64,000 nt of DNA from Xestospongia bergquistia (Eukaryota > Porifera > Demospongiae > Haplosclerida > Petrosiidae), in assembly GCA_963965975.1 (NCBI GenBank), contig OZ014416.1, positions 7,626,001-7,690,000 of the forward strand, given 5' to 3'. The notes under the pieces were generated by a model. That model made no database searches. It saw only the letters and a list, made by a program, of their open reading frames with translations, and was not told where the DNA came from. This document shows positions 1-64,000 of this stretch, piece after piece (position 1 is the first letter of the stretch; the number at the start of each line of letters is the position of its first letter). The translations under genes and the position numbers were made by a program.

Positions 1-550
1 ATCAAGACATTATAGACTCCAGAGTTTATGTCACATATTAATTTCACAATATATTGTAACATTTGTTATAATAGAACATCCAGGTCAATTTGCACTTACT
101 CTAATCAGCTGATTGAGGAATGCAATTAGTACTAATTGAAATAGGGGCGTGGTTAAACAGAAACCACATGGAACACAACTAAACATAATATTAAAATTAA
201 TACTAGATCAATCATAGTGAGAGAGAACAAGACATGTACACATGATAAGCTGCTATCATATTAAGTTTATTATATCATTAAAGGTCATGTCTAGAGTACC
301 AGTAACAGATGTTATACTTTAATGGAAAATTAATACTATACTCTAGATACTAATATTTAAATATTTGAACAAAAATAAATTTGGTAGGTAAGATTCAGTT
401 ATATTTGATTTAAACCCAAAAACTACCAGCTCTATTCATTGTGTATTAAACTGATCCACATCATTTAAACTATTAATATTAACTATAGACAACAAAATAT
501 GAAATATTGACTACCTAAGTTATATAGCTGTGTTAACATAGTTCAATTAC

Positions 551-721
551 CTCAATCAATTTCACTCTAACATTATTGCCTTTGACTTGACATATATAAT
601 CATATTATGGTTCTCGTAATATCTATTAACAATACACAATAACACATAACAAAGAACTATACTAATAAACATACTCGTTTATACTATAGTCATCTGCTTT
701 CCTTATTGGACCTACAGCCAT
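551..721 (-). pseudogene. CDK4/6-like kinase copy A, 5' exons only (rest beyond left edge)
   Basis: Minus-strand exon 1 (675-721) reads MAVGPIRKADDY before a 5-base expansion, relative to the 54380-54421 copy, shifts its frame. Exon 2 (551-622) matches the paralogue ILREPYDYICQVKG...LIE but has a 3-base insertion giving an in-frame TAA right after REP. Splice sites are kept. The glycine-rich loop and catalytic exons would lie left of the window. An E-box CACGTG at 726-731 just upstream is conserved in all three units. Broken host gene copy. Confidence 0.65.
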
Positions 722-3700
722 ACTCCACGTGTACTACAACGCCAACTAAAATAATGAGCTCCGCCTTTTAATTATCTTTATGAGCCCCACCTCTCAAATA
801 CAAACTTACCAGATCGATCTTTCTCTCTCCATGACGTTATCAAGATGAGTGATATCTACTTGAAGTGAAAGTAAGTAAAGTTATTAACTACTGTTGTCAA
901 ATTATCTAGTTTAGTCCCTTGTTATGTAATATTACATATAATATTAAAATAAAGTAAGTCACATTATCAAAAGTATATATATATCTATTTACATATCAAA
1001 ATAAAATATAACTTTTAGGATATTAATAGTTATTTTGTTATTAATGTTGGTAAAATCATTTGTATCAACTTTCAACATCATTTATACTTTTTAAGTTACA
1101 CATATTCATAATTCATATTATAATTATACTAACATATTAACATTCAATCATACGATTACTCTATTATAATTTATATAGTTGCTTTAGTCACTAAACCATA
1201 CATGATACCAGGGGAAACTTTTATTGTAAAGCTACATTTCAGACTATATATGACATAATAGAGATTATAGTGTTCTCATTACATTGCACAGGATACAATA
1301 GAATAGCCATATATGTATTAGGCTAGTGGTAGACTCTCTATTGCATGCACAGTAAAAGCCAAATGAGTGATCTGATATGAATGAACATATATAACTGATA
1401 ACTGTCCTGTCCAATGTGTCATACATTGAGTAATACAATGTATAAGTGAATATAGACACTATCTCATATACTCAGTACCAGCTCAAGAAACTGTAAGAAG
1501 CTAATATAACCTAATAAATTGAATTCTATCTCTAATGATTTTTCTCCCTTCTATTTGTCTTTGCTAATAAGAACTGTATTTGTACATTTAATTCCATGGC
1601 AACCGAGACACAAATGTAACTAGTTTTATTGAATGTATTTATCTATCATCTTCATTGTACATTATATGTATGATGATCAGATGATATACATTCTATTGAC
1701 TTCTTGTAGACTCAATTAGAGGAGGAAGGCCAATAACTTTGATAAATCACTAGTTGAATATCTATCAGACTATATTCAACTAGAGTACTTGGTCTTTGAC
1801 TTGTTTTTCAAACTATAAAAACAAGTCAAAGACCAAGTACTCTGATGTGGAGAAATGATATAAAACATCAAGTTGAGAGTTTACATAGTAAGTTGAGATA
1901 GATTTATATAATGTACAAGAACACACAGATATAGTTGCTTAAAATACTATTGTTTAGTTTAATATTGATTATTATGTGTTTATTTAACTATAGGTGTTAG
2001 AGCCTCTTAGATACCATATATAGCATAGGTCAAGTTATTTATAAAACATATCATTCCTACAATGCTAATATTGAGTCCTACTATTCTTATGTACTCGTAG
2101 GTTACACAGATGAGGATTTCTCTTCATACAATGACTAAATCTAACAGATATTTTTTGAAAACAAAAAAGCAGATAGTATCATCATAACATAACAGGTAAT
2201 ATCATGATATCAAGTCCTGCTATTCTGTTGTACATGTAGACTACACAGTGACTAAACCTGGTAGAGATTTAATGTAAACAAAACATTTGAATATAAGAGT
2301 GGAAAATGGATGTTTAATGTCTGATGCTATACGGCCAGCTAAAGATAGCACTTTAGACAGTGCACTTAAGTCATAACATTTTTATAGTTGTAAGAATTTT
2401 AGTGACAGGTTTAGCTGTTTAAATCATGAACAAAATCCCTTCTAGTTTAGATCACTTACATATAGGAGCAAGTACTCCATGAAAGGGTGGACTTCAATAT
2501 TACATGAAATATATCTACTTTACACAGTTATCATAATCTATCCCCCATTAGTGTAATTGTGTCACATTTGAAAAGCTGTTAATTAGGTTAACATAACAAT
2601 ACACTTTATTATAATATAACAACTATGATATTATTAATATTAATAGAGAGGAAGATCTTGTCACATTCTGTATTACTTGTTACTTATCTTCATCTGGAGT
2701 ACTTGCTTTCATTATATTACAAAGCAGTATTTTATAGAAAATAAGTGAAGTGATACTATAACTTCAGAATAAACATTTTTATTAATAAAAAAAACAGAAT
2801 CAGAGATTTTATGAAAACAAACAAAAAGTTAGTTATACAACTTATAGACTGTATTTATATATTAGCAAACAGAAGTACCTTACTGTAAATCAATCATATA
2901 TCCCAATGCTTATTCCTACAGTGCGGTCTTTATCACACAAAGTGAAAAATTTAATCTTGTATCTATGAATATTAAAAATCAATTGTTTTAGTCCCAAATG
3001 GGTGCTAGATTTCACCAGAGACAATTGTATTTTATTTTAGATGAGTTCTTGGTAAATTCATAGTAAAGTCACTTTGATATAAGTAGGTTCTAAATTCAAC
3101 CAGGACCATACTCATAGCTATAGGATAAATCATGTGCACTAAGACATGTCATTGATTTTTATAAACTTTAGCATCACATCATAACATACTCTAAATTGTT
3201 AAAGGTTACCAATGATGGCTGTAATTAACAGAGACCATGTATTATTACAAGGTTAATATAGAACTTTTGTTTTATTATGAAATATCTTTAGTATAATTAT
3301 TGTGTGTGTTGTTAAGTATGAAGACAATAGTTAATAAATATTTCTCTTCTTTTGTTCATTTTGTTATACTAAATCATCTCTCTAATAGTAATAATAAAGA
3401 TAACAAAAAAGCTCAAATAATGTCAATAATTACATCAGTAATCAATTTTTTCATTTTTTTTTGAGATTCCAGAAACACAATGGATTGTGTTATGAATATC
3501 GTTAATTGATGTATCAAATAATACTTTATTTTTAGTTAACATCTTCTGAAATTATATTTTCACAATTAAAACAGATCTCAATAATTATTTTTATGTAATT
3601 TTTTTATTCCAATCATTATCATTTTTAAAAGAAAATAAAGTATAACATATGTTTAAAGACATCAATTATAAACTAGTAGTCTTGACATAACAGCATTACT

Positions 3701-3855
3701 ATTAAGAAGGTTCATGTACTTGTAATACCTCTGTAGGGAAGGTATTACTAGCACACAAATAAAGTGAAGAAGACCTTGTATTTTGAGATCATTTAAGTCC
3801 CACCCATATTACATCATGATATCATGTGGTCATTGCGATATACAGAATACTTTTA
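722..3855. other. Unit A intergenic region (divergent promoter side)
   Basis: No gene found. A short stretch near 840-875 (ATGAGTGATATCTACTTGAAG, TGA, then a GTAAGT-type donor) is kept in units B and C and may be a plus-strand non-coding first exon. Most of the region is colinear with 20226-22620. It holds the hairpin pair at 1751-1843. ORFs in both strands are short and not conserved. Confidence 0.6.
1751..1843. repeat. Two adjacent inverted repeats, one with perfect 27-bp arms
   Basis: Arm 1782-1808 (AGAGTACTTGGTCTTTGACT plus TGTTTTT) is the exact reverse complement of 1817-1843, with an 8-base loop. Immediately upstream, TAGTTGAATAT is mirrored by ATATTCAACTA. The paralogous site near 21190-21255 has only one arm, interrupted, so the perfect foldback arose or was repaired in unit A. 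Confidence 0.9.
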
Positions 3856-4915
3856 CGAAGATATTGACGAGGAAGACTTTGAATTGAAGTATCTGTGATC
3901 TAGTTGACTGTAAGTAAATGAAGTGCTATTTGTAATTGTTAATATAGTCCAAATGTTCCACATCCAAAGCTTGAAATAGCGTTGATGCTTTGTGCATAAA
4001 GATCTACGTACTAGCTTTAGTTAGCATTTAGACATTTCGAAAAAGTGGGGTATGGTTTTAAACAGCAGTATGAAATCCAATGATCAATGGAACTTTCAGT
4101 GGGACAGCCCAAACCTCAGGCCACAATATTTTAATGGTTAGGAGGTAGACATGGCAGTCTCTAGTTCACTGACTGTATATAGTTGCAGCTTCTGTAAGCA
4201 AATTAAACTTGCCATGATCATTTGTGATCACTAACTCAAGCCTAAATTTAATTTATGAACTCTTAAGTGTTTGAGCAAGTCATAGATGTATGGTTTATCA
4301 TAAATCTAATCTGGTTAGTGAATTAGAGATCAGTATTAGTGTGTAGCACTCCATTAGTAACATCACCCTGTGGTAGTGTGTATTTATCCCATGTTATTCG
4401 GAAGGCTTAGGGATGAGCTTAAGAAACCTTTATATAGGTCTACTAGTCCATGTGCACCATTTGGCAAGCAAATGGTAACTACATCTAAATGTACATACCT
4501 AAGGTACTATCCTTCATCCTTGTATCTGCTCTGTGTATATTCAGTCTACCTGACTTTTCTGTCACTATGAAACTATGGTAACCAAGGCCTTGGTTGACAT
4601 GACACAATGCCTTTATAGTGATATATATAATACATTATAGTATAACTGATATATGTATATTATAGTATAACTGATATATGTGCATTATAGTATAACTGAT
4701 ATATGTACATTATAGTATAACTGATATATGTACATTATAGTATAACTGATATATGTACATTATAGTATAACTGTTATATGTACATTATAGTATAACTGAT
4801 ATATGTACATTATAGTATAACTGATATATGTACATTATAGTATAACTGATATATGTACATTTGTATCTAATGTTTTATTAGCAATCGAGTTAGTAGTATC
4901 AATCCTCTCCTGGCA
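3856..4915 (+). promoter_or_regulatory. Gene 1 putative 5' UTR exon, UTR intron and minisatellite
   Basis: A block conserved in units A, B and upstream of the fourth copy ends in ...GTTGACT followed by GTAAGTAAA (donor after 3909; paralogues after 22676 and 59516). An acceptor TTTTATTAG before 4882 would join it to the coding start exon with a 34-base leader. This makes 3910-4881 a 5' UTR intron, whose end is filled by 25-bp repeats. No coding start in frame was seen in the UTR exon. The transcript boundary is inferred from conservation and splice signals only. Confidence 0.5.
4633..4860 (+). repeat. 25-bp minisatellite beside the gene 1 start exon (about 9 copies)
   Basis: Tandem copies of a 25-base unit (CATTATAGTATAACTGATAT plus ATGTA) with a few substitutions. 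The array ends about 20 bases before the acceptor of the coding start exon. Copies at the same place occur at 23515-23979 (about 3, split by an LTR) and 56790-56994 (about 8). Confidence 0.93.
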
Positions 4916-7900
4916 ATGGCAGCTCAACGTTCAGAAGAGCAGTATTACATTGTAAGTATATTAGTGAATAATATAGTATACTACATATGTTAGTGTACAA
5001 TCAAAATATTGCATATTTTTTTAAACAGAGCAATGCTCAATGGCCAGAAAAAAAGGACTATCCCATCCAATCAATTACAGTATATTACATAAATATAGCA
5101 GCTGTCAAAGTTGACTAGTTGAGTCTTTATAATAACTAGACAAAATGGGAACTAGCTAAACAACATAAAGTTTATCTTCTTTTTTCCCATACTAACATGT
5201 ACATAGCTTCTTCAAAACTCAAATTGTTCAACAAGTAATAATTTCCTAAAAGCTATAGCCTTTTAGTTGAGTGACATTATTTGATTATTTGTGATAAATA
5301 TACATCCTATTAAGATTTATTAAAATACAATTGATCGTGTTCATTACCACATGGTAAATAAAATCTGTTGCATGTTCACCTTGCTGCCGGAAATTAGTAG
5401 TGGGTGTAATTAGTATACATATCACACATCATAAATTAAATACTTGTGGTGTTATCTTTGAGTTATCCCATGTAGTAAAAGTCCATATGTCTATGTGAAT
5501 AGAGTTGATTTTTTCTTTTCTTGTGAGAACAAATTTACTAACTACAGTAGTATAGTACTTTTACTTATATCTATATGATTTACAGTTAGAATGTATTTCT
5601 GATCATACTGATTTCTCACTTCAATGGGCAACCATTTTTTTGATTAACGAAATTCATGAGATCACAGTCTCTTAGTCAATGTCATCTTCTATACTTTATT
5701 TATGGAAAGTATTTTAAATCTTGTTCTTGTGGGTCATATCATATAAAAATGATGTTAAAAGAATTGGATGGTCGTCAGGAGACCACTTGACTTTGAAATG
5801 TTGAATTTGGTTGAGTTATTAGAAAGTTATGATAATTTTTTTACTGGCGAGAATAGACCTTAGTTATAAAGAATGGTTATATCTACTATCATTCTATAGA
5901 CTTGTCTCTGGTTTTTCCTAGTACACACTTTAATATTTTGTTAGCGTCCAATTATTATTATTTCTTGATCATATCACATAGCGATACAAAATAAATATTA
6001 GCAACAAAGGAATGGAAATAGTTTGATAAAAATCAATTTTTTAAGAATAATTATATAGAGATGGAAATGTCTAAAATTATTGAAACAATGTAGGGATATA
6101 GTAATCTCTACATAACTAGAAATGACAAAGACTTTGTTACTGTAGTTTTAATTAGGAAATGAGACTACATGTACTACAAATAGTGTAGTATTGTTTAACC
6201 TATCATGTATATATATTCAAATTATGTCACTCATTAGTTATATAATAGTAAATAGTGGAAACCTTATCATATCTACAATGTATATACACACATGTATTGG
6301 TTTCCTCATATAGTTGTCCAGACTAATGAATCTAATTTGAACTGTAAAATTAATTATCATAGCATAATATGGATTCATTTAAGTTCAATTCCTTATATGG
6401 CTATATACTGGATAGGTAATATCAGGAGCACATGAGCGTCGCAAAGCGACGAGAAGGAGCGTCAAACTCCCTTAACCAACTGTTGTGGAATCAAGGCTTT
6501 GAACATATGTCCATATATGGACATAACTGCAAAGTGTTTTGCATTTTAATAGCTTCTGGCTGTAACCTCTTAGTTAGGTGTGCTTTAAATAGATAAAATT
6601 TAAGAGAAGTCAAGAAGCGACTTTCTGAAGACATGGAAGTCCCTGCTACACAAAAACAGCGGCTTACTCTGTCAATGGACCCAAGAATGGGTGAACAAAT
6701 GGGACATTTCCGGCTTACTGTTGGCAAAAAGGAGGTTTTAATAACACAGGTAAATAAAAATATATGTTGTTCAACTGTTTCCACCTCTTTAATGACAAAA
6801 GCCTCCATAACCTACCAGTCTAATTCTTTTAAACGTTTCTCGATGTACATAACTTCTTTCTTTTTTAGTTATTTTCACTATGATAGTTGTAATAATATTC
6901 ATTGCTCTGTCACGTACTTAACAGTACTTATGCTACTTAAGTGTATTGTCCTAATATGGAATAATCCATGACTGTGTTTCGACAATGGTTAGAATACAAA
7001 TATAATGGCAGTTTGACGTACATTCGCGTCGCTTTGCGACGCTCATACGCTCCTAGTAATATATACTAACACATTAAGTGTATAAGCATTTTAGTAAGTA
7101 CTCATATATAGTTAGTTTTAATATATCACATATATATTTATACACATCTCTTGTAAATCCATATGTTTTCCAAATCTTAGTAAATATACTAAATAACCTT
7201 CTAATATATGTATTATCATAAACAGAGTCATACTCATGTATAAAACTTACATGGCAAATTCGTATGTTAAAGTGACATATCATTGGGTTCTTCCGTGTTC
7301 GCCTACTCCGGGTTCGCCTACTCTAATTTTAACACAAAAGTACGGTTTTGCCTACGGATATCATTGTTAGCAATGTACTAGTTATGTAGGGATTACTACA
7401 TCTCTATTGTTTTTCCATAATTTCTTGACATTGCCATCCCTATATCTTTTTTTCATTTTTAAAGAAATTTATTGTAATTTATTGAACTGTTTATTATTAG
7501 TTAGTATAGTCTTGTGTTTGTAATACTAATTACATCATGTTCTTTTTATACAAATATTATCACTTTATGTATTGTGTATTTGACCTGTCCTATAGTTTTA
7601 TTAGTCTCATATAATAGATGTAGTTGTGTATGATTTACTATTTTTAAATGTAATGATTTGTTTTATTATTATATAGAACAAGGAACTTTGGGAATATGCT
7701 GAAGTTGGAAATTTAGAGAAAGTAAAACAAGCTCTTCAGAAAGGAGCAAACTTCGACTGTCATTTTAATGTAAGATCCTATTAATCTTATTATCTTATTA
7801 TCCTATTGCTTTATCTTTAATCTACTGTTATTATTTGTGTCTACTAACTTAAGTAATTAATTCAAATTATGTAGATTTAATGAGTATTGATTCATTTTAG

Positions 7901-10900
7901 CCACACCTAATATTAATTAAAAAATTCAACATTTACACAATTTATTAATTATTATTCTATTTGTTAAAGTTACTGAATTAGTATCAACAATTAATAACAT
8001 ACATGATCTTTACATGTAGTATTTTTAATATTGTCTTATAATTTAATTGAATGAAGTCCATTATATTGTGTGATAGTAATGTCTTAATTAATGATGCATG
8101 TCAATGTAAAGTAATATTATGTATTGTGTATACACAGATATGTAATTAGATTTTATTTCGTATATTAAAATTTCTTCTTGTATTTTATAGATGGATTATA
8201 GTAAAGGGCGTTATGTAACACGAACAACACCTCATACTATAGCTTACATTAATGGTCATAACACAATAGTACAGTTCTTAGAAAATGCAGGTGCTACTCC
8301 TGATTATGTAAGTATATACATGTAGTTGACGTCAATATTTAGTATAACTCAAGTATTTGATTGTTACATTAATATTATGTACATGTACATACTTATATTA
8401 AAATGTATCCTATTTATTGCCCAATTCCTTATACACATAACAATACATTTAATAGATAATTGATTATGACATTTACTAATATAATTGTTATATACCTATA
8501 TTCTGTTTATATCCACACTATCTTTCTATTAATATTAGTTTATATAGTTAATAACTATTATTAAATCATTAGTTTAAAACATGTCATATAACATTATAAG
8601 ATACAACAGTGTTATCAATAGACAATAGACAGTACTCGTTTTCATAGAGATACTACATTTAAAATAATACAGAGTTATCTATGTGATTAAGACACTAATC
8701 ACAAATAGCAGTTATTATAAAGTATATGTACTTAAAATGCTAAAAAATTAAGAGATTTGTTATACTTGTCATAATTACATTCATTAAAGTCAACACTTAG
8801 TGATTAGTGTCTTAACACTAGACAATTAATTATACTTGACTTAGGTTGACATCACAGGAAATATTTGTGTGTATGTATTAATTACTTTCAGAACACATAA
8901 CCACAGGAATATTTATTTTATGAAGAATTAATGGACCATATGTAATGATTGGGACACACTCAAAGTGGTATTAATTAGTTGATTTTAGTATTTCATCTTC
9001 TACCTGCTTTATGTTTAGATTTTTAGTTTTGGTATCATTTGGTTTGTAAGACTTTTCAATATTCTTCCTAATGTAGTACCACAAATTTTCTGCTATAAAT
9101 CTATTTATTTTTGAATATTAGTACTCAAATCTCTTCAGATAATGAAGTTGTGCTTTCATTGTTTGGGTATAGTTATACTTCAAAGTCATATACTTTTCAC
9201 ATAGTTAATAATAATGGAACATTGTTTCATGAAATCTGTGCCCTGTAACACAAGCTTTATATACATGTGTATTCATAGTATATACTGTAGTATTTGTTAT
9301 GATGTACATTATCTGTATTTACTTATTGTGATTTCTTAGGATGAAATTATGTTAGCAGCTGCTGTAAAAGGACTAGTAGATATAGTGAAAGAAGCTTTAA
9401 AGAAGAATGCTAATGTGAATGCCAAAGAACAAGATTTTGTAAGTTATACCTTATTATAATAAATGATTCTTTTCTAGTAAAGGATAGCTCATTGATTTCA
9501 TGATTATAATTTTTGTTTATAAGCAATATAATATTTTTATGAGAAGATGTGCATGCAAGAATTAGTACTTTTATATGTAAAACTTTTTGATGGTCATACA
9601 ATACTCAAACATAAGAAGCTATATTGTATATGTCATGACATTGTAATATAGTAATCAATATGATGATGAAAACATTAGGACATTGAAATAGTTTGTGTGT
9701 AGATACCAGCAATTAAAAACCAAAGTATACTATAGTATTTTAAAATTGTATTAGTCTTTTTTTCATTTGCATTCTTTGCTGTTTTATTATTAGGATGATG
9801 ATTCAGCTTTGCATTTAGCCTCAGGTAATGGTCATACTGAGACAGTCCAATTGCTTTTATTATCAAAAGCAGATCCTAATATTCGTAATAAGGTCAGTGT
9901 GTATTGTGTATAGTTTATATTTCATTTGTTGTCTCTACTACATGTGCCTATATGTATTACTTGTCTAGTAATAACTTTGTGATTTTTAAGATATGACATG
10001 ATACTTCCACAAAGTAAATAGTTTGTATGAATATCAGCTTCTTCATAATTAGGGAAGGTATTAAACTGAAAACTGCTATACAATGAGAAATACCTTAAAA
10101 ATTCCAAAAAAGCTAGCTATTGATGGCTGTTACATTGATTATATAGTTTATAATTCCTATTCTTTTTGCAATTGAATAATTTTTCCTTTTTTCTTTAGCA
10201 TGGACAAACACCAGCGCATCATGCAGCAAAGTGTGGTCGTGTTGATGTTCTAAAATTATTAATTGAAGTGGGACAAGCTGACGTAAATGCTACAGATAAA
10301 GTAAGTCATATATAGTTACTTATGAATTACTCCCTTGAAATGTGACACTCTTATGTTCTTTTCAATATTGATATCAACCTCACTCATATCCAAACTGTCC
10401 AATATGTTTTGGCAAAAGATGTTCCAAGAACATTCATTTTTGATTTTTACCTGCAATATGTCAAACATAGTGTATTGTCATTGCAACAACAATTACAATA
10501 TTTATTAATGTGTCAATTAATTAATAGTCATGAATAATTAGTAATCAAAACTTAGCATGCTCTGTGTGACCTTTATTAACCCTCCCATATATGTACTCAT
10601 GTACCTATAACTTGTCTATATTCTTGTGATTTACTTGTCTGATTTCTGCTTCAAATTTATATAATACATTCTTCATTAGTTGGATAGTAGCATTCTTAGG
10701 AACTTCATATATTCCAAATAGATCACCAACTTCAGTTGGAATTACATTGACATGTGGACAAGGTATTTTGTCCATTTGTATGTAAAACCATACTTCACAT
10801 GATCTAATGTGCAAGTAGTGAATTTGGTCATATCTGGTTCTCCAAAAAATATAATACTGTGTAATACCTGAAACAATTTACTGACAATTTTCATGGTATT

Positions 10901-13900
10901 AATCCTTCTCTCCTTTTCAATTGTATGACTTTTATATTTAATTCTAGTTCACAATGCTTTGTCAATGAGTGTTACTCGTAAGATAAATTTGAACATAAAT
11001 AAATCTAATTTGTAGGACATTATTGCTAACGTGGTATATATAAATGTCTGTGCTACATAAAGCGCTGTTGTTTGTTTAGATTAAAAGAAAAGAGAAAAAA
11101 TTATTCAAATACAAAAATTACACTAACTATAGTTATTGTATTACTATGTCAAATTTGAGCAATGATACATACATTTTCTCTTAAGATTTTACATGACAGT
11201 CTTCCTTGTCATTGTAAAATGTATACACCTTCAGTCTTTTTCTTATGACTATATATCAAAAGCATTTTTCAAAATTATTATAATCAAGTTAATCTGTTTA
11301 TTTGTCATCATATTACACATGAAATATATATTATATTACTTATAGCAATACAGTTGTTATTTATATTTTCACTACTTTAATTTTAGGGTGACAGTAATCT
11401 ACTACATTTAGCCTGTGCATGTGGGAATGAAGAAACCATACACTACCTTTTACATAATGTCCAGCTAAATCCAGATCATCTAGTAGCTTTAAACTTTCGT
11501 CAACAAATGCCACTGGATTGTATTCCACATTCTAACGTTAATAGATTTCAATTATTCAAGTTGTTTCAACCATTCAAACAATGTCACAGAGACTACCTCA
11601 CAGAATCATATGCTAAATTATTTCTCTGTGGAAAGACGGAAGCTGGTAAAAGTTCATTGGCTGCTGTTATCTCTTACCGTGCTAACAATCCGGGGTCTCA
11701 TTTTATTGATCCAAAAGAATGTGTTAAAGGTGTTGTATTGCAAACCACTGGAATTGAGTACCACAGTGTTCAGAGTTTGGAAATAGGAAATGTTGTAATT
11801 TTTGATTTTGCCGGACATGCAGAATATTACAGTAGTCATGCTGCAGTATTGGAAACTCTCTTGTTGAGGTCACCAGCTGTTTTTGTAATTTTAAGCAACC
11901 TTACTGACAATGAGGATACGATTAAGAAAGATCTGCTTTTCTGGTTTAACTTTGTTGAAAACGTGAGCATGAAATTAATTAGTTCAAGCCAAGTACTTGT
12001 TCTTGGAAGTCACGTTGATGAACTGTCCAGTGAAAAAGACTTCCAACCTTTTGTAAATAACGTAGCTACTCTGGCTGTTCGCTTTCAAAATTACAAAGGG
12101 TTTTTACCAGTTGATTGTCATCGACCAGAAGGAAAAGGTGTCAGGATGTTTATGAAGAAATTAAGAGAGAGCTGTGAAGCTGTTGTAGACAAAAATGATA
12201 AGATGAGCTACCACTGCCACTGTCTAAATTCTTATCTTCAACAGTTGGAGGTGGTTGCTATTAGCCTAGATGAGCTATGTTCCAAATCAATGGAAGAAAA
12301 TGAGCCTTGTCTTTTAACTGATCGATCAACAGTGTTAGAATTTTTGACCATTCTTGGAAGCAAAGGTCTTATTTTGTTTCTGGCTAATACATGGGTGATT
12401 ATTAACCAAAAGTCTCTATTAACTGATGTAAATGGTGTCTTATTCAATAAAACCATTGATCGTGAGCGTAAACCAGTTGCCAGTAATACTGGCATAATGC
12501 CCATCTCTACTCTAGCCAACCTTTTCCCTAAACACAACACAGATATGCTGATTAGTTTCTTAACAAGTCTACAATTTTGTCATCAAATGGACTCTTATGC
12601 TGTTTCTAGTATCACTAACAATGTATCATCTGATGACTTCCCTATTAGTAAAGATGAGAATTTTTTATTCTTCCCTGCACTTATTACAGCAGACAAGCCC
12701 ACTTTGATCTTTGAAACAACAGATGGATTTGGTTGGTGCTTATGGTGTCTTGAATCACATCAATTTCTCTCCATGCGTTTTCTCCATACTCTTCTTCATC
12801 ACATAGCTTATACTTGCTGTCCTCCTCCTCCTGAGGAAAGTAATTGTATTACTGATAATGCAACGATCCAAGATTTACACCGAGTCTGTACTATGTGGAA
12901 AAATGGTATTTATTGGAAAGAGGAGAATAATATTGAAGTGATGGTTGAGGTTACCGAAGGCAACCGATGTGTTACAGTTCTTGTGTCTCATAGCAATTTA
13001 ATAGAAAGTTATCAACTCCGTGCATCACTCATCAAAGAAGTACTCAAACTTAAAAATGAATTATGCCCATGTCCTTCAAAACAATTCATCATTGCAGCTG
13101 GTAATATTAAGGATATCATGGAAAAGGAACAGAAATGCCGCACCCTTTATGGTCTGAGAAACGTTGCTAAAGGAGTGCTAACGAGAGAATCCATTACTTC
13201 GTCTACTAAAGAATGTGTTGCTGTCCAATTAGTAGTTGGTGAAAAGGAACCATACCTCTCTATTGCCCCTCTTGTGACCAAAGCTCTTTTTACTGACACC
13301 AACAAAGATCTACCACTACCAGATTACTATGTCCAACATATAGATGAAGTATGTGGAGAGATCATGTCCCTCTATCCATCATTAAATTTTACCCACCTCT
13401 CTGTAAGAGAACATCTCAACAAATATAGTATTTTTGCTGGACGTAATCCTTTGGTAAGTTTACATTCACTTTCTCTTAACAGTGTGTCTATGAAATTGTT
13501 TTATCTTCTCTACATAGAGTATACCTTCTCCACCAATAAAAGATGATGTAATACAAAGATTATCAAAACATGTTCAGACAAGAACAACAAAAGGTTCTAA
13601 TTATGTCAGTATTCTCTTGTATTGACTTAGTTATTATTACAGATTATATTAATCCTGTTACCAAACCTGACAAACAGATGTCATCATCTATTACATACAA
13701 TGTTGGAGGTATGTCTACATGTCAAGAAAATGTCATATTTCCATTAATTTAGTTTATTTGTTAAATTTCCTTTTTTTATATCTACTACATTTATATCTGA
13801 TTACTTGTATTAATTGTTATATATTATTATATTACAGGTAGTAATCAGGAGACAATGTTAACAAAGGATAGTTTAACTGATGAATTCAGTCATTTCCCTA

Positions 13901-15174
13901 AATTATGTATGTTTTTATATCACAGTTCTTTATCTTATTGTACTTACAGTTGAAAGACCTACAAGACGTGATGTTTTAATTCAACTAGTTGATATTGATG
14001 CTTTATGGCGTAGTATTGGAGATGGTCTTGGAGTGAGTAATAATGTTCTTAAAGGTTTGGCTGAATCTAATATGTCAAATCAAATACGACTTGGTGAAGT
14101 TGTTCAAAAGTGGTTTGACATGAATGGACAAGGTGAAGGTGCTTCTGTCACATGGATCACCATTTTAGATGTCGTCAAGGGACCACTTGTTCAAAACAAA
14201 GCTCATGCTATGAAAATATATGAGTATTTGAAACTAGAAGGTTCTGTACAACGGGTTACTCAAAGTAAGTATGTAATAATATCTTCAAAAGTTATATAGA
14301 CTGTTTACATAATATTTCCATTGTCACAAAAAAGGTAGTCATTTACATGCATATGTGTCATTTGAGATTGCTATAGGAGACATTTTCTCTCATTTACTCT
14401 GGAACAGGACGGTAAAATAATGACTATGAGATACTTGAAAAGTTTATCAAAATGAACAGAATTTCAATTATCACACTATGATGTGTAAATATATTTTATT
14501 ATAGGTAGTAACAGTGAACATCTTGGAGAAGAGTCCTCTAGAGCTCATGATAATAATGGTACATATATATATATACTAGTATATATATTATGTTCATTGT
14601 TATACTATATTTTAATAGGAGGTGTGGCACAAACCAACAATAACACAATTATTGAGCAAACTGATAGTAAGTTACTTTATCTATATCATTTAAAATGTAC
14701 ATGATTACATAATGATTACTAAATAGCTAATTCTTTTACTTTATTTACAATATAGGTATTAATAAAAGTGTTAGTGAGTTTAATACTAATGACAGTAACA
14801 CTATTAGCAGTAAGTCTATAATTAGTGTAAAGGTGATGTCATTACATTATTGTATATATATAGGTAAATGTGATGCATCAAAAATTTTTAGGATTCATTC
14901 TGCTGATCTTTGTGATATAATTGTAGATGCTAATCCTCATCGTATTGTTAACAGACTTGTTGCTGCTGATCTGTTGCCAACAGGTGCTAAGGAAGATGTT
15001 AAGAGTACAACTGATGTATATGACAAAGCTGATAAAATTGTGGAGAAACTACAGAGCCAGATAAATGATGATGAACACTCAATTGAGTTACTAAAGAAGA
15101 TTTGTGATTTTCTTTTAGAACAAAGTGACAAGACTTTAAAGGACATTGGTACTAAAATGATGAGTCAACTGTAG
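4916..15174 (+). CDS. Gene 1: ankyrin-Roc-COR-Death-CARD protein, 15 coding exons
   Basis: Predicted 1201-aa multidomain protein. Coding exons: 4916-4951, 7677-7769, 8191-8307, 9340-9438, 9794-9892, 10199-10300, 11387-13453, 13518-13593, 13643-13708, 13838-13906, 13950-14264, 14505-14558, 14619-14666, 14756-14809, 14864-15174. They total 3606 bases, and every junction keeps phase with GT/AG ends. Order of parts: short acidic N-terminus MAAQRSEEQYYI, six ankyrin repeats (about residues 13-222), Roc-type GTPase with P-loop GKTEAGKS (264-271), DFAG (322-325) and SHVD (391-394), COR-like region, Death domain (about 942-1046), Ser/Asn-rich linker, CARD-like C-terminus (about 1099-1201). The start ATG is chosen because it is conserved with the same GTAAGT donor in paralogous copies at 24033 and 57049. 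No stop or frameshift was seen. The architecture resembles animal Roco/DAPK-like and Death-fold sensors; ligand and pathway are unknown. The exon 8 donor (G|gttcta at 13593) is weak and uncertain. Confidence 0.86.
6423..7055. mobile_element. Inverted-repeat DNA element in gene 1 intron 1
   Basis: Termini are long inverted repeats of about 40 bases built on GAGCGTCGCAAAGCGACG (6433 onwards) and its complement near 7027-7044, flanked by GTAATAT on both sides (6416-6422, 7056-7062). The paralogous introns in units B and C lack it. The interior has an open stretch at 6633-6971 (MEVPATQKQRLTLSMDPRMG...) that I do not recognise, and no transposase signature. Superfamily not assigned; the termini are far richer in CpG than the surroundings. 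Confidence 0.75.
7285..7357. mobile_element. 73-bp insertion with 8-bp target duplication
   Basis: A small CpG-bearing segment with an internal repeat of GTTCGCCTACTC is flanked by ATATCATT on both sides (7277-7284, 7358-7365). The paralogous site near 25250 lacks it. The 8-bp duplication fits a hAT-mobilised miniature element, but no clear terminal inverted repeat was seen. Confidence 0.6.
7677..10300 (+). other. Gene 1 ankyrin exon block (exons 2-6, one repeat per exon)
   Basis: Five exons of 93, 117, 99, 99 and 102 bases are all phase 0 at both ends, and each encodes one ankyrin repeat. Exon 2 reads NKELWEYAEVGNLEKVKQAL and onward, a capping repeat. Exon 3 has TTPHTIAYINGHNTIVQFL. Exon 4 has LAAAVKGLVDIVKEAL. 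Exon 5 has the textbook ALHLASGNGHTETVQLLL with a GTCAGT donor. Exon 6 has TPAHHAAKCGRVDVLKLLIE with a GTAAGT donor. A sixth repeat opens the large exon (LLHLACACGNEETIHYLL). Ankyrin stacks normally bind other proteins. In the paralogue at 24-49 kb the same five positions are kept, and eleven further ankyrin exons sit after the fifth repeat. Confidence 0.88.
10605..10856 (-). pseudogene. Antisense coding-like relic in gene 1 intron 6
   Basis: Minus strand reads open as HIRSCEVWFYIQMDKIPCPH...GDLFGIYEVPKNATIQLMKN...IDKL and then a stop. Related segments lie in gene 2 introns near 31800-32045, 32990-33235, 40990-41250, 43440-43690 and 44580-44825, mostly frame-broken (44509-44781 keeps part). 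The family is not recognised. It probably spread passively with the ankyrin exon modules. Confidence 0.4.
11387..13453 (+). other. Gene 1 large exon: last ankyrin, Roc GTPase and COR-like region
   Basis: One uninterrupted 2067-base exon (689 codons), unlike the one-repeat-per-exon design before it. It opens with an ankyrin repeat (LLHLACACGNEETIHYLL). The GTPase follows: P-loop LCGKTEAGKSS, switch II/G3 motif FDFAGHAEYY, and G4-like LGSHVDEL, which matches the relaxed THxD form of Roc domains rather than NKxD of Ras. Downstream are a winged-helix-like stretch (VLEFLTILGSKGLILFL) and a segment ending FFPALITADKP, as in COR regions of Roco and DAPK-type proteins. The remaining 250 or so residues are not assigned to a family I recognise. 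The exon ends at TTG before GTAAGT. If the following 64-base intron is kept, an in-frame stop is reached at about 13545. Confidence 0.85.
13950..14264 (+). other. Gene 1 Death-domain exon
   Basis: A single 315-base exon (phase 1 at both ends) encodes a Death-fold domain. Hallmarks: ALWRSIGDGLGVSNNVLKGL (helices 1-2, with W and IG.gLgV), RLGEVVQKWFDM (helix 4) and VTWITILDVVKGPLVQNKA (helices 5-6, with TW.tIL..v). Death domains form homotypic signalling complexes. The exon is a multiple of three and could be skipped without changing frame. The gene 2 equivalent at 47921-48235 has the same length. Confidence 0.85.
14505..15174 (+). other. Gene 1 linker exons and CARD-like last exon
   Basis: Three tiny phase-1 exons (54, 48, 54 bases) encode a polar Ser/Asn/Thr-rich linker with no predicted fold. 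The last exon (14864-15174) encodes about 103 residues of helical character: HSADLCDIIVDANPHRIVNR, LVAADLLPTGAKEDV, YDKADKIVEKLQSQI and ELLKKICDFLLEQSDKTL. The pattern of spaced helices with a short EDV turn and KADKIVEKL resembles a CARD. I call it CARD-like because DED and other Death-fold members cannot be separated by eye. Stop TAG at 15172-15174; AATAAA at 15289-15294 is a plausible poly(A) signal. Confidence 0.7.
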
Positions 15175-16109
15175 AGTGTAAGTTGAAAATATTACATGAA
15201 CACACATAACATCTATAATGTTTAAAGTAGATTAAATAATTAAATTTATAATAATTACTTACTTGGTTGTGTATTGAGTTAATTACTCAATAAAATGTAC
15301 TAGAAATAGCTGACATGTGTTTTCTCTATTAAATGAATTAACTGATTACAATCTTGTTATAATACTAACAATACTAGTGTATTATTATATACAATAATAC
15401 TCAAAGAGACAAAAATTATATAAATAACAAACTCTTTAATATGTAATAAGTTTTTAATAACTACATGTTCTTTTCTATTGTAGGTTACATGGTCTTTGGA
15501 TAGAGTCCTCCATTTTACATTTTGTTACATTTGTTGTTATCTAATACTATATTTAGTAGACTGTATTAGTGTTTGTTACTTGAACTATTAGGTTATAATA
15601 TTTTATTTTATTTGTCTTGTAGATTTCCCTCCATTTTTATATTTTTGATGTAATGTATATAATGCTATATATTACAATTCCTGATTTGAATTTTTAGACA
15701 TTGTTGTATCTTAAATATGATGTATTCCTTAAAAGAAAACTTTTAATTCTTTAAAAGAGTACATGTACTTTAAATCTATAACCAAACACAGTTAATAGGG
15801 AAATTGTAATATATAAACTAACAATTTTATATTATCAAACATACTATATGGACATAACTTACATAGACAACAAATTCTAACTAGGAACAACTACCCATCT
15901 TAATACCACATTTGCATGGATATTTGAGTATGCAATTAACTATGTTATGAATATAATTAAACATTCCAGTCATCCACAAAGTGTTTTCCTGATTACATAT
16001 AGTCTTTCAAAGGAGGAAGGAGCATAATATGTCAAGAGATTACTTTGAGGCTATGGACTTCTGATATCTATAGTACCTTTAACAGTCTTTATTAATATCA
16101 ACCATTATG

Positions 16110-16166
16110 TACCTTATAGAATTCTTAGCCTCCATGCAAAATTAAGACTAAGAATTCTATAAGGTA
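16110..16166. repeat. 19-bp inverted repeat downstream of gene 1
   Basis: TACCTTATAGAATTCTTAG (16110-16128) and its exact complement at 16148-16166, loop 19 bases. The paralogous site near 50151-50206 keeps the core AGAATTCTTAG/CTAAGAATTCT, with decay outside it. Confidence 0.88.
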
Positions 16167-16196
16167 GAGTATATAGGTAGTGACCATTTCTATAGC

Positions 16197-16303
16197 ACAG
16201 GAAGTCCATAGTTCAATGACAAATTAATTCTATTTAATAGACACTAATGCCTAAATATTGGAACGTAATGTATTAATTTCATATTGAAGTATGGACTTCC
16301 TGT
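16197..16303. repeat. Foldback repeat with ~32-bp arms downstream of gene 1
   Basis: Arms start ACAGGAAGTCCATA (16197-16228) and are mirrored at 16272-16303 with a few mismatches. The same foldback lies at 50237-50343 after gene 2. It could be a miniature element older than the duplication, or a retained RNA hairpin. Confidence 0.8.
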
Positions 16304-17436
16304 ACCATACAAATACCCATTACAATATATAATAATTATACAATTTATACTAATCAACTCTACAACAATAACATAATGTTAAGGAGAACCAAATTCATTG
16401 TCTTCATTGATGTTTGGAGTAAAATGTCTAGTAAAAGAAGGAAATCAGGAACAAGTAGAAGATATTAATACTTCAAGTATATCACTAAATATTATAATAC
16501 AAATGACATTAATGAATACACCAAAAAAGGAACAATGTCTTGCAATTGATAATCTTCATAGTATAAATGAACACGATTGTAAACTGTCTACATTATGGAG
16601 CATCTTGAGTTCATTTTAAGAAAATAATGTCTGCATATACTAAGATCTAGACTGTAAGACACACACTCACTAAATTAATACAAAGAATACGTCATCATCT
16701 AGTAATGTAGTAATCCTCATCTTTGTTGGTGTCCAAATCTGTTATCAATTCAAACTATAACTATATAATCATTACTACTGTGGTATTCAAGTATAAAGTG
16801 GACATGTTTTAACATGTCATCAACTGGAAGAAATTTGTGCTGATAATTAACAAGTTAATAATAATTATAATTTAATTATTAACAAATTTCTCCATTAAAA
16901 AGGAGAAATAGATACAAAAATCATATGAAAAAATTGGAATTTTTATTTGTGCCAAACAATTTGATTAAAATGATTACAAAAGAAATGAAACACTTTTTGT
17001 TTAACAGAAGATATCAAACAAACTATGAAATGATTTTAGTAGACAATCTGTACCTGCTAGATGTCACACACACACATGTACATGTACATACAGACATATA
17101 TTTACACAACATATACAAGAACTACTAACACACATACAAACTTTACTAAATGTTAAACAAAAGAATATAGTAATAGAAAAATAATATTATGAAAACAAAA
17201 AATAACATTATATTTGTTTTAATATGAAAAAAAGCTATATATTATTTAATAAATATACTTTAATATACTGTGTTGTTTACATGTACATAATACACATAAT
17301 ATAAGACTAATATAAGTAGGTGGGGCTTCATTGACTGAGGGGAGTGATAATACATATGAAATTAGTTATTTACAAGTAAATGGTTCAATGTAGGAGTAGT
17401 CTTATAAAAAGGGGTGTGGTGTGATTGGGGATGTTT

Positions 17437-20220
<2,784 letters not shown>

Positions 20221-20225
20221 ACGTG

Positions 20226-22619
20226 TACTATCACGCCAAATGAAATAATGAGCTCCGCCTTTTAATTATCTTTATGAGCCCCACCTCTCAAATACAAACT
20301 TGCTGTATTCTCTCTCAGTGACATTGTCAAGATGAGAATACATGAAATAAAAGTAAGTAAAGTTATTAACTGTTATTGTCAAATTATCTAGTTTAGTCCC
20401 TTGTATTGTAATATTACATATAATATATAGAATTAAAGTAAAGTAAGTCACATTATCAAAAGTATATGTATATCTATTTACATATCAAAATTAAACATAA
20501 CTTTTAGGATATTAATAGTTATTTTGTTATTAATGTTGGTAAAATCATTTGTATCAACTTTCAACATCATTTACACTTTTTAAGTTACATAGTTGCTTTG
20601 GTAATAAACCATACATGATACCAGGGGAAACTTTTACTGTATACCTACATTTCAGACTATATCTGATATAATAGAGATTATAGTGTTCTCATTACATTGC
20701 ACAGGATAGAATAGAATAGCCATACATGTATTAGGCTAGTGGTAGATTCCTTATTGCATGCATAGTAAAAACCAAATGAGTGATCTGATATGAATGGACA
20801 TATATAACTGATAACTGTCCTGTCCAATGTATCATACATTGAGTAATACAGTGTATAAATAAATATAGACACTATCTCATATACTCAGTACCATCTCAAG
20901 AAACTATAAGAAGTTAATATAACCTAATAACTTAAATTCTATCTCTACTGATTTTTATCTCTTTTCTATTTGTCTTTGCAATAAGAACTGTACTTGTACA
21001 TTTAGTTCCATGGCAACCAAGACACAAAAATTTAACTGGTTTTTTTGGAATTAAAATATACATGTATTCATCTATTACATGTGTACATCTTTAGTGTACA
21101 TTATATGTATGATGATCAGATATACATTCTATTGACTTCTTTTAGACTCAATTAGAGAAGGAAGTTCAATAACTTTGATATATAAATCACTAGTTGAATA
21201 TCTATTAGACTACTTTGAAAAACAAGTCAAAGACCAAGTATTATTTTACTCTGATCTGGAGAAATGATATAAAACATCAATTTGAGAGTTACATAGTAAG
21301 TTGAGATAGATTTATATTATGTATAAGAACATACAGATAGTTAGTTAGAATATTATTGTAAGTTAATATTGACTATTATGTGTTTATTTAACTGTAGGTG
21401 TTAGAGCATCTTAGATACCATATATAGCATAGGTCAAGTCACTTATTAAACATATCAGTGCTACAATGTTAATATTGAGTCCTACTATTCTGTTATTCAT
21501 GTAGGCTACACAGAAGAGGATTTCTCTTCATACAGTGACTAAACCTTACAGATATTTATTGAAAACAAAAATAGTTATAGTTATACAACTTATAGACTAC
21601 ATTTACATATTAAAACCTCCTTACTACAAATCAGTGGTATATCCCAATGCTTATTCCTGCAGTGTGGTCTTTATCACACAATGTGAATATGAATATTTTT
21701 AAAAAATGAACTGTTGTAGCGACAAATGGGTGTTAGATTCCACCAGAGACAATTATGTTTTATTTCACATGAGTTCTTGGTAAATTTACAGTAATAAATT
21801 AAAGTCACTTTGCGTTCTGAATTCAACCAGGATCACACTCATAGCTATAGATTAAATCATATGCATTGAGACATGTCATTGATTTTTATAAACCTTAGCA
21901 TCATATCAAAATATACTGAAAATATATTCTAAATTTTTTAATGTTACCAATGATGACTATAATTAACAGAGACAATGTACTATAAACTAATATAGAACAT
22001 CTTTTGTTTTACTATTAAATATCTTGTATTTTAGTTATTGTGTGTGTTGTTTAGTATGAAGATAATAATTAATAAAATATTTCTTTTCTTTGGTCATTTT
22101 GTTATACAGACTCATCTCTCTAATAGTAATAATAAAGATAACAAAAAAGCTCAAATAATGAAGTTCTGATCAATAATTACATCAGTAATCAATTTTTTTC
22201 ATTTTCCTTTGTAAAACTCTTTTGAATTTCCGCAAATACAACGGATTGTGTTATGAATATAGATATTTGATGTATCAAATATTACTTTATTTTTAGTTAA
22301 CATCTTCTGAAATTATATTTTGACAATTAAAACAAATCTTAATAATTATTTTTATGTAATTTTTTTATTCCAATCATTATCATTTTTTAAGGAAAATAAT
22401 GTATATCATATGTTTGAAGATATCAATACTAAACTAGTAGTATTGAGGTAACTGTATTACTATTAAGAATGTTTATAGTATGACACATGTACTTGTAATA
22501 CCTCTGTAGGGAAGGTATTACTAGCACACAAATAAAGTGACTATAGTTTTTGAGATCATTAAGCCCCACCCATATTACATCATGATGTCATGTTGTAACA
22601 ATATATTGCGAATACTTTT
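20226..22619. other. Unit B intergenic region
   Basis: Colinear with 722-3855, with small deletions; the E-box CACGTG at 20221-20226 is kept. No gene found on either strand. Confidence 0.6.
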
Positions 22620-23514
22620 ACGAAGATATTGACGAGGAAGACTTTGAATTGAACAGTGTCTATGATCTAGTTGACTGTAAGTAAATGAAGTACTATTTGT
22701 AATTGTTAATATAGTTCAAATGTCTCAGATCCAAAACTTGAAATATCTTGCTTGATTCCATTTAGTGCTAAAGGGCTTTTTATATGCTGTACATGTGCTA
22801 GTGCTGATGCTTTGTGCATAAAGATCTGTGTACTAGCTTTAGCTAACATTTAAACATTTAGAGGCAATGGGATATGCTTTTAAATTGTCTACAGTATGAA
22901 ATCCAATGATCAATGGAATTTTCAGTAGGACAGCCCAAACCTCAGGCCACATTACTTTAATGTGCAAATTATAGTAGCTAGGAGGTAGAAATGGTAGTCT
23001 CTAGTTCACAGACTGTATATAGTTGCAGCTTCTGTAAGCAAATTAAACTTGCCATGATCATTTGTGATCACTAACACAAGCCTGAATTTAATTTATGAAA
23101 TCTTAAGTTTTTGAGCAAGTCATAGATGTATGGTTTATCATAAATCTAATCTGGTTAGTGAATTAGAGATCAGTATTAGTGTGTGGTACTCCATTATCAT
23201 CCTGTGATAGTGTGTATTTATCCCATGTTATTAGGAAGGTTTAGGGATGGGGTTAAGAAACCTTTATAGGTCCACTAATCGATTTGTGCCATTTGGCAAG
23301 TAATTCTGTGCTTTATCCTTGTATCTGCTCTGTGTATCTTCAGTCAATATAAGGAGGGAAGCTCTTAATATATAAAAAAGTTTGTAATTAATAAGCTAAA
23401 AGTATAGGAGCATCTTAGAAGCAAACTAGGCTTACTGCCCAATTGGAATATATGGAAGTACTGCAATTGTTGACAAGACAGAATGCTTTTATAGTGATAT
23501 ATATATATATAAGA

Positions 23515-23979
23515 CATTATAGTATAACTGATATATGTACATTATAGTGGGATGGACTCATTGATGTGTTAGTTGTTATTGTGTGTGATAAGTGTTTAGT
23601 ATATTATTTGAGTTGTCGTTTATTTGAATTATTGTTAATGACTGTTACTTATACCTCTATTGTGTCATTGATTAGTTGGATTGTTGTTAATAGATGTTAC
23701 TTGCACCTCTATTGTTCTTGTAATTTATGTTAAGTGTGTTGATATTTCTCAGCGCTAGTTTTCACTAGTGATACTTTTTCATTTACGCTGTTCTTTGTGT
23801 TATACACTATTTAAACTCTGTTCTTTTTGTAATAAATTAGTCTTTTTGTGATATTAAAATTGCCCTGTCAGCTTGGTGACTAGCTGTGCTTGTGTAGCAC
23901 CAGACCTCTTCTATCAAATCCTTCACATATAGTATAACTGATATATGTACATTATAGTATAACTGGTATATGTACATTG
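23515..23979 (+). repeat. 25-bp minisatellite beside the gene 2 start exon, split by an LTR
   Basis: About three copies of the same 25-base unit as at 4633-4860, interrupted at 23548-23927 by a solo LTR and resuming after the duplicated pentamer TATAG. The array ends about 20 bases before the acceptor at 23998. Confidence 0.88.
23548..23927. mobile_element. Solo LTR (fossil of an LTR retrotransposon)
   Basis: A 380-base insertion bounded by TG...CA, with a 5-bp target duplication TATAG at 23543-23547 and 23928-23932, sitting inside a 25-bp repeat unit whose undisturbed sequence is known from neighbouring copies. An AATAAA-type signal lies in its 3' half. There is no internal coding region, so it is a solo LTR. 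The family is not assigned; Ty3/gypsy and BEL/Pao are both compatible with 5-bp duplications. It is absent from the unit A and C paralogues, so it is younger than the segmental duplication. Confidence 0.78.
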
Positions 23980-24032
23980 ATATCTGATGTTCTAATAGAG
24001 ATCAAGTTATTAGTACCAACCCTCTCCTAGTA

Positions 24033-27000
24033 ATGGCAGCTCAACTTTCAGAAGAAGAGCAGGAGAGAATTGTAAGTATATTATTAACTAATCCAGTATA
24101 CTACATGTGTTAGTGTAAAATCAATGCATTACATATTATTATTAAGTAGAGTAATGTTTATATGTAGAGATATGTCCAGAAAAAACAACTGTCTCATTCA
24201 ATCAATTACAGTATGTAGCAGCTGTCAAAGTTGACTAATTGAGTCTTTATAATTATAACTAGACAGAATGAGAACTAGCTAAACAACCTAATTGTTCCTT
24301 TTTTCTCATATTAACTTGTACATAGCTTCTTTATAACTCAAATTGTTCATCAAGTAATAATTTCTTAAAACCTGTAGCCTTTTAGATGAGTGATAATTTA
24401 TCAGAATATCTGTGATAATTATTCATCCTATTAAGATTCATTAAAAAACAAGTGATTATGTTCATTACCACTCAATAAATACTATTAGTTATATAAACAA
24501 TGGTTGTATCTACTATCATTCTATGAACCTGTCTTTATGTGTTCCTAGTACTCACTTTAATACTTGAAGTGTCTAATTATTACTATTACTTGATGATATC
24601 ACATATAAAATAATAATAACAACAAAGGAACAGAAAAAGTTTGATAAAAACCATTTTTTAAAATACGTATAGATGGAAATGTATAAAATTATTGAAACGA
24701 GGTAGAGATATAGTAATTTCGCAAATATATATTGACAAAGACTTTGTTACTTTAGTTTTAAATTATGAAAGAGTGAGACTGCATGTACTACAAATAGTGT
24801 AGTATTGTTTAACCTATCAAATTCTTATTTAAATTATGTCACTCATTAGTTATATAGTACTGAATAGTGGAAACCTTATCATATCTACAATGTATGTACA
24901 CAGGTGTATTGGTTTCCTCATATTTGTTTATTAGTTGTCTAGACTAATGAATCTAATTTGAACTGTAAAATTAATTATCCTAATGTAATATGGATTCAGT
25001 TCAGTTCAATCCCTTATATGGCTATATATTAGATAGGTAACATATGCTAAATTACTAATACATTAAGTGTATAACCATTTCATTTAATGGTATTTCTATG
25101 TAAGTACTTATATAAAGCTAGTTTTATCGCAAGTCTATGTATGTGCATCTCCAGTAAATCAACATGTTTTGAACAACTTGCTAATATATAATGTAATATA
25201 CAGAGTCATACCAACGTATGAAAATCATATAACAAATTCATATATTAAAGTGTTATAATCATTTTTAACAGTGCAGTAGTTATATAAGGATTACTACAGC
25301 TCCATATTGTTTCAGTAATTGTTTGATACTGTCATCCTTATATCTCCTTTATCACACTTGCATTACAAATAATTATTATTATGTATTTAATGATGCTCCA
25401 ACTACTGCTTATAGTACTAGGTTATTTAAATTAGTAATAACTGGTATTGTTAATAATACTGGTGTCCTTGATGCTAGAGTCCCTATGAAAAAAATGCACT
25501 AAAGTGCTTAACCTCACTGCGGTCTTATCCAGAGACTCCTCAAGTGACGTAATCTCACGTGATGCACAAGATGATTATTGATGACTCAGCATTTCTCTTC
25601 AATCAAAGGGAAAAGTTTTGCCTTTTAGTGCATCTACATCATCATGGCACTTTGTACTCTAATTGACAAAAGGTCCAATATTTTCTAACTTCTTAGTAAA
25701 AGTTAGTGATTCTCCAATGATAGCTATGGTGATAGTATTTTTAGTTTGCACTCAATGTATCAACAAAGATAACTGTTAATAAAACTGTCATAATTTTCCA
25801 AAGAAGTATTTTTGGAAAAATTCTCACTTTAAAAAGTTGGAAAATGTCATAACTTGTATGCAGGAAATTTTTATTGAATTCTCGAGTCTTCACTGAAAGC
25901 TGTGCTTTTTTTCAATGGTTTTTCAGACTTTTAAAGCTTTTTGTTCATTTGACGCTTCTTTTGGCAGTATTCTTAAGAAGTACAGAAGTTTTGCTACTGT
26001 CCACTATAGTTTGATGGCTACCAGTACTGTATTTGCCATGTTAAAGTAGTTCAAAGCCATTTGCCCGGGTAACAGGCACACACACAGACACACACACACA
26101 CTGACAGACTGCAGTAACCCTCGCTATGTGCCCACGCACAGTGAGGTGAAGAAGCATGCTCTACATTTTCTACAGGGACTCTAGACACAGTCTATATTAA
26201 AATGAAACTATTGTATTTCCTTACATAAGTGCTACACTGTTTATTTCAATATTATTCAACAAAAAGGAAGGCTATTTGAAGGCAACTTTTAAAAATGTTA
26301 ATAATAAAATGCTACTTAAAATGCTAATTAGAATTAGCTTTGAATGTTATTATAGATTGCTGATAATCTATCAAGCATTAAATCATAATTTAGTTTCACG
26401 GTAATTTAAAATAAAACAGATAATCAGTTATGTTTAAGGAAAAATACTGTTGTATGTCATTTACCTAGTTTTATGCTTGATCGTTCAAAGAGTTTCTCAA
26501 TCTACAGCTATTTTCTGGTTGTTAAAAATTTCTTTAGTAATATAATACATTTTTGACAATTTAAAAGATATTTTAGTCATTAAAGGTTAGTAGACACTAA
26601 GTAAAGTTAAAGTAAAGGAAGTTAAGTAGACAATTTAGTGAATATTTGAGGATGATGTCAACGTTATTGACACATGAAGGAAGGAATGGCTACTATTTTA
26701 CAGCTTGGAAGCTCTTACACACGAAAAATCTGGTATTCAATATGTTAAAGGTCATTTTAGTGTCTTCATGTATCAAGAAATATTGATGTCATTAATATTC
26801 ACTTATTGTTCTATATATAGTTATAGTTGTAGATACATTATGTAAATAAACTCAAGTAAACTATTTATTATTAGTTAGTATAGTCTTGTATTTGTAGTAT
26901 AGTCTAATTGTCTCTGTTAGTTATATACATAATACTAATTACATCATGTTCTTTTTATATAAATATTATCACTTTGTGTATTGTGTATTTGACCTGTCCT

Positions 27001-30000
27001 ATAGTTTTATTAATCTCATATAATACATGTAGTTGTTGTATGATTTACTATTTTTAAATGTAATGACTTGTTTTATTTTTATATAGAACAGAGAACTTTG
27101 GGAGTCTGCTAGTAATGGACATTTACAGAATGTGAAAAGAGCCCTTCAGAAAGGAGCAAACTTCAAATGTCGTTTTAATGTAAGGTCCTATTAATATACT
27201 TTTAATATACTGTTATTATTTGTCTCTGTTAACTAAGTAAGTAATTTAAAATATATAGATTTAATGAGTATTAATTTATTTTAGCCACACCTAAGTTTTA
27301 ATTTTAAAAATAACACACAATTTAGCAATTATTTTCTATTTGTTAAAATTGCACATTCAGAATTAGTATCCACAATTAATAACATATATGATCTTAAAAA
27401 TTGGACTAGCATATCAACCACCAAGCCTAGGAGTTCATGAAAGAAAAGAATGCCTATAGTATGTCCGAGTTGAGAAGAGCCACCCAGACATGTGAATATC
27501 TTTGCCGTTTTACATAATTACTGCTTATGCATGCTTGTGACTTCCATAGATTTCTTGAAAAATAATATACTCCAGGAATCCACCATCAACTATGTTGTAA
27601 AAATTTCTTTTACCACAATGTTTCACTATATATGATGGCTACGTTAGCCTACCTATAGTACAGGTGGTAACTTCTCTTCTACTCTACTCTATAATCTAAA
27701 GCAGTTAGGAAGGCTAAATTTATCTCTTTAAAAGAGCTTTTGTCCTTTGAAGCCAAAAAGATGTCTTTATATGGTCACCCACTGGTTTTGGAAAGACCTT
27801 GCATTTCCAAGTCCTCTCATTCCTGATGGATCACAAGTTTTGTCTTATTTTCACTGAGAAGAGCTGTTCCATGTTGTTAATAAGTCTTTTAGTAGCTCTA
27901 ATGATGGATCAGCCACTTCTTTGTGAAGCCCAATTAAGGTCCCAATTGTACTGAACAGGTGTAATGCTCTTTTGATTGCACTAAATCTCTACACAAACAA
28001 CAAAGTCAACTATTTGAAGCCCAGACCTAGTTTGTGATCGATGAGGAATGGGAGGACTTGTCTAGTGAATACCTAAAACATCATCGATATAAACCAAGCT
28101 CATCGATTCTTCATTTTCTTTTAAAACATTGTAATTATTATGTCAATATATTTCAATAATTATGCACATGTGCAAGCAATAGTTACCAGACATTGTTTTA
28201 TTTCATGAACACCTGGGTACAAGGCTAACATGATCTTCATGTACTATTTTTAATATAGTATATAATAATACAATATTTAATATATTAATATTGTCTTATA
28301 TCTTATAATTTAATTGAATTACTAGATTAGTATCCACAATTAATAACATACATGATCTTTACATTTAGTATTTTTAATATTGTCTTATAATTTAATTGAA
28401 TGTAATCCATTATATTGTGTGATAGTAATGTCTTAATTAATGATACATGTCAATGTAAAGTAATAGCTTGTATTGTGTATACACAATAGTAATTAGATAT
28501 TATTTCATATATTAAAATGTCCTTGTTTATTATGTAGATTGAGCATGTTGGAAGTAGTTATGGAACAGAAACAACACCTCATACTGTAGCTTACATTAAT
28601 GGTCACACCACAATAGTACAATTCTTAGAAAATGCAGGTGCTACTCCTGATTATGTAAGTATATACATGTATGTAGTTGAGGACAATATTTAGTATAACT
28701 TAACCAATTGTCTGTTACATTAATATTATATACATGTACATATTTATATTAAAATGTATCCTATTTATTGCCCAAGTCCTTATACACATAACAATACATT
28801 TAATTGATAATTATTACTTTTACTGATATAATTGTTGTGTACATATGCTTTGTTTTTCTCCACACTACGTTTCTTTTAATATTTTGTTTCTATATCTATA
28901 CAACAAACATAGTATTCTTATTAATTGAGGTCCTATAACTTTATGCATTAGGAAAAATGTGAAACTATCAGTGTGATAAAGAACAAATAACTATCTTAAA
29001 ACAGTAATTAGACACCAAAACCAGGAATTTACACATTTTCTTAACTCAAGGAAGCCTTATATTTATATTGAGCACAAAGTAAGAGATATCTATGGCTTCT
29101 GCTGATTAATAAACCACATAGATCCAATGCCTAAGGAATATAACTAATTTAGAGTATATAATAACATCACATACCAAAGAGCTAGTAGTTGTTTGTCAGC
29201 CCAAAATTGCAATAAAAGCTTTAAAACCTTGATGTGTAATCCTATAGCCAACATAGAAACTGCAAGGTAACTTTTAAAAAGGCAAATTCTTATATAAGAG
29301 CTCAGACTGATGTTCAGTTATCGTTTCAGTTTTGGAGAGAGCTTGTAAAGTGCCATGAAATAGGCAGTAAGGTAGCTGTCTTTGAATAAGCACTTTACCA
29401 AATTAACTATTCTTATAATTAATTATCATATGTTGTGAAGATAATTATTTTAATGTGAATTAATATTATTCATTAATATTAACATTTCCTGGACAAGTTT
29501 CTAAGTGCTAGCAGACATTTTCTATGTGATTTATGAACCTAAAACTGACCAATCAGATTACATTGTATATACTCTTAAAATTTTTAGAATAAAAACTTTA
29601 GAATTTTTAGAATTTTCAGTTGTTATAAAATACATGTATTTAAAAGATAAGAAATTATGACGTCTGTTATGTTTGTCACAATTACATTAATTAAAGCTGC
29701 AGGGCTCAGGCTCTGGTCTTAGACTGATCTACTGGGAAATGTATGTACATTCATCATGTTTAGGCATGCAATTAGTTACTTTTCGGAACACATAACCACA
29801 GGAATGTTTATTTCATGATTAATAAAATTTAATGGACCTTATGTAATGATTATTGCCTGTTCAAACTAGGGATAAAATGGCTTAGTAAGTTGATTTTAGT
29901 ATTTTATGTTTTCAATGTTTTATAGTTAATCTTTAGTTTTTATGTCAATTGATTTGTAAGACTTTTTGAGAAGATCTTTGAGTTAGTGGGATGACTGTGT

Positions 30001-33000
30001 TTCTAAACAATCATTAAATTGTCTTTGACAGGCTACCAATCTTACCCCTAGGATAGTACTGAAAATGTTTCTGCCATAAAAGGACCTTCTATTTTTAAAT
30101 GATAGTGTTAAGTCTTAAAATCATTTAAGATAAACAAATTAACTGTGTTAGAATAAGTAGAATATAGTTATTCAACACTGACAAGGTCATGTACCTTTCA
30201 TATAGTAAATGATGGACCTTTTGGTTCATGAACGCTTTGAGAAATGTGACACAAAGCTTTGTTTACATGTATATTCCTAATATATACTGTTGTATTTATT
30301 ATGATGTACATTATCTGTATTTACTTATTGTATTTGATAGGATGAGATAATGTTGGCAGCTGCTGTAAGAGGACTAGTAGATATAGTGAAAGAAGCTATT
30401 GAGAAGGAAGCAAATGTAAATAATCAACATTTAGATAGTGTAAGTTATACTTTATTATAATAATTGATGTGTTCTAATAAAAATAGCTAATCACTTTCAC
30501 AATTATAAGTTTATTTATAAACAATATAATATTTTCATGAGAAATCAGATATACAAATCTTAGTGCTTTGAAAAGTAATTTTTTGTTATTAAATATTCAA
30601 ACCCTAATGAGCTATACTGTGTATGTCATGACATTGTAAGATAGAAATCATAAAATGATGAAAACACTATGACATTAAAATAGTTTGTGTGTAAATACCA
30701 TCATTTGAAAACCAAAGTATGATACTCAAAGTCACAGTTCAATATATAATTTGACTTCTATTTTATGAACTTACTATAATCTAGTTACCTCAATAAACAA
30801 TCTTGTTGTATTGCTGTAATAGACAAGGAATTAGACCAAGTCTATCATCAACAAAGTCACTGTTTCATCTGTGTACATATATATTTTTAAACTGCTATTA
30901 ACTCTATAGTATGATGTTCTACATTGCTGTGATATATTCACTATATACTGTAACTGATTACCAGACTTAGTTATATTCTCTTACTGTAGTATTAGTAATC
31001 ATATTTTCATTCACATTCTTTGTTGATTTTTTATTAGGATTATGATACAGCTTTGCATTTAGCCTCAGGTAATGGTCACACTGAGACAGTCCAATTTCTT
31101 TTATTATCAAAAGCAGATCCTAATGTTTATAACAAGGTCAGTGTGTATGGTGTATAGTTTATATTTATCTCTACTGTATATAAATATATGTGGTACTACC
31201 TGTCTACAGTATTGTTTGTACTGACTTATAAATAGTACCCTAAGCAGAAATAAATAACTTTGTCATCTTTTATGATAATGACAGTACACTTTCACAAAGT
31301 ACATATTTTGTAAGAATATCAGCTTCTTTTCAAGTAGGGAAGGTGTTAAGCTAATACCTCCATACAATGTCAAAGAAATACCTTATAAATTCCAAAAAAG
31401 CTAGCTAATATCATAATAAAGTAGTAAGCTATCATAATTTCAAAACAACTAGCTACAAGGCTAGGAAGGAATTAACAGTGCTCTTTCCTATTGCTAATGA
31501 TTAAGACCTTAAGGAATGTTGGTGTAACTTCTTGTTTAAATTTTATATGATTAACAAGCATAGTCACCAGCAAATATCAATAGGTATGGTCTGTTATAAT
31601 AGTGCATATTCTTCAGTAATTTTAATTTATTGACAATATAAATTATATCAATTATAAACAGATGAGTTATTAATATTATTAGTGGTTATCACTAACAGTA
31701 TTCACAATGTAAGATTTACCACTTATTGTCTAAATCAGAGTGTCATATCATTTGCACTATATCAAAAATCATACCCTCCCACATATACACACATGTACAT
31801 AATAAGTTGTTTATATTTTTGTGATTTACCTGTCTGTTTGTTGCTTCAAATTTTTACAATGCATTCTAGCTACATTAGTAAGGTAATAGCATTCTTAGAA
31901 GTTTCATATAGTCTAAATAGACAGGTGGAAGTACATTAACATGTGGACAAGGTATTTTGTCCATTTGTATGTAAAATCATAGTTTACATAATCTACTGTA
32001 CGAGTAGTGAAGTTGGTCATATCTGGTTCCCTGAATAATATACTACTGTATAAAAACCTGAAATAATTTACTGACATTTTCATAGTATTAGTCATTGTCT
32101 TTGTTTTGCATTGCATGAATTAGTGATTTAATTGTATATACTTCACAATTAATGCTCTGTCAGTGAGTGCTACTCTTAGATCTGTTTAAAACTTGTAAGA
32201 CATCATTACTAAGTGTGTAGTCATAATCATTGGTCAAATTTAACATAATAATCTAATAACTATAGTTAGTGTAATTTTTGTATTTGAATAAATTTTTACT
32301 CTTTTCTTTCTAGTATAAAAAAACACCAGCACATTATGCAACACGGTATGGTCGTGTTAATGCTCTAAAGTTATTAATTGAAGTAGGACAAGCTGATGTA
32401 AATGCTACAGATGAAGTAAGTCACATTATAGTTACTTAAGAATTATTTCTTTTGAAGTATGACAGTTTAATGTGGTATTCAAATTGATATCAACTTGTCT
32501 CATGCCCAGACTGATCATTACTTCAAATATATTGAGAACATGAGAAAATCTGAAATCATTCAGAGTTAGAAAAGTACTAAAGCAATTTTAATGAAAAAAT
32601 CACTACATTTTAACTATCATATTTTTGATAGTACAATCAATTGATAATAAAGGACATACTTTTCCAGATTTCTTTTGCTTACTTTGAGGATTGTCAAATT
32701 CTTTAAACGCTTTTATCACCCTAAATTTCAGTCCCACCTACATGTAGTATCCTTTAGACTTTGCACTTTGGACTTGAATTATAATATTCATGAGTTTTGA
32801 TTAGTATAGTACATTTTGAAACAGTTGTTATTGAGTTGTGAACTTTACACTACATTGTGTCAAACATAGCCTGTTGTCACATCAACAATTACAATATTTA
32901 ATAATGGTCAATTATTTAATAGTCATGAATAATTAGTAATCCAATTTTGCATGTGCTGTGTGACCTTTATTAAACCTCCCATATATGTACTCATGTACCT

Positions 33001-36000
33001 ATAACTTGTCTATATTCTTGTGATTTACCTGTCTGCTTGCTGCTTCAAATTTTTATAATACATTCTACATTAGTTGGATAATGCCATTCTTAGGAGCTTC
33101 ATATATTCTAAATAGATCACCAGCTGCAGGTGTAAGTACGTTGACATCTGGACAAGGTAGTCCATTTGTATGTAAAACCATAGTTCACATGATCTATTGG
33201 ACAATAACTTACTTGGATCATAACTGGTTCTCTAAAAATACCATGTCAAAGAAATACCTTATATATTCTGAAAAAGTTATCTAATATCATAATGATGTAG
33301 TATAAGCTAACATAATTTCAAAACAACTTTGTACTAACAATATTCACAATGTGAGATGTACCACTTATTGCCTGTAGTCACTGATATCCTTTGCACTATA
33401 TCAATAATTCTATTTAGTTAGTTTCTATGTCTTTCTATCATTGGTCAGATTTGATGTGGTAATATTATAGCTAGTTAGCTACAATTATCCACATTGATGA
33501 CTGTTACATTGACTATATAGTTTAAAGTTCCTATGACTTTTGTAATTAAATAACTTTTCCTCTTTTGTTTTCAAGCATGGACAAACACCAGCACATTATG
33601 CAGTAAAGAAGGGTCGTGTTGAGGCTTTAAAGTTATTAATTGAAGTGGGACAAGCTGATGTAAATGTTACAGATGAAGTAAGTCATATTACAGTTACTTA
33701 ATTCTTTTGAAGTATGACATTTTAATGTGGTATTCAAAATTGATATCACCTTGTCTCATACCCAGACTGCTCATTACTTCAAATATATTGAGAATATGAA
33801 AAAATCTGAAATCATTCAGAGTTAGAAAAGTACTAAGGCAATTTAAATGAAAAAATCACTCCCATAACAACATTTTAACTATCATATTTTTGATAGTACA
33901 ATCAATTAATAATAAAGGACATATTTTTCCAGATTTCTTTTGCTTACTTTGAGGATTGACAAATTCTTTAAATGCTTTTATCACCCTAAATTTCTGTCAA
34001 ACCTACATTGTGTCAAACGTAGCCTGTTGTCACATCAACAATTACTATATTTAATAATGGGTCAATTAATTAATAGTCATGAATAATTAGTAACAATTAA
34101 TTAGTGGGACAAGCTGATGTAAACATTACAGACAGAGTAAGTTATATTATAGTTACTTATGAATTATTCTCTTTGAAGTATAACCATTTAAATATTGTCT
34201 TCAATGTTGATACCAACCTCACTCATATCCAAACAGTCCAATATTTTGATAACATGTTTTCCACAAAAGATATTCTAAGAACAATAGTCCAAAATCTTTT
34301 TTTGCTTACAAATATATATGTATGTATGTATGTATGCATAGATATAGATATATTGATATAGATGTAGATATAGATATATAGAGATATATTATATAACAGG
34401 GAATGTTTGTTTTAGTCAATATATTGTGTTGTTGTATAGGACTTTGGAAAGTGACCACTGAAATTAACACACATACAATAATTCCTGATATACTTAGCAA
34501 TCCATGAATATAATTACTTTATCACAAACACTTTGATTTTATTATGACTATTCAAAGCTTCTAAGTTCTATTTCCTAGAGAAAACATCTTTGACTAGTTC
34601 CATAGCTTCTGACAACTCTCCAGTTTTCAAAGTTAACAATAGTCCAATCCCTTGTAGCAACAGCAACAGAACATCAAAATAACCTTAGGACAACTTTATT
34701 ATTATATTCTTGTTACTATCTGAAGAGTTAAATAAACAAACCTGTTGTATTACTATAGCAGACAAAGAAGGAGGCTAATTTGTCATGAACAAAATTATAT
34801 TTCATCTGTCTACATATATATTTTAAACTGTTACTAACTCTACAGTATGATGTTCAACATCGTTGTGATATCTATACTATATACTGTAAATGATTACAAA
34901 ACTTAATTATATTCTCTTACTGTAGTATTTTAAAAATTGTAGTACTCATATTTCATTCACTTTCTTGTTGTTTTATTATTAGGATGATAATACAGTTTTG
35001 CATTTAGCCTTATCTTATGGTCACACTGAGACGATCCAAATATTATCAAATGCAGATCCTAATATTTATAACAAGGTCAGTGTGTATTGTGTATAGTTTA
35101 TATTTCATTTATTATCTCTACTACATGTACATATATGTAGTACTACCTGTATAGTATCTGGATTGTCAGTTTTAAGTTTATGGTAACAAATTATAATATT
35201 GTTTTATAATTGGTGTAAGTAATCATGTACTATCACATGAGATAATAAGATTGTCTTCCTGTGATACTAATGTATCACAGACATATTGCAGAGTAGATCA
35301 GGTTAAAGTCACTGGTGTGATTAACATTGAACATGTAAATCAAAAATTTTAACATGTTTTATGTGAGATTAATCACTTCTGTAGAATTTTAATATTACAA
35401 TATGTAAAACATATTGTGTTCTTACATGAAATAAACCTGATCAGTTCTAAGATTGTCCTAAGGTGTGTATATATTTGTATATTTGTTCACTTTAACAAAT
35501 TTAATCTATTGTCATTATTTTAAAAAATTATTTCATTTTTAGTTGGAACAAACTCCACTTCATATAGCGTACTGGAATGGTCATGATAACATTGTTGAGC
35601 TCTTATGTTCTTTTGGAGGAGATATGGACCAAGTTAGAAAAGTAAGTAATAAATTTAATAATGTATTTACTGTATATAATGTCATGGACATAGTGATCTT
35701 ACATGTTATGATATATTATAAACATGACCTAATTATATGTGGGTACATGTCGCAGTTATAATATATTATTTTTTTAACAGGATGACTTACTTTTGACTTC
35801 AGCTGAAAATGGTGATATAGAAAATGTAACTCAAGCACTTACATCAGGTGCTAATGTCAATGTTCATCATAGTCATTATAGTAAGGTTAGTACACTAATT
35901 AAATAATAAGAAATTAATGTGTTTGTTAGTGTTTACATTTTAAAGTAGTATTTCTATAACAAAAGTGATGAGTTGTCAGCAGTCAAGATATTTAATCCAC

Positions 36001-39000
36001 TCTTGTAGACATTGTTTCATTTAGAAAGCAGTTTAATCTATCTTATTATTTCCATAAGACTTTTTGTCATTTACTGTGTTGACATTGTCATACAATGTTA
36101 ATGAACAGGAAATTGTTTGACCTCAAACTTTTAATTAATGTTCCTATTATACTGTAAGCCTTAAAAGAATACTGGTATTCACAGAGGTACCACTAGACAT
36201 ATAAATTAATTGATGTTATCTCTTCCTGTCAGCAATTCAGCCTGATCATGACTACTCAAAGACCAAGTGTTAAATAATTTAACCTAAAGAGAGAAAATGT
36301 TTGTTATAATTAACAACTACAATACCAATACTTACAAAAGCATCTTAAGATGGTTTTTATCTTCTTTAATCTTAATATGTGGTACATTTTATCATACATA
36401 AGTATTATAATTTCAATAAATTTTTATGCTACTATAATCAACAGTAAATACTTGTGTACTTACTCCAGGATGGGCAAACAGCTCTACATCTAGCCTCAAA
36501 AAGAAGTCACTGTGATATCGTACAGCTACTATTAAACTCTAATGCAGATCCCGTTCTTTGTGATGAGGTCAGTGTATATTGTTTATAGAGATTACTACTT
36601 GTTTCTTGATTTAAATCATTATTTAATAGATATAGAATATTATGGGTGTGGCTCTTAGGTTATTTCTACATGAACTTGTTAGAATTTCATTAGTAAATGT
36701 TAACAAATATATTCATAATACTGATAGATTGACATGTATCAGTAGGTGTGGCCTGTTATAATAGTAGTACATATAGTTGAAAGCATGTTGATATTTACCA
36801 CTAGTATGGTGTATTATTTTGTGTTAAGATGTTCTGATGATTGTAGGAGTAATATCATCAGCACTATATTATACTTTCATACTGTTACTAGATCCCCATT
36901 CCAAAACCTAAACACTAAATGCTTGAACATAGGAAAAACACCCATTAGTGAGCCACTCCCATTTTAATTTTGAGACAGGAACTTGCCATACACTAGACGT
37001 ACAACTTAATAAATATTTAATGTTATGTCGCAATTGCCAAAATATTTTTTTGTATTTAAATTAATTTTTTGCTTTTTTTCTAGACTGGACAAACACCAGC
37101 ACATAATGCAGCACAGGAAGGTCATGTTGATGTACTAAAGTTATTTATTGAAGTTGGACATGTTGACTTAAATGCTAAAAGCAATGTAAGTTATATTATA
37201 ATTACTTATGAATTATTCCTTTTCATTTTGGCTTCAATATTGATTATGGTATTCTATAAACTTTTTAGTCAGTTTCTGTATTTTTATATCTCTATCATTG
37301 GTCAGGTTTGAGTAAATGATAAATTATATTGCATACATTAATAACTTAGTTCTACTTCATAGTGCTTTGTCAGTGACTGTCATTTTAACCTTGCGTCCAA
37401 TATTGGTACCAACCTGTCTCATATACAGTTTGCTTATAAATTGATAACATGTTTTGACAAAAATGTCCCAGGAACAATAACCGAAAGTTAAAATTTCATA
37501 TTAAAAGGTTAACAAATATATTCATTGTGAGGTATCAGTAGGTGTAGCCTGTTATAATATATAGTAGTATTGAAAGCATGTTGATATTTACCACTAGTAT
37601 GGTGTATTATTTTGTGTTAAGATGTTCTGATGATTATAGGAGTAATATCATCAGCACTATATTATACTTTCATACTGTTACTAGATCCCCTTTCCAAAAC
37701 CTAAGCACTAAATGCTTGTACATAGGAAAAACACCCATTAGTGAGCCACTCCCATTTTAATTTTGAGACAGGAACTTGCCACACACTAGACATGTAAATT
37801 AAATAAATAGTTGATGTTATTTCGGTATTTCCAAAAGATTTTTTTGTATTTAATTTAATTTTCTTTTTTTTCTAGTCTGGACAAACACCAGCACATTATG
37901 CAGCACAGAAAGGTCATGTTGATGTACTAAAGTTATTTATTGAAGTTGGACAAGTTGACATAAATGCTAAAGACTGTGTAAGTCATATTATAATTACTTA
38001 TGAATTCTTTCTTTTAATTTTGGCTTCAATATTGATTATGGCATTCTATAAACTTTTTAGTCAGTTCCTGTGTTTTTATATCTCTATCATTGGTCAGATT
38101 TGAGTAAATGATAAATTATATTGCATATATTAATAACTTAGTTCTACTTCATAGTGCTTTGTCAGTGACTATCATTTTAACCTTGCGTCCAATATTGGTG
38201 CCAACCTGTCTCATATACAGTTTACTTATAAATTGATAACATGTTTTGACAAAAACGTCCCAGGAACAATAACCCAAAGTTAGAATTTCATTATTAAAAG
38301 GTTAACAAACATATTCATTGTGAGGTATCAGTAGGTGTGGCCTGTTATAATTAGTGTTGTTTTAGTTAACTATAACTAAAACTAAAATGCATTTTAGTAA
38401 GCCTAAATCTTTTAGTTAACTATAACTAAAAATAACTAAATGTATTTTGCACAAACTTACTTTAACTATAAGTCTATAACTAAAACTAATATTCTCGGTC
38501 ATTTTAGTGAACATTAAATTTTACACAATGGATTTGAGCAATTTAATACTTCGTTGAGCTTGAATAGTTGATAATCACACTTGATTGATTCAGGATATGC
38601 TTCAGTTTCCATTATATCAAGATGGTTAGTGCTAGTGCTTCTAAATCAACAATAGGTCATCCCAAAGAATTGATTTGGGACTACTTTCTTTTGTACAAAG
38701 CTGAATGTTATATAGCAGGTGTATTTTTAATGTTGATGGGGATGGAAAAATTCACGAGTGTGGAGCCAAAGTAAATGGAAAGTTCACAACTAATCTGAAA
38801 AACCATTTGAGATAACACCACCCTGATATTTTAAATGAACTGGAAAGGAAGGAGAAGGAGAAAAAAGAGAAAAGAAGCAGCATCATCTTTACAAACGCTC
38901 TGAGTCTGAAAGACAACTTTCTTTGACAGAATGTGTTGGGAAAAAGATGTATGATGTGAAGAGTAAAAAATATAAGATTACCAAAAAGCTGGCAATTTTC

Positions 39001-42000
39001 ATTGGAAGCACAAGTGTGCCATATAGCATTTTTGAAAGCCAGGAGTTCAAGGATTTAGTGCATGAGCTAGACATGTCGTACAAAGTCCCAAGCCAATAAG
39101 CTTTGAGCAAACTACTAAACTATAACTAAAACTAAAACTAAAACAATTATGCTAACTATAACTATAGCTAAATTCATTTACATTTTATATTCATACTACT
39201 GATACATTGACATGTATCAGTAGGTGTGGCCTGTTATAATAGTAGTACATATAGTTGAAAGCATGTTGATATTTACCACTAGTATGGTGTATTATTTTGT
39301 GTTAAGATGTTCTGATGATTGTAGGAGTAATATCATCAGCACTATTATACTTTCATACTGTTACTAGATCCCCATTCCAAAACCTAAACACTAAATGCTT
39401 GAACATAGGAAAAACACCCATTAGTGAGCCACTCCCATTTTAATTTTGAGACAGGAACTTGCCATACACTAGACGTACAAATTAATAAATAGTTAATGTT
39501 ATGTCGGAATTGCCAAAATATTTTTTTGTATTTCAATTAATTTTTTCCTTTTTTTCTAGACTGGACAAACACCAGCACATTATGCAGCACAGGAAGGTCA
39601 TGTTGATGTACTAAAGTTATTTATTGAAGTTGGACAAGTTGACGTAAATGCTAAAGACTATGTAAGTTATATTATAGTTACTATGAATTATTCCTTTTCA
39701 TTTTGGCTTCTTATTGATTATGGTATTCTATAAACTTTTTAGTCAGTTTTTGTATTTTTATATCTCTATCATTGGTCATATTTGAGTAAATGATAAATTC
39801 TATTACATACATTAATAACTTAGTTCTACTTCATAGTGCTTTGTCAGTGACTGTCATTTTAACCTTGCGTCCAATATTGGTACCAACCTGTCTCATATAC
39901 AGTTTGCTTATAAATTGATAACATGTTTTGACAAAAATGTCCCAGGAACAATAACCGAAAGTTAAAATTTCATATTAAAAGGTTAACAAATATATTCATT
40001 GTGAGGTATCAGTAGGTGTGGCCTGTTATAATATATAGTAGTATTGAAAGCATGTTGATATTTACCACTTATATGGTGTGTCGTTTTGTGTTAAGATGTT
40101 CTGATGATTGTAGGAGTAATATCATCAGCACTATATTATACTTTCATACTGTTACTAGACTCCAAAACCTAACACTAAATGCTTGTACATAAATTAAATA
40201 AATAGTTAATGTTATCTCGGTATTGCCAAAATATTTTTTTGTATTTAAATTCATTTTTTTCTTTTTTTTTCTAGTATGGACAAGCACCAGCACATAATGC
40301 AGCATTTAAGGGTCACGTTGATGTACTAAAGTTATTTATTGAAGTTGGACAAGTTGACATAAATGCTAAAGACAATGTAAGTTATATTATAGTTACTTAT
40401 AAATTATTCCTTTTAATTTTGGCTTCAATATTGATTATGGCATTCTATAAACTTATTAGTCAGTTTCTGTATTTTTATATCTCTATCATTGGTCATATTT
40501 GAGTAAATGATAAATTATATTGTATACACTTCATAGTGCTTTGTTAGTGACTGTCATTTTAACCTTGCATTTAATATTGGTACCAACCTGTCTCATATAC
40601 AGTTTGCTTGATAACATGTTTTGACAAAAATGTCCCAGGAACAATAACTCAAAGTCATTCATAGTTGGAAAGTACTAAAGCAGTCATTAACAATAACAAC
40701 AATTTAAGTATGTTAACATTACAACAAATTAATAAGAAAGAAAGTACTATTCTAGATTTCCTGTTCTTATTTTGAGAATTGAAATTTTCTTTATTTGCTT
40801 TCATTACCTTATATTTTAGTTTTTACCTACATTGTGAACAGAGCCTGTTTTGCTATACTCATTAATGACAATATTCATAATTGGATCAATTAATTAATTG
40901 TCATGAATAATAAGTTCTCTAAATTATGAAGACTCTCCATGCCTTTTTTAACACTTCCTTTCACATACACACAAACAAAATGTTGTCTATTCCCTTGTGA
41001 TTTACCTGTCTGTCTGTGGCTTCAATAGTTTTTGGGCCTCTGTTATAATGTATTCTACATTGATTTTCCTATAATTAAGCAATAACATTCTTAGGAACTT
41101 CATATATTCTGAATAGATCATCAGCTTCAGGTGAAAGTACATTGATGTATGGTCAAGCCATTTTATTTATTTTTAGGTAAAACTATAGTTCACATGATCT
41201 ATTAGACAAATAGTGAATTTGGTCACAACTGTTTCCTTGAAAAATAAACTACTGTGTAAAAACCTTTAAAATTAAATAATATGATTAACATTGCTATAGT
41301 ATTAGTCCATGTCTCTTTTTTATATGCCTATCATTAGATATTAATAATAAATTGTATTATTAATGACTCAAATATGCTCTATCAATGACTGTCACTGCTA
41401 GTGTCATTTATGTGCTAATTCTATAGTACCAGTTCTTCTCATGAAATTTTTATAAATTAATTAATATATTTGTGGGAATCTAGTTTTTTTTTTCATTACA
41501 TGTACTTCAAAGTGATAATAGAAAGGATGGTGTATACATGTACATATATGTAGTACTGTCTGTCTATAGTATGTTTGCTCTGACTTAGGACCCTAAGCAA
41601 CATAATTAACGTTAACTTTTAAGATAATGACATGGGATTTTACCTGTCTATAGTATGTTTGTACTGACTTATAATTAGGATCCTAAGCAACATAAATAAC
41701 TTTGTCATCTTTTAAGATAATGACGTGACGCTTCACAAAGTGGGTATTTTGTAAGAATATCAGCTTCTTTGCAAGTAGGGAAGATATTTAACTAAAATCT
41801 TCCATACAATGACAAAGAAATACCTTATAAATCCAAAAAAGCCAGCTAATATCATAATGAAGTAGTAAGTTATCATAATTTCAAAACAACTAGGTACAAG
41901 GCTAGGAAGGAATTAACAGTGCCCTTTCCAATTGCTATTGATTCAGACCATAATGAATGTTGGTGTAGCTTCTTGTTTATCAATAGGTATGGCCATAGGC

Positions 42001-45000
42001 GTATTTAGACCTGGGCCAGCACAGGCTTTGCCCGGGTAAACTTGCTCAGACCAAAATTAATTACATTTTTTCAAAAAATAAATTCATTGCTTTAACCAAA
42101 ATGAAATTTATAATCTGTTTATTTACACGAAGATTAACCACTAACACATACCAGTCCAAATGTATAACTTCACAGTTAGCAATTTGCACCTGCACCTGTA
42201 TTGTAGAGTTTTGCCTTATAGTTTCTTTTGATTTTGAACACTTTGTGAACTGTGAACTGAGTCAGACTGAGTGCCAAAATGAAAAGAACTCTTAAAGACT
42301 TTTGGGCTTCTAGTAATAGCAGCAGTAGTGGTGTAGGTCCATCAAAAAAGCATACAATGTTCCAGAGAGTGAGGAAGATGACAGTGGAAATGACAGCAAT
42401 GATGAAATTGACAGAGAAATTAGAGGATTAAATGATCAAGGTGGTTAGGTGTGAATCTAATAACAAAGTAGTTTGAAATTATTCTTTCTATTTTTATGGT
42501 ACTGTACAGATACAGATGATGATGGTGTTGATCTAGAGAGTCCGCAGGGTTTAGTGATATACCCACAATTCCAGAAGTTAATGTACATGTACATGGTTGA
42601 GTAAAGGTTTAAATTGTTAATAACTATTAATAACTACTAATTAATAATGATGAATAATTAATAAGCCCTAGTACTATTAGAGACCTAGATGCGCCTATGG
42701 GTATGGCCTGTTATAATATTGTATATTCCTTAGTAATTTTAGTTTATTGTTGATAATTTAAATTACATCAACTATAAATAGATGAGTTGTTAATATTATT
42801 AGTGGTTATCACTAACAATATTCACAATGTGAGATGTACTACTTATTGTCTAAATCCTTTGCACTATATCAAAAATTGTATTTAGTTATTTTCTGTGTTT
42901 TTCTGTCATTGGTCAGATCTGATGTGGTAATATAATAGTTATATGATTACCTCCATTGATGACTGTTATATTGGCTATATAGTTTATAATTCCTATGATT
43001 TTTGTAATTGAATAACTTTTTCTTTTTTTCTAGGATGGAAAAACACCAGCACATGTTGCTATGCAGAATGCTCATGTTGATGCTCTAAAGTTATTAATTG
43101 AAGTGGGACAAGCTGATGTAAACATTACAGACAATGTAAGTTATATTATAGTTACTTATGAATTATTTCCTTTGAAGTATGTTGATTAATATTGTCTTCA
43201 ATATTGATATCAACCTCACTCATATCCAGACTGTCCAATATTTTGATAACCTTTTTTGGCAAAGGAAAGAACAATACTCAAACATCGTTTTTTCACCTGT
43301 AATGTGTCAAACATTGCTTGTTGTCACATTGACAAGTACAATATTTATTAATAGTCAATTAATTAATAGTGATGAATAATTAGTAGTCAAAATTTAGAAT
43401 GCTCTGTATAACCTTAATTAACCCTCCCACACATACACACATGTAATTAATAACTAGTCTTTATTATTGTAATTTACCTGTCTGTTTGCTGCCTTAAATT
43501 TTTATAATGTATTCTACATTAGTTGGGTAATAGCATTCTTAGGAGCATCATCTTTTTTAATTAGATCACCAGCTTAAGGTGGAAGTATATTAACATGTGG
43601 ACAAGGTATTTTGTCAATGTCTATGTAAACGCATAGTTCACATGATCTATTAGACAAATAATGAATTTGATCATATCTGGTTCTCTACTCCTGTGTACAG
43701 ACCTGAAAATATATTGACATTTTCATAGTATTAGTCATTATCTCCTTTTGCATTAATGATTTAATTCTACTTCACAATGCTCTGTCAGTGAGTGTTACTC
43801 ATAGATCTGTTTACATGAGATAAAATTTGTACATAAATGAAATCAAAATTGTAAGACATCATTGCTATGTGGTATAGTCAGATCTGTCAGATTTAACATA
43901 GTAATACAATAAATATATAGTTAGTGTAATTTTTGTATTTGAATAATTTTTTTTCTCTTTTCTTTCTAGTCTAAACAAACACCAGCACATTATGCAGCAA
44001 AGATGGGACATATTGAGGCTCTAAAGTTATTAATTGAAGTTGGACAAGCTGATGTGAATGTTATAGATGAAGTAAGTCATATTATAGTTACTTAAGAATT
44101 ATTTCCTTCCAAGTATGACATTTTAATGTAGTATTCAAATTGATATCAACTTGTCTCATACCCAGACTCCTTATTATTTCATATATATTGAGAATATGTT
44201 TTAACAATAAATGTTCAAAAAAATCTGAAATCATTCAGAGTTAGAAAAGTACTAAAGCAATTTAAATGATAAAATCACTCCCATAACAACATTTTAACTA
44301 TCATATTTTTTGATAGTACAATCAATTGATAATAAAGGACATACTTTTCCAGATTTCTTGTTCTTTCTTTGAGGATTGACAAATTCTTTAATTACTTTTA
44401 TCACCCTAAATTTCAGTCCCACCTACATTGTGTCAAACATAGCCTGTTGTTGTCACATCGACAATTACAATATTTATTAATGGTCAATTAATTAATAGTC
44501 ATGAATAATTAGTAATCATGCTCTGTGTGACCTTTATTAACCTTCCCAGTGGCTCCCACATATACATACACACATGTACATAATAACTTATCTATATTCT
44601 TGTAATTTACCTGTCTGCTTGCTGCTTCAAATTTTATAATACATTCTACATTACTTGGTAATATTGGGAGCTTCATATATTCTAAATAGATCACCAGCTG
44701 CAGGTGGAAGTACACTGATATGTGGACAAGGCATTTTGTCCGTTGTATGTAAAACCATAGTGCACATGATCTATTGTACAAGTAGTAAATTTGCCCATAT
44801 CTGGCTCCCTGGAAAATACATTACTGTCCAAAAAAATGCAACAAATTTGATATGTATTGACATTTTCATAGTGTTAGTCCTTGTCTCCTTTTGCATTACA
44901 CAAATTAGTGATTTAATTCTACTTCTCAATGTTCTGTCAGTGAGTGTTACTTGTAGACCTGTTTACATGAGATAATATTTGTACATAAATGAAATCGAAT

Positions 45001-48000
45001 TGTAAGACATTATTGCTATATGGTGTAGTCTCTATGCTGCATAATGCGCTAGTGTTTGTTTAGATTAGAAAGAAAAGAGAAAAAAATTATTCAAATACAA
45101 AAATTATACTAGTTATAGTTATTGTATTACTATGTTGAATTTGAGCAATGATTGTGACTAACATACTTTTTGTCTTAAGATTTTACATGTCAGTCTTCCT
45201 TGTCATTGCAAACCTTTTTTTTGAAAGATTTCATTTTTTTCTTATAACTACTATATATCCATATCATTCTTTGAAATTATTGTAATCAAGTTAATCTGTT
45301 TATTTGTCATCATATTACACATTAAATATATATTATATTACTTATAGCAATACAGTTGTTATTTATATTTTCACTAATTTCAATTTAGGATGACAATAAT
45401 CTACTACATTTAGCCTGTGCAAGTGGCAGTGAAGAAACCATACACTACCTTTTATATAACGTTCAGCTAAATCCAGATCATCTAGTAGCTCTAAACAGTG
45501 ATCATCAAATGCCATTGGATCGTATTCCACCAGATATATCTAACAGTAATAGATTTCAATTACTAAAGTTGTTTCAACCATTCAAACAATGTCACAGAGA
45601 CTACCTCACAGAATCATATGCTAAATTATTTCTCTGTGGAAAGACAGCAGCTGGTAAAAGTTCATTAGCTGCTGTTATCTCTTATCGTGCTAACGATGGA
45701 CCATATGGTTACTATGATCCAGATGAATGTGTTGAAGGTGTTGTATCACAAACCACTGGAATTGAGTATCACAGTGTTCGTAGTGTAGAAATAGGAAATG
45801 TTGTAATTTTTGATTTTGCTGGACATGCAGAATATTACAGTAGCCATGCTGCAGTATTGGAAACTCTCTTATTGAGGTCATCAGCTGTCTTTGCAATTTT
45901 AAGCAACCTTACCAACGATGAGGAGATGATTAAGAAGGACCTGCTTTTCTGGTTTAACTTTGTTGAAAATGTAAGCATGAAGTTAATTAGCTCAAGTCAA
46001 GTACTTGTTCTTGGAAGTCATGTTGATGAACTGCCCAGGGAAAAAGACTTCCAGCCTTTTGTAAATGATGTAGCAAATCTGGCTGTTCGTTTTCAGAAAT
46101 ACAAAGGGTTTTTACCAATAGATTGTCATCGACCAGGAGGAAAAGGTGTCAAAACGTTTATGAAGAAATTAAGAGAGAGTTGTGAAGCTGTTGTGGACAA
46201 AAATGACAAAATGAGCTACCACTGCCACTGTCTAAAATCATATCTTCAAAAGCTGGAGGTGGTTGCTATTAGCCTAGATGAGCTATGTTCCAAATCAATG
46301 GAAGAAAATGAGCCTTGTCTTTTGACTGATCGATCAACAGTGTTAGAACTTTTGTCCATTCTTGGAAGCAAGGGTCTCATCCTTTTTCTGGCTAACACAT
46401 GGGTGATTATTGACCAAAAGGCTCTATTAACTGATGTAAATGGTGTCTTATTCAACAAAACCATAGATCGTGAGCGTAAACCAGTTGCCAGTAATACTGG
46501 CATAATGCCCATCTCTACTCTAGCTAACCTTTTCAAAAACCACAACACAAATATGCTGATTAGTTTCTTAACAAGTCTACAATTTTGTCATCAAATGGAC
46601 TCTTATGCTGTTGCTAGTATCACTAACAATGTACCATCTGATGACTTCCCTATTAGTAAAGATGAGAAATTTTTATTCTTCCCTGCACTTATTACAGCAG
46701 ACAAGCCTACTTCGATCTTTGAAACAACAGATGGATTTGGTTGGTGCTTATGGTGTCTTCAATCACATCAATTTCTCTCCAATCGTTTTCTCCATACTCT
46801 TCTTCATCAGTTAGCTTATACTTGCTGTCCTCCTCCTCCTGAGGAAACTGATTATATTACTGATAATGCAGCAATCCAAGAATTACACCGAATCTGTACT
46901 ATGTGGAAAAATGGTATTTATTGGAAAGAGAAGAATAATGTTGAAGTGATGGTTGAGGTTACCGAAGGCAACCGATGTGTTACAGTTCTTGTGTCTCACA
47001 GCAGTTTAATAGAAAGTTATCGACTCCGTGCATCACTCATCAAAGAAGTAATCAAACTTAAAAATGAATTATGCCCATGTCCTTCAAAACATTTCGCTAT
47101 TGCACCTGGTAATGTTAAGGATGTCATGGAAAAACAACAGAGAGATCGCATCCTCTATTCTCTGAGAAATGTCGCTACAGGAGTACTAACAAGAGAAACC
47201 ATTACTTCCTCTACTGATGAAAGTGTTGCTGTCCATTTAGTAGTTGGTAAAAAGGAACCATACCTCTCTGTTGCCCCTCTTGTGACCAAAGCTCTCTTTA
47301 CTGACAGCAACAAAGATCTACCACTACCAGATCACTATCTCCAACATATACATGAAGTATGTGGAGAGATCATGTCCCTCTATCCATCATCAAATTTTAC
47401 TTACCTCTCTGTAAGAGAACATCTCAACAAATTTAGTATTTTTGCTGGACGTAATCCTTTGGTAAGTTTACATTCACTTTCTCTTAACAGTGTGTCTATG
47501 AAATTGTTTTACATAGAGTATACCTTCTCCACCAATAAAAGATGAAGTAATACAAATATTATCAAAACATGTTCAGACAATAACAGCAAAAGGTTCTAAT
47601 TATGTCAGTATTCTCTTGTATTGACTTAGTTATTATTACAGATTTTATTAATCCTGTTACCAAACCTGAAAAACAGATGTCATCATCTATTACATACAAT
47701 GTTGGAGGTATGTTTACATGTCAAGAAAATGATTAGTTTTCATATCTACTACATTTATATCTGATTACTTGTATTAATATTTATATATTATTATATTACA
47801 GGTAGTAGTCAGGAGACAATGTTAACAAAGGATGGTTTAACTGATGAATTCAGTCATTTCCCTAAATTATGTATGTTAAGTAATCTTATATGACAGTTCT
47901 TTGTTTTATTCTACTTACAGTTGAAAGGCCTACAAGATATGAAGTCTTAAACAAACTAGCTTGTATTGATGCTTCATGGCGTAGTATTGGAGAAGGTCTT

Positions 48001-49133
48001 CGAGTGAGTTATAATGTCATTAAAGGTTTGGATGAATCTAATAAGCCAAATCAAACACGACTCAGCGAAATTATTCAGAATTGGCTGGACATGAATGGTC
48101 GAGGTGAAGGTGCTCCTGTCACATGGATCACCATTTTAGATGTCGTCAAGGGACCACTTGTTCAAAACAAAGCTCATGCTATGACAATATATGAGTACTT
48201 GAAACAAGAATGTTCTGAACAACAGATTGCTCAAAGTAAGTGGACAATATGATCTTTAGTAGTTAGAATTATACAGACTACTTGCATAATAATTCCATGG
48301 TCACTAATGAGGTAATTAATTACTCATGTCAGCCATATTGGAGGTCACTTTAGGAGACATTTTGTCGTAGCTTTACAAGTATCTTTAATTGTTATGGAAT
48401 ATAACAGTAAATCATTGTCTATGAGATAATTAGAAAGTTTACCTATTGTTAACTGAAAGAGTTCAAAATAAACAGTTTCAATTTTCAAACTATTTTATTA
48501 TAGGTAGTAACAATGAACATGTTGGAGAAGACTCCTCTAGAGCTCATGATAATAATGGTACATATATACACTAGTATATATTATGTTCATTGTCGTACTA
48601 TATTTTATAGGGGGTGTGGCACAAACCAACAATAACACAATTAATGACCAAACTAATGGTAAGTTACTTCATCCTGACCTGTACACGAGGATATAATGAT
48701 TCCTCCTCAATATAGGTATCAATGAAAATGCTAGTAAGTCTATTACAGAGGACAATAACACTGTTAGTGGTAAGTTTATCATTTATTAAAGATAGATAAT
48801 GTATGTTATTAATTATATCATACAGGTAAATGTAATCCATCTGAAGTTTTTCAAAAACACTCTGCTGATCTCTGTGACGTGGTTGTAGCTAATCCACTTC
48901 GTATGGCTAACCATCTGGTTTCTGCTGATTTGCTTCCATCATGTATTAAGAAAGATGTTAGGAGTATAAATGATACATATGAGAGGGCTGACAAAGTTGT
49001 TGATGAGCTACAGAGCCAGATAGATAATGATGAACACCCAATTGAGTTACTAAAGAAGATTTGTGATTTTCTTTTAGAACAAACTGACAAGACTTTAAAG
49101 GAAATTGGTACTAAAATGATGAGTCAACTATAG
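24033..49133 (+). CDS. Gene 2: expanded ankyrin-Roc-COR-Death-CARD protein, 26 coding exons
   Basis: Predicted 1573-aa paralogue of gene 1. Exons: 24033-24071, 27087-27179, 28538-28654, 30341-30439, 31038-31136, 32314-32415, 33576-33677, 34983-35075, 35543-35641, 35781-35885, 36469-36567, 37084-37185, 37876-37977, 39560-39661, 40275-40376, 43034-43135, 43970-44071, 45389-47461, 47517-47592, 47642-47707, 47802-47870, 47921-48235, 48504-48557, 48611-48658, 48716-48769, 48826-49133. The sum is 4722 bases, with all phases consistent and no stop seen. Parts: N-terminus MAAQLSEEEQERI, 17 ankyrin repeats (about residues 14-593), Roc with P-loop GKTAAGKS (637-644) and DFAGHAEYY, COR-like region, Death domain (about 1315-1419), linker, CARD-like end (about 1472-1573). 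Introns hold several transposable elements. Whether all 16 ankyrin exons are used in one transcript cannot be told from sequence. The exon 19 donor (G|gttcta at 47592) is weak, as in gene 1. Confidence 0.85.
25478..26180. mobile_element. Inverted-repeat DNA element in gene 2 intron 1
   Basis: About 703 bases with inverted ends (AGTCCCTATG...CAGGGACT; similarity extends about 45 bases to CACCTCACTG on the complement). CTAG on both sides (25474-25477, 26181-26184) could be a 4-bp duplication, or the TA inside it could be a Tc1/mariner-type duplication. No transposase was seen. It lies in a 1.5-kb stretch (about 25350-26868) that is missing from the unit A paralogous intron. Confidence 0.7.
27396..28229. 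mobile_element. DNA element with 8-bp duplication in gene 2 intron 2
   Basis: An 834-base insertion flanked by ATGATCTT (27388-27395 and 28230-28237), where gene 1 has one copy of that octamer (near 8003). The subterminal parts are inverted repeats: GTTCATGAAAGAAAAGAATG near the left end against GTTCATGAAATAAAACAATG on the complement of the right end. The 8-bp duplication suggests hAT. No coding region. Confidence 0.7.
34104..34136 (+). pseudogene. Truncated ankyrin exon relic in a gene 2 intron
   Basis: Reads VGQADVNITDR followed by a GTAAGTTATATTATAG donor flank, exactly like the 3' third of the TPAHYA-type exons, but the 5' two thirds and the acceptor are missing. It marks an incomplete exon duplication between exons 7 and 8 and is not expected to be spliced in. 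Confidence 0.75.
34306..34390. repeat. ATGT/GATATA simple repeat
   Basis: Runs of TATG and GATATA units in gene 2 intron 7. Short reading frames across it come from the repeat and are not genes. Confidence 0.8.
38352..39154 (+). mobile_element. hAT-like transposon remnant with BED-finger coding relic
   Basis: The ends carry TAGTGTTGTTTTAGTT and, on the complement, TAGCATAATTGTTTTAGTT, with repeated AACTATAACTAAAAC motifs. The interior encodes a decayed N-terminal transposase in several frames: IGHPKELIWDYF, CGAKVNGKFTTNLKNHL, HHPDILNELE (a BED zinc finger) and IFIGSTSVPYSIFESQEFKD. Stops and frame changes make it non-functional, and most of the transposase is missing. It sits between ankyrin exons 13 and 14 of gene 2. 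Confidence 0.72.
41994..42699 (+). mobile_element. Non-autonomous hAT-type element with exact 8-bp target duplication
   Basis: A 706-base element with ends CATAGGCGTATTTAGACC and, on the complement, CATAGGCGCATCTAGGTC. It is flanked by GGTATGGC on both sides (41986-41993, 42700-42707). The paralogous site near 31581 reads GGTATGGTCTGTTATAAT without the insertion. A short reading frame MKRTLKDFWASSNSSSSG (from about 42278) looks like the start of a hAT-type transposase and soon ends. Lies in gene 2 intron 15. Confidence 0.88.
45389..47461 (+). other. Gene 2 large exon: last ankyrin, Roc GTPase and COR-like region
   Basis: A 2073-base exon (691 codons), colinear with the gene 1 large exon and strongly similar along its whole length. 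Ankyrin repeat LLHLACASGSEETIHYLL, P-loop LCGKTAAGKSS, G3 FDFAGHAEYY and G4-like LGSHVDEL are all kept, so nucleotide binding is plausible. The two extra codons lie just upstream of the GTPase (PPDISNSN against PHSNVN), and there is local divergence in the loop after the P-loop helix (NDGPYGYYDPDE against NNPGSHFIDPKE). It ends TTG|GTAAGT, as in gene 1. Confidence 0.85.
47921..48235 (+). other. Gene 2 Death-domain exon
   Basis: A 315-base phase 1-1 exon, with ASWRSIGEGLRVSYNVIKGL, RLSEIIQNWLDM and VTWITILDVVKGPLVQNKA. All Death-domain hallmarks of the gene 1 exon are kept; changes are mostly on predicted surface positions. Confidence 0.85.
48504..49133 (+). other. Gene 2 linker exons and CARD-like last exon
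   Basis: Linker exons of 54, 48 and 54 bases match gene 1 in length and phase. The last exon (48826-49133) encodes the CARD-like helices: HSADLCDVVVANPLRMANHL, VSADLLPSCIKKDV, YERADKVVDELQSQI and ELLKKICDFLLEQTDKTL. It has one codon fewer than gene 1 (VANP against VDANP). Stop TAG at 49131-49133; AATAAA at 49248-49253. Confidence 0.7.
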
Positions 49134-51437
49134 AGTGTAAGTTGAAAATATTACATGAACACACATAACATCTATAATGTTTAAAGTAAATTAAAATAAT
49201 TAAATTAATAATAATTACTTACTTGGTTGTGTATTGATTAATTACTCAATAAAATATATTAGAAATAGCTGACGTGTGTTTTTTCTATTAAATGAATTAA
49301 CTGATTACAATATTGTAATAATACTAACAATACTAGTGTATTATTACATACAATAATACTCAAAGAGACAAAGACTATATAAATAACAAACTCTTTAATG
49401 TGTAATAACTTGTAATAACTACATGTTCTTTTCTATTGTAGGTTACATATTCTTTGGATAGAGTCCTCCCTTTTACATTTTGTTACATTTGTTGTTATCT
49501 AATACTATATTTAGTAGACTCTATTAGTGTTTGTTACTTGAACTATTAGGTTATAATATTTTATTATATTTGTCTTGTAGATTTCCCTTCATTTTATATT
49601 TTTGATGTAATGTATATAATGCTATATATTACAATTCCTGATTTTAATGTTTAGACATTGTTGCATCTTAAATATCATGTAATCCTTAAAAGAAATTTTA
49701 AAAGAGTACATGTACTTTAAATCTATAACCATAATACAGTTAATAGGGAAATTATATAAACTAACAATGTTATATTATCAAACATCCTACAAGGACATAA
49801 CTTAAGAAATTACATACATGTACTTTAAATCTATAACCAAACACATTTAATAGGGAAATTGTAATATATAAACTAACAATTTTATATTATCAAACATACT
49901 ACATGGACATAACTTCAACAAATTCTAACTAGAAACAACTATTCATCTTAATACCATAATTGGATGTTTGAGTATGCAATTAACTATGTTATGAATATAG
50001 TTAAACATTCCAGTCATCCACAAAGTGTTTTCCTGATTACATATAGTGTTAGGAAGGAGCATAATACAACATCAAGAGATTACTTTTAGGCTATGGACTT
50101 CTGATATCAATAGTACTAATAACAGTCTTTATTAATATCAACCATTATGTATCTTGTAGAATTCTTAGCCTCCATGCAAAATTAAGACTAAGAATTCTGT
50201 AATATATAGTATATAGGTAGTGGCTATTTGTACAGTACAGGAAGTCCATACTTCAATGAGAAATTAATACTATTTCGTAGGCACTCATACCTAAACATTA
50301 GAACACAATGTATTAATTTCATATTGGAGTATGCACTTCCTGTACCATACAAATACCCACTACAATATATAATAATTATACAATTTATACTAATCAACTC
50401 TACAACAGTAACATAATCTTAAGGAGAACCAAATTTATTGTCTTCATTGACGTTTGGAGAAAAGTGACAAATAACAGAGGGAAATCAGGAACAAGCAGAA
50501 GATATTAATACTTCAACTATATCACTAAATATTATAATACAATGACATTAATGAATACCCCAAAAAAAGGAACAATGTCTTGATAATCTTCATAGTATGA
50601 ATGAACACATGATTGTAACCTGTCTACATAATGGCGTATGATTAGTTTATTTTAAGAAAGATTGTGTGCATGTACTAAGATCTAGACTATAAGTTACCCA
50701 CTCACTAAATTAATACAAAACAATGAGTCATCAACTATTAATATAGTAAACCTCCTCTTTGTTGGTGTCCACATCTGTTATCAATTCAAACTATAACTAT
50801 ATTATCATTACTACTGTGGTATTCAAGTATAATGTGGACATGTTTTAACATGTTATCAACTGGAGGAAATTGATGCTAATAATTAACAAGTTAATAATTA
50901 TTATAATTTAATTATTAACACATCTGAAAAATTGGAATTTTTATTTGTGCCAAACAATTTGATTAAAATGATTACAAAAGAAATGAAACACTTTTTGTTT
51001 AACAGAAGATATCAAACAACTATGAAATGATTTTAGTAGACAGTTCATACCTGCTAGATGTCACACACACACATGTACATGTACATACAGACATATATTC
51101 ACACAACATATACAAGAACTACTAACACACATATAACGTTTACTAAATGTTAAACAAAAGAATATAGTAATAGAAAAATAATATTATGAAAACAAAAAAT
51201 TAATATACTTGTTTTAATATGAAAAAAGGCTATATATATAATAAATATACTTTAATATACTGTGTTGTTTATATGTACATAATACACAGACTAATATAAG
51301 TAGGTGGGGCTTCATTGACAAAGGGGGAGTGGGCTGAGTGGCAATATATGTGACCTGATGAAATTAGTTATTTACAAGTAAATGGTTCAAAGTGGAAGTG
51401 GTCTTATAAAAAGGGGTGTGGCCTGATTGAGGATGTT
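49134..51437. other. Gene 2 3' region and intergenic spacer
   Basis: Colinear with 15175-17436: AATAAA at 49248, conserved acceptor-like TTGTAG before 49441, and the two foldbacks. A stretch of about 90 bases (TGTACTTTAAATCTATAACC...) is locally repeated at 49710 and 49818. No gene seen. Confidence 0.6.
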
Positions 51438-52117
51438 TTAGATGTCATATATACCAGAATCTTGAGAGTATTCAGTTGAGACACTCAAAGGAGTATGGGT
51501 GTGGTCTTGTAGGGAAGGGGTAGAAGTTAAAGAGAGTGAAGGTGATGGGGAAAGAGAGGGAGATGGTGAGCTTGAAGGTGATTGGGATGGTAAGGGAGAG
51601 GGTGTAGGACAGTAAACGTTGTAGGAATTGATTGGAAAAAGGAGTCCTCTAGAACTTGATCAGCATTGATCCTTTTAGCAGATTGAAATATTAACATTTT
51701 ATATAAAAGAGAGTAAAATAAACAATAGCATTTTCTTTAAAAAAGAGTAAATAAGTAAGTCACATTATATACTACAAAATCATTAAACAAGATACATTAT
51801 ATAATTCAACTAATATTATGTGGACATGTAGTTATTGTTTATAGATAACAACAGAATGAGTTTTAAACTATTATAAAAATATTTATCATACATCAGACAC
51901 ATTAATTGGATATTTATATATAAATACATGTACATAATTACTAAATAATACATTGTACATGTACATGTATACTGACTGATAAAAGGTCTTTAGCATCTTG
52001 ACTCAATCTAGGTAAAATATCTATCCATGATCTTGAAGGAACAACTTTGAAATGTTTGTGTGAAATTGGTGTCTCTGGTGGCCAGTCTTTAAATGAAGGA
52101 GTATCTATTGTACTAGA

Positions 52118-52415
52118 GAAAGAGAGACAGAGAGAGACAGAGAGAAACAAAGAGATAGACACAGAGAGAGAGACAGAGACAGAGACAGACAGACAGACAG
52201 AGACAGAAGCAGAGACAGAGACAGAGGCAGAGACAGACAGAGAGAGAGAGACAGAGAGAGACAGACAGAGAGACAGAAACAGAGACAGAGAGAGAGACAG
52301 ACAGAGAGACAGACAGACAGAGAGAGACAGACAGAGGCAGAGACAGAGAGACAGAGACAGAGAGAGACAGACAGACAGGGAGAGACAGAGACAGAGAGAA
52401 AGGGAGAGAAGAGAT
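52118..52415. repeat. Purine-rich (AGAC)n/(AG)n microsatellite
   Basis: About 300 bases made almost only of GAGA and GACA units. It opens a spurious Arg/Glu-rich reading frame on the plus strand. It lies next to the copy C kinase exon 51977-52104. Confidence 0.95.
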
Positions 52416-52831
52416 TAAGTAGTTATTAAACAGGAATAAACAATAAATGTGTATATTAGTTTGCTAGAATAGATAATGTTTAATGTATTAAAAATTTGCC
52501 AATCTGATGATATTCTCATGAACATTTGGCTAGTGTAATTTTATTTAAAAAATCATCAACTCCAATAGAATATCATACAACAACAGTTCATATAACACTG
52601 TCATTTCCTATAGCCAGGTACTAAGAACTGGTAATATGACACTTCAGAACATTATTGTCACAATAGCTATTGCTACATAGTACTACAAGGGTTGGGTCAT
52701 TATATATATAGTACAATGAATTAAACAAGTATTTTAGAGTTCTATTGAAGTATATGTATGTCAGTGACTAAAGTGAGGTTGTCTGCGGTAATCCACCTAA
52801 CGACATCAGGACATCAAGTTAACTTTGGTCA

Positions 52832-52832
<1 letters not shown>

Positions 52833-52865
<33 letters not shown>

Positions 52866-52919
52866 GTGATTACTACACATTTTCAAATATCTATCCATTG
52901 ATCCATCCATCCATCCATT
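52833..52919. repeat. GT repeat followed by ATCC repeat
   Basis: A run of about 15 GT units, then ATCC units at about 52898-52918, in the interval where copy C lost a kinase exon. Confidence 0.88.
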
Positions 52920-53088
52920 AAGTTGTCAATGTTATACTTTGTTACTTACTGAAATATCTCTTCAAGTTGTGCAATTTCTCCACTTCTTTTTGAAGCAAAA
53001 ACTGCTCTATATAAAAAAATAAAAAATGATATCTCGACTAATACTTACAATTTAGTATGCTAGACCCTTCTATCCAAAAGTCTGATAT

Positions 53089-53755
53089 AGTCATGGGACA
53101 AATGTATCATAATTCAAACATCGTTCAATTGATCAGCTTCTGAATATAGTATTATTACTTCAAATAATTAATGATTACAGGAAGTGGTTTTGTACACATT
53201 TTTTGAAAAATGACGACGTCTTCAACAAAGAGATCCGATGTTTGGAAATTTTATACTCAAGATTCTAGTAATAGTGTTGTCTGCAAAGTCTGTGAAAAAA
53301 GCTTGCTTATCATGGTGGCACAAGTAACTTGCGTGATCACCTGGAATGACAACATTCACATCTTTATAAGTCGTCTGCCAAAGAGACTGATGGTAAGCAG
53401 ACAACTATCATTGGCATAAAGAAATGTACTGAAAAGAGAGCAAAGGCAATAAGCGACATGATTTTAAATTTCATAATCAAAGATATTCAGCCTATCACAA
53501 CAGTTGAAGGAGAAGGTTTTCGAAACTTGATACACTTGCTTGAGCCAGGTTACCAGATACCTTCCAGGAAACATTTCACTAAGCTTCTCAATCTAAAATA
53601 CTCCGAAGGTGTTCATAAGTTAAAGAAAATTTTAACAGAGGAAGCGTCTTCAATAGCATTAACAATGAATATCTGGACAAGTTCATGATTCGAACATTTA
53701 TTCAATAATTTAAAAAGAAAGTTTGCTTCATGTATTGTACATTTGTCCCATGACT
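53089..53755 (+). mobile_element. hAT-type transposon remnant with BED finger, inside kinase copy C
   Basis: Perfect 18-bp inverted ends AGTCATGGGACAAATGTA (53089-53106; complement at 53738-53755). Coding relic on plus: 53210 onward MTTSSTKRSDVWKFYTQDSS then VVCKVCEK (first half of a BED zinc finger), a frame change, then 53458-53688 MILNFIIKDIQPITTVEGEG, FRNLIHLLEPGYQIPSRKHF and ALTMNIWTSS, the conserved N-terminal part of ZBED/hAT transposases. The RNase H-like catalytic core and dimerisation domain are absent, so it is an internally deleted, inactive copy. No target duplication was recognised. Confidence 0.82.
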
Positions 53756-54421
53756 AAAGAACACCTCTATATTAGGACAATTTCCAAAGGCTTGAACTGT
53801 CTAGATCTCATTGTATGCGAACGACATTTATTTCATATAATATATATTAGTTTTAAAGTCTGCTGTTTTACATGTACAGTACTTCATAATAAAGTGAACT
53901 ATAGCTAACCTGTGTTGATAACACTATATTGTCATCAATTGCTCTAGAGAGACCAAAGTCAGCAATTTTGACAACACCTCTACTGACAAGAATATTTGTG
54001 GCTTCAAGTCAAGATGAATAATGTTATTAGAGTGCATCCATTCAAGTATCTGATGTAAATAGTTCTAAAGAGAGAATAAAATAATGATAAATATAAAAAA
54101 TAGTTACTAATCAATGATAATAATAGTTGAATTGTTTACAGGCACACTTTGCCCCTGCTATTACTTACTTTAATTGTTTGTTCATCTAGTCCTCTAGGTA
54201 ATGAGTGTCTAATACAGCTATCTAAGTTTTGATCCATGTGTTAATACAAATCAATTACCTCAATCAGTTTCACTTTAACATCATTGCCTTTGACTTGACA
54301 TATATAATCATATGGTTCTCGTAATATCTATTAACAATACACAATAACACATAACAAAGAACTATACTAATAAACATACTCGTTCATAGTCATCTGCTTT
54401 CTTTATTGGACCAACAGCCAT

Positions 54422-57014
54422 TTTCCACGTGTACTACAATGACAACTAAAATAATGAGCTCAGCCTTTTAATTATCTTTATGAGCCCCACCTGTCCACCT
54501 CTCAAATACAAACTTACTAGATTACTCTCTCAGTGACATTTTCAAAATGAGTGATATCTACATGAAATAAAAGTAAGTAAAAGTTACTAACTATTATTTA
54601 TCAAAATAAAACAACTTTTAGGATATTAATAGTTATTTTGTTATTAACACTAGTAAATTTCATTTGTATTGACTTTAAACATCATTTACACTTTTTAATT
54701 TACAAACATTCATAATTCGTATTATATACTAACATATTAACATTCAAACATACAATTACACTATTATAATTTATATAGTTGCTTTGGTCACTAAACCATA
54801 CATGATACTGAGGTAAATGTTTACTGTAAAGCTACATTTCAGATTATATCTGACATAATAGAGATTAGTGTTCTCATTATATTTCACAAGATAGAATAGA
54901 ATGCCCATGTGTGTACTGGACTAGTAGTAGATTCCTTATTACATGTGTAGTAGAAATGACAGCTGGTTGTTTTTGGGTATGAAGGGATATTTGTCATGTT
55001 TATAAAACCTGCTATATTGTAATGTTAAAAACTAAAGTGAGTTAAATATGGAGACACATGATTGTAATAATAAAAATTATAAATAAATAATATTTAACTA
55101 ATGCCATTCTTTTCATTGTCCATTAGAATGTAGCATTGAAAAGCCAGTTACGAAAGAGACAATGTATACAACATATCTGGTATGGCAGCAGAACTGGACC
55201 TAGAGTCTCTACGATAGTAACATTCATATATACAGATATTTCAAGTAATTTGGACTTCATTAAGAACAAGATGTCAGTTCACATTCTTTGTTCAATATTT
55301 TCTTCTAGTTGGTCAGTGGGCTGGGTCACAGAATTACAAGCTAACCAGGAAATCAGGTTGATACAATAGGTTGAAAAGACTACATAGTATTGTCAGCTGT
55401 TGACTGATATTAATGATGATGTCACTGTAATTATATAATTTTGCTTTAACTGTAATTGTTTGTTTCAATCAATATTGTATTTGACATTATATTACAAAGA
55501 CGAGGCTGTTGTACATGTTGTTAACAATTTTGGAGCTAAATAGATAATGTAGTGTACTATTTTAATGTGTTCAGAGGATTTTTAATTAATTCTTAATTAA
55601 CTCAATTAAAAATCAATTAATATTGGTCACACATTGTGAGGTTTCCCGCCAAATTGTCGCGAGCTTGTGTCTTGTGTTTGTCAAAATGAAGTATGACAGA
55701 GATATGACAAATCTTTTGTTTTACTATAAAATATCTTGTATTTTAGTTATTGTGTGTGTTGTTTAGTATGAAGATAATAATTAATAAAATATTTCTTTTC
55801 TATTGTTCATTTTGTTATACAGACTCATCTCTCTAATAGTAATAATAAAGATAACAAAAAAGCTCAAATAATGAAGTTGTGATAAATAATTATATCAGTA
55901 TTAAATTTTTTTCATTTTCCTTTGTAAAACTCTTTTGAATTTCTGAAAACACAACAGATTGTGTTATGAATATAGATATTTGATGTATCAAATAATACTT
56001 TATTTTTAGTTAACATCTTCTGAAATTATATTTTGACAATTAAAACAGATCTTAATAATTATTTTTATGTAATTTTTTATTTCAATCATTATCATTTTTA
56101 AAGGAAAATAATGTATGTCATATGTTTGAAGACATCAATCCTAAACTAGTAGTATTTAGGTAACTGTATTACTTTTTTAAAAGTTTATAGCATGACCATG
56201 TACTTGTAATACCTCTGTAGGGAAGGTATTACTAGCACATAAATAAAGTGAAGAAGACCTAGTATGTTCAGATCATTTAAGTCCCACCCATATTACATCA
56301 TTATGATATCAAAATTGCTACAAGACCAATAACAGTGTAACTCAATAAGCATGAAGCCAACTAGTTACATCTACAACCACATTGCTTTTACACCCACTTT
56401 GCTATAGTAGTCGAATCATGGCTTCAAATGAAGCTATAAGTAGATACTAGGTTAGTTAAGTTGAAATAGTATTTACCACTTCCTCGAAATTTCAGTTATT
56501 GGACTAAACTACAAAGAGTTCTTTTGGCTTCTAGTTAGCTTTTCACATATTAAGTTAGAGCAGTTTTTGGCTTTGTGGTAACTCAATATTGGGCTTACAT
56601 CAACTTCTGGTAACAAGGACAACTGTTGAAATGACAAAATGCTATGTGTGGTTACATAATTGAGTTAGACTGGCTTGGTTTTGTGGTGACCTTAGTATTA
56701 GGCTTACATCAAATTGATGAAACTATGGTAACTAAGGCCTTGGTTGACATGACACAACGCCTTTTATAGTAATATATATATATATAATACATTATAGTAT
56801 AACTGATATATGTACAATTATAGTATAACTGATATATGGACATTATAGTATAACTGATATATGGACATTATAGTATAACTGATATATGTACATTATAGTA
56901 TAACTGATATATGTACATTATAGTATAACTGATATATGTACATTATAGTATAACTGATATATATACATTATAGTATAACTGATATATGTACATTTGTATC
57001 TAATGTGCTATTAG
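54422..57014. other. Unit C intergenic region, rearranged
   Basis: Colinear with units A and B up to about 54957, then about 730 bases unique to this copy (to about 55695), then colinear again to about 56310, then another unique stretch to about 56705. The conserved 5' UTR exon seen in the other units is lost in that second stretch. An open stretch at 55136-55369 is unrecognised and has no paralogue. The 25-bp minisatellite is at 56790-56994. Confidence 0.6.
56790..56994 (+). repeat. 25-bp minisatellite upstream of the orphan first exon (about 8 copies)
   Basis: Same unit as at 4633 and 23515, ending about 20 bases before a TGCTATTAG acceptor at 57014. Confidence 0.92.
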
Positions 57015-57087
57015 CAATCAAGTTATTAGTACCAACCCTCTCCTAGCAATGACAGCTCAACTTTCAGAAGAAGAGCAGTATGACATT
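57015..57087 (+). other. Orphan first coding exon of the ankyrin-Roc family
   Basis: Acceptor TATTAG, a 34-base leader, then ATG at 57049 giving MTAQLSEEEQYDI before GTAAGT: the same structure as exon 1 of genes 1 and 2. No ankyrin exon follows before another promoter copy begins at about 58740. It could act as an alternative first exon splicing to 62932 (phase 0 fits), or be left over from a partial duplication. Its own upstream UTR exon is missing. Confidence 0.65.
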
Positions 57088-57499
57088 GTAAGTATGTTAG
57101 TGAATGATACAGTATATTACATGTGTTAGTGTACAATCAAAATATTGCATTATTTTTAAGCAGAGCAATGCTCAATTTGAAGAGATATGGCCAGAAAAAA
57201 TGACTGTGCATTTAATCAATTACAGTATATTGATTTCATATAGCATTACATTCATATAGTTGTTAAAGTTAACTAGTTGAGACTTTATAACAACAATATA
57301 ATTACTCTTTTTTTTCCCCCTATACTAACATGTACATAGCTTCTTCATTACTCAAATTGTTCAACAAGTAATAATTTCTTAAAAGCTGTAAGTTAGTGAC
57401 ATTTATTTGATTATCTGTGATAAATATTCCTCTATTAAAAGATTCATTAAAATACAACTGATCATGTTCATTACTACATGTAAATACTATTAGTTATGT

Positions 57500-58625
57500 A
57501 AGCAATGGTTGTATCTACTATCATTCTATGGACCTGTCTCTGTGTTCCTAGTACTCACTTTAATACTTGAATAATGTCTAGTTATTACTGTTACTTGATG
57601 ATATCACATACAAAATAAATAGTAGCAACAAAGGAATGGAAAGTGTTTGATAAAAATCATTTTTTGAAATATGTAGAGATAGAAATGTCTAAAATTATTG
57701 TAGGGATATAGTAATCTCTACATAACTAAAAATGACAAAGACTTTGTTACTTTAGTTTTAATTAGGAACGAGTGAGACTACATGTACTACAAATAGTGTA
57801 GTATTGTTTAATATATCATATAGTTATTCAAATTATGTCACTCATTAGTTATATAGTAGTGACTAAGATAGTAGTGAATAGTGGAAACCTTATCACATCT
57901 ATAATGTACATATACACTATGTATTGGTTTCCTCATATTTGTTTATTAGTTGTCTAGACTTATGACTCTAATTTGAACTGTTACCCATAACACAACAAGG
58001 ATTCTAATTCCTTATATGGCTATATACTGGATAGGGTAATGTATGCTAATACATTAAGTGTATAAGCATTACATTTAATGATGTTTCTTAGTAAGTACTC
58101 ATATATAGCTAGCTTTAATGTTGTATCTACTATCATTGTATAGACATATCTCTCTGTGTGTTCGTAATACTCACTTTAATTCTTGAAATAATGTCTAATT
58201 ATTGCTATTTCTTTATTTTATCACGTACAAAATAAATATTAGCAACAAAGGAATGGAAATAGTTTGATAAAAATCATTTTTTTAAGAATATATAGAGATG
58301 GAAATGTCTAAAATTATTCAAGGGATATAGTAATCTCTACATAACTAGAAATGACAAAGACTTTGTTACTGTAGTTTTAATTAGGAATGAGTGAGATTAC
58401 GTTTATTACAAATAGTGTAGTATTGTTTAATATATCAAATTGATATTCAAATTACGTCACTCATTAGTTATATAGTAGTGAATAGTGGAAACCTTATCTT
58501 CAATGTACATACACACATGTATTGGTTTCCTCATATTTGTTTATTAGTTGTCTAGACATAACAAGGATTCTAACTCCTTACATGGTTATATACTGGATAG
58601 GGTAATATATGCTAATACATTGACA
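57500..58625. repeat. Local direct duplication of ~0.5-0.6 kb
   Basis: The stretch from about 57510 (GTTGTATCTACTATCATTCT) to about 58060 is repeated with changes from about 58122 to 58620, including CAAATAGTGTAGTATTGTTT and GAATAGTGGAAACCTTATC. Confidence 0.8.
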
Positions 58626-58739
58626 AAACATTAGGATGATGTGTGTGTCCTCTGTGTGACTGATCATGTATAGGTTCACAATAATAAACACAGCTAGCTT
58701 AAATATTACTTCTCTCTCTTTCTTTTGTTAGATATTCTG

Positions 58740-59516
58740 AATTTTTAAAGGTTACCAATGATGGCTATAATTAACAGAGACCATGTAGTATTAAAAAAAT
58801 TATGTGGAACTTATTTTGTTTTACTATGAAATATCTTTAATACAGTTACTGTGTGTGTTGTATCAAGATAATACATAATAAATGTCTTTCTTCCTTTATT
58901 TATTTTTAATATTGACTTATCTCTCTAATAAAGATAACAAAAAAGCTCAAATAATGAAGTTGTGGTCAGTAACTACTTCAGTAATCCTATTTTTTCATTT
59001 TCTTGTGTTAAACTTTTTAAGTTTCAGGAACTCGATAGATGGTGTTATAAATATTGTCAATTGATATACCAAATAACGCTTCTTTTAGTTAATATGTTCT
59101 GAAATTTTATTTTGCTAATTAAAACAGATCTTAATAATCATTTTTATGCTTTTTTTTATTCCAATCATTATCATTTTTTAAAGGAAAAGTATGTCATATG
59201 TTCAAAGGTATAGTCTCAACATAATTGCATTGTCATTAAGAAGGTTTATAACAAGACACATGTACTTGTAATACCTCTGTAGGGAGGGTATTACTAGCAC
59301 ACAATAATTGGTGTATATATAAACAGTCCATTGATAAATGTCATGAATGTATTCACTTGTATTATTATGTAAGTAAGACCTGATATCATTTAAGTCCCAC
59401 CCACATTACACCATGATATCACATGATAACAAATTATATGGTATAAAAGGAATGCTTTTACAAAGACATTGACAAGGAAGACTTTGGATCAAACAGTGTC
59501 TGTGATCTAATTGACT
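58740..59516 (+). promoter_or_regulatory. Fourth promoter copy with TATA box and 5' UTR exon
   Basis: Colinear with the regions upstream of genes 1 and 2. TATAAAAG at 59442-59449 is followed by the conserved leader block (AAAGACATTGACAAGGAAGA) and the GTAAGT donor after 59516. The other copies do not keep a clear TATA box at this place. It probably serves the gene that starts at 62105 or the orphan exon. Confidence 0.5.
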
Positions 59517-61138
59517 GTAAGTAAACAAAATACTATTTATTATTTTTAACTGTGTTGCTATTTAAAGAAAAATATAAATTATAATATTAGCTTATACTGA
59601 TATGCATGTATGTGTCAGGATGTAAGTGCTTCTTTGTGTAGTCAGTCTCTCTTCCCAGTGGTAATGAGTGGATGGTGTATAAACTACACAAGTTCATTGA
59701 AATAATCTAAGATTACCATATGTCGATCCCTAGTGCATAAATCTTAAAAATTAAATGTTAACATTTATTGTCTGAATGTCCCAGATCCAGAGCTTGAATT
59801 ATCTTGTTTGATTTCAATCAAATATTGCTTTAGATATTCTGGTACTGATGCTTTTTGCATCAAGATCTACTTACTAACTTTAGCTAATATAATGACATTT
59901 TCCTTTTGTCGACTCCTTACGATGCGCCATACATCACACCGTCCCGCTCGAGCTAAACTATCTTGTCGCTTTACATGTCTGTATGGAGAGGACTGTTGAT
60001 GTATATATATGCCAACCAAATTACTTTCAATATTGGTATTTATAGTAGTTAAAAAGTGTGATTGTGTAATAACCTTTTGTCCACTTAGTTCCACTCGATA
60101 ATGGGCTTGGCAACCGGATTTCAGCCAGAAGGAGCTTTGCATGACCAATCGAGTTATAACTTTTATGTCACGTTATATATTTAACACCACAGAAATGTAT
60201 TTGCTAGAAACAAAGATGGAGGCTAATCCAAAACTACAGTGACTGTTTCTAGATCTCACGCTACGATTACTGATCATGAGACAACTGATTCGCTTTGCTT
60301 TTTCCGAGTTGAGCTACTTTGACCCTAGGATAAGTCAAGTAAAAGTTGTTCAGTAATTTGTATGTGAAAGAATTTTTTAGCAGTGTGTTTACCCACCTCT
60401 GAAATAAATGTCTTCTTGCTTTGCTGTTCTTCCAAACAATGAAAAGCTATCACAAATATCAAGGTTAGAGAACATCCTTTATAATACTTCCTGTTCTTGT
60501 AATGCCAAGAAAGTGATCCAAGAGTATCAGACGACCTTTCCACTTTAGTAGATAGGCGTCTGGAGATCACACAAACTTCAATTGTGTCATATAGCAAAGT
60601 ATATGGATATATATATGTGTATATATATATATATATATATAAACACATTGTCCAAAACAATTATGAGACTACCTGACACTCTGTGTGTGCCAACTGACAG
60701 TAAATTGTTCCAGCAATAATCTGTGCAGGGATATATAATTCTCTTTTAGTCATCATGAAACAATTATTTGAAATAACACTCCTGAATGAAGATCCTGTAC
60801 TAATAAATGATATGAATCCCATATTTTTGTGCTTTTTTTCAAAATTATTGGTTGTAAGGTGTATTGGTTCAGTCAAAGAATCAACTTGACTTTTGGCCTA
60901 ACTAGCAGTTCAAAATTCAACTTGGTTTTCAGTAAAATCTTGACTTGATTTTTGTCAAATTATTGACTTAAATTTCATTAAAATATTGACTCAATGTTTG
61001 ACAAAAAAGAAACTTGATTTTTTATGGAACACTCTAGAGGACCCAAAAAAATTGATAAGTGTCAATATTCAATTATTAAACCAATTATAAAATCAGTTTT
61101 TTGGTTGACTGCAAGTTTTAGCAATCCATTATAAGCTG

Positions 61139-61300
61139 AATTATTTGGAGTGGACAATGTTACTCCCATTCTTAAAAGTTTAAGGAACAATTTTAGTTAA
61201 GAACAATAGAAACTATTCTCTATACACTATAACCTAAACTCTTAAATGTAGGTCTAACATAGTTTGGATCATGTCAATAGCACATCCACTCCAAATAATT
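61139..61300. repeat. 16-bp perfect inverted repeat
   Basis: AATTATTTGGAGTGGA at 61139-61154 and its complement at 61285-61300, 130 bases apart. This could be the edge of a miniature element. No flanking duplication was seen. Confidence 0.7.
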
Positions 61301-61752
61301 GAGGTGCCATTCATTTATAGCAAAATATTGTAAATCCATCATTGCTGAAGCCATATTGTTCAACCTTTAAACTGTCAATGTTAGAAATGATATAAACTTG
61401 AGATTATGTTGCCATTAATAACAATGTACTCATTTTATATTTTTAATTCACAAACTACCACAGTACGTGCACAATGAAAGGTAGTCTATTTTCTTGATAC
61501 AAAAAAAAATGTTAACACTAATCTTAGCAAATAAATATTTTTATTTTCACTGTGACATGTACAGCATCTAAACTATATTGGACTTAACATGAAGTATGGA
61601 GTTGGTAACATATGTTATCCTACACACAATATAAAAGTAGAACCATACAATGCAATACTATCAATGCATTATCCACCACTATGTTAGGCCTTTGGAAGCT
61701 TTAGGGTGGAGTTTTATGCTGATATAAGACATAGGAGGACTAAAACATCAGA

Positions 61753-61796
61753 TTACCTTCCACCTTGTGGTGTCTAGTCACCACAAGGAGGAAGAT
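61753..61796. repeat. Short hairpin
   Basis: CCTTGTGGTG (61763-61772), loop TCTAGT, CACCACAAGG (61779-61788), extended by imperfect CCTTCC/GGAAG pairing. Function unknown. Confidence 0.75.
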
Positions 61797-62104
61797 AATA
61801 AGATGACTGCCTTCACAACAGTAAACCCCTTGTTTAACCTTAAAATGATTCCCTTTATTTACTTTACACACTCAGTTAAATTATTATATTTGAGATTATG
61901 TTGCTATGTATAATAATATATCATTTTACAGTGGTCATAAATGAAGGACGTATACTTTATTCTCTATGCTATGTATAGTAATATATATATAAGAAATTAT
62001 GTTGTAATAATATAACTAATATGTGTACATTTATATCTAATGTTCTGTTGGATAACTAGATCAACTCGTCAGTACCAGCCAAGAGCTGCCAACCTCTTCT
62101 AGCA

Positions 62105-63529
62105 ATGGCAGTTCAGCTATCAGAAGAAGAGCTATTAAAAGAAGAGCTATCAGAAGAAGAGCTATCAGAAGAAAAGCTATCAGAAGAAGAGCTATCAGAA
62201 GAAAAGCTATCAGAAGAAGAGCTATCAGAAGAAGAACAGAAGATAATTGTAACTAATCCAGTATGCTACATGTATTAGTGTATAATCAATACATTATATA
62301 TTATTATTAAATATGGTAGTGTTTATATGTAGAGAAAGACATAGCTAAATGGCTATCACACTCAATCTATTACAGTATAACGTCAAATAGATGTAATAGA
62401 TTGATTTCCCTCACAAATTTATTTATTTTATTTTATTTTTTATTTAAATTTATAGCCTTTTAGTTGAATGACATTTATTTGATTATCTGTAGTAATTATC
62501 ACACTATTAAGATTTATTAATTTATAACTGATCATGTTCAATACCACATAGTAAATACTATTGGTTATGTAAATAATGATTATATCTACTATCATTCTGT
62601 GTTCATAGTACTCACTTTAAAACTTAAATGATGTCCAATTACTGGGTCATATCTTAGGTGAAATAAACAATAACAGCAAAAGAATGGAGACATCATTAAA
62701 CTATTTATTATTAGTTATTGTGGTCTTGTATTTGTAGTATAGTCTAATTATGAATATCTCTGTTAGTTATATACATAATACTAATTACATCATGTTCTTT
62801 TTATATAAATATTGTCACTTTGTGTATTGTGTATTTGACCTGTCCTATAGTTTTAATAGTCTCATATAATACATGTAGTTGTGTATGATTTACTATTTTT
62901 AAATGTAATGACTTGTTTTATTGTTATATAGGACAGTGAACTTTGGGAGTCTGCTAAAAATGGAAATTTAGAGAAAGTCAAACAAGCTCTTCAAAAAGGA
63001 GCAAACTTGAAATACCATGTTTGGGTAAGATACTATTAATTTCCTTTTAATCTACTGTTATTATTTGTGCCTCTTAACTTAAGTAATTAATTCAAACTTG
63101 TAGTGTTAGTTAATTTTAGCCACACCCTAAATATTAATTAAAAGCTTCAACACTTACACAATTTATTAATTATTATTCTATTTATTAAAGTTATTAAATT
63201 AGTATCCACAATTAATAACATACATGATGTTTACATGTAGTATTTTTAATATTGTCTTATAATGTAATTGAATAAAATCCATTATATTATGTGATAGTAA
63301 TGTCTTAATTAATGATACATGTCAATGTAAAGTAATAGTTTATATTGTATATACACAATATATGTAATTGGATTTTATTTCATATATTAAAATGTCTTTG
63401 TTTATTATATAGATTTATGATGGTGAAAATAGTTATGTAACAGACACAACATCTCATACTGTAGCTTATGTCAATGATCATAAGACAATAGTAGAGTTCT
63501 TAGAAAATGCAGGTGCTACCCCCGATTAT
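62105..63529 (+). CDS. Gene 4 (partial): start of a further ankyrin-Roc family gene
   Basis: Exon 1, 62105-62248 (48 codons), begins MAVQLSEEELLKEELSEEEL and continues as LSEEE/LSEEK pentapeptides. This is an in-frame expansion of the LSEEE found once in the paralogues, ending EQKII before a weaker GTAACT donor. Exon 2, 62932-63024 (DSELWESAKNGNLEKVKQAL), and exon 3, 63413-63529 (TTSHTVAYVNDHKTIVEFLE), are ankyrin exons equal in length and phase to those of genes 1 and 2. The gene continues past the right edge, so the GTPase, Death and CARD parts are expected but not seen. Confidence 0.8.
62118..62236 (+). repeat. Coding 15-bp tandem repeat in gene 4 exon 1
   Basis: About seven units of the type CTATCAGAAGAAGAG, encoding LSEEE or LSEEK. 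All changes keep the frame. Paralogous first exons have one unit. Confidence 0.92.
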
Positions 63530-64000
63530 GTAAGCATATACATGTATGAAGTTGAGGTCAATATTTAGTATAACTCAACCATTTTTCTGTTACATTAATA
63601 TTATGTACGTGTACATACTTCTATTAAATGTCTCCTATTTATTGCCCAAATCCTTATACACATAACCGACAGTATTATTTTCATAGAGATCCTATAGCTT
63701 TCTACATTTTAAAGAATACAGAGCTATCTATGTGATTTGAATAACTACTAGAGCAGCTATTATAAAGTAAATATACTTAAAAGCTGAGACATTAAGAGAT
63801 TTGCTATACTTGACATAATTCCATTAATTTAAGTCAACACTTACTGTTACTGTGTCTTAACACTAGACAGTTAATCATACAGGGCTCAAGTTGACAGCAC
63901 AGGAAAATTTTTATGCATGTATTAATTACTTTCACATGTAACGACAGGAATGTTTATTCATAAATAATAAAATTTAATAGACCATGATTAACACCCACTC

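Follow-up and report, generated by a model that had tools for sequence, protein, structure and literature searches.

What kind of protein arises when an ankyrin stack, a Roc-like GTPase and two successive Death-fold domains are encoded in a single reading frame, and does such a gene stand alone in its genome? This question is raised by a 64,000-nucleotide stretch of the genome of the sponge Xestospongia bergquistia (the window). A sequence-only reading of the window had described two intact paralogues with the order ankyrin-Roc-COR-Death-CARD and proposed that they could encode an adaptor-recruiting intracellular sensor based on a GTPase. The sensor proposal remains our favoured reading, with added support from the size of the gene array, variation at the ankyrin binding face and differing C-terminal tails; its COR label was not confirmed, its count of two genes was too low, and Death plus CARD on a Roco-type protein has a precedent. 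With a probability of roughly 0.6, we assign both genes to a large, tandemly expanded family of animal intracellular sensors that are switched by a GTPase and signal through a Death/CARD output.

The combination of Death and CARD on a Roco protein is already in print for Trichoplax adhaerens, in which at least 17 putative ROCO genes include Roc-COR proteins with CARD and death domains (PMC4104024). The sponge genes share with them an animal Roc-type protein joined to both output domains and differ in their repeats, which are ankyrins here and are named as TPR and LRR in Trichoplax; the portion of that report at hand names no stacked ankyrins or single-repeat exons, no array dozens strong and no binding-face variation for the Trichoplax proteins (PMC4104024).

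Two paralogues with one exon logic

Both genes lie on the forward strand, and every intron in either follows the GT-AG rule. Gene 1 (4916–15174) consists of 15 exons forming a single open frame of 1206 amino acids, and gene 2 (24033–49133) of 26 exons encoding 1568, 1570 or 1578 amino acids, a length set by the uncertain donor of the exon at 35781; the sequence-only reading had given 1201 and 1573 residues, respectively. Gene 1 starts with an ATG exon of 12 codons (4916–4951; equivalent to 24033–24071 in gene 2), followed by five ankyrin exons between 7677 and 10300 (exons 2–6, at 7677–7769, 8191–8307, 9340–9438, 9794–9892 and 10199–10300), all in phase 0, each carrying about one repeat and recognized by Pfam Ank. 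The core exon (11387–13453) encodes the last ankyrin repeat, a Roc-like GTPase whose motifs lie near 11630 (P-loop), 11810 (DFAGH) and 12010 (SHVD), and a COR-like middle region. A Death-domain exon (13950–14264), assigned by alignment and by Pfam Death matches in paralogues, and a final CARD exon (14864–15174), in which the protein terminates, complete the gene. Gene 2 repeats this order with 16 ankyrin exons (27087–44071), again in phase 0 with about one repeat each, a core exon (45389–47461) encoding the same three elements, a Death-domain exon (47921–48235) and a CARD exon (48826–49133). Its ankyrin region contains duplications of exon plus intron at about 37084, 37876, 39560 and 40275, and one intron retains a relic of an ankyrin exon, comprising the 3' third and its donor (34104–34136).

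The N-terminal ankyrin stack was borne out by a strong Pfam match in gene 1 (Ank_2, E 1.4e-24, 86.9 bits against a cut-off of 27.3) to tandem 33-residue repeats, and Pfam found no LRR in this protein.

A Roc-like GTPase and a disputed middle region

The core exon carries three motifs of a Ras-like G domain, namely a P-loop (GKTEAGKS in gene 1, GKTAAGKS in gene 2), DxxG (DFAGH) and a G4 motif (SHVD). In an alignment of 24 core copies, GxxxxGKS is kept in 23 (in L021 the second G is replaced by E), and DxxG and GSHxD in all 24. Pfam Roc matched gene 1 over the entire profile (1–119 of 119) with E 0.0014 and 19.3 bits against a cut-off of 27, and 23 of the 24 paralogues at E ≤ 0.5 (best 1.7e-4, 22.2 bits). 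All 24 copies thus score under the Pfam cut-off, and placement in the Roc subfamily is tentative. PDB searches with the core returned five sequences, all of them LRRK2 Roc domains (best E 0.19). Consensus sequences brought no gain in Pfam (Roc 0.0032, Death 0.14, CARD none), and an NCBIfam search yielded nothing useful. Neither NACHT nor NB-ARC was matched by Pfam in gene 1 (E ≤ 1) or in the 24 core exons (E ≤ 0.5). We expect the Roc-like core to bind GTP.

The region downstream of the GTPase had been labelled COR-like, a label that our searches did not confirm. Pfam COR-B was matched in two of 24 core copies (best E 0.046) and COR-A in none of the 24 paralogues scanned nor in the family's 61 core exons, although COR-A occurs at 146 places elsewhere in the same genome (150 of 171 candidates scored). 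Neither a PDB profile search of the middle region for COR nor hhalign against the LRRK2 COR gave a match, and tests against shuffled sequences were suggestive when run pairwise and without clear signal when run with family HMMs. The COR-A, COR-B and hhalign outcomes, together with a Gtr1_RagA profile that scores almost as well as Roc (20 of 24 copies, best E 3.1e-4, Pfam), speak for the alternative that the core joins a Ras-like GTPase to a middle region other than COR. The proteins would then fall outside the Roco class and still be GTPase-switched Death-fold receptors; we regard this as unlikely, while taking it seriously. In the favoured reading, the Roc-like GTPase and the COR-like region together would form the switch, and the latter probably also the dimerizing part.

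Death and CARD exons

The sequence-only reading had placed two Death-fold domains at the C-terminus. Among 22 paralogous exons, 17 matched Pfam Death at E ≤ 0.5 (best 1e-4), L037 being the sole copy above the cut-off (22.8 against 22.6 bits); gene 1 itself had no match, either as whole protein or with the Death exon alone. Pfam CARD was weak (4 of 16, best E 0.045). For the last 102 residues of gene 1, structure prediction returned a confident six-helix bundle whose nearest solved folds are CARDs, in agreement with the Death-type fold anticipated for the last 105; on this model, the gene 1 C-terminus adopts a CARD fold. PDB profile searches with Death and CARD alignments gave weak, mostly unrelated matches, among which RIPK1 (E 0.4) was the only death-domain protein, and profile comparison found no relation between the Death and CARD exons.

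The models, drawn from genomic sequence, might fuse an ankyrin-GTPase gene with a separate Death/CARD adaptor gene. Several observations would fit such a fusion: the gene 1 intron at 13609–13642 measures just 34 nucleotides, the expected linker splice sites are kept in part (exon 8 donor in 16 of 20 copies, exon 12 acceptor in 8 of 12), and within 3.5 kb L041 and L046 lack a Death exon while L042 and L048 lack both Death and CARD exons. In the copies where these exons were found, however, the splice sites are in frame: for the Death exon, all 19 copies keep the AG and all 19 keep the GT to within two codons, 18 of them precisely, and for the CARD exon all 18 keep the AG, with no stops in either set of matches. 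The core-exon donor CCTTTG|GTAAGT is moreover identical in 20 of 23 copies, and gene 1 exons 9–15 all begin in phase 1. We therefore consider a fusion of two genes very improbable.

Tails also differ among copies. Of 23 examined over the adjoining stretch, 16 carry Death plus CARD, two CARD alone, three Death alone and two neither. Because dN/dS of the Death exon relative to gene 1 ranges from 0.39 to 1.09 (11 comparisons; the L012 value may be slightly off), constraint on the Death tail may be loosened in certain copies.

A large family with a core under purifying selection

The two gene models are open when spliced, but they belong to a family of dozens: at least 61 full-length core-exon matches occur in the genome, 39 of them on one contig, which rules out that only two genes are present. 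Copies with 48–63% identity lie on C1 and C6. The core exon is free of stops over about 690 codons in 56 of these 61 matches and carries a stop in five. This openness, combined with the in-frame Death and CARD splice sites, exceeds chance. Among 24 copies, core dN/dS lies between 0.25 and 0.62 in all 276 pairs, and the core is under purifying selection. Recent segmental duplicates retained by drift, an expansion without function, would account for the 85% DNA identity of genes 1 and 2 over 5163 aligned positions including introns, for the four blocks on C13 and for the copies with stops; the open frames and the dN/dS values, below 0.63 in every pair, leave this the least credible of the alternatives weighed here.

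Purifying selection in all core pairs also speaks for a DAPK-like role, in which the proteins would serve ordinary apoptosis as scaffolds or regulators, their number would have grown by tandem duplication, and their ankyrin differences would reflect many internal partners instead of foreign or danger ligands. DAPK1 carries ankyrins. Its group likewise has a C-terminal Death domain after Roc-COR, the COR being unproven in the sponge proteins; DAPK1 has a kinase at its start and a single Death domain at its end, whereas in the sponge proteins a CARD follows the Death domain (PMC6337361, consulted in part). Pfam found no protein kinase at E ≤ 1 in the 1206-residue gene 1 model, and at least 61 copies with binding-face variation and differing tails resemble a recognition family more closely, so that we rate a DAPK-like role as rather doubtful.

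Variation at the ankyrin binding face

Between genes 1 and 2, ankyrin exons 2–5 have a dN/dS of 0.80. Amino-acid variation is concentrated at the ankyrin binding face, for which we used six positions that we take, from DARPin design, to be the canonical ones. Across 20 ankyrin exons, selected with a pattern in which four of the remaining positions are invariant or almost so, pN was 0.438 at the six positions and 0.144 elsewhere, a value reached by seven of 5000 random six-position sets, in a test with few synonymous changes and no tree; five positions outside the six are likewise variable. When the set was reduced to one exon per gene (n = 13), the two pN values were 0.424 and 0.148, and all 300 bootstraps placed the binding positions above the others. 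This contrast and the bootstraps disfavour neutral ankyrin differences.

A candidate recognition repertoire

Under the sensor reading, an ankyrin stack assembled from duplicating and diverging single-repeat exons would bind ligand, and a change in GTP state or dimer would release the C-terminal Death domain and CARD. Once freed, these would seed homotypic complexes with caspases or with adaptors that carry Death domains or CARDs, leading to cell death or an immune response. Possible partners in the genome include 99 caspase-family and 13 Pfam-CARD matches. The compactness of the genome and its wealth of Death, NACHT and caspase exons would be in keeping with a sponge.

Parts of this design recur in other lineages, as described in the portions of the sources available to us. 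Brown-algal LRR-ROCO proteins, candidate immune receptors subject to exon shuffling and diversifying selection, similarly place a Roco-type switch behind an N-terminal array in which each exon encodes one repeat; they come from algae and not animals, their LRR exons measure 72 nucleotides, whereas the ankyrin exons here are mostly 99–102, and they consist of LRR-ROC-COR only, without a Death-fold tail (PMC11378527). Bacterial AP-GTPase conflict proteins are comparable in combining an AP-GTPase and COR with fast-evolving N-terminal repeats and variable C-terminal domains, but use LRRs and bacterial effectors in place of ankyrins and animal Death-fold adaptors (PMC8195603). Sponge NLRs with Death or CARD resemble the present family in size, repeat sensor, nucleotide switch and output, while relying on a NACHT switch, an LRR sensor and an N-terminal output instead of a Ras-like switch, an ankyrin sensor and a C-terminal output (PMC12909245). 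We tentatively suggest, at somewhat less than even odds, that the family is an animal recognition repertoire built on a Roco-type GTPase and not on NACHT or NB-ARC, in which ankyrin exons diversify at the binding face ahead of a conserved switch and Death/CARD tails are exchanged between copies, a parallel reached independently of the brown-algal and bacterial proteins. If true, it would constitute a second animal class of intracellular repeat-sensor receptors, with a Ras-like GTPase switch and diversity arising exon by exon. It would also offer a testable animal case for the origin of Roco GTPases as immune switches and a setting in which to ask why LRRK2 and DAPK1 are linked to inflammation and cell death.

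The array continues past the window edge: the first part of a further copy occupies 57000–63544 on the forward strand, where the DNA at about 57050, for which no exon was modelled, is homologous to that around exon 1, and where exon 2 lies at 62932 and exon 3 at 63434; its core exon is probably the one at C6:7693738. An open frame in gene 1 intron 1 (6597–6971) was not counted as an exon because it has no convincing Pfam match and sits inside an element with 55-nucleotide inverted ends.

Gene family and conserved core

Both genes were rebuilt from the sequence of the window (C6:7626001-7690000) of the genome, which comprises 146.46 Mb in 21 contigs. Gene 1 (4916-15174, + strand) has 15 exons, introns that are all GT-AG, and a single open frame of 1206 aa, and gene 2 (24033-49133, + strand) has 26 exons, again all GT-AG, and encodes 1568, 1570 or 1578 aa, the length varying with the choice of a single donor. 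The protein lengths from the sequence-only reading, 1201 and 1573 aa, lie at most 5 residues from these models. Its observation of two genes ordered ankyrin-Roc-COR-Death-CARD is confirmed in all parts except COR. A third copy leaves the window; near 57050 it is recognised by DNA homologous to the region of exon 1, and its exons 2 and 3 lie at 62932 and 63434. A 25-bp tandem repeat (4581-4911) lies immediately 5' of the gene 1 start codon, and related repeats also occur upstream of gene 2 and the third copy.

The two genes, initially taken as a pair of paralogues, belong to a larger family. A genome search with the gene 1 core exon (11387-13453), which encodes the last ankyrin repeat, the Roc-like GTPase and the COR-like region, returned at least 61 full-length matches (39 on contig C6, which contains the window, 14 on C1, 4 on C13, 2 on C7, and one each on C2 and C3), counts that are lower bounds, with 65 of 244 candidates scored and 69 match rows listed. 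Stops occur in 5 of the 61, the other 56 being open, and identity to gene 1 ranges from 88% down to 48% among the matches listed. For selection analysis, 24 core exons were drawn from loci L009-L038 (L009 being gene 1), leaving out L019, L035 and L036, which contain stops, and L031, L032 and L034, which are extra copies of a C13 block. Pairwise dN/dS lay between 0.25 and 0.62 in 276/276 pairs (median 0.39), and gene 1 against the 23 others gave 0.29-0.48. Pooled pN/pS along the exon was minimal around the DFAGH motif (0.10, columns 141-175) and approached 1 between the P-loop and DFAGH (0.95, columns 106-140). The C13 block occurs in four copies, at 3.41, 3.63, 3.82 and 4.03 Mb, in each of which an intact core exon is followed, roughly 10 kb further along, by a broken core on the opposite strand at a spacing equal among blocks; the copies reflect either an assembly repeat or segmental duplication that took place recently.

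Variation of the ankyrin stack

Ankyrin exons measure 93-117 nt, are in phase 0 and encode about one repeat apiece (one uncertain exon has 75, 81 or 105 nt). Gene 2 contains 16 of them versus 5 in gene 1; its blocks around exons 37084, 37876, 39560 and 40275 share 88-99% identity, and a broken ankyrin exon is left at 34104-34136. Between the two genes, dN/dS was 0.80 in ankyrin exons 2-5, 0.27 in the Roc part, 0.62 in the COR-like part, 0.91 in Death and 0.55 in CARD.

We asked whether variability concentrates at six ankyrin positions, fixed before the result was seen, which we take to be those randomised in DARPin libraries. The randomised positions sit on the concave binding surface, according to a published description (PMC8229355). 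Across 20 ankyrin exons, of which the window supplied 9 and the 28 loci L011-L038 the other 11, pN was 0.438 at the binding positions versus 0.144 elsewhere, a contrast to be read with the exon selection pattern, which fixes or nearly fixes 4 of the 28 non-binding positions. The corresponding pN/pS values were 4.18 and 0.76, with few synonymous changes at the six codons, and a pN of 0.438 was reached by 7 out of 5000 randomly drawn six-position sets. When each gene contributed a single exon (13 exons), pN was 0.424 versus 0.148, the bootstrap 5-95% ranges of pN/pS were 2.83-7.49 and 0.67-0.86, and the binding positions exceeded the rest in 300 of 300 bootstraps. The statistics of both exon sets ignore the shared ancestry of exons. 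Variability is also seen beyond the six, at positions 2, 8, 10, 17 and 31.

The first intron of gene 1 holds an element of about 645 bp (6417-7061) with 55-nt inverted ends (82% complementary) that looks like a small transposon; Pfam gave no convincing family for its 124-codon open frame.

Exon joining and variable tails

Joining of the core, Death and CARD exons (the latter two at 13950-14264 and 14864-15174 in gene 1) was judged from splice-site conservation, using downstream sequence of 23 of the 61 copies, 3.5 kb each (1.5 kb for L036, whose core has a stop). All 19 Death exon matches have an in-frame acceptor and a donor, the latter at the exact place in 18, and all 18 CARD exon matches have an in-frame acceptor; neither set contains stops. 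The core-exon donor is identical in 20/23 copies. Small linker exons keep their splice sites less consistently (exon 8 donor 16/20, exon 12 acceptor 8/12).

Sixteen of the 23 copies carry Death and CARD, 2 CARD without Death, 3 Death without CARD, and 2 neither; tails thus differ among copies and are modular over the downstream sequence covered. In two copies a second Death-like stretch, which may be part of the same gene, lies about 1 kb 3' of CARD (Pfam Death 7.7e-5 in L041). A conserved lysine-rich exon, SAPAKRKRSSSHSTSKKLKQ..., occurs in the tails of L042 (4265-4369), L048, L058 and L039, none of which shows a CARD in the downstream sequence covered. We judge this lysine-rich stretch to be similar to a nuclear localisation signal; the L042 stretch gave no match in Pfam.

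Proposed mechanism and known systems

A sensor is the simplest account of an ankyrin-GTPase-Death-fold protein, and the earlier reading of the two genes as coding for a GTPase-based sensor is plausible and strengthened by these sequence patterns. The diversifying ankyrin face would be the sensor part and bind ligand, the conserved GTP switch behind it would bind GTP and dimerise, and the Death-fold output would recruit partners and nucleate assemblies. Possible partners are predicted among 99 caspase-family matches in the genome (from 103 candidates), 13 Pfam CARD matches (from 34 candidates), none near this family's core exons, at least 150 Death matches (150 of 983 candidates scored) and at least 95 NACHT matches (103 of 156 scored).

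Related architectures are described in several papers. Trichoplax ROCO proteins combine Roc-COR with CARD and death domains (PMC4104024). Brown-algal ROCO receptors, which undergo exon shuffling, have one repeat per exon, as do the window ankyrin stacks (PMC11378527), and bacterial AP-GTPase-COR proteins resemble the family in their fast-evolving repeats and variable C-terminal domains (PMC8195603). Sea anemones and Aplysia join Roc-COR to TIR, Death or kinase domains (PMC5094078, PMC9334734). A full-text literature search, with subscription papers mostly outside it, returned no animal ankyrin-Roc-Death-CARD array with binding-face diversification, which is no proof of absence.

Possible Roc-COR families elsewhere in the genome

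Among the matches listed, 27 of 146 COR-A matches have a caspase-like Peptidase_C14 match in the same orientation 1.1-2.1 kb upstream, including sites outside the window at C11:6.37-6.47 Mb and C12:5.39-5.54 Mb. Random placement, with some contig sizes assumed, gave a mean of 0.3 and a maximum of 3 such pairs in 200 trials. The 27 pairs therefore suggest a separate family joining a putative caspase-like protease to Roc-COR in one gene. Eight COR-A matches are followed 0.6-2.4 kb downstream by a Death match in the same orientation, from 13 Death rows picked by eye out of 150 with no control (C10:1.40-1.70 Mb, C13:2.11-2.12 Mb, C6:6.79 Mb), and probably represent Roc-COR-Death families separate from the ankyrin-GTPase-Death-CARD family. 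Within the window, a long simple repeat at 51941-52418, with open frames on both strands that consist of Arg/Glu and Ser/Leu runs, is probably not a gene.
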